Of a stretch of 64,000 nt of DNA, positions 1-64,000 are shown piece after piece. The stretch is from Stictocephala bisonia (Eukaryota; Arthropoda; Insecta; Hemiptera; Membracidae). The first letter of the stretch is position 1. Each line of letters starts with the position of its first letter. The notes beneath the pieces were generated by a model, which saw only the letters and a list, made by a program, of their open reading frames with translations, had not been told where the DNA came from and did no database searches. A program made the position numbers and the translations under genes. The stretch lies in the NCBI GenBank assembly GCA_035578905.1, contig JAQJVL010002601.1:1-64000 (forward strand). Reading direction: 5' to 3'.

Positions 1-1359
1 TCTCCTGAAAAAGGGCCAGTAGTGGGGGGAGTGGAGCTATCGGTACGGTTTCGTCATTCAACACTCTCTTGAACAAGAGATCAAGCGTGACGTGCAAGTC
101 ACTACATAGGGTACTAACAAAACATAAGTAGTTCTTAAGAATGATATAAACTTATTTATATATAACAGTTGAAAACAAAAATTATTAATTTATTGCATTC
201 ATTGTTATATCATGACAAAGGACTATACAACCTTTTAATAACTAAACAGTTGTTTGCAAACAACAATCAGGGAAAACCATAAAATATTTTAAATGTTTGA
301 GTCAATTTTGGGGCTCCCCGCAACTGCGACTTGGTAAATCCGCCCCTGTTTTTAAACACAGTATGTAAGTATTTAAACCATTATCATAAGATTGTTACTG
401 CTGTATAGCTTGTATATACTATTAAAAAAATTGGACCCTCAGTATTAGATAAATATTGGTTTGTTTTTTTTTTTACATCCAAACTCCTGTTTTTTTCGAT
501 GCTGTGAACATAATAAATTTTCTAGTACAAATCTAAACCTATCAATATCTGAGTTTAGTTACAGAGTAATTTAAATTTTGACATGTAGACTTGAAGAGTT
601 TCATTGTGTTAGCTGTGTCCAAAAGGAAAAGCACTCATAGAAAATCAGTACATATGCCTGTACCTCTTTTCACTTGCATATGAATATTTTATTTCCCTAA
701 TGTTTTGTACTTGTTTTACATTACATTGATTTTTGAACACTCATAGTTAGTAACCTACAATCAACAAAAATACAACCACCTAGCTCATGTGCATGTTGTG
801 CACTTGAATGTTTGTTTTTACTACTTGCATAAATGCGAATTTTACATGGTAATACTTGAGATATTAAAATTTATTCATGAGTGGATGGGTCAATATGTTA
901 TGGGCGGTGGATCAATATCACTGCACCCATGAACACCTACAAATAAATTTATAATGACCCAACCATGATTTTATCATATTACATTAATCATGATTTATAA
1001 TTTTTAAGCTTCAGGTTACGCAGGTTGTCATTAAAATTTGTTTCAGAATCACTTACTTCCCCTCCCATTTTATAACTATCATTTAATTATCTTTTTGAAT
1101 CGTTTAAAATATCTTCATCATAATTTAAACTATTTATTGTATTGATTTAATTATTTACTTTATTCAGACTTTATAACATCATCACATTGGTTTTCTGAGT
1201 TTAACTTGAATCTCAACCAATGCATAGCAAGTTGGTGCCCCCCGCCATGGTCGCCTAAGCTTACTGTCAACGCATAAACTATGTGAACTCAAGTTTGAAT
1301 GTTGTTTTACATTTTAATAATTTGATCATAATGGGGAAAATGTACCAGATTTTTGTACT
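1..1359. other. AT-rich gene-free stretch
   Basis: No coding region, RNA gene or clear repeat boundary is visible. A short GC-rich patch near 301-350 resembles the tips of DNA transposons, but I find no partner for it. Confidence 0.4.
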
Positions 1360-1740
1360 AAAGTCAAAAGTCAAAATCTTTATTGGACCAAATTAACAAT
1401 AATAATTTGCATTAGCCAAGTCATACTACTATTAACTAAAATTAAACAGCATAGCTCGTAAAATTTAATATGAGACATCACTTAACCTGTATGATATGAC
1501 AAACCTATAATATGTATATCACCTTCCTGACAAAAACTCACTAACGCTGTAACAGGCAAGATTTACCAAATGGCCTTTTAGACGTTTTCTAAATTTTGAT
1601 GTGTCTGACTCCAGCCTAAGAGAGAGTGGAAGTCTATTGAATAAACAAATCCCATTATATACTGTATGGTTTTTGAAAAAAGATGTGTTTATGGATTGTT
1701 AGTATATTCTGATTACGGAGAGAATAAGAAGTTTTATGTG
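1360..1740 (-). pseudogene. 3' fragment of a CR1/Jockey-like LINE
   Basis: Read on the minus strand, 1740 down to about 1530 encodes the usual C-terminal tail of LINE reverse transcriptase proteins: a block reading NGICLFNRLPLSLRLESD, then KFRKRLKGHL and CYSVSEFL, ending in a stop. This matches the conserved last segment of insect CR1/Jockey-type ORF2 (N-x-LP ... F-K-x-x-LK ... YS-x-x-EFL). The 3' end at about 1360-1385 has an AATAAA signal followed by a TTTTGACTTTTGAC-like tail. All of the polymerase and endonuclease is missing, so this is a 5'-truncated dead copy. The family assignment rests on the C-terminal tail only. Confidence 0.6.
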
Positions 1741-2572
1741 AAAAGTTAAATTTTGAAAAGTGTTGACTGACAAATGTCAATGTTTCTAGGATGTAAATGG
1801 ATGGTAAAGTCAATATTCCTGTACTTCAAAAGATTTCTTTGCACGATTTTCTCACTGTGCATCAACCTTATATTGTTATTACTCAAAAGCCCGTAATTGT
1901 ATCACATTCAGCTTTTAATGAATGGTTGCCTGAAATGTTTTATGAATTTATCTTTTCAAGAAAAGAAATTTCTTTATTTAGAAAATTATGTATACACAAC
2001 AAAAACACAAATAATCATAACTTCTCAAGATCTGATAAAATTTTAACAATTCATCATTTTTTATTTATTTATATAATACATTTTTATTTACCAAACTATA
2101 CAGTATACAAACAAATGCATATAATTATTAATATGTATATTAAGATTAACAATAGATATTAACTGTCTAGAATTATTTTTACCTAACACTAGCATATAAA
2201 TATTCAGAAAAAAAATTTAAATATAAAAGTACAATACAATTTGGTAAATAATTGGCGCCCCAAGGCGCCTGATAGTAACCCCTATCAGGATTACCATCAT
2301 TACTTATCCATAAAGAAGAAAAGCCAATTGTCAAATAAAAACACAAAAACTTGGTAATAAATAGAGATGCTAATGTAGCCTATTCTAAAGCAAAGGAGGT
2401 AAATATTCATAAAATTATATACATTTTTATCTATTACCTACATACACATACTGTGCATACACAGTCATGAACACATGAGCCAACAACAATTGCCACCAGA
2501 GTACGATATTTAATAACAGAAAATATTGTTTGTACATGGCAAAATCCATATGGGGGGAACCCATGATGTATT
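1741..2572. other. AT-rich gene-free stretch
   Basis: An open frame at 1797-2162 is low-complexity and AT-driven, with no recognisable motif; I do not regard it as a gene. A small self-complementary GC patch (ggcgcc...ggcgcc) lies near 2253-2270. Confidence 0.4.
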
Positions 2573-5240
2573 ATGCCTGTGGTGAACATGGCTTTGAATT
2601 CATTAAAAGAACTTGTATTTTACATAAGAATGTTCAAGGGTTGTTTTCAAAACTTTTTCTTGTCTCTACATTTATACTCTGATTTATTTAAATCGTACAA
2701 TTCTGAGATAGTTAGGTTTACAGAACACTTCTTAAAAAACAATGAACTCAATGCATTTTGTTTTCCTGATTATAATGTGTCTTCAGGTTACTGCCTCTCT
2801 CGTAAGGAAAGAGGTGGAGTTTGTATCTTAGTTTTCTCAGCCATTAACTATCAAGTAATAGACGTGTCTAATTAATGTACAGAGAGTCTCTGTGATATGG
2901 CTGCAGTTAGGGCCGATATCAATAATGAAAAATGTTATTAAATTGTTAATTAAATTGAATTTGGCCCAGAGTGATTTCATTGACCTGCTATTATTAGGTA
3001 AAGAACAATAGTAATATCTAATCTTAGTATTATAGATCTGTTGTTCAGTCTGGTTTCGAAGTTTTCTATAAGCTGTCTAGTCAGCAGGAGATTTAGACTT
3101 CTTTACCTTACGAAAAGATGCATAATGTTTTTGCATTCTACGAATAAACTAGATGATTTATTCCTCAGAATCTCACTGTCTATAGGCCACCATCTACTAT
3201 CATGTCTGACTTTTTGCACTTTTTTTTAATTCCATAAATAACTGTCTGGAGGATTCTATAAATTCAAAGGATATATTATTATTTTAGGTGATTTCAATAT
3301 TAATTTCACTATAAAGAGTGTTCCACACAATTTACTTAGAAATTCAATGACTAGTTTTTGTTTATGGATACAATTGTTGGTTTTTCTAGAGAATTCAAAG
3401 ATTCAAATACAATAATCGACAACGTATTTATTAATGTGTTCTGCTCGTATTACTCCTGAACTATTCTCATCCTCTGTCTTAGTCACTGGTATGTCCGATC
3501 ATCACGGGCAGATAGTGAATGTTTCCTTATGATCACAGTCCTCAGTTCCAAAATTTACTTTTAAGGACTATTTTTGAGGGATAAAATTCATGCCTGTAGT
3601 TTCCTTCTTAGAAGGAAATGTGGATTGGAAACTCTCAACTGTGAATGTGGATGAGAAGTTTAACTTGTTTATTTGTCTATATTAACTTTTTATTTTGATT
3701 TGATCTTTCCATTAAAAATAAATAAAGTTCGTGAAAAATGAATACACCCTAGAATAAATTTTGATCAAAGATTGCTCAAGTTAAAGAAAGCTCTATTGTA
3801 CATGCATTAACTTACAAAAAGCTTAGTCTTCTAACCCTTTACAAAGGCAATATATTTGTATGAAGAAATAAGTTAGATATGAGGTGAACTCTGCTAAGGC
3901 TAGTTCAGTTTTGAAGCACATTGATGGGGTAAAAAATAGATGAAAAGCAGTCTGGAATATTATAAATTATGTTCCAGTGAAAACTAGTAAATCATTTTCT
4001 AGGATTTCTCTAAATATGTCAGATGATAGACTTAAAAATGACCATTTCATTATTTTTAACATACTGAATACACATTTTGCAGAAGTTGGTTTGCGAACAG
4101 GTTGTCTTGATGATGGTGTTGCTCATCTTAATACTTTTCCCATTCAAAAGAAACAAAATGTAAACTCTATTTCTTAGCTCCTACAGATAAGAGGGAAATC
4201 ATTGAAGTAATCCAGTCTATCAGAAAAAGTAGTTCTTCGGGGATTTTTTCAGGGGGTGTTTCATCACGTCTTCTAAAATACATTGCTGACCTCCTTGCAT
4301 CTCCTTTGGCTCACATAGCAAATAAGTAATTTGGAAATAGTAAATTTTCTTCTTCTTTTAAAATCAACTGTCAAGTCTTTATTCAAAAAGGGTGACATGT
4401 ATGATCCTGAAAGCTACTGTCCAATATCCATTCTCATCTTTTTCTAAAATGTTTGAAAACTTTTCTCTAATAAGCTATCAACTTTTCTCAAATCAGGGGA
4501 TTTTCTTTTTAATAAGCAATACGGTTTTAGGAAAAATCAATCGAAACTAAATGCTATATAAATTTATTTCGATGTTAAATCAGCCTTAGATAAGAGACTG
4601 CATACTATTGGCCTTTTCTTTAATCTAAGGCATTTGATGTTGTTAGTCACAAACTTTTTCTTAAATAATTAGATTTATGTATTTGGAATAAGAGGTAAAG
4701 CTTTTGAATGGTTCTCATCCCTTCAATGGGCCGGAAACAATTTGTTAAAATTTCTTTTGTTGATGAATTTGGGTGCCTACGCAAGAAGGTTTCAATTGAA
4801 GCCATTGTAAAGGCACCTGAAGGATCCATTCTGGGCCATGTGTTATTTATTATGTTTATTGATGACCTAAATATGAGTGTAAATAATGCCATGCTTTGTC
4901 TTTACGCTGATGATACGTCTGTCTCTATTTGAAACAAAAATCAAATGCAATTTGAGACTGATAGTGATACTTTTATACAGAGCAGCTCTACTTCAACGGT
5001 TATCAGAGAATCATCTCTATGTAAACACTAATCAATCTAAATCTGTTAAATTTAAAATGCTCAATTCTAAATTAAATACCTCTGTTTCATTTTAGCATCC
5101 CAGGTGATGACTTTGAAATTTTTCCTGTTGAAGCTACTACTTTCTTCTTATTGATTCTAATTTGACTTTTTAAAACCATATTGATAATATTTGCTCTAAA
5201 CTAAACAGCAGAATCTTCATTTTACGTAGATTGTCACAAT
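2573..5240 (+). pseudogene. decayed LINE ORF2 (endonuclease and reverse transcriptase)
   Basis: Broken pieces in all three forward frames follow the order of a non-LTR retrotransposon ORF2. The endonuclease part starts near 2690 (FTEHFLKNNEL, then GYCLSRKERGGVCILV), followed by ILGDFNINF near 3280 and MSDHHG near 3490. The reverse transcriptase part follows: SSSGIFSGGVSSRLLKYIA near 4210, LFKKGDMYDPESYCPIS near 4380, the fingers/palm piece QYGFRKNQS near 4515, EGSILGHVLFIMFIDDLN at 4815-4875, and the catalytic LYADDTSVSI at 4900-4930. The thumb piece (LLIDSNLTF...NHIDNICSKLNSRIFILRRLS) ends near 5240. There are many stops and frameshifts, so it is inactive. The order and motifs fit the CR1/Jockey group; the exact clade is not decided here. 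Confidence 0.8.
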
Positions 5241-5242
5241 AT

Positions 5243-5477
5243 TCAATTTTCCCATTGCCATGAGAAAAGCAATTATTTTACTTCGACAACAGTTCTTACA
5301 CAATTACTTTTGAAATGAATGAATTGCTACAATACATGAAAATAACACTATGGGGACAATTTGGTTTCAAAAAGCAGACATTTTGTTACAACAAATATTA
5401 TAATCTTGCTCAATTTTCCCATTGCCATGAGAAAAGCAATTATTTTACTTCGACAACAGTTCTTACACAATTACTTT
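5243..5477 (+). repeat. 68-bp direct repeat at the LINE 3' side
   Basis: The block starting tcaattttcccattgcc occurs at 5243-5310 and again at 5410-5477, essentially identical, with 99 bp between. It begins at the end of the LINE thumb region, so it is probably a local duplication within the decaying LINE. Confidence 0.7.
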
Positions 5478-5947
5478 TCAAACATTTTAGTTTTACTGAT
5501 AAATATTTCACAGTATTTTAGGCGTGATTAATTTAATATGATTCAATTAGGCCCACAAAATTACTAAATATAACGATTTTTTTATAAAACAGATTGTTAA
5601 AAATGACCAACAATCAAAATAAAGCAATGCCTAAACACTGTAACAATACAACGAGTGACATAATGAGTCGGAAGCGATCAAGGTCATATATAATGTACAG
5701 TACATAGATTAGTTGAATATGTACAAAATTACAATTCATGTAGATATATGCAAGATATTCATTTGGCAAATGATTTGTCAAACATTTCATGAATTATTTA
5801 CAATAATGTATTATTAGGTTAGTGCTTTAATAACTGAACTTAGAAACATATCTCGTAAAAATGAAGTAAGCATTTTTAAAAGAAAGTTAGCTTATTTATT
5901 TTATTCTATAAATAAATGTGTACAAATTATTCGCTAATATTACAAAA
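5478..5947. other. AT-rich gene-free stretch
   Basis: No gene or repeat structure is visible. Confidence 0.4.
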
Positions 5948-5952
5948 ACGTA

Positions 5953-5988
<36 letters not shown>
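5948..5988. repeat. (TA)n microsatellite
   Basis: An almost pure run of about 18 TA dinucleotides with one G interruption at its start. Confidence 0.9.
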
Positions 5989-5990
<2 letters not shown>

Positions 5991-6039
5991 TATAGGTATA
6001 TAAAATAGTTTTGGCCCAGCAGCAGGTTAGTATTTTATA

Positions 6040-7470
6040 TAGAAGTACTTATTTTAGGTAGAACACGCGGTCAATTTGGGTAGCCACCTATAATTATGGT
6101 GGTGAACTTGGGTAGTGCCTGTGAATACCTTGGGTAAGACCCGTGGTCAATGTGAGTAGCCATCCCTGATTACCTTGGGTAGCATCCATGATAAACTTGA
6201 GTAGCCACTTGTGATAATCTCGGGTAGCACTCGTGGTCAACATGGGTAGTACCTACGATTACTTTAAGTAGCACAGGTGGTCAACTTGGGTAGTACTTGT
6301 GAATACTTTGGGTACAACCCATGGTCAACTTGAGTAGCCACTAAGGGAGAACCCGTAATTAATTTGAGTAGCTTTTAAATACATTTGTATTACTTTTATC
6401 TAGTCTAAATTAATTGGAATCTTATCAATATCAAATAAAACTGCAAGTCGATCTACTTAAGTACAATTCTAAAAGTGATGCAGTCAGAGCTGATTGGTAG
6501 CCACGCCTTATTAACTTGGGTAGTACCTGTGACTACCTTGAGTAGCACCCGTGGTCAACTTGGGTAGTACCTTCTATTATCTTGGGTAGCACCCCTGGTC
6601 TTGTCTGGTAGAATATGTGATTACCTCGGGAAGCACCCGTGATCAACTTGAGTGGCCACACTTGATTACCTTGGGTAATATCAGTCGTCAATTTGAGTAG
6701 TACAATTATTGACTTGGGTGGCTCCCATGGTCAACTTGGGTAGTACTCTTGGTCCTCTATAGTATTATCTCTGATTACCTTGGGTAGCACCAGTGATCAT
6801 ATTGGGCAATATCTGTGATTATCTTGCATAGCTTCCATGGCCAACTTCGATAGCATCTATGATTACCTTTGGTAGCAATCAGGGTCAATTTGGGTAGACG
6901 CACCTGATTACTTGGGTAGGCTAAGTGGTCAACTTAGTTAATACCTGTGATTACGTTAGGGATTACTTTTAGTCAACTTAGGTATTATCAGTCATTACTT
7001 TGAGTAGCAGAATGACCCTTGAGCAGTGGTCAACTTGAGGGTAATAAGTGTAATTATCTTGGATAGCACCTATGGTCAACTCGGATAGTACCTGTGATTA
7101 CTTTGCATAGGACCTGTGGTTAACTTGAGAGGCTACCCGTGATTACCTTAAGTAGAGCCTGTGGTCAACTTAGGTAGGACCTCTAATAATCTTAGGTAGA
7201 ACACAGTCAATTTAGGTAGCCACCCATAATTACTTTGAGTAGGACTCTTGGTGAACTGAACTTGTGTAATCACCAGTGATTACGTTGGTTAGCACCTGCG
7301 GTCTACTTGACTAGGCACGAGTGCTAGCCAAGTCCATGACGGTGGATGGCCAAGTTGATCACGGGTCCTATCCTAGCTGATCATGAGTTTTAGCTAAGTC
7401 CATCACGATGACTACCCAAGTTGATCTTTGTGGCTGCCACAAGTTGATCACGAGCTACTCAAGTAGGTCA
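6040..7470. repeat. satellite of 22-bp half-units (44-bp dimers)
   Basis: Two related 22-mers alternate: ggtcaacttgggtagtacct (plus two bases) and gattaccttgggtagcaccc (plus two bases), giving a 44-bp higher-order unit. Copies are strongly diverged. The array is interrupted by unrelated AT-rich DNA at about 6360-6480. From about 7310 to 7470 the same unit appears in the opposite orientation (ctacccaagttgatc), so the array contains an inversion. I see no coding meaning. Confidence 0.85.
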
Positions 7471-8551
7471 GTGGATAATCCAGTAATTGAAAATGCATTA
7501 AATTTACAATAAATACAAAACCAAACCGATAAGAACATCTTATTTGAGCAATTTTATTTCAATACAAAAGTGAACGTCACATAATGCAAATTTCATACAG
7601 TAAAATACTTGCTCTGCATTTATAAAAAATAAGTGCAATATGTAGGCTAGGAATGTTATGGTGATCGATTTCGGTAAACCACGTTTACCTTAATCGATCC
7701 CCATAATATTGTATTAAATTCATCTACCAACACGTATTATGCTAACTAAGAAAACTTGTTTAAATTCGTATTTTATTATTTGTCTTCACATTGCACAATG
7801 TTTAAATATCACTTATGTCAAGTTTTACCGTCCTAAGTCTTCTGATTGGCTGTTCAACGGAAGACACCGGGAGTGGTACAAGGTTCCCAAAAACTACCTC
7901 ACCCCATGACTTCAAAGTTCTGAAAAGGATTGCCGCTCCGCCCCGCGGCTATCATATTTTTCTTCCCTTGTTACCGTTTAAGAAAAATATTTGCTTTGAA
8001 GTTACCTTCTTATAAAATTACAAATAAATGACCTAGCATTTTTGCTACCACAACATTAATTAACTATAATAAATTAATAGTTTTTTTTATTTATTTATAT
8101 ATGAGACGCCGACACAACGATGTTGGTATTTTGCATTCGTTAATAGTTATGAGTTAACGTTACTGTTTTTATATTTTTTAAAATAAAATAAAGGTCAGTA
8201 GAGACAGTGGCTTAAAATTACTTATTGCTTTAATCAAGCCGGATTTATTAAATTAATATTTTTACTGTACGCATTCGTTAATGTAGTTTATATGATTTAT
8301 TTCATAGACATGTTGTATATAAATGATTATTACAGTATTTGTTATGCCATAATAAATATTGTGCACTGTCATTATGAATAAACGTTTTATGCTTTACTTT
8401 GCGGTTAGATTATACCAGGAACCACAGAGGAACGCACATTTTAATTTAAACGAAATAAGCCATACAAAAGTAAGTAGACTAATTCTAAGTGAGTAAATCA
8501 GTCTGTAAAATGATACTGATATCAGTCGTCGTAGGCAGCCATCGATGTAAG
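7471..8551. other. AT-rich gene-free stretch
   Basis: No supported gene. Open frames here (for example 7815-8015) have no recognisable composition or motifs. Confidence 0.4.
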
Positions 8552-8776
8552 TTAAATGAAGAAATAGTTATCACCTGAGGATACAAGTTTCTTAATCGTG
8601 ATCGGCACCTTTTGCCAACTGTTTTTGTTTGGTGTCTCATCTTCACGTTGGTTGGGAAGAGTGTGTCCATGTAATTCGGTTAATATTCCTTCATTAGAGT
8701 AATAATTATGGTCATTGCCCATATCAATAAACAAAACGTTGTTTACATTTGACGGGTTAACCTTTGAGGTATTCAT
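8552..8776 (-). CDS. possible first coding exon, unknown protein
   Basis: The frame opens at an ATG (8774-8776) and encodes about 70 residues with balanced composition (MNTSKVNPSNVNN..., then HGHTLPNQREDETPNKNS, then KKLVSSG), unlike the low-complexity frames around it. A CAG|GTGATA sequence at about 8566-8574 would make a good splice donor just before the frame runs into FFI and a stop, so it may be a first exon. I do not recognise the protein, and no downstream exon is identified. It could equally be a chance frame. Confidence 0.25.
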   Translation of the reverse strand: MNTSKVNPSNVNNVLFIDMGNDHNYYSNEGILTELHGHTLPNQREDETPNKNSWQKVPITIKKLVSSGDNYFFI

Positions 8777-9249
8777 TTACTTTGCAATTAGGTTCAGATA
8801 TTGGTAAGAAAATACACAAGTAAACACAAAAACGCGAACTTACATATTTGTACAATTTAACATTTGTTTATGCCGCCAGCTGGTCAATTAAAATTAATCT
8901 CCATAAGAATAACATTGGACGCCGTATAGGAAAAAAAAAAACACGTAAATTTCAAAAATCTAGCTCCGTTACGACTTAGAAAACAAAATTATCTTTATAA
9001 TAAAACAATTTCATCGAATCCGGTCAAGTAATAAGTTCAGAAAATGAATGAACTAAATGACCCGATTGTTTTAATATATAGGATTAGGAAATACATACTT
9101 GTCAATAGCTTTGTGAATAATATTAAATTTAATCTCTTTAAAGATAGACAGCTGTTCTAATTAAATTAATATTTAAATTATAGCATCAGTGACTAAGTTA
9201 TTAAATACATTACAACTAATAATATAAACAACATTATTGTTCTGTAACC

Positions 9250-9640
9250 CAGCTACATGGGGACAAAGTGTTTGGGAGATTGTAAACGATAGGCTGGATG
9301 CTCGGTCCTCTTAATACCGACATGGCGTCTGCTTGATGGTTGCTATCGGCGTGGACACTACTAGAGAAGTCTGGGGTGTCCATGTTGGGTGGTAATCGTT
9401 GTGTGAGGGAGATAACTGAGTATCAGGCTTGTCAATTAGCTGAAAATCAGACCAGCACCACGTGGTTCGGATTCCACGTAAAGCTGTAGGTCCCTTAGTT
9501 GCCCTGGCTGTTGAGCTTTTAATAAATTGCCCTTTCTGAGGAACAGTTGAACTTAGTTAGTAACCAGACAACACTCATATAACCATTCATATTCGCCTTA
9601 AAATACCAACAACGTTGTATTGGAGTCTCATATTTTAGAA
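9250..9640 (+). repeat. dispersed repeat, copy outside the palindrome
   Basis: From about 9410 to 9640 the sequence (actgagtatcaggcttgtca...) is clearly related, by eye roughly 70 percent, to 20365-20600 inside the palindrome and to its mirror copy near 36510-36752. It has no open frame. The GC-richer 9250-9410 portion is not present in the inner copies. It is probably an unnamed interspersed element of this genome. Confidence 0.6.
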
Positions 9641-9708
9641 AAAGAAGGCAGCGATACTCCACTCTCTAATCAGATGATCATCAGTGGTAGCCACAGGGCC
9701 GCCCAGAG

Positions 9709-12183
9709 ACTTTGGGTGGCCCCGGGGCAGAGTTTACCATGTGGCCCCTTCCTTCACTTCAAAATAAATTTTATTACTCTGATTGTCAAATATACTATAA
9801 TTGATATTGAAATATCAATATCAATTACAATTTTACTTTTAGCACATTTTACGATATTCTTACCATCTCTTTCGTTAGATTACTATTGTAATTAAGATTC
9901 TTGTTCATGGACGTTTTCTCAGGGCTAGCTGCGAAGCTCCGGTAAGTTTTCTCTAATTGTCATATACTTTTTAAAAATTTCCTTAAGTATTACCACTACA
10001 ATAACAACAATCTCTTATATCAAAATTGTTATTCTTTAAAAATAAAGAAATAATAACGAACCAAGCAATGCCACAGTTAGTTGCATAGTTGGGCGCAGCA
10101 GCTCTTCGATTGCCAGTTGAGGAGCCATCCTCGCCAATGATATTAGCTGTGGGTAAGGGAGGGAGGGGCCAATAAATTTGTATAGGCCACTTGGCTTCGC
10201 TTGCTAAAGAGCAAGTGGCCGAATGTTCACGAAGTAAATTAATTTGGCGAGCGCGAACATCTAGTGCTTTAAAAACAGTCAACTGAGAGTTGAGGTTATG
10301 TTATTGTTTTCAAAACAGGTTGTAGACCACTGGGTATGTAGCTTATTGATGTTGGACATTAAAACATCTAGTTTATATTCGTGATTTTAGTTTGTCTTTG
10401 TGCTAAACTTTAAAACTATTCAATTTTTATTTCATAGGCTTAAAGGCATTTTGTACCAACTCAATTTTCTCAGCATAAAACATAGTAAAATTTATGTCTG
10501 TCAAATTGGATACTATATCTTTGATGTACATCACAGTGTATACGTCCGTACAGTGACAGTGGTATTGACACACCCACACACCAATTCACGAACAGTGGTA
10601 TTGACCCTCCCGCTCAACAATACACGTACACACAGTGGTTCAATCTTAGTTAATTTCACTTATCACGCAACAAACAATAAATAAATACTGTATTAATGAT
10701 TGTCAAAAATATAAATGGCTTACTCGTTTGTCAGTGACAGTAAAAAATTGTGAAAATTATTTTGATTGGTCGTAGATTTGTTATGTTAATGAATGACAAC
10801 ATTAATCAATTATGCTATTTGTTTGGGAACAACCTGTACGTGGGCATAATTGGTTTTTAATCAAGAGCTACTCTACTGAATATGTTGAGAATACGCCCCT
10901 GTTCCTGTTACAGTTTCAGGGTAAATTAAACCAGACAATAAAAGAGTCACAACAAGTTAAATGTCACAAAATAAATATTATTCAAAAGGAGTTGTACAAA
11001 TCTGAACAATGATGAAGCTGTTTTATCTATTAACGGCGTATTTAAGAGCTCCTCTTTTCATTAAGACCTATGTCATAATATATTGGTAAAATGTCTTTAC
11101 GAACATCCATGTCATAATAACTAGTGAATTTAAAATGTCAAAGGAAACATTACAGTAGATAGAAAGTAAAAAGAATTGCATGTACATTAAACTCTGGTTA
11201 ACCGGTTAAATATGATGGAAGATGAATCCGGATAGTACAGAACGTAACAAAATTATAATTTTTAGACAAGATTATGCCACGCAATTCCTCCCGCGATAGC
11301 GTAGGACAAGTAGAATGTAATGCATCATACACACATATTGTTGCACATCCGGTAAGCGAGCGGTGATGTTGTTGTATGCATATTTACCAGATTTAAGTAC
11401 CTAGAAATCTACTGTAATTTAGTGGTTTCATCGTTAATTTATTCTTTTTATACTGTAAAAATATATAATTTACTTTGCAGTATATTACAATACTATATTG
11501 AAACATTTATAGTCCATTTTTATTGATTTCAATAAAACGTTACCATAAATTACTAGGCCTAAACTTTAGATTTATGTTCTCTCAAAATATTTAAATGGAA
11601 TATGAATCAGCAAATTAAATTAATTGATAATTATAGTAGTTTACTAGGAAATCCAAAAGAACGCTTAAATTACAGAAATATCACTCTATAAAATACAACA
11701 ATAACAAAATATTTCTTTACAGGATGACAGTAATCAAACAGGCTAATGATTGACGATGTCCCCGATCTAGCCTTCATGACAATTAATTGAGCTCTTCCAG
11801 CCACGTTTTACAACATCGTATATTTTGCCTGCGGGTTTTGGGGTTCTAAACACAGTTATTACTGAAATACGACTACTATTTCTTAAATTTAGTGCATATA
11901 TTGAACAATTAGCTGATCAGTGCCGGGAAAGAGTGCAACGTTACCACGTTCGAACGGAGTGCCGCCGCCTACTACCAGCTTTGAAACCAAGTTTGTAAGA
12001 ACCTTTTCTCATAAAGACTTTTCGATCTTTTTTAAATTACAGATTTAAAATGTTTTTACTGTAATTTTGTTTGCTTATTTAATTGTGTTGTTCTTAGGAT
12101 TCAACTTTTTTATTAAAATTTATTAATTTGCATACTTTAGGCCGCAGGTTACTGATCACTCGTTTTCACATTATATAGATCTA
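9709..12183. other. interior of hAT-A, left part
   Basis: AT-rich DNA without a recognisable transposase. A minus-strand frame at 9983-10282 (containing WPLPPLPTANIIGEDGSS) has no family that I recognise. Near 10547-10640 the phrase cagtggtattgac occurs twice. Nothing else is supported. Confidence 0.5.
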
Positions 12184-12212
12184 CTAGCTGACCCGGCGAA
12201 CTTCGTATCGCC
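12184..12212 (-). terminator. Helitron-1 3' end: hairpin plus CTAG
   Basis: On the minus strand, GGCGA and TCGCC (12195-12212) form a 5-bp stem around an 8-nt loop, followed by GGGTCAG and the terminal CTAG (12184-12187), then T. This is the standard Helitron rolling-circle termination structure. Confidence 0.85.
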
Positions 12213-12514
12213 TAAGTTATAGGTTTCCCCTAAGACAGACCGATGGAAAGAACATCATGTTGTATGTGTATTGAATTTATTAAACATTAGTCGTTGTTAA
12301 TTTAGTTGTAGTGAATATTTTGGTAGTCAAAAAGATAGAGTAAGTGTTTGGGGATGTTGATTTATGATTGAAAGGTAATTTAGCAAATTTAATCATGCCG
12401 AACTGTACAAAATAATAAAATATCAAAATATAATTTTCAAATAATAATTGCAATTCAAATAATTATCAAAATTTAATATAAACAACAAATTAAGACAATG
12501 AAAAATAAACATTA

Positions 12515-15500
12515 TCAGTTTCTTAGTGCAATGGAGTGTACGATATTTTTAGTGAGTCCATCTTTAGCAAAAACAAACAAACTGGATGGTTTGCCCACTC
12601 GAGAACACGCCACGTATAATTGGCCGTGTGAAAAACACGGTGTGGCCAAATCTAATCCACAAACCGACAATGTTTGCCCTTGGGACTTATTGATTGTCAT
12701 TGAAAATGCCAATTTGATTGGAAATTGAACCCGTTTGAATTCAATTGGCACATCTGTTGGAATAATAGGGATTCGTGGCAGTAATACATCTTCCCCTTGG
12801 AACTTGCCATTCAAAATGGTGGCTTCGACAACATTTTTCATTAATGTTTTAATAACTAATCTTGTGCCATTACACAGCTTTGGTGGGTTCAAATTGCGAA
12901 GCAAAATAACTGGAGATCCAACCTTTAGTTGTAAAAGGTGCGGTGGCATGCCTGGCAAATCTAATGAGTTCAAAAATTCGGAGGGATAATTTACAGCTTC
13001 GTTGGCATCGCAAACAGTATCAATAGATTTGTATGACACCAAATCCCCTGGCAACAACTGTTGTATGTTGAAATTCATATCGTTAACGTCCACATTTTTA
13101 GATGCCAGAATTGCTCTTTCTGCTAGCCACTCATGGTTCATGTATTGTGTTTGTATATTGGGAAATATATTTTCAATTAGAGCAATTTGTGAATTAACGA
13201 CGGTGCAGAAATTGGCCGGCAATTTAATGAATTGAGTATTTTCATGTAGATCTACTTTTCCATTGCCAATATCTAGCAGTTGTTTTGAGAAATTTTCAGC
13301 GGATGGATCTTGAAGCAGTAATACGCGCATATTTACTTTCAGATGTAATATTTCAACATTACGCCACAGTGTTGATGATTTCAAGCAAGCATTAATCTCA
13401 TCAGCGTATGTTGAACGTGGAATTACGGGAAGTGTTTGTCTGAAATCACCTGATAGGAGTAACAGAGTGCCTCCAAATAGTTTGTCGTTGTTTTTTATGT
13501 CTTTTAAAGTTCTGTTTAACGCCTCAAGTGAGTGTTTATGTGCCATAGTGCACTCATCCCAGATAATAATTTTACAATGTTTTAATACTGTGGACATTGA
13601 TGATTGTTTTTTTATGTTGCACACTGCGTCTGGATTGTTTTGAATATTTAATGGCAGCTTAAATGCTGAATGAGCTGTTCTGCCTCCATCCAATAACGTA
13701 GCTGCAATGCCAGATGAAGCTACGGCCAATGCAATACCATTAGTTGATCGTACTTTGGAGAGAATTAGTGAAATTAAGAATGTTTTTCCAGTCCCACCTG
13801 GAGCATCCAAAAAAAAGAATCCACCTTGTTCTGCCGAAACTGCTGTCATAATACGGTCGTAAATGCTTCTTTGTTCTTGATTAAGTAGTGGGACATTGAG
13901 ATTAACAATCGCTTCCATCTCTCTAGTATTGTATTGTAGTTCACGATTCATCTCATTGTTCATTAAATCATGTGCACATCGATTTGGCGAATGCATACCG
14001 AAATGGCTGAGTGGTAAATTGGAAATCACAAAGCAAAGATCCTCGATAGCAATAAGTGCTTCATTGTACATAGCGTCACTGAATTGTATTGTTAGATCGT
14101 TGTACCGTGTACGATGCCGATGCAATATATCTTCAGTCATTGAATCTTTGTGATAATCCCACAACGTTTCAGCTCGGGCTGGGAAACATGTAGTCAACAC
14201 TATAGCAAATAGTAGCCGAATTTGTATTGCTGTACAGTTCAATGCTGCTTCCGTAAGCATATAGTCCCACTGGTTGTCATCTTCCAGCAAGCCTAGCGCA
14301 AGACATGCATCTTTATAAGTTGCACACCGTTGTCCATTAATTGTACGTATATCTTGAAATGATAATGGGCCGGTTACATTAACCAACAATAGTCGCAAAT
14401 AAAAACACTCAGTCTGCCTTGGATTGACTGTAAATACTCGCCCCAAGGTGTTTGATTTGAATAAACCGGGGTATCCATCAACTGGGGTGCCTTGCTTGCG
14501 GGGTATCCATGTTTTTGTTTGATTCCATGTGAAATAGTGTGGTACTTCTGAATAGAGTAGTGTTCTTGCAAAAGCACCAATAGCATCAGCACGTTTACAC
14601 AATAGAAAAAACTCTGTGAGAGTAGTTTTCGGTGGATTCATTGCACGATCGATCGCTGTTTCGTTTGTGAAAAATACACGCTGGCCGTTTTCAAGATGGA
14701 CGGCTAAATGAATGACTGCTGGATCCCTTTCATGAATTTGGAAACCAAAGATATGCCAAACAGCTTCATTAGAGCTGATATACCGGCCAATTTGGTAGAG
14801 AGTTATTTCATCAGTGTTATTTACTGGAGGAGCAGTCGCATTGGTATTTTCAATACTAAACACAGCCATATCACTTCCTTTATTTACATACTTGCAAATG
14901 TATTTTATGCTCTTTACCGAACTGCAGAACTCAACATTAATATGAGCATTGTATGTTTTACACAGCAGAAGTGAATATGGGACCACCCAACGATTGTCAA
15001 TGTCAATTTCTGCTCTGTTCACATATTTTGAAAATGATTGCCCTCCATTTTCAGTATTTCTTCGACGATATAATGGATATCCGTCGACATTTGTAATTGT
15101 CTCGTTATTGAAATTTTTTGGAAAACTCTTTATACATTTTCCATCAGCCATGCAAGGCGAAGAACGATTCAGGTCACCGCATGGGCCATGAATCATGTTA
15201 GTTGTCACAATATCAAACAGTAATTGATCTGTTGACCGATCTGGAATTTCTGCAGAAATTATACAATCTATTTCTTCAGGACGTATTTTGTCGATTAGCC
15301 AAACCAAAATGTGGGCATGAGGTAATCCTCGTTTCTGCCATTCTACCGAATACATCCAGCAACGTGTAGGGCCGAATACGTGTAACTTTGTAATGAAACT
15401 CATTAAAGACTTTTGTTTAAAGACACGGGCTGTAATGTCATGACGATGTATTGCATTTTGTCCTGGCAATAATACATTTGTAATCTCAGGCCATTTCGGA

Positions 15501-16650
15501 TTACATGTAAAAGTTATAAATAAACATGGTCGTCCGTATTCGCGGACGAAAGTCATAGCATCCTGGATATATTCTTGCATGTGACGTGGACTTCCTATAT
15601 ACGTTGATGGTAGAATGACGGAGTTACCAATTTCGGCTGTGTCGGCGTTGTTCACAATAGCGTCTCTCAAGTGAATATATTCTTCAGCACGCAGCTTCTT
15701 TTGATTAAATCGTAAGTATCGTAGTCGTTCGTTTTCTATTTTCACGTACATGTCGACCATGAATTGTTGGCAAAGTTCACGGCACCGTAGAATGACGTTG
15801 TCATGATCGCGTCTAATCATCAGATGATACGCATAAAAATCCTTCGAGCTAACTTTCTTGTTTGTTTCGGCTCCTGTAGCGGGATCTTTTTGTTTAATAT
15901 CTATGTAATATCCGTCTTGTCCCTTATAAAACATTAGTGGATATTGTAGAGCGTCGTATGAACGGTGTGTATCAGCAATGAACTCAAGATTGTTATTTCT
16001 TTTGCGAATAACAATTTCACGCTTAGCTGTACGGTCGCCAACCATAATTCCAGCAACGTCGTCAACAACAGGTGCATTGAATCTACGAATGTGCTCTCCA
16101 GATGGTGTTTTATCAGGATTGATGATAATTGCGTGATTGTCGCTTTGCAATTTGTGCATGTGTGATTTGAACAATTTCAACAATTCATTGTGCTCATTCA
16201 ATAAATCGTCCAGCTCGCCGAGAATACGTCTGGCAAATTGTGAATTAAGGTTATTGTATTTTAAACGTGCATCCACGCGATTGGCTAGCGCGCTTTCGGT
16301 GTCCTCGCCACCCATAAAGTAAATTTGTAAAAATTTATGTGGTTCATTTGGCATAGGAAGCAATGAGCCTACTTTGTGGTAAATTTGGCCTTTGATTTTG
16401 AACGTTGTATTAAATTGTTGACCATTTGCAGCATTATTGTTAACTATTTCTGTTGCTCCGAACGATGTCATTTGAAAACATGAATTGAATGTTCTAATTG
16501 ATTTCAGGAACATGTTAGAATCAGGATGCGTACCATTAAGTAAACCTTTCAATGGTTCAGGTGGTGATTCAATTACTGGTAGTTGCACTTTACCTGTGGC
16601 GCAACACATCCCGGCTGGCTCATTTTTGAATTTAAGCGCCTTACAATTCG
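12515..16650 (-). pseudogene. Helitron-1 RepHel protein, main part
   Basis: A 1364-codon uninterrupted frame covers nearly the whole Rep/helicase protein used for rolling-circle transposition. Counting from the first in-frame ATG (16607-16609): Rep motif CNPKWP at about 369-374, the HUH metal motif PHAH at 430-433, and the catalytic tyrosine motif KYICKYVNKG at about 568-577. Then comes the Pif1-type helicase: Walker A GGTGKT at about 938, Walker B WDEC at about 1016, GDFRQTLP, NMRV, and the C-terminal motif INKSQGQTL...HGQLYVACSRV. No lesion is visible in this part. The true reading frame continues upstream (to 16650) into the zinc-finger region, where the palindromic element cuts the gene. 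The N-terminal piece is at 40763-41125. This ATG is therefore not the native start. Confidence 0.93.
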
Positions 16651-16656
16651 CACATT
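16651..16656. repeat. 6-bp target duplication, left copy
   Basis: cacatt directly abuts the palindrome tip at 16657; the same cacatt stands at 40757-40762. In the interrupted Helitron frame the six bases belong to codons of the C-x-x-C zinc finger, and removing the insert plus one copy restores frame. Confidence 0.93.
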
Positions 16657-17009
16657 AGTAGTGTAAAACGCGGGTTCTGGGAGACCTTTTGACCTCTGTT
16701 ATCAGTGTTATCACCACGTGTTGACCCCAGAGGTCAACTTTACTATTGTTTACAACTGATAATCAGCAAGGTCGTTGACCTTTCATTGATAATCACCACG
16801 TGGTGACCTTGAAGGTCAAGTTTACTACGAGCACGTGGACCCCCCGCGACGTTGTCGTAGGTCAGTGTTGTTTTGGTGTGACGTCATGCCGTTTTCGCGC
16901 TCTTTTTTCTGTCAGTAGTACACACATACTATTGTTTACTACAAGCACGTGGACCCCCCGCGATGACGTTGTCCTAGGTCAGTGTTGTTTTGGTGTGACG
17001 TCACGCCGT
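16657..17009 (+). repeat. left subterminal repeats with E-box and CRE palindromes
   Basis: Two direct copies of a 72-75-bp block lie at 16821-16892 and 16935-17009, each holding GCACGTGG and a perfect TGACGTCA. Outside them are two related blocks with ATCACCACGTG followed by GACC/GGTCA (about 16698-16736 and 16787-16820). The mirror set lies at 40404-40756. Such repeated palindromes near the tips look like protein-binding sites. Confidence 0.7.
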
Positions 17010-17052
17010 ATTTATTAAAATTAATTGTATTTATTTGAAGCTGTGGCAAAAA

Positions 17053-17133
17053 GTGTCGAAGACCGGTGCCGGGATCGATCCTAGAACCTTCCGTTTGTGA
17101 AACGGAGTCGATACCACCGCAGCACAGTGACAC
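17053..17133 (-). repeat. tRNA-Val-like module, left arm
   Basis: Read on the minus strand, an 81-nt stretch contains a 5-bp stem TCCGT/ACGGA around the loop TTCACAA (anticodon position CAC) and a B-box-like GATCGATCC at the right distance. The acceptor and T stems do not pair well, so it is not a functional tRNA gene but a tRNA-derived piece such as a SINE head. The identical copy is at 40280-40360 on the plus strand. Confidence 0.35.
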
Positions 17134-17204
17134 ACCCGAGAGGGTAACGTAAGTAGCGGCAGAAGAACGTGTGTGACGTCCGCCGCCGCCTCGAGCCAGA
17201 TGCA

Positions 17205-18310
17205 TTTATACTATATGAAATGTATATATTTTTTTTCTCCCAATAATTCGTATTTAATATAGTATTACTGTCGAAAAAAAAAAAAACAATTCAGTTTCTC
17301 TTTATACTATATAAAATGTACCAACTGTTTTTTTTTTTTCACAGTGTTACCAACTCGCACGATTAATTGCCAAAAAAAAAATATATGTCAGTGCTACCAA
17401 CTCACACGATTTATTACATTATACTATAATAAATACATATACGATTATTAAATTATACTATATTAAATACAAACGCGTTTTTTCGGTGTTACAGTAATAT
17501 TAATTTAAATTCGTTATCCTTTTACGTTAAAACTATAATAAATACATATACGATTATTAAATTATACTATATTAAATACAAACGCGTTAATACATACGTT
17601 AAAACTGGTCGTTAAGTATTAGGAGAACAGAACTTGGTAAGAACTCTGAACTCGACCATTGGCGCAATAATTTGTATTTAATATAGTATTAATTTGTTCT
17701 GACCATTTAAACCAGATGTAAAAAAAAATCTGTTGGTTTGTCGTCTGCTAGTACCAGCTGATGTGATTCGCTTCGCTTACGCCGAGCCAGATGCATTAGT
17801 ACTATATAAAATGTATTTTTCTAATAATTCGTATTTAATATAGTATTAGTTTGTTCAAACAAAATCGGTTTTTCTTTATATTATATAAAATGTACCAACT
17901 GTTTTTTCACAGTGTTGCTAACTCACACGATTATTTGCATTATACTATATAAAATACATATATATATGATTTTTTTCTCTTTTTTAATAAATACAAATGC
18001 GTTTTTCGGTGTTACAGTAATATTATTTTACCTTGTTTTCCTTCACATATAATGTATATAGCCAACTTATGCTTTCATTCGTAGTATACTATAGTAAATC
18101 TGTGTACTATAAAAAGTGCATCGATATTTATTCTTTGTCACGTTATAATATAATAATTGTTATGACGATAAATTTAAACAGATTAAAAAGGATTCTGGTT
18201 TTTCTGTGTACATATTTTATTTCAATATTATACTTATATACTATATGAAGTACATTGTTCATAATAAATCACTATTTTCGTTGTACTATAATAAATGCAA
18301 TTAATTTTTA
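17205..18310. repeat. cluster of a 17-bp motif, left arm
   Basis: About 16 copies of TATACTATATNAAATNC, in both orientations, lie in 1.1 kb (for example near 17210, 17253, 17303, 17429, 17454, 17563, 17671, 17798, 17832, 17940, 18080, 18235, 18279). Some are followed by aaacgcgtt. The sequence between copies is not conserved, so the motif itself seems to be the repeated object. The mirror cluster is at about 39103-40208. No gene lies in this stretch. Confidence 0.7.
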
Positions 18311-18482
18311 TATATAAATCAGTTAGAATATCTTTGAAACAGCTAACACATTTATATTTATTTATTTGTATTACAATAATAAATGTATATTTGTTAATAT
18401 GTATTAATTTAAGTTAAATTTTTATGTTTTAATACATTTGAGTATTAGGAGAGCAAAGACTGGTAGGAGTTATCAATGTTAC

Positions 18483-18606
18483 AGTTGCCGCCTGCGGCAT
18501 ACAAAGTGTCACTATCGAATCAGCGCGACCCGGCGACCTCTCCGTAAGATAGTCCGACTGCCTCGCGAACTGATTATGTGACTGCTGCTAATTTCTGCTA
18601 GCCTGA
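18483..18606 (-). repeat. GC-rich tRNA-like island, left arm
   Basis: An isolated GC-rich stretch in very AT-rich DNA. Read on the minus strand it contains GTCGGACTATCTTACGGAG followed by AGGTCGCCGGGTCGCG, reminiscent of a tRNA anticodon arm and B-box. I cannot fold a proper tRNA. The mirror copy is at about 38807-38930. Confidence 0.3.
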
Positions 18607-19047
18607 TACTTTGTTTTTCATTGCATGTTGTTCGTATTCCATATTTAAGTGGTTTTTTCCATATATTTAGCAGATGTATAGAAAATAAAAAGCATATTTT
18701 ATTTAATAATTAATTTAGTATTTAAAAATCCTAAGGTAATATACTATTCTATATTTTTGTAATGACATAAGTAACACAATATTTAAATTCTGTTATGGGA
18801 TAAGTTATAGTAATATTTAATTAATTATTTAAAAATCGTAAGGAGAAGTTGTATTGCAGATATTTTTGAAGTAATAAGTCGGACAATATTTAAATGTTAT
18901 TTAAGAATAAAGTATAATAATGTCGATTATTAAATACTGAAAACTCTATAAAAAATACTGTCTTTTTTAAAACCAACTAATGTATTTGTATGGTATGAAA
19001 TTGTCCAAGTCCAATTTTGCTGATGCAATGTTTCATCATGTGGACTT

Positions 19048-19545
19048 GTGGTAGTAAGACAATGGTAAGACAGATATAAAAATTCATATAATTCAATAAA
19101 AATCTGCAAAGAACGGAACTTCATCTGTACATACATGTATCTCAACAACAAAAACCAAAGTTAAATCAATTGGTAAATATTTGTAAGAATGTTTATTTTT
19201 AATATATGTGGTAGTGAGGCAGATATAAAAATTCATATTATTCAATAAAAATCTGCAAAGAGCGGAAACTTCATCTGTACATACATGTATCTCAACAACA
19301 ACAACCAAAGTTAAATCAATTGGTAAATATTTGTAAGAATGTTTATTTTTAATATATGTGGTAGTGAGGCAGATATAAAAATTTATATAAGTCAATAAAA
19401 ATCTGCAAAGAGCGGAAACTTCATCTGTACATACATGTATCTCAACAACAACAACCAAAGTTAAATCAATTGGTAAATATTTGTAAGAATGTTTATTTTT
19501 AATATATGTGGTAGTGAGGCAGATATAAAATTCATATAAAAATTC
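19048..19545 (-). repeat. 150-bp tandem repeat, three copies (left arm)
   Basis: Anchors tcatctgtacatacatgtat at 19121, 19271 and 19421 give a period of exactly 150 bp. Two variants alternate (differing around the aataa/gactt and tttttg/ttgttg positions), so the higher-order unit is 300 bp. Because 150 is a multiple of three, a spurious long frame runs through it. The right arm has five copies. Confidence 0.9.
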
Positions 19546-20360
19546 GTTTTAATTTCAACAAATATCACAAACACGTATTGAAAAAATCGAACTTTCAAAT
19601 AATTTTAAAAAAAAACTTGTGACCGATTCATCACGAATAATTTATTTAAGTAAGGTCAAGATAACTGCATTATTATATGTTTTGGTTTTAAATAAGATAT
19701 ATTAAACGTTTATCGCAATAAAAAGTTATACCTTGACACTGATTTAATCATTAAATAAAAACTAAACTCATTGGCTCACTTAGAACGGGGGAAAAAACAA
19801 TATAAAAATGGAATAATACAATTTAGATGTTAAATTCAACATAAATTTCATTTCAGATATGTAAAATTATGAGTTAAGGAGTTCAATTATTATTCCCTCA
19901 CATGTTAGTTAAAACAATCGAATAATATTGAATTACGAGCCATATTTAGACATATGTAATATTACAATATGTAGCATTTATTTCAGATTTCCATTAGGAT
20001 CTTACACATAAGAGCCTTACGTAAAATTTAAATCCAATATGTTAAACACATTAGAGATTACAGTTATGTAAATATTAAATGGACAAAAATGTTTAATTTC
20101 TTCATGAAAGGATCTTCATACATGTCCAACTATTATAATATTCCTGAGAGAAACGATTAATTATAAATGGCACTTTAAGTTAATAACATGGTTTTTCCTA
20201 TTTTGTAAAGATAAATTCTCTTATTAACAAATTAAGTAAATAAAAAAACAATTCTATGAATCCATTAATAACTGTGTAGTGTATTAAATGTTGCATATTA
20301 TTTTGACAATTTTATAATAATAATTGCCTTTTCTTATAATTCCGTATGTTGAGTAAGGAT
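19546..20360. other. AT-rich arm sequence without a gene
   Basis: Apart from a diverged copy (about 19980-20360) of the 1.1-kb module described at 21361-23130, nothing is recognised. Confidence 0.4.
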
Positions 20361-20364
20361 GAGA

Positions 20365-20600
20365 ACTGAGTATCAGGCTTGTCAATTAGTTGAAAATTAG
20401 ACCAATAATACGTGTTTTTGATTCAACTCTATGTCCCTTAATTTCACTGGTTGTTAGACTTTAAATGAAATGTCCGTTCTATGAAACAGTCAAACTCCGT
20501 TAGCAACAATATTACATTGGTTATCCATGCTCATACTACTCACATTCACCTTAGAATACGTTCAATTTTGTGCTGCCTTCTCATATCTAAGAATAATACT
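20365..20600 (+). repeat. dispersed repeat, copy inside the left arm
   Basis: Related to 9410-9640 outside the element over about 235 bp. The mirror copy lies near 36510-36752 on the opposite strand. It is more AT-rich than the outside copy. It was either captured by the element or inserted before the palindrome formed. Confidence 0.6.
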
Positions 20601-21360
20601 TTATATTGTTTTCTCTTAAAATGAGCCGTGTGAGTAAATACTATAATGGATGTTATGTTTAAATAATTTGTATAACATAGGGTATACCAAATCAACCGTT
20701 TAAGTATATACTTCTTTTGTTTACATATCTTCTATATTCGGTATAGTTTCATTTCTTATTAGTATAATGCAAATAAATGCAAGTCTGTGGCATTGATGAA
20801 AATAAAAGAAATATAGATTAATAATTAAGCTGACTATGTGATAGAACGGTTTCGGTTCAAGTGGGGTCAAGTGATATGATAGCACACTCGAACTAGAAGT
20901 CTAAACTAAATATACCAATTATATTAACTTTGAAACCTAAGTAAATCGGACAAAAAGGTCATATATGAGTAACTAAATTAATAAAAATATGTGTTTTTAA
21001 ATTAAATTGATTTTCAATTACGTTCATTCTAGTTTTATGTAATTAAATTTTAGTTTTTCATGAACATTTTCTGCGTGATAAACATTGCCAATAAATGACT
21101 AAAACACCAATGTTTTAATAGTTAACTATTCTGAATTTTTTACATTTGAGTTAACAAATACTATGATTAGTCGTTTAAGAGCTTTATATCAAGACCTATT
21201 CTCTACTATCGTATATTTACTTAACAGTAATATAAAATACTGTATTTATAAGATATAACATGATTTTACAGTTATATTTACATTTTTTTAATAACTAACA
21301 AGTAACTGGGTGTATGTTTAGTTACTTTCTATATTTGTGAATTAATATAAGATATCTAAG

Positions 21361-23130
21361 TCACATAAATTTATAAATCCATCGATTAATTTTAAATGAC
21401 CAACTAAATTAGTTTGGGATAGAAAATGAAGGTACTATACAGATGATACATTTCTGAGATCTCTATTAGGATGTTATACATAAGAGCTTTAAATAAAATT
21501 TTAGTCTAATCTGCTTCACATATTGGATCTTGCAGTTCTGTAAATCTAGACATTAAATGAACGAAACATTTTTTTTATTTCTCAATGAAAGGATCCTCAT
21601 ACGTATTCAACTACTTTATTAAAACTTAGCGAAACGATTTAAATATGCATGACAATCAGTGTAAAGCAGGTTTTTTCCTATTTTGTAAAGATAATTGGAC
21701 AGATAAAGCAACAATTTATAATTCCGTTAACTACATAGTGAATTGAATTTTACATATTATGTTAATAGTTTATAAAATAGTCTTTTGCTTATGACTGATT
21801 TTAAGTGTATAATTTATTTTGGTAAACATGATAAAACTAGGGATAAAATGTATATTACAAAACATATATGACCAACTTAGTTACATTGAACTGATGTCAG
21901 TCCATTTATAAATATACACTTATGTAAATTACAAACTAAAATGACAGACTAGAATATACAAGCCTTGTAAATATAATACACTTCTGAGATATCCATTATC
22001 AGCAAGGTTGCAACTTGCTTTATAGTGCTTTACATATTATTGTTTAATAATCTGTATATCTGATCAAATATTAAATATTTTGAATGGACAAAAACGTTCA
22101 TATACAACAATTATAAAAGGACAATCATTCTAAGACTTCATTTTTTATAAATACATATATTTATTTCAAATAATCTTTTTTACGATACCGCACAATGGTG
22201 TATATTAGACTAATGGATCATGAATGATCAGACAATACGCCGTTGTATCCTATGGTATATTGGTATAAAGGTGTCTTCTCTTGGAAAGTCAGTTTATCCA
22301 AACAAGGCTGTCCATTACCACCTATGTAATATGACAATTAAAACCTTGTATACATATAATATAAAATTGATTTATTTCCATTGAAACTATCATATGCATA
22401 GTACTTGCTGTTCAAGTACAGTTTTATGTTATCTAAGTTACAATAATCCACCTCAATGACCTCATAAATGTGAATTAATACAAGACATCAACATCGCAAA
22501 AATGTATGAATCAATCGATTTCTTTTAAATGGCCAACTAAATTAGTTTAGGATAAAAAATGAAGGTATTATACAAATGATACACTTCTTATATCACCATT
22601 AGGATACTATGCATAAGAGCTTCAAATAAAATGTAATGCTTTACATATCAGAGCTTGCAGTTCTGTAAATATAACTAGATGTTAAATGAACGAAACATTT
22701 TTTATTTCTAAAAGAGGAGATCTTCATACGTATTCAACTACTCTATTAAAACTTAGCGAAATGATTTAAATATGAATGGCACTCAGTGTAAAGCAGGTTT
22801 TTTCCTATTTTGTAAAGATAATCAAACGGATAAAACAACAATTTTATAATTCCGTTAATAACTACATAGTGAATTGAATGTTACATAGTATGCTACTTGT
22901 ATAATTTATTTCGGTAAACATGACAAAACAAATACGACCAACTTAGTTAAATTGGTCAGTCCATTTATAAATATACTTTCATGTAAATTACAAACTAAAA
23001 CGACTTAGTAGACTAGAATATACAAGCCTTGTAAATATAATACACTTCTGAGATATCCATTATGAGCTTTAACTTACTTTATAGTGTTTCACATATTATT
23101 GTTTATTAGTCTGTATATCAAATATTAAAT
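21361..23130. repeat. degenerate 1.1-kb tandem modules, left arm
   Basis: The phrases atttctgagatctctattagga..cataagagcttt, cttgcagttctgtaaat, ttttttcctattttgtaaag and ctgagatatccatta recur in the same order about 1.06-1.13 kb apart (21361-22090 and 22490-23130), with a third partial copy at about 19980-20360. Neither copy has a sustained open frame. The mirror copies lie in the right arm at about 33980-35750. Confidence 0.6.
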
Positions 23131-23381
23131 ATTTTGAACGTACAAAAACGTTCACTTTTCAAATATCGGATATAAATTCATAAACATCAATTATATCATA
23201 CTGAGCCAAGCTATTAAAATTAAAGTTCATCAATGTTCTTTTTTTAACTGTAAATATAATTTATATAATGAGATATTTGGGTAAATAAAACAATATACGA
23301 GATGTTCTATGCAAGAAATATATCTTATTCTTTATTTATTTACACATTTTTCACATCTTTATTTACAAAAATTGTCCTTGA

Positions 23382-23732
23382 TCAGAATCTTTGAACTTGT
23401 GATTCTTCAACTCCTTTAAGCTCGGCCATTAGTCTGTTGTAGAGTTCTTCCCCACACTCTTTAGGACCGATGCTTTCAAATAATTTAATAAATGAGTATT
23501 CGTAATTTCTAACTTTGTTGCAAACGCTACAATCAGAACCACAAGCAGCTGTCTCTGTACGGTCTCTCTTAAATTTTATATTTTCTACATCCTCGACCAG
23601 TTCAGCCATTCTTTGAAGTTTTTCTTCAGCTTCTGGACTCCAGCTAGGTTTTGCAAATCTCAGCTCAAACATGACCATCAGCAAGTTTGCATACATTGTA
23701 CCTGTAGTGATAGTGTTGTTACCCGGATACAT
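23382..23732 (-). CDS. unknown 116-residue protein, left-arm copy
   Basis: The frame encodes a soluble-looking protein starting MYPGNNTITTGTMYANLL, with a charged helical middle (SPEAEEKLQRMAELVEDVE), a C-x3-C-x2-C cluster (CGSDCSVC) that could bind a metal or form disulphides, and the ending ESQVQRF. I chose the first ATG (23730-23732). The open frame continues 36 codons further upstream without an ATG, and a polypyrimidine-TTTTCAG sequence just before GTTATATAAAG would be a plausible splice acceptor, so an upstream exon may exist. It is the only frame in the arms whose composition looks like a real protein. An AATAAA lies just downstream (near 23336). I do not recognise the family and assign no function. 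Confidence 0.5.
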   Translation of the reverse strand: MYPGNNTITTGTMYANLLMVMFELRFAKPSWSPEAEEKLQRMAELVEDVENIKFKRDRTETAACGSDCSVCNKVRNYEYSFIKLFESIGPKECGEELYNRLMAELKGVEESQVQRF

Positions 23733-24189
23733 CTGGGTCGGAGTGTGATAAAGTGTCTGAACAATACCTTTATATAACCTGAAAACTGTATTGAAAAAGT
23801 GGTGGGTGGATAGTAACAGATTTATATAAAGTGTTGTCAAAATCGAACGGTTATGCTTAAATAGGATCCAGAAGTTGTTATTTTATCTTTAAGATACTGT
23901 TTCATATAAACAATTCACTCTTAACAAGTGTGATAATATATAACTCACATATGTTTACTATAGTACAAACAATTTTTAATAAATTAATAATTCTGGTTTT
24001 TGAAGCTAAAAATACATATTTGAATGAAAATAATTTACGTTAAATTTCAATACTCATAACCTATATAAAAAGTCATGTGATATTTTTGTTATTTTTAGTA
24101 TTATAAAAATTAAAGAATATGAAACTAAATCAACTGCCATGATGCTATTAAAAGAATCTCAGCCATATTACAGTTGTATTATTTTTTGT

Positions 24190-26240
24190 CTTTAGTTAGC
24201 ATACATTTTTATTTATTTTTTACCCCAAAAAAACTTGATATAATTTGTTTGTAACTTGGTTACTTTTAGTTGACAAGGCTCATACATTGTAAAAACTGTA
24301 CATTGTGAAGCCAAATAAATGAATTTGAATGTGAAGTGCAATTGAACATTCAATACACTCCCTTTTATCCAAATAATGAACTTTATACTTTAGGTAACAC
24401 TAAAAAACCTTATACTTTACGAACAAAACTATACATTGTTTATCTATGTAAATACAAATGTACATAACTAGATTTTATATTCGTATATCACATTCAAGTA
24501 TGTAGGATTAACATAATGAACTTGGGTATAGGGCATTTATTTTATGTTACCTATTTACGTTGTATTCATGTTATTTATATTAATATGGAATAGAAACTGT
24601 AATTTGGATAATAATTTATTTCTCAAATACAGTGAATTATTAGCATTGCTATTAAGTAACACTCAAATAATAATATGGAATGCAAACTATAAGTTACTTT
24701 GAAAGCTAATTCCCATTCACTTTGTATTATTACTATTGATATTAAGAGGCGTTCAAAATAATTCATATGACGTTTGTATTAATAAAACCATATGTCTATT
24801 TAAACTAGCATTGTTTCCTCTTAAATATAGTTTTCCATGCCAAGGAAAATAACAAATATGTTTTAATTGTCTATGTTACAATAGACATGTGTTGTTGTGT
24901 AAAATTTAAAATAAATACTACCACTTTAAAACGTTCAACTGTTTATTCTCCTCCAACTTAATTGTTGTACATTACAAGTTATGTGTTCTGAATAAGTATT
25001 TTATAGATAAAAAACATTTATTGAAAAAAGTTTCGTTGAATCACAGAAATATAATTACGTAATATGTTTAATGTTTAAGGCTTGGATATAAATGAAACAT
25101 ATTACTTATAGTAAAATTTCTTTATTCAAAACAATACAGTTTAAAACAATCGTTATAAACTCAATTTGTCCTACTTTATACATTTTTTTCTTCAGTTAGT
25201 ATACATTTTTATTTGTTTTTTCCCTCAAAAACTAGATATGATTTGTTTGCAACATGGTTAGTTTTGAATGTTAAGTGCAGTTGACCATTCAATATACTCC
25301 CTTTCATCCAAATAATGAACTTTAGTTTAAGTAACACTAAAAAATCATATACTGTACGAACAAAACTATACTTAGTCTAGGTGTGTAAATACAAATGTAC
25401 ATAACTAGACTTTATATTCGTATAATACATTTAAGTATGTAGAATTAACATAATGAACTTAGGTATAGGGTATTTATTTTATTTTACGATACCTATTTAC
25501 GTTGTATTCATGTTATTTATGTATTTAATTTGGAATGGAAACTGTAATTTAGATAATAATTTATTTCTCATACACAGGGAATTATTAGCATTGATATTAA
25601 GTAACACTCAAATTATAATATGGAATGCAAACTATAAATTACTTTCAAAGCTAATTCCCATTCACTTTATGTTATTACAATTGCTATTGAGAGGCATTCA
25701 AGATAATTCATATGACGTTTGTATAAATGAAACCATATGTCTATTTTAAACTAGCCAGGTCAGAGGATTAAGGTAATGAAGAAAGCAGATGCCGTTCAAA
25801 GACAAATACAGCACACTAATTGTAATTTATTACAAATGAAGTAACCAAAACCACAATTGTTAAATGTAATGTTTGTTGTTGCGTTAAATAAATGAGAATG
25901 GTAATTTTGCACTTTATTGTTTTCTCTTAAATATATTTTTCCATGCCAAGGAAAATAACAAATATGTTTAAAATGTCTATGGTACAATAGAAATGTGTTG
26001 TGTAATATTTAAAATAAATACTATCACTTTAAAACGTTCAACTGTTTATTCTCCTCCAACAAAATTTTTTTACATTACAAATTATATGTTCTGAATAAGT
26101 AATTTATAGATATAGAACATTTATTTAGAAAAGTTTCGTTGAATCACAGAAATATTATTAAGTATAATTTAATACTGATATGTTTAATGTTTAAGGCTTG
26201 GAGATATATGAAACATATTACTAATAGTAAAATTTCTTTA
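24190..26240. repeat. two diverged 1-kb copies near the centre, left arm
   Basis: 24190-25160 and 25190-26240 are diverged tandem copies (shared landmarks: catacatttttattt, the cattcaatacactccctttt phrase, atgaacttnggtatagg, the ttctcctccaac phrase). The second copy has a 98-codon frame at 25453-25749, but the first copy is full of stops in the same place, so coding is doubtful. Copy one also carries a LINE-like 3' tail, gccaaataaatgaatttgaa, at about 24310-24330. The right-arm mirror copies lie at about 27130-29180. Confidence 0.6.
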
Positions 26241-26520
26241 TTCAAAATATTAGTATAGTAAAACAATCGTTATAAACTCAATTTAGCCTACTTTAAATGT
26301 ACGTTTAGTTTAAAATATAATGCATAGTTACATTACGTATTGTATATTAAATTTTTACTATTTAAATTAAAGAATATCACAAAGACAGGTAGAGTAGCTT
26401 ACGGTAACTTTTTAGAACAAATTCATTGAATTCGAACTGTACACAAACACATATAAAGGGGCTTATATTACTAAGTATACTGTATAATTTATAATTTTTA
26501 TATCGAATATTTAATGTTAA

Positions 26521-26854
26521 ACAGGAAATCCAATTTGTATTGTACTCATGCTATAATAAATCAATTTCAGCATTAGCCTCTTACTTTATCTATGGTTATC
26601 TTGACTTATTAGTACGGGTCATCGTGCTAAGGTTAACTATTTTGCATTCACACTAGTTATTAGAAACAATCTTATTTTATTAACAATATTGTTAGGCTCG
26701 TTTGTGTGTCCTTTTCCTTTACATACATATTCGTAAATAATTCTTCATATTTTTTGTTCCTATAACTGATACGTTATAGGTTCTAAATTGACTAATAAGA
26801 CAGCGCATGAGATATAAAGTACCATTACAATTTTATAATTTAATTTAATATTAT
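26521..26854. other. unpaired central loop of the palindrome
   Basis: The only part of the element, apart from later insertions, that has no mirror copy. It holds no open frame and no tandem repeat, and is AT-rich with slightly higher complexity than the arms. Confidence 0.8.
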
Positions 26855-29518
26855 TTAACATTAAATATTCGCTATAAAAATTATAAATTATACAGTATAC
26901 TTAGTAATATAAGCCCCTTTATATGTGTTTGTGTACAGTTCGAATTCAATGAATTTGTGCTAAAAAGTTACCGTAAGCTACTCTACCTGTCTTTGTGATA
27001 TTCTTTAATTTAAATAGTAAAAATTTAATATACAATACGTAATGTAACTATGCATTATATTTTAAACCAAACGTACATTTAAAGTAGGCTAAATTGAGTT
27101 TATAACGATTGTTTTACTATACTAATATTTTGAATAAAGAAATTTTACTATTAGTAATATGTTTCATATATCTCCAAGCCTTAAACATTAAACATATCAG
27201 TATTAAATTATACTTAATAATATTTCTGTGATTCAACGAAACTTTTCTAAATAAATGTTCTATATCTATAAATTACTTATTCAGAACATATAATTTGTAA
27301 TGTAAAAAAATTTAGTTGGAGGAGAATAAACAGTTGAACGTTTTAAAGTGATAGTATTTATTTTAAATATTACACAACACATTTCTATTGTACCATAGAC
27401 ATTTTAAACATATTTGTTATTTTCCTTGGCATGGAAAAATATATTTAAGAGAAAACAATAAAGTGCAAAATTACCATTCTCATTTATTTAACGCAACAAC
27501 AAACATTACATTTAACAATTGTGGTTTTGGTTACTTCATTTGTAATAAATTACAATTAGTGTGCTGTATTTGTCTTTGAACGGCATCTGCTTTCTTCATT
27601 ACCTTAATCCTCTGACCTGGCTAGTTTAAAATAGACATATGGTTTCATTTATACAAACGTCATATGAATTATCTTGAATGCCTCTCAATAGCAATTGTAA
27701 TAACATAAAGTGAATGGGAATTAGCTTTGAAAGTAATTTATAGTTTGCATTCCATATTATAATTTGAGCGTTACTTAATATCAATGCTAATAATTCCCTG
27801 TGTATGAGAAATAAATTATTATCTAAATTACAGTTTCCATTCCAAATTAAATACATAAATAACATGAATACAACGTAAATAGGTATCGTAAAATAAAATA
27901 AATACCCTATACCTAAGTTCATTATGTTAATTCTACATACTTAAATGTATTATACGAATATAAAGTCTAGTTATGTACATTTGTATTTACACACCTAGAC
28001 TAAGTATAGTTTTGTTCGTACAGTATATGATTTTTTAGTGTTACTTAAACTAAAGTTCATTATTTGGATGAAAGGGAGTATATTGAATGGTCAACTGCAC
28101 TTAACATTCAAAACTAACCATGTTGCAAACAAATCATATCTAGTTTTTGAGGGAAAAAACAAATAAAAATGTATACTAACTGAAGAAAAAAATGTATAAA
28201 GTAGGACAAATTGAGTTTATAACGATTGTTTTAAACTGTATTGTTTTGAATAAAGAAATTTTACTATAAGTAATATGTTTCATTTATATCCAAGCCTTAA
28301 ACATTAAACATATTACGTAATTATATTTCTGTGATTCAACGAAACTTTTTTCAATAAATGTTTTTTATCTATAAAATACTTATTCAGAACACATAACTTG
28401 TAATGTACAACAATTAAGTTGGAGGAGAATAAACAGTTGAACGTTTTAAAGTGGTAGTATTTATTTTAAATTTTACACAACAACACATGTCTATTGTAAC
28501 ATAGACAATTAAAACATATTTGTTATTTTCCTTGGCATGGAAAACTATATTTAAGAGGAAACAATGCTAGTTTAAATAGACATATGATTTTATTAATACA
28601 AACGTCATATGAATTATTTTGAATGCCTCTTAATATCAATAGTAATAATACAAAGTGAATGGGAATTAGCTTTCAAAGTAACTTATAGTTTGCATTCTAT
28701 ATTATTATTTGAGTGTTACTTAATAGCAATGCTAATAATTCACTGTATTTGAGAAATAAATTACTATCCAAATTACAGTTTCTATTCCATATTAATATAA
28801 ATAACATGAATACAACGTAAATAGGTATCATAAAATAAATGCTATATACCCAAGTTCATTATGTTAATCCTACATACTTGAATGTAATATACGAATATAA
28901 AGTCTAGTTATGTACATTTATTTTGTATTTACATGGATAAACAATGTAAAGTTTTGTTCGTAAAGTATAAGGTTTTTTAGTGTTACCTAAAGTATAAAGT
29001 TCATTATTTGGATAAAAGGGAGTGTATTGAATGTTCAATTGCACTTCAAATTCAAATTCATTTATTTGGCTTCACAATGTACAGTTTTTACAATGTATGA
29101 GCCTTGTCAACTAAAAGTAACCAAGTTACAAACAAATTATATCAAGTTTTTTTGGAGAAAAAAATAAATAAAAATGTATGCTAACTAAAGACAAAAAATA
29201 ATACAACTGTAATATGGCTGAGATTCTTTTAATAGCATCATGGCAGTTGATTTAGTTTCATATTCTTTAATTTTTATAATACTAAAAATAACAAAAATAT
29301 CACATGACTTTTTATATAGGTTATGAGTATTGAAATTTAACGTAAATTATTTTCATTCATATATGTATTTTTAGCTTCAAAAACCAGAATTATTAATTTA
29401 TTAAAAATTGTTTGTACTATAGTAAACATATGTGAGTTATATATTATCACACTTGTTAAGATTGAACTGTTTGTATGAAACAGTATCTTTAAGATAAAAA
29501 ACAACTTCTGAATCCTAT

Positions 29519-30853
29519 TGTACCGGGTCTTGGACCGGTACAGTTTCGTTTTTTCGTTGTTGTCTGCCAGGCTGCCTGAGATTCGCTTTTGCCCGGCGAT
29601 TTGCGTACTTTGGTAGCCGTTGGCCCAGTTCCGTTTCGTTCCGTGTTCCTGCAGCTTCGGTCAGGTTGGCCTGTCTTCAGTTGTCTTGTGCTGCCTGCAG
29701 AATCTAGTCATGTTCAGATAGACACTCTAAAACTCCAGGGTCCTTGAGTAGGACGTTTCTGCCCTCGGCCTGCCGTCCGGGGATTGTCTACCATCTGCAC
29801 TGCTAGCCTGGCCTGAGGACCATGTTGGAGTCTGGAGTCGCCAGCTACCCGCTCTAGATCTGTGGTGGTAGAAGTCTTCTGTCCTCAGGTCAGTGTGTTC
29901 CTTTTATTTCCCGGCGGCTGAGCTGAGGGGTTTTGGATGGCCTTCAAAGAAAGAAGAAAAAAAACATGTTTGTGGAACTTTATGTGGCCTAGGCCTAAAC
30001 TGCTAAACTTGGACAGTGATTTCATACCACAGCCATTGGGGACTTATATATTTTTTATTAAAGGGAAAAACCTTTTTAAAATACACAAAGATTTTGTTGA
30101 TGTTAATATTTATTTATTTATATTTATTGTTATTTAGTTTAATTAGTTTATTTGGTTGTTACATTTGTTTAGATTTTTATATTTGTTAGGTCCCCATTGT
30201 TAAATCATGTTATTATTTATTCAGATGTTTAGGCCTAGTTATTGTTATTTATTTTTTGGGTTACGTGTATTAGGGGTGTTTGGAAGTGAATTTTTACTCG
30301 AACGGTACCGTGTTATATTTTCTTTTAAATTATTTAATTTTTAAACTTTCACCAAAAGGGGATTATTGTTCTTTTGCTTAACTTTTAATTCGGAGCTGCC
30401 CAGGGATTCCGGCTTACTCCCTGGCCCGGTGGAATCAAGGGATGCGGGCCAAATTGCCGGTGTAATTGGTGATACCAAAAATTTTTTAATTTTCTTCACT
30501 TTTAGTCGGGGCCTATTAAATTTTTCTTACGTTTTGGGGTGTCTCAGGCTAAACTGCAGATAGGCCATACAGTTTGTTAATTGTAGTTTTGGTATTTGTA
30601 GCGTTTGTTATTATTGTGTGTATCTTGTTAATTTAGTGTTTATGGTTATTGATTTAAGTGCTAATTTACTGTTTTGGCCTTCTGCCGTTTTGATTAATTA
30701 ATTATTTTGATTTTTTGGTAATAAACTAGTTTTGCTCAGCTGCCGAGTGTTATTTTGACCCTCCAACTGCCACCCGTGATCCCATCGCTCGACTTGTTTT
30801 GAGCCATCCCCCAGTTGGCACGCTTTCCAGCTTTGGTGGGGGGATGGGTCTCA
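29519..30853 (+). repeat. 5' LTR
   Basis: Starts TG, ends CA, 1335 bp. GC-rich at both ends and AT-rich in the middle. Short frames inside it (for example at 29937 and 30366) recur identically in the other LTR and are not genes. Confidence 0.92.
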
Positions 30854-30855
30854 AT

Positions 30856-30868
30856 TGGTAGCAGAGCG
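30856..30868 (+). other. primer-binding site
   Basis: TGGTAGCAGAGCG begins 2 nt after the 5' LTR. TGG is complementary to the CCA tail of a tRNA, as expected for the start of minus-strand synthesis. The tRNA species is not determined. Confidence 0.65.
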
Positions 30869-30875
30869 TGGTTGC

Positions 30876-30877
<2 letters not shown>

Positions 30878-30920
<43 letters not shown>

Positions 30921-31079
30921 CACTTGGTTGTTGACGGTGGGTGTTTGCCTGTTAGTAGGTCATGGTTGGCCGACCTACCGTCAAGGTGTCTTGGTAATAC
31001 GTAGAAAAAAAAAAAGAAACAAATAAATAATTATTTAAAAAGAAAAACAATTAAAAACCAAATAAATCATTTAACTTTG

Positions 31080-31129
<50 letters not shown>
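30878..31129 (+). repeat. two long internal poly(A) tracts
   Basis: Runs of 40 A (30878-30917) and 46 A (31084-31129) sit between the primer-binding site and the gag-like frame, separated by about 165 bp. Internal poly(A) of this length is unusual in an LTR element; the assembled lengths may be inexact. Confidence 0.8.
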
Positions 31130-31132
<3 letters not shown>

Positions 31133-31279
31133 AGGCAATCCGCTTGGTTACTTTGTTGAATGGGTTTCATGGGTGGATTGGAGTGGTCGGCAGTGGCTCG
31201 GTAGGCTGAGGGTTTAGTTCGTCTTGGACCCTGGAGTTGTCGTTTTTGTGTGTATTGTTGAGAATTTTTGTTTTGCGAG

Positions 31280-31900
31280 ATGGCCTATCTGCAGAATGTT
31301 GCGCTCCTAGTCAAGGAGGAGTTGATTTTCGAATTGAGGTCGCGGGGTGTGACTCCGGAAGGGGATGTTTTGAATCTCCGGAGGTTGCTGCGGGAGCAGT
31401 TGTCCGCGGGTACGGCGGTGGATTGGTCTGACTTGCTGGAGGTTGGTGATGAGTTGGGGATTTGTAAACGGAAGGTGGAAGATTGGGAAGGGGTGTTAGA
31501 GGATTTGCAGTTTGAACCTCCAGTAGGTCGTGACCGGGCCTGCCGCCTTGCACGTTTGGGGCATCTGCTTGCCCGTTTAAGGCTGGTCAACCGGGCGCCG
31601 GGGTTGGAACCGTCGGATAGGACGTGGATCCTGGAGAGTTTGTCTAGGCTGGAAGAGATTTTTCAGGCACTCTCCGGTTCCACGACTCCTACGGGTCTGG
31701 GTCAGCGGCCTACTTTCGCGCTTTCACCTAACGTGTCGAGGCCGCAGGCTGAGACACCGGCTCTCACTGTGCCTGAGGTTCCTTCTGAGCCTGCAGGCGT
31801 TTCTGTTGAGGTTGCTTGTGGTTCGGCTCCAGCTGCCGTTCCTACTACTTCTTTGGGTTCCCTGAGGTACCGAGGGTTCTCCCCTGCCTGGGTGTGTTGA
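31280..31900 (+). CDS. gag-like N-terminal fragment of the LTR element
   Basis: 206 codons from an ATG at 31280 (MAYLQNVALLVKEELIFELR...), ending 17 bp before the 3' LTR. The first 40 residues (helix, RSRGVTPEGDVLNLRRLLRE) resemble the SAP-like start of insect retroelement Gag proteins; the rest becomes proline-, serine- and alanine-rich. The frame ends before any zinc knuckle, so it would be a truncated Gag. GC content is clearly higher than in the surrounding palindrome. Structural help for packaging in trans is plausible, but this is inference. It could also be a non-gag frame of a LARD-like element. Confidence 0.55.
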   Translation: MAYLQNVALLVKEELIFELRSRGVTPEGDVLNLRRLLREQLSAGTAVDWSDLLEVGDELGICKRKVEDWEGVLEDLQFEPPVGRDRACRLARLGHLLARLRLVNRAPGLEPSDRTWILESLSRLEEIFQALSGSTTPTGLGQRPTFALSPNVSRPQAETPALTVPEVPSEPAGVSVEVACGSAPAAVPTTSLGSLRYRGFSPAWVC

Positions 31901-31907
31901 GGTTTGC

Positions 31908-31916
31908 AGAGGGAGG
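31908..31916 (+). other. polypurine tract
   Basis: AGAGGGAGG one base before the 3' LTR, the usual plus-strand primer position. Confidence 0.7.
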
Positions 31917-31917
31917 T

Positions 31918-33252
31918 TGTACCGGGTCTTGGACCGGTACAGTTTCGTTTTTTCGTTGTTGTCTGCCAGGCTGCCTGAGATTCGCTTTTGCCCGGCGATT
32001 TGCGTACTTTGGTAGCCGTTGGCCCAGTTCCGTTTCGTTCCGTGTTCCTGCAGCTTCGGTCAGGTTGGCCTGTCTTCAGTTGTCTTGTGCTGCCTGCAGA
32101 ATCTAGTCATGTTCAGATAGACACTCTAAAACTCCAGGGTCCTTGAGTAGGACGTTTCTGCCCTCGGCCTGCCGTCCGGGGATTGTCTACCATCTGCACT
32201 GCTAGCCTGGCCTGAGGACCATGTTGGAGTCTGGAGTCGCCAGCTACCCGCTCTAGATCTGTGGTGGTAGAAGTCTTCTGTCCTCAGGTCAGTGTGTTCC
32301 TTTTATTTCCCGGCGGCTGAGCTGAGGGGTTTTGGATGGCCTTCAAAGAAAGAAGAAAAAAAACATGTTTGTGGAACTTTATGTGGCCTAGGCCTAAACT
32401 GCTAAACTTGGACAGTGATTTCATACCACAGCCATTGGGGACTTATATATTTTTTATTAAAGGGAAAAACCTTTTTAAAATACACAAAGATTTTGTTGAT
32501 GTTAATATTTATTTATTTATATTTATTGTTATTTAGTTTAATTAGTTTATTTGGTTGTTACATTTGTTTAGATTTTTATATTTGTTAGGTCCCCATTGTT
32601 AAATCATGTTATTATTTATTCAGATGTTTAGGCCTAGTTATTGTTATTTATTTTTTGGGTTACGTGTATTAGGGGTGTTTGGAAGTGAATTTTTACTCGA
32701 ACGGTACCGTGTTATATTTTCTTTTAAATTATTTAATTTTTAAACTTTCACCAAAAGGGGATTATTGTTCTTTTGCTTAACTTTTAATTCGGAGCTGCCC
32801 AGGGATTCCGGCTTACTCCCTGGCCCGGTGGAATCAAGGGATGCGGGCCAAATTGCCGGTGTAATTGGTGATACCAAAAATTTTTTAATTTTCTTCACTT
32901 TTAGTCGGGGCCTATTAAATTTTTCTTACGTTTTGGGGTGTCTCAGGCTAAACTGCAGATAGGCCATACAGTTTGTTAATTGTAGTTTTGGTATTTGTAG
33001 CGTTTGTTATTATTGTGTGTATCTTGTTAATTTAGTGTTTATGGTTATTGATTTAAGTGCTAATTTACTGTTTTGGCCTTCTGCCGTTTTGATTAATTAA
33101 TTATTTTGATTTTTTGGTAATAAACTAGTTTTGCTCAGCTGCCGAGTGTTATTTTGACCCTCCAACTGCCACCCGTGATCCCATCGCTCGACTTGTTTTG
33201 AGCCATCCCCCAGTTGGCACGCTTTCCAGCTTTGGTGGGGGGATGGGTCTCA
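31918..33252 (+). repeat. 3' LTR
   Basis: 1335 bp, same ends as the 5' LTR and no difference found in the parts compared. Followed by the target duplication ctat. Confidence 0.92.
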
Positions 33253-33384
33253 CTATTTAAGCATAACCGTTCGATTTTGACAACATTTTATATACATCTG
33301 TTACTATCCACCCACCACTTTTTCAATACAGTTTTCAGGTTATATAAAGGTATTGTTCAGACACTTTATCACACTCCGACCCAG

Positions 33385-33735
33385 ATGTATCCGGGTAACA
33401 ACACTATCACTACAGGTACAATGTATGCAAACTTGCTGATGGTTATGTTTGAGCTGAGATTTGCAAAACCTAGCTGGAGTCCAGAAGCTGAAGAAAAACT
33501 TCAAAGAATGGCTGAACTGGTTGAGGATGTAGAAAATATAAAATTTAAGAGAGACCGTACAGAGACAGCTGCTTGTGGTTCTGATTGTAGCGTTTGCAAC
33601 AAAGTTAGAAATTACGAATACTCATTTATTAAATTATTTGAAAGCATCGGTCCTAAAGAGTGTGGGGAAGAACTCTACAACAGACTAATGGCCGAGCTTA
33701 AAGGAGTTAAAGAATCACAAGTTCAAAGATTCTGA
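33385..33735 (+). CDS. unknown 116-residue protein, right-arm copy
   Basis: Mirror copy of the frame at 23382-23732 with the same ATG (MYPGNNTITTG...), the same CGSDCSVC cluster and the same stop. It differs by at least one residue near the end (GVKESQ here, GVEESQ in the left arm). The LTR element ends about 130 bp upstream of this ATG and removes whatever upstream exon or promoter the copy had, so the left-arm copy is the more likely functional one. An AATAAAG follows the stop. Family unknown. Confidence 0.5.
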   Translation: MYPGNNTITTGTMYANLLMVMFELRFAKPSWSPEAEEKLQRMAELVEDVENIKFKRDRTETAACGSDCSVCNKVRNYEYSFIKLFESIGPKECGEELYNRLMAELKGVKESQVQRF

Positions 33736-33979
33736 TCAAGGACAATTTTTGTAAATAAAGATGTGAAAAATGTGTAAATAAATAAAGAATAAGATATATT
33801 TCTTGCATAGAACATCTCGTATATTGTTTTATTTACCCAAATATCTCATTATATAAATTATATTTACAGTTAAAAAAAGAACATTGATGAACTTTAATTT
33901 TAATAGCTTGGCTCAGTATGATATAATTGATGTTTATGAATTTATATCCGATATTTGAAAAGTGAACGTTTTTGTACGT

Positions 33980-36900
33980 TCAAAATATTTAATATTTGAT
34001 ATACAGACTAATAAACAATAATATGTGAAACACTATAAAGTAAGTTAAAGCTCATAATGGATATCTCAGAAGTGTATTATATTTACAAGGCTTGTATATT
34101 CTAGTCTACTAAGTCGTTTTAGTTTGTAATTTACATGAAAGTATATTTATAAATGGACTGACCAATTTAACTAAGTTGGTCGTATTTGTTTTGTCATGTT
34201 TACCGAAATAAATTATACAAGTAGCATACTATGTAACATTCAATTCACTATGTAGTTATTAACGGAATTATAAAATTGTTGTTTTATCCGTTTGATTATC
34301 TTTACAAAATAGGAAAAAACCTGCTTTACACTGAGCGCCATTCATATTTAAATCATTTCGCTAAGTTTTAATAGAGTAGTTGAATACGTATGAAGATCTC
34401 CTCTTTTAGAAATAAAAAATGTTTCGTTCATTTAATATCTAGTTATATTTACAGAACTGCAAGCTCTGATATGTAAAGCATTACATTTTATTTGAAGCTC
34501 TTATGCATAGTATCCTAATGGTGATATAAGAAGTGTATCATTTGTATAATACCTTCATTTTTTATCCTAAACTAATTTAGTTGGCCATTTAAAAGAAATC
34601 GATTGATTCATACATTTTTGCGATGTTGATGTCTTGTATTAATTCACATTTATGAGGTCATTGAGGTGGATTATTGTAACTTAGATAACATAAAACTGTA
34701 CTTGAACAGCAAGTACTATGCATATGATAGTTTCAATGGAAATAAATCAATTTTATATTATATGTATACAAGGTTTTAATTGTCATATTACATAGGTGGT
34801 AATGGACAGCCTTGTTTGGATAAACTGACTTTCCAAGAGAAGACACCTTTATACCAATATACCATAGGATACAACGGCGTATTGTCTGATCATTCATGAT
34901 CCATTAGTCTAATATACACCATTGTGCGGTATCGTAAAAAAGATTATTTGAAATAAATATATGTATTTATAAAAAATGAAGTCTTAGAATGATTGTCCTT
35001 TTATAATTGTTGTATATGAACGTTTTTGTCCATTCAAAATATTTAATATTTGATCAGATATACAGATTATTAAACAATAATATGTAAAGCACTATAAAGC
35101 AAGTTGCAACCTTGCTGATAATGGATATCTCAGAAGTGTATTATATTTACAAGGCTTGTATATTCTAGTCTGTCATTTTAGTTTGTAATTTACATAAGTG
35201 TATATTTATAAATGGACTGACATCAGTTCAATGTAACTAAGTTGGTCATATATGTTTTGTAATATACATTTTATCCCTAGTTTTATCATGTTTACCAAAA
35301 TAAATTATACACTTAAAATCAGTCATAAGCAAAAGACTATTCTATAAACTATTAACATAATATGTAAAATTCAATTCACTATGTAGTTAACGGAATTATA
35401 AATTGTTGCTTTATCTGTCCAATTATCTTTACAAAATAGGAAAAAACCTGCTTTACACTGATTGTCATGCATATTTAAATCGTTTCGCTAAGTTTTAATA
35501 AAGTAGTTGAATACGTATGAGGATCCTTTCATTGAGAAATAAAAAAAATGTTTCGTTCATTTAATGTCTAGATTTACAGAACTGCAAGATCCAATATGTG
35601 AAGCAGATTAGACTAAAATTTTATTTAAAGCTCTTATGTATAACATCCTAATAGAGATCTCAGAAATGTATCATCTGTATAGTACCTTCATTTTCTATCC
35701 CAAACTAATTTAGTTGGTCATTTAAAATTAATCGATGGATTTATAAATTTATGTGACTTAGATATCTTATATTAATTCACAAATATAGAAAGTAACTAAA
35801 CATACACCCAGTTACTTGTTAGTTATTAAAAAAATGTAAATATAACTGTAAAATCATGTTATATCTTATAAATACAGTATTTTATATTACTGTTAAGTAA
35901 ATATACGATAGTAGAGAATAGGTCTTGATATAAAGCTCTTAAACGACTAATCATAGTATTTGTTAACTCAAATGTAAAAAATTCAGAATAGTTAACTATT
36001 AAAACATTGGTGTTTTAGTCATTTATTGGCAATGTTTATCACGCAGAAAATGTTCATGAAAAACTAAAATTTAATTACATAAAACTAGAATGAACGTAAT
36101 TGAAAATCAATTTAATTTAAAAACACATATTTTTATTAATTTAGTTACTCATATATGACCTTTTTGTCCGATTTACTTAGGTTTCAAAGTTAATATAATT
36201 GGTATATTTAGTTTAGACTTCTAGTTCGAGTGTGCTATCATATCACTTGACCCCACTTGAACCGAAACCGTTCTATCACATAGTCAGCTTAATTATTAAT
36301 CTATATTTCTTTTATTTTCATCAATGCCACAGACTTGCATTTATTTGCATTATACTAATAAGAAATGAAACTATACCGAATATAGAAGATATGTAAACAA
36401 AAGAAGTATATACTTAAACGGTTGATTTGGTATACCCTATGTTATACAAATTATTTAAACATAACATCCATTATAGTATTTACTCACACGGCTCATTTTA
36501 AGAGAAAACAATATAAAGTATTATTCTTAGATATGAGAAGGCAGCACAAAATTGAACGTATTCTAAGGTGAATGTGAGTAGTATGAGCATGGATAACCAA
36601 TGTAATATTGTTGCTAACGGAGTTTGACTGTTTCATAGAACGGACATTTCATTTAAAGTCTAACAACCAGTGAAATTAAGGGACATAGAGTTGAATCAAA
36701 AACACGTATTATTGGTCTAATTTTCAACTAATTGACAAGCCTGATACTCAGTTCTCATCCTTACTCAACATACGGAATTATAAGAAAAGGCAATTATTAT
36801 TATAAAATTGTCAAAATAATATGCAACATTTAATACACTACACAGTTATTAATGGATTCATAGAATTGTTTTTTTATTTACTTAATTTGTTAATAAGAGA

Positions 36901-37570
36901 ATTTATCTTTACAAAATAGGAAAAACCATGTTATTAACTTAAAGTGCCATTTATAATTAATCGTTTCTCTCAGGAATATTATAATAGTTGGACATGTATG
37001 AAGATCCTTTCATGAAGAAATTAAACATTTTTGTCCATTTAATATTTACATAACTGTAATCTCTAATGTGTTTAACATATTGGATTTAAATTTTACGTAA
37101 GGCTCTTATGTGTAAGATCCTAATGGAAATCTGAAATAAATGCTACATATTGTAATATTACATATGTCTAAATATGGCTCGTAATTCAAAATTATTCGAT
37201 TGTTTTAACTAACGTGTGAGGGAATAATAATTGAACTCCTTAACTCATAATTTTACATATCTGAAATGAAATTTATGTTGAATTTAACATCTATATTGTA
37301 TTATTCCATTTTTATATTGTTTTTCCCCCGTTCTAAGTGAGCCAATGAGTTTAGTTTTTATTTAATGATTAAATCAGTGTCAAGGTATAACTTTTTATTG
37401 CGATAAACGTTTAATATATCTTATTTAAAACCAAAACATATAATAATGCAGTTATCTTGACCTTACTTAAATAAATTATTCGTGATGAATCGGTCACAAG
37501 TTTTTTTTTTAAATTATTTGAAAGTTCGATTTTTTCAATACGTGTTTGTGATATTTGTTGAAATTAAAAC
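33980..37570. other. right-arm mirror of 19540-23130
   Basis: Reverse complement of the left arm: the 1.1-kb modules at about 33980-35750, and the dispersed repeat at about 36510-36752. No additional feature is present. Confidence 0.8.
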
Positions 37571-38365
37571 GAATTTTTATATGAATTTTATATCTGCCTC
37601 ACTACCACATATATTAAAAATAAACATTCTTACAAATATTTACCAATTGATTTAACTTTGGTTGTTGTTGTTGAGATACATGTATGTACAGATGAAGTTT
37701 CCGCTCTTTGCAGATTTTTATTGACTTATATAAATTTTTATATCTGCCTCACTACCACATATATTAAAAATAAACATTCTTACAAATATTTACCAATTGA
37801 TTTAACTTTGGTTGTTGTTGTTGAGATACATGTATGTACAGATGAAGTTTCCGCTCTTTGCAGATTTTTATTGAATAATATGAATTTTTATATCTGCCTC
37901 ACTACCACATATATTAAAAATAAACATTCTTACAAATATTTACCAATTGATTTAACTTTGGTTTTTGTTGTTGAGATACATGTATGTACAGATGAAGTTT
38001 CCGCTCTTTGCAGATTTTTATTGACTTATATAAATTTTTATATCTGCCTCACTACCACATATATTAAAAATAAACATTCTTACAAATATTTACCAATTGA
38101 TTTAACTTTGGTTGTTGTTGTTGAGATACATGTATGTACAGATGAAGTTTCCGCTCTTTGCAGATTTTTATTGAATAATATGAATTTTTATATCTGCCTC
38201 ACTACCACATATATTAAAAATAAACATTCTTACAAATATTTACCAATTGATTTAACTTTGGTTTTTGTTGTTGAGATACATGTATGTACAGATGAAGTTC
38301 CGTTCTTTGCAGATTTTTATTGAATTATATGAATTTTTATATCTGTCTTACCATTGTCTTACTAC
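37570..38365 (+). repeat. 150-bp tandem repeat, five copies (right arm)
   Basis: The same array as at 19048-19545 with one additional 300-bp dimer. Anchors lie at 37681, 37831, 37981, 38131 and 38281. A 221-codon frame with 50-residue repeats runs through it, but it starts at TTG and is explained by the unit length. Confidence 0.9.
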
Positions 38366-39102
38366 CACAAGTCCACATGATGAAACATTGCATCAGCAAA
38401 ATTGGACTTGGACAATTTCATACCATACAAATACATTAGTTGGTTTTAAAAAAGACAGTATTTTTTATAGAGTTTTCAGTATTTAATAATCGACATTATT
38501 ATACTTTATTCTTAAATAACATTTAAATATTGTCCGACTTATTACTTCAAAAATATCTGCAATACAACTTCTCCTTACGATTTTTAAATAATTAATTAAA
38601 TATTACTATAACTTATCCCATAACAGAATTTAAATATTGTGTTACTTATGTCATTACAAAAATATAGAATAGTATATTACCTTAGGATTTTTAAATACTA
38701 AATTAATTATTAAATAAAATATGCTTTTTATTTTCTATACATCTGCTAAATATATGGAAAAAACCACTTAAATATGGAATACGAACAACATGCAATGAAA
38801 AACAAAGTATCAGGCTAGCAGAAATTAGCAGCAGTCACATAATCAGTTCGCGAGGCAGTCGGACTATCTTACGGAGAGGTCGCCGGGTCGCGCTGATTCG
38901 ATAGTGACACTTTGTATGCCGCAGGCGGCAACTGTAACATTGATAACTCCTACCAGTCTTTGCTCTCCTAATACTCAAATGTATTAAAACATAAAAATTT
39001 AACTTAAATTAATACATATTAACAAATATACATTTATTATTGTAATACAAATAAATAAATATAAATGTGTTAGCTGTTTCAAAGATATTCTAACTGATTT
39101 AT

Positions 39103-40208
39103 ATATAAAAATTAATTGCATTTATTATAGTACAACGAAAATAGTGATTTATTATGAACAATGTACTTCATATAGTATATAAGTATAATATTGAAATAAA
39201 ATATGTACACAGAAAAACCAGAATCCTTTTTAATCTGTTTAAATTTATCGTCATAACAATTATTATATTATAACGTGACAAAGAATAAATATCGATGCAC
39301 TTTTTATAGTACACAGATTTACTATAGTATACTACGAATGAAAGCATAAGTTGGCTATATACATTATATGTGAAGGAAAACAAGGTAAAATAATATTACT
39401 GTAACACCGAAAAACGCATTTGTATTTATTAAAAAAGAGAAAAAAATCATATATATATGTATTTTATATAGTATAATGCAAATAATCGTGTGAGTTAGCA
39501 ACACTGTGAAAAAACAGTTGGTACATTTTATATAATATAAAGAAAAACCGATTTTGTTTGAACAAACTAATACTATATTAAATACGAATTATTAGAAAAA
39601 TACATTTTATATAGTACTAATGCATCTGGCTCGGCGTAAGCGAAGCGAATCACATCAGCTGGTACTAGCAGACGACAAACCAACAGATTTTTTTTACATC
39701 TGGTTTAAATGGTCATAACAAATTAATACTATATTAAATACAAATTATTGCGCCAATGGTCGAGTTCAGAGTTCTTACCAAGTTCTGTTCTCCTAATACT
39801 TAACGACCAGTTTTAACGTATGTATTAACGCGTTTGTATTTAATATAGTATAATTTAATAATCGTATATGTATTTATTATAGTTTTAACGTAAAAGGATA
39901 ACGAATTTAAATTAATATTACTGTAACACCGAAAAAACGCGTTTGTATTTAATATAGTATAATTTAATAATCGTATATGTATTTATTATAGTATAATGTA
40001 ATAAATCGTGTGAGTTGGTAGCACTGACATATATTTTTTTTTTGGCAATTAATCGTGCGAGTTGGTAACACTGTGAAAAAAAAAAAACAGTTGGTACATT
40101 TTATATAGTATAAAGAGAAACTGAATTGTTTTTTTTTTTCGACAGTAATACTATATTAAATACGAATTATTGGGAGAAAAAAAATATATACATTTCATAT
40201 AGTATAAA
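39103..40208. repeat. cluster of a 17-bp motif, right arm
   Basis: Mirror of the motif cluster at 17205-18310. Confidence 0.7.
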
Positions 40209-40279
40209 TGCATCTGGCTCGAGGCGGCGGCGGACGTCACACACGTTCTTCTGCCGCTACTTACGTTACCCTCTCGGGT

Positions 40280-40360
40280 GTGTCACTGTGCTGCGGTGGT
40301 ATCGACTCCGTTTCACAAACGGAAGGTTCTAGGATCGATCCCGGCACCGGTCTTCGACAC
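40280..40360 (+). repeat. tRNA-Val-like module, right arm
   Basis: Mirror of 17053-17133. Here it reads on the plus strand: anticodon-like arm TCCGT-TTCACAA-ACGGA, B-box-like GATCGATCC, outer GTGTC/GACAC complement. Confidence 0.35.
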
Positions 40361-40403
40361 TTTTTGCCACAGCTTCAAATAAATACAATTAATTTTAATA
40401 AAT

Positions 40404-40756
40404 ACGGCGTGACGTCACACCAAAACAACACTGACCTAGGACAACGTCATCGCGGGGGGTCCACGTGCTTGTAGTAAACAATAGTATGTGTGTACTACTG
40501 ACAGAAAAAAGAGCGCGAAAACGGCATGACGTCACACCAAAACAACACTGACCTACGACAACGTCGCGGGGGGTCCACGTGCTCGTAGTAAACTTGACCT
40601 TCAAGGTCACCACGTGGTGATTATCAATGAAAGGTCAACGACCTTGCTGATTATCAGTTGTAAACAATAGTAAAGTTGACCTCTGGGGTCAACACGTGGT
40701 GATAACACTGATAACAGAGGTCAAAAGGTCTCCCAGAACCCGCGTTTTACACTACT
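40404..40756 (-). repeat. right subterminal repeats
   Basis: Mirror of 16657-17009, with the two TGACGTCA-containing blocks at 40404-40478 and 40521-40592. Identical to the left tip over the outermost 180 bp compared. Confidence 0.7.
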
Positions 40757-40762
40757 CACATT
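40757..40762. repeat. 6-bp target duplication, right copy
   Basis: cacatt, matching 16651-16656. Confidence 0.93.
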
Positions 40763-41125
40763 CATTGTCCATATCACCAATCGCCACTTTGGAATGATCA
40801 AAATATTTAACGTCGGGTTCATACTCAAATGCTAGACGACGGAATGTATGCGATATAAAAGCTCGATGCACTTGTTGTCGTCGTATGTCATTTTCTCTGC
40901 TTCAACTACGTATCGACGCGCTTGTCTTTGTTGTAGTCGTCTTTCTTCATTTCTTTCAGCGCGATCATCTTGTGACTGTGATGCGCGCAATTGCGACATG
41001 TTCACGCGCACAACTTCATTTTCCTGTTGAATTTGGACGTCTGTCCTTTGGGCTCTTAGATTTCGCCTTTGTATAGCTCCAGCCGTTCGACGGCCCAAAT
41101 TTGACCCTCTTCGCCTTGCTGGCAT
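40763..41125 (-). pseudogene. Helitron-1 protein, N-terminal part
   Basis: The ATG at 41123-41125 opens MPARRRGSNLGRRTAGAIQR, the basic start typical of arthropod Helitron proteins, followed by a long charged coiled stretch rich in R, Q and E (RASQSQDDRAERNEERRLQQ). The frame closes at 40832, but translation in another frame continues with AFEYEPDVKYFDH and IGDMDNEC up to the palindrome junction, so a one-base frameshift lies near 40860-40890. Across the insertion the zinc finger begun by DNEC continues at 16650 with ANCKALKFKNEPAG. This fixes the orientation and shows that both pieces belong to one gene. Confidence 0.88.
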
Positions 41126-41530
41126 TGTTCACTGTAAAAACACAGATTAAACTAAAATACTTAACCATAAATTTCAAAATTAGTGAACCACTAACTACAT
41201 TACAAAACCTGAATAATAACTTCTTAGCAATATAATAACAGCTGTCTTTGTTTTGTTTATAAATATTAAATTACAAATAATAAAAACATGTGATTTAACT
41301 TGACATCCAAATGCTCTGTAGAGCCCAAACTCCGAGAATATAGTATTATATGCAGTGTGTTCGGAATTCGTCCGCCATATTGAAACGGATAAGAATTTCG
41401 AAACGGGAAATAGTTTACGTCCGATTCGCATACCTACAGAATTTACACACCAAATTTCATAACGATCGGTGAAGTCGTTCCGGAGGAGTTTGCAGACAAA
41501 CACTGTGACACGAGAATTTTATATATTAGA
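41126..41530 (-). promoter_or_regulatory. Helitron-1 5' terminal region
   Basis: Non-coding leader from the TC terminus (41530) to the start codon. The first 30 bases match the common 5' end of insect Helitrons. It presumably holds the promoter, but no TATA position can be fixed. Confidence 0.6.
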
Positions 41531-42440
41531 TTATTTTGCTACGATGAGTCAAGGGATTTTCGAAACACTAAATCAAGATTATTTATCAACATAAACAGAA
41601 TTTGTGAAAAAATACAAAATAATAAGGAAAAAGCTTAATCAACAAACCACTACAAATATAAATCAATTCGCAATTGCTGTATTATCTTAAGTTTATAATA
41701 GTAATATATCATAACTAATGGTTTTGTAAGGATAATAACGTGACCAAGCGATTGATTTTCCTACCACTAAAAGCCAAGATAGAGTTGAATTTAGGACAAG
41801 TATAACAATTTTGTTTGAAGTAGTATATACTTTTGAAATCAAAGTTAAAAAATAGAACATACAGAAACGTTCTTGTCCACCTTGTATTAAACACATCCAA
41901 AAACGGAGTTTTGAGTAATACAAATGTAAAGTTAGTAGGTCTTTTGACATGTTTTATAGAAATAGTGTACGAAAACAGGACATCTCATAGAGGTGGCCCA
42001 CTGTACACACCACTCAAGTATATTTTTTTGTTCGCAAACTGGAATTTATATTTTGGTGTGTTCACAAGCTGCATGCCTTTACACTTGTTCGCAAACAAGA
42101 CAACTGGCGAGGAGTACAGTTAGTTGTAGTCACGCACCAACCAGAGCGTATGCTGTCACAATACTATGTCGACCGCTGACAAACTTCAAAGACGAGTGTA
42201 CAACTTGCTCCAAAAGGCTCCCTGGTTGCTATAAAACCAATGGTTTAGTTTAAACGTTTTAAAACTAAAACTGGAAGACTTATCTGGCCTAATATCACTT
42301 TTGATATTTTGATACAGGCCTGAATCGTTTCTTATCTAGTAGATTATTAAGTATTTTCTTTTTTGTTGCATGAAATGTGGCCCCCCCTGTGAACTAAGTC
42401 TGTGTGGCCCCGGGGCAATTTGGCCCTTTTGCCCCCCCCC
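41531..42440. other. interior of hAT-A, right part
   Basis: No transposase motif. Several overlapping short frames at 41693-42253 have no recognisable content. The subterminal part from about 42380 is very GC-rich (C10 run at 42431-42440). Confidence 0.5.
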
Positions 42441-42463
42441 CTCTGGGCGGCCCTGGGTAGCCA

Positions 42464-43300
42464 ACGTCTGCATGTCAGGCAAGTACAAAGCCACGCATGC
42501 GTAAGCCGTACCCCTCCCCTCCTCTAACCACAAAGCATTTGAAAAGTAACGGTTTCAACAGCTCAAGATATTCCGTGGCTACTGTAATAGTGTTTTCTGG
42601 ACTTCATAACATCAAAAAATTATGTTCCAAAACTCATTAATTCCTACTAAAAAGTCAATATAAGTAATGGCAACTGCAAAAAACTCTCTAAATCCAACCC
42701 CTTTAAACAAAATTTACCAATTCCTCTTTCGCCATTACTTATCCTAATCTCCTTAATTCCAGTATTAAAGTATCATACTTAAAGGCAGTACTGCAACACA
42801 ACTGGCTAATTCATAACCAATATGATATTCCCTTACACCTTCTAACAGAAAAATGCCAATTTTGTTATTAATTCTGTTGTATTTTGTGTTGTTGTATCTT
42901 TGGTTACACTGTATACTTGTGCATCTTAGGAAATGAATTGCTTGTTTACATCAGTAGTCCAGAGGCAGCTTTGTTACAAAGTGGTGTAACGGTGTTATCT
43001 CAATAAATTAATTATATTAAATAATAATACAAAATATAACTATATTTAATTCTGTATAAAAATTAATTGGCAATTAATGGCAAATTAACTATAAAAATAA
43101 ATTATAAAATTAATCATTTGAAAATAGAAATTATGAAAACAAAATAATTAACTCTTACTGCATGGGGAGGTCATGGCGCTAGCTGCACGGAACTTGTCAT
43201 CCTTTCAAAATCGGGAAAAATCTGTTTATTTCTTTTAATCAAGGCCTAAATATGATGAATATAGCAATATTTTGTTTTTACACTAAGTGGTTTTATTTAA
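42464..43300. other. AT-rich gene-free stretch
   Basis: Host-side DNA between the two nests; nothing recognised. Confidence 0.4.
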
Positions 43301-43554
43301 ATGGGGTGATGCATTTTTTACATCACTGTGCAATTCAAAAACTTAAGGTATGCATTTATTGCATCACTATGCTTACATGACCACTTTTCAAGGAAACTAC
43401 ACTTTATAAATAAAAATGAAAAATTTAGTTTTAGCCTAATTTAAGTTATTAAACACTAAAACATAGGTAAATAAAAGACTTTTCGGCTGAAATAAGTTTA
43501 TTTTTCTTAGTTATTCATTCAGATATGAAACATATAATTCTTTGAATGGTAGCG

Positions 43555-44221
43555 CTAGAAGCAGTCCTTTTCTTTTCCAAGGCACAAAGGTACTTGACAG
43601 CTTGAGCAAATCCAAAATGTTTGAACACATTTTTTCTTTGTTCTGCAAAGGATACATCTTCTTCTTGTGCATCTTTCGGGTTGATGAGTAGATCCAGACA
43701 GCCTCTGTTCAATTGGCACTCTCTTCTTACACCTGACAGGCTGTTCAATTGTATTCTGTTCATCAGGCAGAGAATCTCCATGACAAAGCCCAGCTACTAA
43801 TTTCCTACGGAAGGTTTTCAGGTCTAGACGTGCCACAGGTAAACACTTATGAAGAACACAAGCGTTAACAATAGCTGCATCAATCAAGTAAAAAAAAAAA
43901 TACGATGCCACCACTTCTTACTTTTTCTATCAATTTCATAACAGGCTTTCATTTGATCAAACTTATCTACGCAGTTCATGTTTTGGTTGTAATCAAAAAT
44001 AGCCGCAGGACATGAAATTGCAATTTTATCCCCACTTTTTTGCCTCCGTTGAACTTTCACAGTTTCTTTAGGATCGTGAAAGTTTGACAGTACATGGACT
44101 GCCTTATTGTCCAACCATTTGATTGCAGCGACACCTGCTTCACTTGTGAACCACTGGTGTTCTCCTCTTTCCATCAAAGCAATGTCTTTGAATGATGGTA
44201 AATTAATTCTGTCTGGTCTGG
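43555..44221 (-). pseudogene. piggyBac-1 transposase, C-terminal third
   Basis: From 44221 the minus strand reads RINLPSFKDIALM, then NQNMNCVDKFDQMKACYEI (the region of the third catalytic aspartate) and KSKKWWHRIFF. A run of ten A near 43890-43900 causes a frameshift. The other frame continues LIDAAIVNACVLHKCLP and ends with the cysteine-rich C-terminal finger (RCILCRTKKKC, WICSSCQVPLCLGK). The N-terminal two thirds with the first two catalytic aspartates are missing, so it is inactive. The piggyBac family assignment is secure from the V-D-K-x-D-Q block and the finger. Confidence 0.85.
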
Positions 44222-44723
44222 TTTAGCTACCTGCAAAAAAGCGCTGTAAATAACTCAAATGTTTGGTATTGACAGCGCCTTTTCCTTGAAAAGTGGTATT
44301 TCATATCACTGTTCTATATTTATGAAGAATTAAAATATTTTCCCAAGCGTGATTTATAATATTGTGGTTAGTTAAAAAAAAAAAAAAAAAAAAAACTACA
44401 GTGATTGCAAGAAAAACCTTAACTAAGTTTTGTCCCAGTATGTTACGTTTGGACATGGAGTGCACAGTGATGCATTTTTTTTATGTTTGGTAAAACCCAT
44501 TTTTTACTAATTATTATAATCTAAATATCAAAACCAATAGATTAGATATTTCCGTAAAGAACTTCATAAATCATTACGATTTACTATTCATTAGTCATAA
44601 AAGACTCACTTACCGAAGAAATGACGTTACATTTGGACAGAAATGGAATTGCCTGACATCACAAAGAACAACAGAGGATACCGACTGAAAAAGGCGGGAA
44701 ATGTTTGCATGGATGCTTCTGCC
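44222..44723. other. remaining 5' part of piggyBac-1
   Basis: Non-coding. Contains an A20 run (about 44376-44395) and a partial subterminal repeat (gcacagtgatgcat at about 44462). The missing transposase N-terminus should have been here, so an internal deletion is likely. Confidence 0.5.
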
Positions 44724-45134
44724 ATCTAGGGCAGGGGTCGGCAACTTTAGAAGCTGTGAGGGCCACATATGTATTTAAAATATAATATACATTTTTAATA
44801 TGTTTGATGCATATGTAGGCCTATATTTATTTTTAAAATGTAAACTGTTTATGGAGCAAGATGTTTAATAATAAATAGAATATATATATATATATATAGG
44901 CCCCAAATATTATAACAATAAAAATATTGTTATTAATAAATGAATACATGTTTATTTACACATTGTTTGAACACAATAATTTGAACTAGGAAAAAATACA
45001 AAATTTATAATGAAACTAGCTGGTACCCATGCTTCGCAACGGTGAATAGTAGTAAATTTCTTTGTTACTGAATGTATGTAGGCTTACAAAACACATAGTA
45101 TATAATCAAATAGCATAAATTAAGAGCATCTATA

Positions 45135-45162
45135 TCTATATTTATAAAAGAGGATGTTTGTA

Positions 45163-45222
<60 letters not shown>

Positions 45223-45686
45223 TGAAGTTTATGCGCTGCCAAACCGTCCAACCGATCACCATGAAACTTTAGGATGTTGTCCTGTATACTCCCGAGATGG
45301 TTTTTGTGAAGTTTGATGCAGATCCGTCCACAGGGTCCTGCCCCACGGGCTCTTAAAGATCCCATGTTATTCAAATGGAGAATCTGATTTGTTTACAAAA
45401 AACATATGACTGTGTGGTTTAATGTAGTTTGAATGCAGATTGAAGTTCTCACAACAGTACTGTATATGTTTTGATTTATTGTAGTTCTACATTTCACCTT
45501 GAGGGTGTAGCACACACTACAAAAAACCTTTACATTTATACACCAAATAAGAAGACCAAAAATATTGTTTACCCTCTTGCACTCATTTAATAAATAATGG
45601 TTTTTTTCTATAATTCTTTTTGTTGCTTTATTTTGATATGTCAATGAAAACTGAAAGGCGAGACAATGTCCGCCGGGTTCAGCTAG
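45135..45686 (+). mobile_element. Helitron-3, 552-bp non-autonomous
   Basis: 5' end TCTATATTTATAAAAGAGGA at 45135 (after A); 3' hairpin GGCG/CGCC near 45657-45674 and terminal CTAG at 45683-45686 followed by T. No coding capacity. Contains a TA microsatellite (about 45169-45219). Confidence 0.75.
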
Positions 45687-45689
45687 TAT

Positions 45690-46184
45690 ATTATAATTTC
45701 TAAAGTACTTTTTTTTGTCGGTACGCCATAACTTCCTAAATTCTTCACCAATTTTCATAAATGAGGTGTCATTTTAAAGCTTTTTTTACCCACTACTTGA
45801 TGAAAATATACAAATCTCTCATTTTCCAATAGTTTTTTTTGAAAAACGACCTATTATATCATTCTGCAAGTAATTTAAACTTGAAATGTTTATTTACATT
45901 ATTCGATCAGCTGTAACATGTGAATTAAATAAATCAAAACAAACATAATCACATCAAACATAGTGTTTAATTAAAGAGGTACTTTGAATTTGTAAATAGC
46001 TTAACCTAACATTTATAAAATAAATTATATTAAATTTAAACTCACATATTTTATTTCTTCTTTAATCCATATTTACATTAGGTTAAATTGCACTCTAACT
46101 ATGCTTTACTAACTATACTGTGTGCACTTTAATTAAGAGGGATTAAAGAGAATACAGTGCGAATGCTTCGCACGGGTCGGCTAG
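45690..46184 (+). mobile_element. Helitron-like 3' terminus, probable second small Helitron
   Basis: A perfect 7-bp hairpin GTGCGAA-tgc-TTCGCAC (46158-46174) followed by GGGTCGG and CTAG (46181-46184) then T is a Helitron 3' end on the plus strand, opposite to Helitron-2. The 5' end is not certain; DNA from about 45690 on is a candidate (it includes the common tttttgtcggtacgccat phrase). No gene. Confidence 0.55.
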
Positions 46185-46263
46185 TATAATACAAAATCAT
46201 AGAATCAGAAAAGTGTCAACAATGATGTATGAATATTATAAGTTTATAAATTGTTTCCTCAGA

Positions 46264-49200
46264 TTAGGTGTTTAGAACTTCCCTGTACACAACATTCTTG
46301 GTTTTGCCGCATGGCTGAAGGATGACCAGGTTGTCAGGGGAACTAACCCTAGAACACGCGACATAAAGCTGTCCATGAGAGAAACAATCATTCCTGAGAT
46401 CCACACCAGCCAGTTTCAAACTCTGTCCCTGTGCTTTATTTATAGTCATTGCATAGCACAATTTGACGGGAAACTGCAGACGTTTGATCTCAAAGTGGTA
46501 ATCTGATGGGATGAGAGGGATCCGGGGGATGAAGACAATTTCTCCTTGACTAATGCCTGTGAAAATCGTGGCTTCAATGATATGTTTGTGTAGAGTCTTC
46601 ACTTGAAGCCTGGTACCGTTACACAGTTTTGGAGGGTTTAAGTTGCGCAACAGAATTATTGGAGATCCTATTTTGAGGCTGAGAATGTGAGGTGGTATTC
46701 CAGGTGGTTCTAGAGTATGCAAGAACTCTACAGGGTAATTAACAGCATCTTCAGCGTCCAAAACAGAGTCAACAGATTCATACGTTACAACCTTAGTTGG
46801 CAGCTTTTCCAAAATAAAGTTGTTTATGTCGTTGGCTGACTCATTAGTTGGAGTAAGAATTGCTCTTTCTTTAAGCCACGAAACACAATTCACTCCCTCT
46901 AGATTAATGTTAGGGTATATTCTGTCTGTCAAACTAATCAGGTCTCCTACCACAATGCAGAGGTTGTCAAGAATAGTTATTCTTCCCTCATCTTCCAAGA
47001 ACAGGCCGTCGCCAATTTGAAGCAATAGGCTTGAAAATGCCTCTGCCTTCAAGTCACTGTGTAGGTGAACTCTCATGTTAACTTTCAAGGACAGCACTTT
47101 GATATTAGGCCATAAGAAAGATGATTTAAGACAGGCATTTACTTCATCTGCACGTGTTCCTTTTGGCACAACAGGTAAGGTCTGTCTGAAGTCACCTGAC
47201 AAAAGCACTGCAACCCATTAGGCGGTTGCATGATTTAATATCTTGGAGCGTCATGTTTAGAGCCTCAATGCCTCCCATATGAGCCATGGTGCATTCATCC
47301 CACACGATAAATTTTGCTTCTCGGAGCACATGTGCCATGTCACTCTGCTTGGAGATGTTGCATTGTGGTGACTCAGCATGATTAAGATTTAGAGGCAACT
47401 TGAAAGTAGAGTGTGCTGTCCGCGCTCCTTCAATCAACGTAGCTGCAATGTCTGACGAAGCAACGGCAATGGCAATGTCCCTTTGGATCCTAATTCTGGC
47501 CAGTAATAGATTTATTAAGAATGTTTTTCCAGTACCACCAGGAGCGTCGAGAAAGAAAAACTGACCGGAATCAGAAGAAATGCTGTGAATGATTAAATTG
47601 TATGCTTCCCTCTGTTCTTTATTTAATTTTGGAACATTTACAGCAAGTGCTTGAGACATATGTGCGTTATCATAACAAAGTTCATTCATGTACATACGGT
47701 TATTAACAACAGTTGTTGGCTCTCGGGAAGGTGATGGAAGTCCACATTGTGAGAGTGTTTTACCCGACATGGTTATAATAATATCCTCAAGAAGTGTAAG
47801 ATATTTATTGTAAATAATGTCACTTATCAATTGTGTATTTCCACCATCTCTCGCCATTTGCCATTTAATGTCTTCTGCAAGTGTGTCTCGATATTTCTGC
47901 CACAATTTTGTAGGATCTCCTACTTGGCAGAAAACCAGCATGATGGCAAACAATTCTCGGATTTTGGTTGGAGAGTCAGAAATGGAGGCTTCTTCGGGAC
48001 CGACAGTGGAGCGACAGCTCCCAGTGACCATCGTCTTCCAGCAAACCGAGTGCTTTACATGTTGCCTGAAATGTTGGATATACTACTCCTTCCACAGTTT
48101 TAAGGGAAATAAATGATGTGGGGCCACGGACTTTATGTAATAGGAGGCGTAAATAGTAGCACTCAGTATTTCCCGGATGAACAGTGTATACTCTGCCCAA
48201 AACTTGATCTCTCTTCACCCCCGGATAACCCGACACGGGCTTACCTTGTTTCCTCCTGCAGAAATTGTTGTTTTTCCATAGGTAATAATTTGGGACTTCC
48301 ACATACAAAAGGGTTTTTGCAAAGGCATCAACTTTGCATAAGTCAAAGAAGGCCAGAAGTGTTGTATTAGGAGGATTATTTATTTTCTGAAGGAGATTGT
48401 CCGTAGTAAAATAAACTCTCTGACCGTTTTCTAGATGTACGGATAAGTGCATTTTTAACAGGCGGAAACCTCTCGTGTATAGGGAAACAAAGAATGCGCC
48501 AGGCTGCCTCAGAGCTGCTGATGTATCGTCCTGCCTCGTACCTCGCCACCTCAACCAGATCTTCCACGGTGAACGCTGCCTGGTCAGAGCCTTTGTTGAC
48601 GTACTTGCAAATGTATTTAATTTATTGAACTGAATTACAGTACTCAACATTAAAGTGTGCCGTGAAGGTCCGAGACAGGACAGGATTGTATGGCACCACC
48701 CACCGATTGTCGAGATCAATACCCCTTATGTTAACGGTGAAACCACCATCTGCCGGGGATCGCCTGCGATAAAGGGGATAGCCATCCTCACCAGATTGAG
48801 TTTCCTTCAAAAGTGGTCGGGGGTATTTCTTGGAGCAGGCTCCATCAATCATGCAAGGTGAGGTCCTGTTGAGAAGTCCACATGGGCCGTGAATCATTGT
48901 TGTCTTGACAATATCATGGAGGGTTGGATCTAAATTGGGATCAGGTATTTCAGCTCTTATTATTTTATCTATTTTATTATGCCTTATTTTTTCTACCAGC
49001 CACAGTAGGATATGAACGTGGGGTAGTCCTCGTTTTTGCCATTCAATTTTGTACATGTGACACCTGGTAACGCCGAAGATGCAACCTTTAGTAAGGAAAT
49101 TAATCATTTGCTTCACCTTAATATGAAAGACCCTTGCTATTATGTCATGTCTATGGTGAGACTGTTGTCCTTGTCTCAATACATTTACGATGTCTGGCCA

Positions 49201-51204
49201 TTTTGGATTACAGGTAAATGTAATAAACAAATCTGGCCGCCCGAAATGGCGCACATATGTCATAGCGTCTTGTGTTCGCTCATGCATATAGCGGGCACCT
49301 CCAGTGAAAGATGATGGCAGGACAATCATCTTGCCAAGATCTGATAACTGTACATCCGTTTTTGTCATGGCATCCTTTAGGTGCACATACTCATCACTTC
49401 TTAACTTTTTTTGATTAAAACGAATCCAATTAAGTCTTTCAGTCTCGATCTTCGCATACATGTCTACCAGAAATTGGTTGAAGAGGTTACGGAACAACAG
49501 TATGTAGCATTGCTGCCCATTACGCTCCATTATACTGTAGCTGTAAAAGTCAGCCGCAGATACGGTCTTCTTGAGAGGAGCCTTGGTCTTCGGATCATGC
49601 TGGGGTATATTGATTTGATATCCATCTTCTCCACGGCAGAATATCAAAGGGTATTGGAGAGCGTCATAGGCACGGTGCGTCTCGCTGATCCGTATCAAAC
49701 TGTTGTCTCTGCTTTTGATAACAATGTCTCTCTTCTCGAAGTTTTGGCCAACAATGACAACTGGAATTTCTCTATTCGTGGGGGCATTATATCGACCTCT
49801 GTGCCCTCCAGAAAGCTTTTTATCGGCTTTAATTAACACTTGGAAATCCTTCTGGTCCTGAGGAATAGAATCAACTGCAACTTTAAAATCCAGTATATAT
49901 TTGTTGTGTTCATGGAGCAGTTTTTGCAGTTGGGTTACCAGTTCAGCATTGACACCATTGTATACACCACAGCGTATGTCTCTCTCGGTGTCATCATCAC
50001 CAACAAAATAAATCTGGAGAAATGATGGCTGCTGTTGAGGTTCTGGCAACAGGCACCCTATTCTGTGGTATACCTGCCCTTGCACCTTAAATGTTGGCAT
50101 AAAATTACCTTCCTTTACATCTTTGCCTCCAAATGATGTCATTTGGAAGCATCCATTGTATTTTCGGGCAGAAGAAAGAAAATGCTCCGCCATTGGATGC
50201 TGATGAGTGAGGAGACTGTGTAAGGGCTCAGGGTAGGGCTCAACGGACGGGAGCTGAACTTTTCCGTTTTTGCAGCACATTACAGGTGCCTCATCGTTCC
50301 ACTTAAGCGCAGAGCACCATACACAGAGAGATCTAGATCCGAGAGTAACAACATTGTCGTTAGAATAATTAGTCTGAAGGTCATATTCAAATCCGCTCAT
50401 TGACTTATTAGTCCAAGGCTTAGCTGCATACTTTTCAACTGCCTTTCTGTGTACATCGGGATTATTAGCTGCATACTTTTCAGCTGCCTTTCTATTTATA
50501 TCAGGGTTATTAGCTGCATACTTTTTAACTGACTTTCTATTTACAATAAGGTTCTTCTTTACATAATTTTTATTAGCTTCCTTTAATTGTTTTGATCTTA
50601 TTGAATTTGAAAATCTTTTTCTACGTTTTTGTCCTCTTCGCCCTGTAACAGGTGTTGAAGATGTAAAAGTTTCGTCGGACTGTGGCACAAAGCACGAAGA
50701 ATTTGGTTTACATTCAATTGGATCATTGATGGTCGGTTGTTGATGACCAATTCCATTGTTGGACTGTTGTGCCAACGGAATCAAAACGTCATAGTGGCCA
50801 CGTCTGTGATGCCCCATGAACCGAACTCGGTTGATTCCTTAAATGGCCTCCCCAAATTCAGCACGAAGGATGCCATTTTGGAATACCTCTAACTTAAATG
50901 GGAATATCTCCCCAGCCGTCTTAAGCTCGCAAGTATTTCCAAAGGTGTATGGCCGGGACATTTCAGCAATGTACTCCAGTCTGTTAATATATGGGACTCC
51001 AGATGCATCCTCAGTGAATTCCTGTAGCCTTTGCCAATTTATAGATACATGATTTACAATGTCGGCCCGTATTTGTGCAGACCTTGATAAATCCCCGTAG
51101 ATCAGAAATGCCAACGAAAAGAATAGGCAAGCGCCGTCACCGGGCATCTTAACCAATCGGTGCGGAACCTGTACTCCATTAATGGAAACTATTTCTTCAC
51201 TCAT
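46264..51204 (-). pseudogene. Helitron-2 OTU-Rep-helicase protein, broken
   Basis: From the ATG at 51204 (MSEEIVSING) the protein opens with an OTU cysteine-protease domain: GDGACLFFSLAF carries the catalytic Asp/Cys region, and GHYDVLIP just after 50817 carries the histidine. A single in-frame TAA at 50839-50841 separates them. Then follow a KYAANNPD-type repeat (50400-50580), the zinc finger (CVWCSAL...CCKNGKVQLP), Rep motif CNPKWPDI, HUH motif PHVH (near 49015), and a second in-frame TAA (48622-48624) just before the tyrosine motif KYICKYVNKG. Pif1 helicase pieces follow: GGTGKT near 47535, WDECTMAH near 47290, GDFRQTLP, INKAQGQS and HGQLYVACSRV. Further frameshifts lie near 48465, 48000 and 47200. 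At least five lesions make it inactive. OTU domains are known in animal Helitron proteins; their role is unclear. Confidence 0.92.
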
Positions 51205-51210
51205 CTTCAC

Positions 51211-51680
51211 TCATTAAACAGTTTTTGTTCAAAGTTTTAATTCTAAAAACAAACATCATACTGATACTACACTTTCCGAACATAACCAAACAAAACCCTT
51301 GCACATTCACAACAACATTCAAATCTCAGCTGTAGGTAACATAATATAATAACTTTACAAATGATTACTAAAATTTAATTCACATCAACCTGCATTTATA
51401 AAATTTCCTTTATTATATTTATGATTTTAATTTTAGTAATAGTAAACACATGTTTTATATTACAGATGGTATTTGTTTACATTTATAATACATTGTGTAA
51501 ATGGCAATTTTTATTTTCTAAATTATTATAAAAAGGAATAAAATATCTTAAAACCTTTTCTTAGCAAGCACCTACGACTTAAAAGTAACTCACATACCAA
51601 ATTTCAGCATTGTAGGTGCTTTAGTTATTGAGAATTCGTGATGAGTGAGTGAGTCAATTTGGCTTATATAGATATATAGA
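51211..51680 (-). promoter_or_regulatory. Helitron-2 5' leader
   Basis: Non-coding DNA between the TC terminus and the OTU start codon, AT-rich. No promoter element can be fixed. Confidence 0.5.
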
Positions 51681-51740
51681 TTAATAACAAATCAACATCA
51701 AAGTTCGAAAACAAATATGCAGTAGTAAATATATAAATGT

Positions 51741-54562
51741 TCAATGGGAAGTTTGGCAATGCATATTTTTTACTAGTTTCTCAACATCTGGTTTAATATT
51801 AGAAATTGACACTTTCAGTACATTATTCAGATGATTATCAGTTAGCCTACTACGAGTTTTATTTTTTACATAGTTCATTTGAGAAAACAATTGTTCGCAC
51901 AAATATGTACTTCCAAAAAGACTCATCATTTTTAAAGCATGATTTCTTAAATTAGAGAGATCATCCTTGTCAACATACTTAGAATAAAATTCTAATAAGC
52001 CAAGATCATATTTTTCCTTCAACTCTGAATTACATTGTAAGTCAGTAAGTTCCATTTGCATGATTCCTGGCGCATCACTGACATTGAAGCTGAACGGCCG
52101 AGCAAACAACTGAAGAAGTTTTTCATTTTTCCTGAAGTAGGAGTACCGGGCACTGAATTCATCTTTCAGTTTATTTAATGCAGTAACATACTTATTCATA
52201 TGATAACCCTCACACTGTGATAACTTCTGAAAATGAGTTAGGTCAAAGTTTTTTAGTTGATTTGTCCACAGATCAATCTTGCACTCGAATGACTTGACAC
52301 AGTCAAAAAGGTTGTGAATGAAGTTGTCTGGACTTTGCAATTTTTTGTTAAGAATGTTGAGATGCATTGTAATGTCTGCACAGAAAGCTAAATCACTTAC
52401 CCAAGTAGGATCATCGAATTCACAGACAGGTTTATTTTTGCTTTCCAAAAATTGTTTAATTGGATCTTTTAATTCAAAAACTCTCTGTAACATTTTACCA
52501 CGGGAAAGCCAACGAACATCACAAAAGTAAGCTACATCTTCATAATCTGAATTAATCTCAAACAAGAAGTTTTGGAATTTTGTATGCTTGAGTCCATTAG
52601 ATCTGATAAAGTTTACAACTTTGATCACAGTGTTCATTACGTTCTCAAAACCTACTGCCTTAGAACTCAGATGTTGTTGATGTATGATACAATGATAGGA
52701 CAAGATGGTATTGGCTCCTGTATTTTTCTGAATCAATGCAACAACTCCATTGTTTTTCCCAATCATGGAAGGACAACCATCTGTGGCAATCCCTGCCAAG
52801 TTTGCAAGACTAAGTTTGAATTTTTCGAGAACTTCCATTACACATTGAAACATATCTGTGCCCTTTGTAGTCCACTTCATTGGATGTAAGCTTAATAGCT
52901 CTTCAGTTATTTTGAAATTATCATTGATTCCCCTAACAAAAATGGATAACTGTGCAGTATCGGACACATCCGTACTTTCGTCAAGTGCAATTGAGTAGTA
53001 TACAAATTGAGAACATTCATACACCAGAGAACTGTCAATATATATATTTTGTTTTTACTTTATTGCCATATAATACAATTAGTACATGGGCAGGCATCAA
53101 TTATTCTAGTGAACAATACTGTACATAGAATACACACACACATATATTCCTAGAATTATAATTACAACATTAACTATATTAATTACTTTGCAGAAACTCA
53201 TTTATATTATAATATGCTTCACTCAAAAGTAAGCCTTTAAGTCTGGTTTTAAAAGGTTTTGCATCCATTTTAATTTTTAGTGGGGCTGGCAGAGAATTAA
53301 ATAATTTAATACTATTCATTAATAAATGTTTTTTTTAAAAAGGAGGTCCGGTGTTTAAGTATTGGTAGATTTGTTTTACTTCGGAGGTTGAAGCTATTGG
53401 AGCATTGAGATGGTTCCATTCTGAAAAGGTCAGGGTTATTTATGACAAAACTTAGTGTTTGATATATATAAATGGATGGAAGTGTTAAAATATTGTGGTT
53501 TTTAAACCATTCTCTGCATGAATCGGCTCTTCTTAGTTTGAAGATGATCCTTACGGCTCTCTTCTGAAGTTTGAATAGTTGTTTAGTTCTACTGGTTTCA
53601 GAGCCCCAAATAGATATTCCATATGAGAGGTGTGGATAAACTATCCCATAATAAGCTGTTAGGAGATGACAAGACTCAAGCTGCGATGATAGAACTCTTA
53701 GTGCAAAAGTTCCTGAGCTCACCAAGCTTGCTACTCTATTTACATGGCTATTAAAGCGCAAGTCATCATCTATAAGCAACCCTAAGTACTTGACAGATTT
53801 TACAGGGCATATTAAAGAATCTCCTAAAGCATGCATTCCATGGTCCACTCTCCTTTTTGGTAATAGAAAAATTTAAAATACTAGTTTTTTCCATGTTAAC
53901 CACAAGTTTGTTTGAACTAAACCACTGAAGCAAACAATTAATTTCAATCGTAAGACTTTGACCCAAAAGGGGTTTACTTGGCTCAATAATTGACACAGCT
54001 GTATCATCGGCAAAAAGGCTTATATCTGCCCTAGAAACGCCTGATTTTGTCGTTTACAAACAGAAGAAAAAAAATATCATTTGCCATATCATCAATACGC
54101 CTGGAATCTGGAGTAGATGCAGATAGGCTAATTTTAGAACACAACTGTTTTTGTGCTGGGCAGAGAATTTCAGCAGCAGATTACATACATTCTTTTATAA
54201 ACTCTGCATCTACAAAGGGCTTTGATTTTTTGCAATTTTTTCAGCTACAAGAAAACTAACCTTAACACAGGCCTGTCTCGACTGTTGGTTTCTTGAATGA
54301 AAACTGCTGATTTTTAAGTTTTTTCTTTAAATCACTGACTTTATCACTCCGAACTTGGCCTTGAAACACATTAAATTTCGCAGCATGCTTCGTTTCGTAA
54401 TGACGCTTCAAGTTGTACTCCTTCATTACCGCAACTGATTCATTGCATACCAAACAAATAGGTTTTTGATTTATATCAATAAAAAAGTATGCCTCTGTCC
54501 AAACGTTCTTGGAAAATACGACACTCGTCACTTACTTTTCGTTTCTTACTTGAACTAGCCAT
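51741..54562 (-). pseudogene. hAT-B transposase (ZBED5/GTF2IRD2-like), broken
   Basis: The reading starts at the ATG at 54562 (MASSSKKRKV). A frameshift lies near 54505. A BED zinc finger follows (CLVCNESVAVMKEYNLKRHY then TKH). Lesions occur near 54260, 54225 and 54183 around FLVAEKIAKK and FVDAEFIKECM. After RIDDMANDI the gene is split by a LINE (about 53045-54072). The C-terminal 430 codons (51741-53040) are open: the catalytic ALDESTD block, GIATDGCPSM, YHCIIHQQ, RWLSRGK, and the C-terminal dimerisation region (FGSTYLCEQLFSQMNYVKNK...SRLTDNHLNNVLK). The family is the hAT group that gave rise to vertebrate ZBED5 and GTF2IRD2-like genes. It is inactive because of the lesions. Confidence 0.9.
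53045..54072 (-). mobile_element. 5'-truncated LINE inside the hAT-B transposase
   Basis: The insert reads on the minus strand from the reverse transcriptase palm (LLFVND, then RADISLFADDTAVSIIEP at about 54030-53980) through SNKLVVNMEKTSILNF. After a frameshift near 53850 it continues with VKYLGLLIDDDLRFNSHV, GIVYPHLSYGISIWG and LQKRAVRIIF, to a stop at 53312. The 3' end has AATAAA and an A-rich tail at about 53045-53070. The endonuclease and the first half of the polymerase are missing, as usual for aborted LINE insertions. This is the CR1/Jockey type. Boundaries are good to about 15 bp. Confidence 0.88.
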
Positions 54563-55041
54563 TTTCTATAATATTTAAAATCGCACTAACTATCGCACTA
54601 TCGTATCGCATTAACTGTCTGAAATGTACTAAAATAAAATGGCGGAAATGGTGCGGTCGACGTCCTTGATGGTAGACGGCAACCAGTTTTTCCTCCCACT
54701 CGACCGACCGAAATGTTCCGATGACAACCGACCTTCTCCGAACTAGAGTGACTCGACCGACATCAGGCAGAGTGAGAGAGATATACAGACAGTCGTTTCA
54801 AATGTTTGGCTGCTTTCACTTCGCCGCCTCTACCTTTGTTTTACGTAATGAATAGGAAATATATTCGTGTTGTTGAATACATTCGCTGGTTACTTAGGTT
54901 TAGAAACCGATTAGTATTATTTGTATAATGTATTTACGTATATTGTTTTAATATTTTTTGGCCAGGTGACGGGCCGCAAATTATCACAAGGCGGGCCGCA
55001 AGCGGCCCGCCGGCCTCATATTGCCGACCCCTGATCTAGGG

Positions 55042-55232
55042 GATGGTCAGAGAAATACATACAAAACATTGTAGGAACAGCACGTTGTCACAAAAAAATT
55101 AGAAAAATAAAAAAGGAGCCAATGCAAATAATGTGCAGCAAGCAACATGAACACGTGATGCATTTTATGCATCACTGTGCAGCGAGTGACATGAACAAGT
55201 GATGCATTCTATGCATCACTGTGCTGCAAAGT
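55042..55232 (-). repeat. piggyBac-1 right end with subterminal palindromes
   Basis: Two tandem copies of GTGATGCAT-tnta-TGCATCAC followed by TGTGC (55158-55175 and 55200-55219), ending CTGCAAAGTG directly before TTAA (55233-55236). Likely transposase binding sites; the role is inferred from position. Confidence 0.6.
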
Positions 55233-55236
55233 GTTA

Positions 55237-56980
55237 AATCAAAAGTAGGCCACATGGCCGACGAAATATTTACCACACTAGGGCGTGTCCATTTTGCCAG
55301 GCATTCGTACGTTCAGAAGCGGGCAGTCTGCGAGTACACACACAGCGGGCCGATAAAATGTCAACCCTACTCGGTGACAGTGATTAGAGACTCAACACTA
55401 TGCTTGTTCAAATCGGCAAGTTACCGTACAGTAAGTACATTTTAGTTAATATTGATCACAGTTTAATTATTGGTCTTAATAACGATTTAAGTTAAAGTTA
55501 AGTTGTGAGCGGTGCGTTACGGGCCAGTCATGAGTGACCGCCGACCGCCAATGACTTCGTCGAGTGTGTATGAAGACTGGCCACTCTAGTTGCTTCAATA
55601 CTAATTAACCTATCGGCATATTATCACTCAGCGTGTTCAAAATTGTTCGTAATCACGACAGCTGAAGTAAGTTAGTCACAGTGCATTGTGAGAACCTCGA
55701 GAGTCCGACATACACCGGTAGACCTTGTGCTGTAATTCTGTCATCCACTCATTACAATCATCACTAAGCATGCTCAATTCCTATTATTTCTTTGGTATTC
55801 CTATGGCTTATTTTGTTATATTTTTGTTAGCACTTCTGTTATTTAGTAGCGTATTGCTGGTCACTTATTGTTAGATTTATCTTATGTATTCGTTATTGTT
55901 AGCTTAATCGTAGTTTTTCAAAACTGGTTTGTTTATTGTTTATACTCATTTATTATTGTAAAAATGGTGTATACCATATATAAATAAATAAACAGACAGC
56001 TACAAGAATGGGAGGTGACAAATACGCTATATGGGATACTTCACCGCGAATACTAACTGAGCCTACGACAGTATTCGCCTACGACACCAAACTGAGATGA
56101 AATAAGGCATCTTGATTGTTTCCCAACAATATGTAGATTAGTATAAGTTAGATTTTAGTTTAGTTAGAGTATAAATTAATAGATAACTTAAGTAAATAGG
56201 CTAGAATTTGATTTTAAGTAATAGAGTCTGATTTATCAATTAAAGTAATGTATATATTGTAATAGGGTTTGATTTTAATTAACCTTCACCCACAAAGTTT
56301 TACCAGATTTACCCGTTAACGCCCTGAGATAGGAGTATAAAATAGTAAAAAATTCTTAATTGTATTTTATAGATTAAATAAATTTAAATATAATTCAATG
56401 GAGTGATTGTTAAAAATAACATTAAAAAAATCATTTCAAACAAATAAATGTTTAACCGGTTCAGTGGGTATGCTCAACTAATACCTGAAAATTTCATGTG
56501 GAAGAGGAAAATAAATGTAGATAACTAGAAGAAAACAAAATAATATAAAAATAAGAGGTAAGGAATTATAATTTATTAAATGGCACGTGGTTAATTTTCA
56601 ATGTTTTTAAAGATGAAAATACACTATCTTTGGCTGTAGGCTAATACATTTAAAGAAAACATTTTGTTTTATGGTAATGGCTGTTGTATATTGCTTTAAA
56701 CACTGATTTAAGTTCTATTTCAAATCTTTATCTTACAAATTGTAATTTGTTTCAGACATTCACCACAAGGATTCCCAACTATTCCAACTTGTGGACATAG
56801 AAAAAGATAAGTCGGATTCAAACTCTGCTATGACTGATCCCGACTAAATTTACAAGACATAAGACGATTTCATCAAGGATTTTACAATTTTGCAGTAAAA
56901 TATATATATCAAGAAGGTTTTTTCTGTTCAAAATTATGAAGATAGGGAGAAAGTTAAAATCGAATTAGAAGGTCATAAAA
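55237..56980. other. gene-free stretch
   Basis: Mixed-composition DNA without a supported gene. A short frame at 55221-55445 is unsupported. Ata/aaataaa-rich tails near 55975 look like the 3' end of some transcript or repeat. Confidence 0.35.
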
Positions 56981-56989
56981 AGGGGTAAG

Positions 56990-57705
56990 ATGTATTTTGA
57001 GCTATTACAAACTGAGGCGGATGTCAGTCACTTACTCATTTGACTGTCAGAATAATTTAATCTGTCCAAAGTTGACCGATCAAGCTGCTTACTTTTTACG
57101 ACAATTTTGTGTAAATAATTTTACAATTTGTCTTGGATCTCCTCATTCAAAGCAGACTAACGAAAACACTTTCGTTTATGATTGAACTGAAATTAAAAGT
57201 GCAAAAGTTTCAAGTGAAATAGCATCTTGTGTTCGCCATCGATTATCTGAAACTATATATATCCACAAAATAAACATGCAATTAGATTGTTTGCAGATGG
57301 AGCTGGTGGATAAAATAAGAACACCATTTTTATAGCTGCGTTGTCAAGCTGGTTATTGACTATAGCGCCTCAGCACATTGAGAGGATTGTAATACAGTAA
57401 CCTGCTCCTGGGCATTCTTATATTCCGCCTGACAGAATACTCTGGGCGATAAAGATAAAAGTTATAAAACTTGAGTCCATCACCCACCTTAACTCGTTCT
57501 TTGTCATATTCAATGAAAGTAGAACTGTTAAAAGATTATGTTTGGATTTTGATGTTGAAAACTGGAAGGAAGTATGTAGGTCAGCAGTAAAGAAGTCTGA
57601 TGAGTGGCACTTTAAGTTTCCTAGTTGTAAGCAAAACAATAATTTAGATCATTTCATTATCTACAACTTTCCCATTGATAAGACTTCACAAACACAAAAA
57701 TAAAA
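56990..57705 (+). pseudogene. decayed transposase-like protein of an unclassified insect repeat family
   Basis: The first piece (from about 57012) reads VTYSFDCQNNLICPKLTDQA, then YFLRQFCVNNFTICLGS and EIASCVRHRLSET. The second piece (57281-57690) reads RLFADGAGG, a stop, NKNTIFIAALSSWLLTIAP, a stop, then PGHSYIPPDRILWAIK and SDEWHFKFPSCKQ. I recognise this order (F-D-C-Q-K-N-L, Y-N-F-T-I, L-F-A-D-G-x-G-G-x-N-K-N, G-H-S-x-I-P-P-D-R) from a multi-copy protein family in insect genomes that looks like an RNase-H-fold DDE transposase. The asparagine-rich and acidic positions fit a metal site, but the superfamily name is not known to me. Two stops and at least one frameshift make this copy dead. 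Confidence 0.6.
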
Positions 57706-58540
57706 AAATCCTCACAATATCAATTTTTTATGTCATAGTAAGATTTGTCATGTGTGTAGTACTTATGTTAAATATTATTCGTTTATTTCGTTTTGAAAGT
57801 AGAGGTTAATTAAGTAAATTTCTTTATAAATAAAAATATAGCAAAAGTTTCATGTTACACACGGTAAAGGGTTAAAATGACAGTGAGAAGTAACATCTGC
57901 AAGATCTGTAGCTTGGATGTGCATGGTCAAGCCTAATTGCTTAAACTAAAAAAACATATATCTTTAAATAATTAATTGTTCAATCCAAGTTAGTCATACA
58001 CATTTGCTTCTTGCATAATTCATTATTATTTTATTAGCTGGTTTTGTATAGGCTGAATAGGAAAACATGGTTTTATAACGTGATTGTGACAAATCATTTA
58101 TATAAGAGTTAAAATGAAATTCTCATTTTAATTAATTAAAACCCAGTGACATGAAATTTTCGAGCAGCGAAGAAATTTTCATTTTTTTGTCAGGCAAGTT
58201 TGACAAGCGTAAAAAGTTTTGTCACTAACCAAAGTAATTAATAAATCAAGAAATGTTATAAGAATTATAATTTTTTTAACTATTTTTAATTATCAGGTTG
58301 AACGAATTAGTATTCTGAAAGCATAGTTTTATGGAGCATACAATTCTCTACAACTTTAAATTTAACGTTGGTTTCAATATATTAGTTTTCTTTATAATTG
58401 CTGATTTTGTATTTTAAATATATAACTAGTGAAATAATGTAATAATTAAGTCATGATGCATGGTGTGCGTCAGTGTTATCCATAAAAATGAATAAAGATT
58501 CTCTTACTGAGTGCCCCAGTGTAGTATTCCAGGGTTAAAA
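57706..58540. other. AT-rich gene-free stretch
   Basis: Nothing recognised. Confidence 0.4.
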
Positions 58541-58956
58541 ACTAGCATAATAATAATTGTGGAAACTATCTTAATAATTCTTGTGATTGTAATAGCATAG
58601 AAAATGTAACATATTATAAATATCTGGGGGTGACTTTCGATTACAGAATGAAATGGGATAGGCACATAGAAACACTAAAAAATAAAATTCGGAAGTATGG
58701 GTTTGCCTTCAGACAATTAAATGAAGTATTAAATGAACGGGAATTAAAACAAGTTTATTATGCATATGTTCAGTCTCTTCTTTCATTCGGTATTATTGCG
58801 TGGGGAGGAGCGTTTAGTACTCTGTTGCAACCTCTCAATATAACCCAAAAAACTATCCTAAAAATTGCTTTCAAAAAATGCGTACGGTTTCCTACTGATG
58901 CTCTATTTCAGGAAACATCTATATTCACTATCAGACAGTTATATGTAAAGTCACTT
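58541..58956 (+). pseudogene. LINE-3 C-terminal region, part before piggyBac-2
   Basis: A continuous frame from about 58547 encodes the reverse transcriptase thumb and C-terminal region: IENVTYYKYLGVTFDYRMKW, KNKIRKYGFAFRQL, YVQSLLSFGIIAWGGA and NITQKTILKIAFKK, then ISTIRQ-like FTIRQLYVKSLL. It is cut at TTAA 58957-58960 by piggyBac-2 and resumes at 62112. The upstream polymerase and endonuclease are absent. CR1/Jockey type. Confidence 0.85.
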
Positions 58957-59146
58957 TTAACACGTTCACGACGACGGGAAATTCCCGTACTATTTTATAT
59001 GCCGTCGTATTTTTCAATAATTATGTCCAAAAACCGTGAAGGTTTTTTTTTTCATAAAACGTCTAAGGATAATGGGAAAAGTAAGTAGGATTCGTGATTT
59101 TGCCCAAAAAAAATTTTTTTACAACTTTTTTTTCAATGTTTATACG

Positions 59147-59330
59147 TGTACCCCAAGGGGTACACGCCGCGCCTCTGTTGCAATTCATTACGCCTGGGCG
59201 TCGTGCGCCCGACCGGGTACACGCGAAGGTCAAAGCTGCTGTAGACGATCGCGCGGGAAACACTGATCACGTGATGGGGGGGTACATCCGCGTTGCGCAT
59301 TCCGTGCTCACCCCAGTGCGTACACCAAAA
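59147..59330 (+). repeat. piggyBac-2 left subterminal palindromes
   Basis: GTGTACCCCAAGGGGTACAC (59147-59166) is a perfect palindrome. Related half-sites follow near 59211 (cgggtacacg), 59280 and 59318. They correspond to a group at the right end and are probably transposase binding sites. Confidence 0.6.
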
Positions 59331-59449
59331 CAAGCAATCTAACACACACACCAACTAACGGCAATTGTTTGTATTATTATTGTGTTATTGTCCGGTGAGT
59401 TGAGTGTTACACCTGAAGTAGATCGTGTTGTATTGTGTTTACTACCAAA

Positions 59450-61295
59450 ATGGACAGTGAAGACATTGCTGAAGCCTTGGATGATTTTATAGACGTGTCG
59501 GAACTAACTGACTTTGAGGCTAGTGGTAGTGAATATGTGCCTTCTGACGAGCCAGACAGTGACAGTTGCAATGAGTCAACAGGGGATAGTGGTGATGAAG
59601 TCTCACTTGGTGAAAATTACATTGTAAATAGATCGGATGTAAGTAATTTAGATTTAGTTAGTGTAAACAACTCAATACTTTCTGAAGTGGACCATACACC
59701 CGCATTAGCAACCCCTCATGTTCCAGTAGCAGCTGGCAGTCGAGGTCAACCTGCATAGCAAGTATGGGGCGAGTGTAGGAGTACAAATAGGCAGTTTCCA
59801 TTTACTGGGCCTGCTGGCTTACAATATGAATTTGACACCTCCAACCCGATGGAAATTTACGAACAATTCCTAAATGACGACATTTTAAACCTCATAGTTA
59901 CTGAGACAAATAGATATGCCCATCAGTACTTGACTACTAATGTCATCAAGAGGAGGTCTATGATGAGGCAATGGGTAGATGTAACTCAATCAGACATCAA
60001 AAATGTACTCAGCATAATAATGATTATGGGAATCTGCCCATTGCCTCAAATGAGACTGTACTGGTCTGCAAAACCTCTCTACAAAAATGAAGTTATAAAA
60101 AAAAACTATGCAGAGGGATAGATTCGAAATGATTCTGAAATGTCTTCATTTCCAAAACAATGATGAGGAAGATGCCGAAGAACCTCGTCTTTCGAAAGTA
60201 AAACCGCTTGTAGAATTAGTCAACCAAATATGCAAGAAAATAATGATGCCAGGGGAAAGTATTGTCATAGATGAGACAATGATTCCATGGCGTGGACGTC
60301 TCATTCTACGGCAATACAACCCGCAGAAAGCCCACAAATATGGCGTAAAGCTGTACAAACTTTGCACTGAGAAGGGGTATACCTACAAAATGAAGGTATA
60401 CGCAGGAAGAGGGGATGTAACAGGTAGCTCCGGCCATGCACAAAAAATCACTATGCATCTGATGTCAGATCTTCTTTGTCAGGGGCGTCTGCTTTATGCT
60501 GACAATTTTTATAATAGCGTGGGCCTAGCTGAAAAACTGCTAAATCAAAAAACCTACTTGTGTGGGACTCTTAGGTCGAATCGGCAGGGAAATCCACCAG
60601 AAGTGACTAGAAAGAAATTAAAGAAAGGGGAAGTATTTGCCCAAGAAAACGAGAAAGTAAAAGTGATCAAATGGGTGGATAAAAGGAAGGTACTGATGGT
60701 ATCAACACAAGCAGAGGACTCTGGTGTCTTGGTTCCATCTGGGAAAATTAACAGAAAAAGGGAACCAATTTTGAAACCTACGGCTGTTCTTAGTTATAAC
60801 AAAATAAAAAAGGGTGTAGACATTTCGGACCAAATGTCATCTTACTACACTCCCTTACGGAAAAGCAGCAAATGGTACAAAAAGGTAGCAGTAGAAATTC
60901 TGTTAGGGACCTGCGTTGTAAATTCACTGGTCATTTTCAACGATGCTAGGGAGCCAAACCGAAAGTGGGATGTGTTAAGATTTAGGGAAGAGCTGATAAA
61001 AAACCTTATATCATCTACAAACCCTGAACCAACCCCTGACGAAACCCCTGTAAGAGTCCCGTCAAATGCAACACCGCGAGTCCAAGGACGACAGCAGCTC
61101 AAACACTGCCTTATGAAACGAGATGGTTTGGCCCACGCATCCAGAAAGAGGTGTCACTCCTGCTATGAAGGACTTGTTGAAGAAATGGGCACAAAAGAAG
61201 CAAGAAAGAAGGCAAAACGGGTCAACACGTACTGTTCCAGCTGTCCAGATGAGCCAGCAATGTGCCTCCAATGCTTCAATAAAGTTCACAATTAG
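59450..61295 (+). pseudogene. piggyBac-2 transposase, two lesions
   Basis: The start is the ATG at 59450 (MDSEDIAEALDDFIDVSELT), with the acidic N-terminus usual for piggyBac. An in-frame TAG at 59756-59758 interrupts it; the same frame resumes with FPFTGPAGLQYEF and NPMEIYEQFLNDDILNLIV. A one-base frameshift lies in the A9 run near 60098-60106. The DDD core is complete: VIDETMIPWRGR (first Asp, near 60270), LLYADNFYNSVGL (second, near 60500) and KKGVDISDQMSSYYT (third, near 60815), followed by KSSKWYKK. The C-terminal cysteine-rich finger (RCHSC...CSSCPDEPAMCLQC) targets DNA ends in this family. About 615 codons in total, normal length. With only two lesions it died recently. Confidence 0.93.
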
Positions 61296-61296
61296 T

Positions 61297-61800
61297 TATT
61301 TTTTATGTGCTATAAATATTTTACATCATGTAATTAATATTATTTACTTATTTTTACCCATTATTTTATGTGCTATAAATATTTTATATCATGTAATAAA
61401 TAGTACTTACTTATTTTTAACCATTATTTTATATGCTATAAATATTTTACGTTATGTAATTAACAGTATTTACTTATTTTAACCATTTTTTGTGCTATAA
61501 ATATTTTTATCGTATAGTTAATGGTATTTACTTATTGTTAACCATTATTTTATGTGCTATAAATATTTTACATCATGTAATTAATAGCATTTACTTATTT
61601 TAACCATTATTTTTTGTGCTATAAATACTTTCATCATGTAGTTAATAGTATTTACTTATTTAAACCATTATTTTTTGTGCTATAAATATTTTCTTCGTGT
61701 AATTAATAGTATTTACTTATTTTTAACCATTATGTTATGTGCTATAAATATTTTATATCATGTAATTAATAGTACTTACTTATTTTTAACGATTATTGTG
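61297..61800 (+). repeat. eight-copy 62-bp tandem repeat in piggyBac-2
   Basis: The unit with gtgctataaatatttt ... catgtaattaatagtattta recurs at about 61308, 61370, 61433, 61491, 61554, 61616, 61677 and 61739. It starts directly after the transposase stop. Confidence 0.85.
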
Positions 61801-61869
61801 ACCATTGTGTTTAATAAAATTAAACAAATCTTTTCGTGAAATGTTTTGATTTTTTACCTAAAAACTTAA

Positions 61870-62111
61870 GCAATCGTGCGCCCGACGGGGTACACAATCG
61901 TCTGAGATATTCCTATGAGCGCGGGCTCATATTTTACATACCAGCAACACAGGCAGACTCGTAAAAACAATCGTTACGAAACGCTTAAAACGTGTACCCC
62001 ATCGGGCGCACGACGCGCTTTACGAAAGCCCGGCGTGTACCCGGTCGGGTACATGCCGGCAGTTACGAAAGATCGCATGTACCCCATGGGGTACACGTCG
62101 TCGTGAACGTG
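61870..62111 (-). repeat. piggyBac-2 right subterminal palindromes
   Basis: Four related palindromic sites: gtgcgcccgacggggtacac (61876), gtgtaccccatcgggcgcac (61992), gtgtacccggtcgggtacat (62034) and catgtaccccatggggtaca (about 62076), then the terminal repeat. Confidence 0.65.
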
Positions 62112-62756
62112 TTAAACCATATTTATAAACACTTTAGCACCATTTTCTCACAAGTACCTCATTCTCACAATACAAATTACTCACAAAATACAGGAATAGC
62201 TTCCATGCAACTAAGTAGAGCAGTGAGTGCTAAAAACAAATCCATTTTACAAGTACCACTTATTATATAGAAATTTTGTGCAATTATTCCCCAACAATAC
62301 AGTATTTGCAAACAACTCTATTACGGCATTTAAAAATAAAATAAAAGAGTTATTGCTTGACATGGACATAGAAGCTATTGAACGCCTTATCTCGTCTGAG
62401 TACGGAGGGACTCGACCTTGATAATGGGCCTCTGTTCTCGCACGGCTGACCTTCTGTTATCGGTCGCTCCATCTGTCATTTTGTTGCTGTCATTCGTAGT
62501 CCATAGTTCAATGTTTAAAGAAATCATTGTGTTGTTAATTCTGGCAAGTTGATAGGTGGGTGAAAACCTACCCATTACAAATCTTACGACAATAAATTGT
62601 ATACAACTCGGGCCTGCGCACAGGCAGACTTGCCCATGCAGGCTCATTTCCCATAAATAATTGTATATATGTAAGTACCAATTATTAATTATCTTGTATT
62701 TATTGTAAAAAAAAGGTGTTGTAATATTGGGAATAAACTTTGATTTGATTTGAATA
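62112..62756 (+). pseudogene. LINE-3 C-terminus and 3' end, after piggyBac-2
   Basis: Reading continues after the TTAA with NHIYKHFSTI, then GIASMQLSRAVSAKNKSI; a frameshift near 62270 leads to RNFVQLFPNNTVFANN, AFKNKIKELLLDM and a stop near 62419, the usual end of this LINE ORF2. The 3' untranslated part ends in AATAAACTTTGATTTGATTTGAA at about 62733-62756, a microsatellite-like tail seen in CR1/L2-type elements. Confidence 0.8.
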
Positions 62757-64000
62757 GGAAATCCAACATCAATTGAAATGGAGACACAGAAAGTCTCTTT
62801 TTGGGATTGGCACCAATGCCCTAGTTCCCATGCTGTGCATTTGCCTCGATGGGATGTAAAGAGTGATGTCATAAAGTTACGTCACAAGTCTAATTTCCGA
62901 GTTGGCCAGTTGTGGGTTGAGGCACGTGAACAAGTGGAAATAAGAGTGTTTCTAATGGTTCCTACTAGGTTGCTCTGCCTCCGCTCCGATTTTTACAGTT
63001 TTCAATTTTCTCGATGGGATGGAACTGTCTGGTATAATAGGAGGTCTATGACTGTATGTTCCACATCAAAAAACTATACCGTACTCAATTTTACTTTGTA
63101 CCAATGAGAAATAAAGCATTCTTAAGTTTTAGCATGGAACATGCTTTAGTCTTGACCTAACTGCCTGAAAACGTTACGCGGGAGGGTGACGCGGGAAGGT
63201 GACGCGTAACCATGAAAACACAATGACATATCAGTGTTGACTTCAATAATGATTTTATTTGCAAGCGTTCATCAAAGTACATCTTTAGTTTCCATGACAA
63301 CTCTTGTTAAAAATATACAAAATTAAGTCCTAATTAGAGAATCCATTTTGTGTCTATAGGATTATATAAGATAATAATTAACTTCCTTTCAAGGTGGTAA
63401 TGAGTCATCGCGTGAGTAAGAACTCGCTTGAGTAAGAACCTGAGCCGCGAAACAATAAAATTTAAAAAGTAAAGATGTATTTATATTTTTAAGATATGTT
63501 TATATTTTTTGTAATTCCTTACATGAAATCTAAAATTCGTTGTTTTCGGAGAAATACATTTGCAGAAATTATTAAAAAGGAGCCAGCAAACAGAAAAAGC
63601 GCAGCTAAAGCATGTTCCATGTTTCTTGAATTTTAGCCGTAGGCTCTAAGCAAAAAGATCCGGGGGTCCAGGGGGCTTGCCCCCTGGCGAGGCCCGCAGG
63701 GCCGAGTTTTTCATTACATATATCTTTTAAAAAATAAAGAATCTAACTGATAAATTAAGTTTTGATTTAAAATTATTAATTTCAAAAACTTGATATTTTT
63801 CTGGTGCAATAAAAGTGATTTTAGTAGTGGTTTATAAGTACAATAAGTTTTAAAACAGTTATAATTCATTTTAATAGTTTTCTATACATTTCATCTTAAA
63901 TTAAGTTATATCCTATTTTAATATTCATTAACCTAATTCTTCAAACACCAATTTTAAATTTTATTTAACAGCTGTAATAAAAAATAATAAACAAAATATT
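62757..64000. other. gene-free end of the window with GC-rich hairpins
   Basis: No supported gene (a frame at 62778-63107 has no motif). Two compact GC hairpins lie at 63668-63687 (ccagggggc-tt-gccccctgg) and 63691-63703 (ggccc-gca-gggcc). A 17-bp inverted pair, catggaacatgctttag, lies at 63133-63149 and 63605-63621. The stretch 63173-63210 repeats gtgacgcggga and is bounded by gttacgcg/cgcgtaac. Confidence 0.5.

Follow-up and report, generated by a model that had tools for sequence, protein, structure and literature searches.

Protein-primed linear genomes can generate palindromes that carry the same viral end twice, as in the symmetric recombinants of adenovirus and the palindromes made by phi29 in vitro; to our knowledge, none occurs as a germline mobile lineage. 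Very long inverted repeats are also found in Foldback/Galileo of Drosophila, cut-and-paste elements with no polymerase-encoding helper. Polinton replication itself has, as far as we know, been deduced from genes and hardly ever observed directly. For vertebrate Mavericks, the accessible part of PMC8097293 gives (AGT)2//(ACT)2 as the commonest end motif, 6-bp target site duplications (TSDs) and terminal inverted repeats (TIRs) of 46-1,447 bp. In Callosobruchus maculatus, Tc1-mariner elements of the non-autonomous kind are often whole-length palindromes, with consensus lengths of 654-2,199 bp (PMC10849321, available in part), and a genomic signal is reported to govern the generation of copy-back defective genomes in negative-strand RNA viruses (PMC6504078, also in part). 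No palindromic Polinton was present among the literature matches listed, in which subscription journals are thinly covered; the accessible portions of PMC8790561 and PMC8363768 contained nothing relevant, and a literature search on adenovirus and protein-primed palindromes yielded no usable paper.

The window analysed here, a 64,000-nucleotide stretch of the Stictocephala bisonia genome, contains at 16657-40756 a 24.1-kb palindrome bounded by Polinton-type tips and a 6-bp TSD. Its parts are as follows:

16657..26521, plus strand: left arm (9,865 bp), closely matching the right arm in reverse complement.
26522..26853: loop between the arms (332 bp).
26854..40756, minus strand: right arm (13,903 bp, counting an LTR element and the two additional units of its array).
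16657..17479, plus strand: left terminal region, common to the TIRs of full-length Polintons of the same genome, 99.2% identical to the left TIR of element C2178.
39934..40756, minus strand: the terminal region mirrored in the right arm, with an approximate inner border.
19071..19539: 150-bp tandem array, left arm (3.1 copies).
37577..38345: the same 150-bp array, right arm (5.1 copies).
29519..33252, plus strand: short LTR retrotransposon, right arm only, a later insertion with TSD CTAT.
29519-30853 and 31918-33252: its LTRs (1,335 bp each, identical).
31262-31900: its gag-like ORF, called gag by eye.

Arm-against-arm comparison confirmed the near-perfect 24-kb palindrome described in the initial annotation: the excess length of the right arm consists of the LTR retrotransposon, in which a Pfam search found no match, and two additional 150-bp array units. 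Apart from these, 44 substitutions and 7 indel events separate the arms; six substitutions fall within the tandem array, where they depend on the alignment register. Two right-arm insertions were also described previously; the measured lengths are 9,865 and 332 bp for arm and loop rather than 9,864 and 334 bp. The tips read AGTAGT...ACTACT and CACATT stands on both sides, in agreement with the AG...CT ends and cacatt duplication first noted. The sequence AGTAGTGTAAAACGCGGG, with up to three mismatches allowed, is present within the window at the two tips only (chance expectation 0).

The palindrome stops exactly at the Polinton tips and their TSD, between two unlike flanks that together form an interrupted Helitron:

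16651..16656: left copy of the TSD, CACATT.
40757..40762: right copy of the TSD, CACATT.
12515..16654, minus strand: Helitron Rep/helicase ORF, the interrupted target (Helitron_like_N 4.5e-56, PIF1 3.9e-69).
40763..40901, minus strand: continuation of the Helitron frame past the insertion, 46 residues to a stop upstream.

When the flanks are joined with a single CACATT, the Helitron frame is open over at least 931 aa, 46 of them past the junction, which supports the proposal that the palindrome was inserted as a unit.

A 22-base tip pattern (one base ambiguous) occurred 84 times in the genome, against none for the reversed-pattern control. Forty of these tips formed 20 complete pairs, with agreeing 6-bp TSDs in 19; seven of the other 44 were sampled, of which two (C6018 and C8608) fit no reference, and loci L005 and L006 are among the tips outside both sets. 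Since genome searches scored 40 candidates, copy numbers are lower bounds. Nine of the complete pairs are ordinary Polintons, here called type A, of about 20 kb (27 kb in one case), and six belong to the palindromic lineage of the window. The same-end search proposed earlier recovered C2178, a type A element with the same tips that encodes PolB, integrase (rve, 8.7e-11), packaging ATPase (Pox_A32, 6.3e-8), a DJR capsid protein (1.8e-106) and dUTPase (1e-41); a chromo match (0.004) was under Pfam's cut-off. DNA polymerases, including PolB of a Ladona dragonfly adintovirus, were matched by residues 500-1263 of its PolB-like ORF; Pfam PF03175, which some relatives carry, was found in the PolB-like ORF of neither C2178 nor C176, and a PDB search with PolB found nothing. 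The full-length relatives are insect adintovirus-like Polinton/Maverick elements residing in the same genome, and the Polinton identity first proposed from the tips is supported. Over its outer 0.8 kb, the palindrome has 96.6-99.2% identity with four long-ORF elements at their left ends; from the left TIR of C2178 it differs at one of 560 positions.

The arms retain little else of a Polinton:

22169..22448, minus strand: left-arm relic, from the 3' part of the gene for the Polinton major capsid protein; tblastn 80-81% in two pieces, E 1e-34.
34669..34948, plus strand: its right-arm mirror, placed by arm symmetry.
23382..23672, minus strand: ORF1 (96 aa), left arm, one amino acid different from C176.
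33445..33735, plus strand: right-arm mirror of ORF1, two amino acids different from C176.

The left-arm capsid-gene relic shows 85-89% identity at the DNA level. ORF1, intact in each arm, is the gene that comes first after the left TIR in full-length Polintons; a protein search found no homologue of it, and Pfam no match. Of the 48 ORFs of at least 45 aa in the left arm and loop, 23 were scanned with Pfam, with no match at its cut-off, and tblastn with 18 C2178 ORFs, integrase and PolB included, matched ORF1 and the capsid relic only. The first reading, that Polinton genes are absent, therefore needs amending: each arm holds one intact ORF shared with full-length Polintons and one capsid-gene relic, while Pfam scan and tblastn detected no replication or integration gene in the window element. 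Because genes for protein-primed PolB and rve integrase were not found, the element is not an autonomous Polinton. The largest part of the arm has no recognisable match to a full-length element. Searches of Rfam at gathering scores, of phages, and of viral contigs by tip found nothing; searching viral contigs by capsid protein gave two stretches that fit a pattern, neither of them a relative.

The window's lineage comprises at least six complete palindromic copies, five of which have their own matching TSD, and the palindromic elements of this genome span 13-24 kb. The window's centre and loop are common to C146, C4987 and the hybrid C219, and in part to C3164; C113 and C2510 had no match to this centre. 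As the window element, C146 and C219 (C3164 in part) share centre and loop while their TSDs differ, this form was copied as a palindrome and inserted as one. A fresh snap-back for every palindromic copy is ruled out for the window element, C146 and C4987 by the common centre and loop. In C146, the outer arm corresponds to type A from the right tip over 1.58 kb and continues into the capsid-gene relic and ORF1, which keep the type A order. This shows the half-unit to be a decayed type A element, ordered as read inward from the right tip, so that the palindrome has two right ends; TIR sites that separate left from right ends amounted to one alignment column, too few for tracing ends. By its shared ends, derived interior and several insertions, the window element is a non-autonomous Polinton derivative.

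C301 stands apart as a fresh palindrome built of type A sequence, in which two right ends flank a 3.0-kb single-copy loop, element positions 1-7602 corresponding to type A positions 1-7594 counted from the right tip, and 7601-18227 to positions 10632 back to 1. It matches C176 at 97.8-99.9%, has a 2-bp microhomology at its join and carries its own TSD, AACGAT. Over 7.6 kb its two arms show 37 substitutions plus gaps, about 1%, yet 1.49 kb of its loop is identical to C176, which counts against the fold-back reading favoured below. The comparison with type A shows that C301 arose independently of the old palindromic lineage, and its architecture is such as snap-back synthesis would give. C219, which lies between matching TSDs, combines a type A right half with the old palindrome, the junction being close to the centre of the latter. 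The type A breakpoints of C301 and C219 lie about 10 nt apart, although the parents differ; for random positions the chance of a spacing of 11 nt or less is about 0.001. The recurrence of fold-back concerns few events, because only the fresh C301 and the hybrid C219 were found. The snap-back, defective-genome origin initially suggested for the window element thus gained an example with the predicted architecture, but the window element itself is no one-off snap-back and belongs to the old lineage.

We give a probability of about three in four to the reading that window-type elements are trans-mobilised, defective-genome-like derivatives of Polinton/Maverick elements, which fold-back has produced on more than one occasion. 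The most serious alternative, which we consider possible but not probable, is a single palindrome origin followed by chromosomal gene conversion between the arms with no hairpin intermediate, as arm-to-arm conversion keeps the arms of sex-chromosome palindromes alike. Over 13 palindromes, the mean difference between left and right arms was 0.24%, versus 1.92% between elements, in keeping with the favoured reading; less in keeping with it, the own other arm was nearest in only 9 of 13 by simple distance, and a tree paired left and right arms in 10 of 13, those of C5372 forming an identical trio with C113, which had been entered as a single row. In the window, arm divergence is patchy, which fits conversion and would not be expected from one snap-back immediately preceding insertion: 35 of the 44 substitutions lie within 1 kb of a structural arm difference (19.9 expected), and 20 fall within 921 bp:

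23868..24788, mirror 28587-29511: block of raised arm divergence.

Derived states occur in both arms, again as conversion would have it. At the 38 sites polarised, which omit the six array substitutions, siblings share the left-arm state at 23, the right-arm state at 11, both at 3 and another base at 1; within the divergent block the counts are 12, 6 and 2 for left, right and both. Suppression of conversion by the LTR insertion was not accepted as the cause of this divergence, given two LTRs without a single difference and the presence of derived states in this region of the left arm too, although that arm carries no LTR. An old insertion suppressing conversion locally would predict differences between the LTRs, and the pair in this diverged region has none where 3.6 are expected at the background rate, a weak argument against such suppression and the conversion alternative (P of none about 0.03). 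Exchanges between copies also speak against arm-to-arm conversion, as they are mirrored along the arms: across four elements, 106 windows were cut, 16 of them without a counterpart in the own other arm or another element, and in 88 of the remaining 90 the two arms agreed on which other element was closest. In the four copies tested, exchanges between copies are thus shown to appear in both arms. Against the favoured reading, another element was closer than the own other arm in 10 of the 90. With C301, palindrome formation is shown to have happened on more than one occasion, contrary to a single origin.

We regard as unlikely a chromosomal origin, in which a full-length Polinton already inserted suffered a double-strand break, and one TIR invaded the other, copied inward from there and was closed by microhomology joining. 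Such a route would likewise account for the two right ends, single-copy loop, preserved TSD and 2-bp microhomology of C301, whose fold could in principle be of intrachromosomal making. However, the window element, C146 and C219 (C3164 in part) have a common centre and loop yet different TSDs, and the join of type A to old palindrome in C219, between matching TSDs, would be harder to make within one chromosome. Assembly is known to create spurious long inverted repeats, and of the 84 tips 8 sit within 1 kb of a contig start, but an assembly fold-back is very improbable, and the artefact reading is ruled out by arms that carry unequal numbers of array copies, an LTR element on one side and 44 substitutions between them, by TSD-bounded tips between unlike flanks, and by the location of C113, C146, C219 and C301 inside contigs of 1.1-2.3 Mb. 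Equally improbable is the reading in which the palindrome belongs to some other class of transposon (foldback, Tc1-mariner or MULE) and resembles Polintons at the tips only: palindromic Tc1-mariner elements of 0.65-2.2 kb are indeed described from a beetle (PMC10849321, in the part available), but this class is ruled out by Polinton-type ends shared with four long-ORF elements, one of them shown to encode Polinton proteins, and by the Polinton relics in the arms. Neither a TA target nor cut-and-paste transposase relatives were found; the TSD is 6 bp, and C2178, instead of the different transposase class that would have spoken against the first interpretation, encodes a Polinton-type integrase.

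Under the favoured reading, fold-back with mobilisation in trans, we infer a replicative rather than a chromosomal origin of the palindromes. Protein-primed strand-displacement replication would leave an incomplete strand begun at the right tip, whose 3' end would fold back and be extended to its own 5' end; alternatively, it may prime on another molecule, giving a hybrid of the C219 type. The product, with two working tips, could depend for replication and integration on PolB and integrase provided in trans, as a defective genome does. Palindromic strands, once displaced, can be expected to fold into hairpins, whose repair or copying would keep the arms alike. More tentatively, and with odds we put below even, the palindromes may form an inherited satellite lineage whose genetic unit is an arm of about 10 kb plus the loop, passing through a hairpin each round, so that mutations and recombination in an arm are copied across; its length would be kept near that of the helper, and founders like C301 would come from a preferred stalling or breakage site in mid-helper. 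Without the LTR element, the three fullest copies measure 17.7 to about 20.4 kb, compared with about 20.5 kb for type A, as expected if the satellite is packaged in the helper's capsid. The long-ORF helper, the fresh C301, the hybrid C219 and the old lineage all reside in one genome, which makes the model directly testable. Integrated fold-back palindromes may record the workings of the replication machinery, namely the end at which a strand starts, the site where it stops and the re-priming of its 3' end. They would also offer a clear animal example of a virus-like transposon that has a satellite, one whose arms show concerted evolution.

The window element resembles Polinton/Maverick elements and insect adintoviruses in its (AGT)2//(ACT)2 tips, 6-bp TSD and terminal repeats of about 820 bp, and differs from Polintons in being inverted over its whole length, with no replication or integration gene found. 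It shares very long inverted repeats with Foldback/Galileo, which differ in their cut-and-paste movement and lack of a polymerase-encoding helper. The Tc1-mariner elements of Callosobruchus maculatus, as far as the available part of their description goes, are likewise non-autonomous and often wholly inverted, but they are cut-and-paste elements, whereas the window's lineage, at 13-24 kb, would derive from a protein-primed replicator. The adenovirus and phi29 palindromes occur in virus stocks or in the test tube, the window's lineage in a genome. Copy-back defective viral genomes, from the portion of the report at hand, are alike in being of the copy-back type, and their governing signal is comparable to the breakpoint shared by C301 and C219; they are RNA and arise in infection, whereas the window's lineage is DNA and integrated in a genome. 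If the model is true, copy-back defective genomes would have a DNA equivalent in the satellite lineage, one that is fixed in a germline.

The palindrome at 16657-40756 of the window sequence consists of two 9,865-bp arms around a 332-bp loop (26522-26853), with AGTAGTGTAAAACGCGGG at its tips and the target-site duplication (TSD) CACATT on its flanks. When the flanks are fused via a single CACATT, the interrupted ORF, which has Helitron domains in Pfam, becomes one uninterrupted frame of at least 931 aa, including 46 past the junction. Thus, the palindrome sits between two halves of one former site, which bears out the initial annotation on insertion as a unit. Three features concern its arms:

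29519-33252: LTR retrotransposon gained by the right arm; 1,335-bp LTRs with zero differences, TSD CTAT
31262-31900: one gag-like ORF within that retrotransposon
23868-24788, mirrored at 28587-29511: block of raised arm-arm divergence, with 20 of the 44 substitutions at 23868-24788

The retrotransposon looks young from its identical LTRs; its gag-like ORF is without a Pfam match. In the right arm a tandem array with a 150-bp unit has also grown by two copies, and the remaining arm-arm differences are 44 substitutions and seven indel events. All these differences (LTR element, array units, substitutions, indels) speak against the palindrome being an assembly fold-back. The divergence block abuts the LTR insertion at one end, and both arms carry derived states there. 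Elsewhere in the window lie:

46264-50838, minus strand: second Helitron-like ORF series, degenerate; scanned part 48622-50838 matches Helitron_like_N (5.4e-60)
51741-53054: hAT-like transposase ORF; DUF4371 and Dimer_Tnp_hAT matches weak, under cut-off
59417-61797: piggyBac-like transposase ORFs, DDE_Tnp_1_7 (1.5e-65) in 60099-61295; then a 63-bp minisatellite

As the initial annotation had proposed, the host genome (1.68 Gb) was searched with the outer sequence for further copies. Many were found, including the autonomous-type C2178 (integrase, PolB-like ORF): the outer 501 bp had at least 40 matches (40 scored of 1,021 candidates), and a tip pattern of 22 bases, one of them ambiguous, had 84 mismatch-free occurrences (control, 0). 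Complete inverted tip pairs number 20, spanning 6.1 to 27.1 kb, with matching 6-bp TSDs in all except C4987 (19/20). By class, named after their contigs, these are:

Full-length type A, about 20 kb, one of them 27 kb (9 of 20): C176, C592, C2178 and C4720, read in pieces; C274, C377, C1631, C3058 and C4260, classed from their ends only
Palindromic lineage of the window copy (6 of 20): window copy; C146 (arms 9.3 kb); C3164 (8.3 kb); C113 (4.9 kb); C2510 (5.2 kb); C4987 (disrupted)
Remaining: fresh palindrome C301 (1); hybrid C219 (1); others C314, C1410, C30 (3)

The last three (tip loci L057/L058, L061/L062 and L049/L050, respectively) have the same tips and matching TSDs and are short or divergent: one end of C314 is of the left type but diverged, C1410 (6.1 kb) resembles a diverged type A with an internal deletion, and one end of C30 is without a match past the tip. 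Arm segments also occur as five direct tandem copies of about 1.1-kb period at C3361:50176-55531; elsewhere the pairs are inverted.

Judged by their sequences, type A elements are Polintons. In the long ORFs of C2178 (20,470 bp, TSD AATGGT, terminal inverted repeats (TIRs) of about 0.8 kb), Pfam recognises rve integrase (8.7e-11), Pox_A32 ATPase (6.3e-8), DJR capsid (1.8e-106) and dUTPase (1e-41); a chromo match (0.004) is under the Pfam cut-off. Its 1,263-aa ORF combines an endonuclease VII match with a YIDTD motif, and in C176 four ORFs give the same integrase, ATPase, capsid and endonuclease VII matches. The long PolB-like ORF has no match to PF03175 in C2178 or C176. Residues 500-1263 of the C2178 ORF have 5,961 relatives (7,989 candidates scored), the closest an unnamed protein at 70% identity; named ones include a Homalodisca liturata DNA-directed DNA polymerase (58%) and a Ladona dragonfly adintovirus PolB (47%). 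The two nearest named relatives of the ORF come from Homalodisca and Macrosteles, both leafhoppers, which makes a hemipteran host probable. A full-length relative in the same genome thus encodes integrase, ATPase, DJR capsid and a PolB-like polymerase, confirming that the window palindrome has Polinton-type ends. In C592 (L021), a full-length copy, three long minus-strand ORFs (357, 711 and 520 aa) at 1.4-6.2 kb of the element, between the left TIR and ORF1, a 96-aa ORF, are taken to be a putative inserted retrotransposon.

The arms themselves point to type A. The C146 arm matches type A read from the right tip over 1.58 kb, exceeding the 0.8-kb TIR; further inward come a capsid-gene relic, matching sequence 8.7-9.1 kb from the C2178 right tip, and a partial ORF1, which in type A comes first after the left TIR, all in type A order and orientation. 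The window arm follows the order of C146, more decayed, with ORF1 whole and TIR pieces repeated out of order. ORF1 is intact in both window arms (96 aa; relative to C176, one residue is changed in the left copy and two in the right); a homologue search with it found none. Most of the arm length is without recognisable match to type A. The arms had been described as lacking Polinton genes; ORF1 and the capsid relic contradict this, while no other of the 18 C2178 ORFs matched the arms in tblastn. Given the shared order from the right tip, each half-unit can be read as a decayed type A that begins at the right tip and stops close to the left end; the palindrome then has two right ends, the left end having been lost at the centre.

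The palindromic form is inherited. Indeed, centre and loop are common to the window copy, C146, C4987 and the hybrid C219 (98.9% along 1,152 bp spanning the loop), and partly to C3164; C113 and C2510 had no match to them. A converging plus/minus pair of arm segments was present on at least 13 contigs (40 scored of 1,008 candidates). Across these 13 palindromes, left and right arms differed by 0.24% on average (maximum 0.79%), against 1.92% (0.22-4.52%) between elements. The own other arm was the nearest sequence by distance in 9/13, and the two arms were sisters in the tree in 10/13; in an eleventh, C5372, both were identical to C113. In a mosaic test of four elements in 300-bp windows, 90 of 106 had a counterpart in at least one further element of the set: the two arms of an element were 99.5% alike versus 96.0% for the best other element, and the own arm was at least as close as other elements in 80/90. 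Both arms had the same best relative in 88/90. On each of its arms, for example, C113 tracks the window copy between 1.2 and 2.7 kb but C146 between 3.3 and 4.5 kb; between-copy exchange is therefore mirrored on left and right. The C146 arms differ by 32 indel events and 10 substitutions, possibly assembly noise.

Two elements record fresh events. C301 (18,227 bp, TSD AACGAT) consists of type A sequence with 97.8-99.9% identity to C176. Its positions 1-7,602 correspond to the first 7,594 positions of type A counted from the right tip; the direction then reverses, and the rest follows type A from 10,632 outward to that tip again, leaving a 3.04-kb loop and two bases common at the turn. Self-priming of an unfinished strand would be expected to yield this architecture, and either turn point could be the 3' end. 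The arms are about 1% apart, though a 1.49-kb stretch of the loop is identical to C176; this palindrome may alternatively have been made inside the chromosome. C219 (20,054 bp, TSD CAGTGT) combines the right half of a type A element with the old palindrome, which it enters 220 bp ahead of the loop, continuing through the loop and outward along the other arm to the tip. The closest elements are C176 for C301 (0 of 1,490 in the loop) and C2178 for C219 (1 of 1,204, one segment), so these are separate events. In type A, their breakpoints both fall near position 9,990, separated by roughly 10 nt (spacing of 11 nt or less by chance, about 0.001), a lead, from two events, towards a preferred breakpoint.

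The analysis thus shows insertion as a unit and ends of Polinton type, together with helper sequence in decayed form, a common centre, mirrored arms, one fresh palindrome and one hybrid. In the mechanism we propose, protein-primed synthesis would start at the right tip, the unfinished 3' end would prime on itself or on another molecule, a helper integrase would insert the palindromic product, and the arms may be homogenised via a hairpin form. The fullest old-lineage copies (17.7, 19.0 and 20.4 kb, the last minus the LTR element) are near helper length (type A, 20.5 kb), which would fit packaging in a helper capsid; however, other copies of the lineage measure 13.0, 16.0 and 21.2 kb. The snap-back origin first suggested agrees with C301, which is folded as expected. 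However, the clustered divergence in the window copy, with derived states on both arms, indicates patchy homogenisation, which tracts of repair or conversion would explain better than a single final snap-back of the whole element.

The palindrome had been put forward as a new type of non-autonomous element, and our literature search of open papers (longer result lists in part) found no palindromic Polinton. Both the tip motif and the 6-bp TSD of type A and of the window element are as in vertebrate Mavericks, for which PMC8097293 gives (AGT)2//(ACT)2 as the commonest end motif and TIRs of 46-1,447 bp. Palindromic non-autonomous Tc1-mariner elements measure 0.65-2.2 kb (PMC10849321), and copy-back genomes are known in RNA viruses (e.g. 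PMC6504078).
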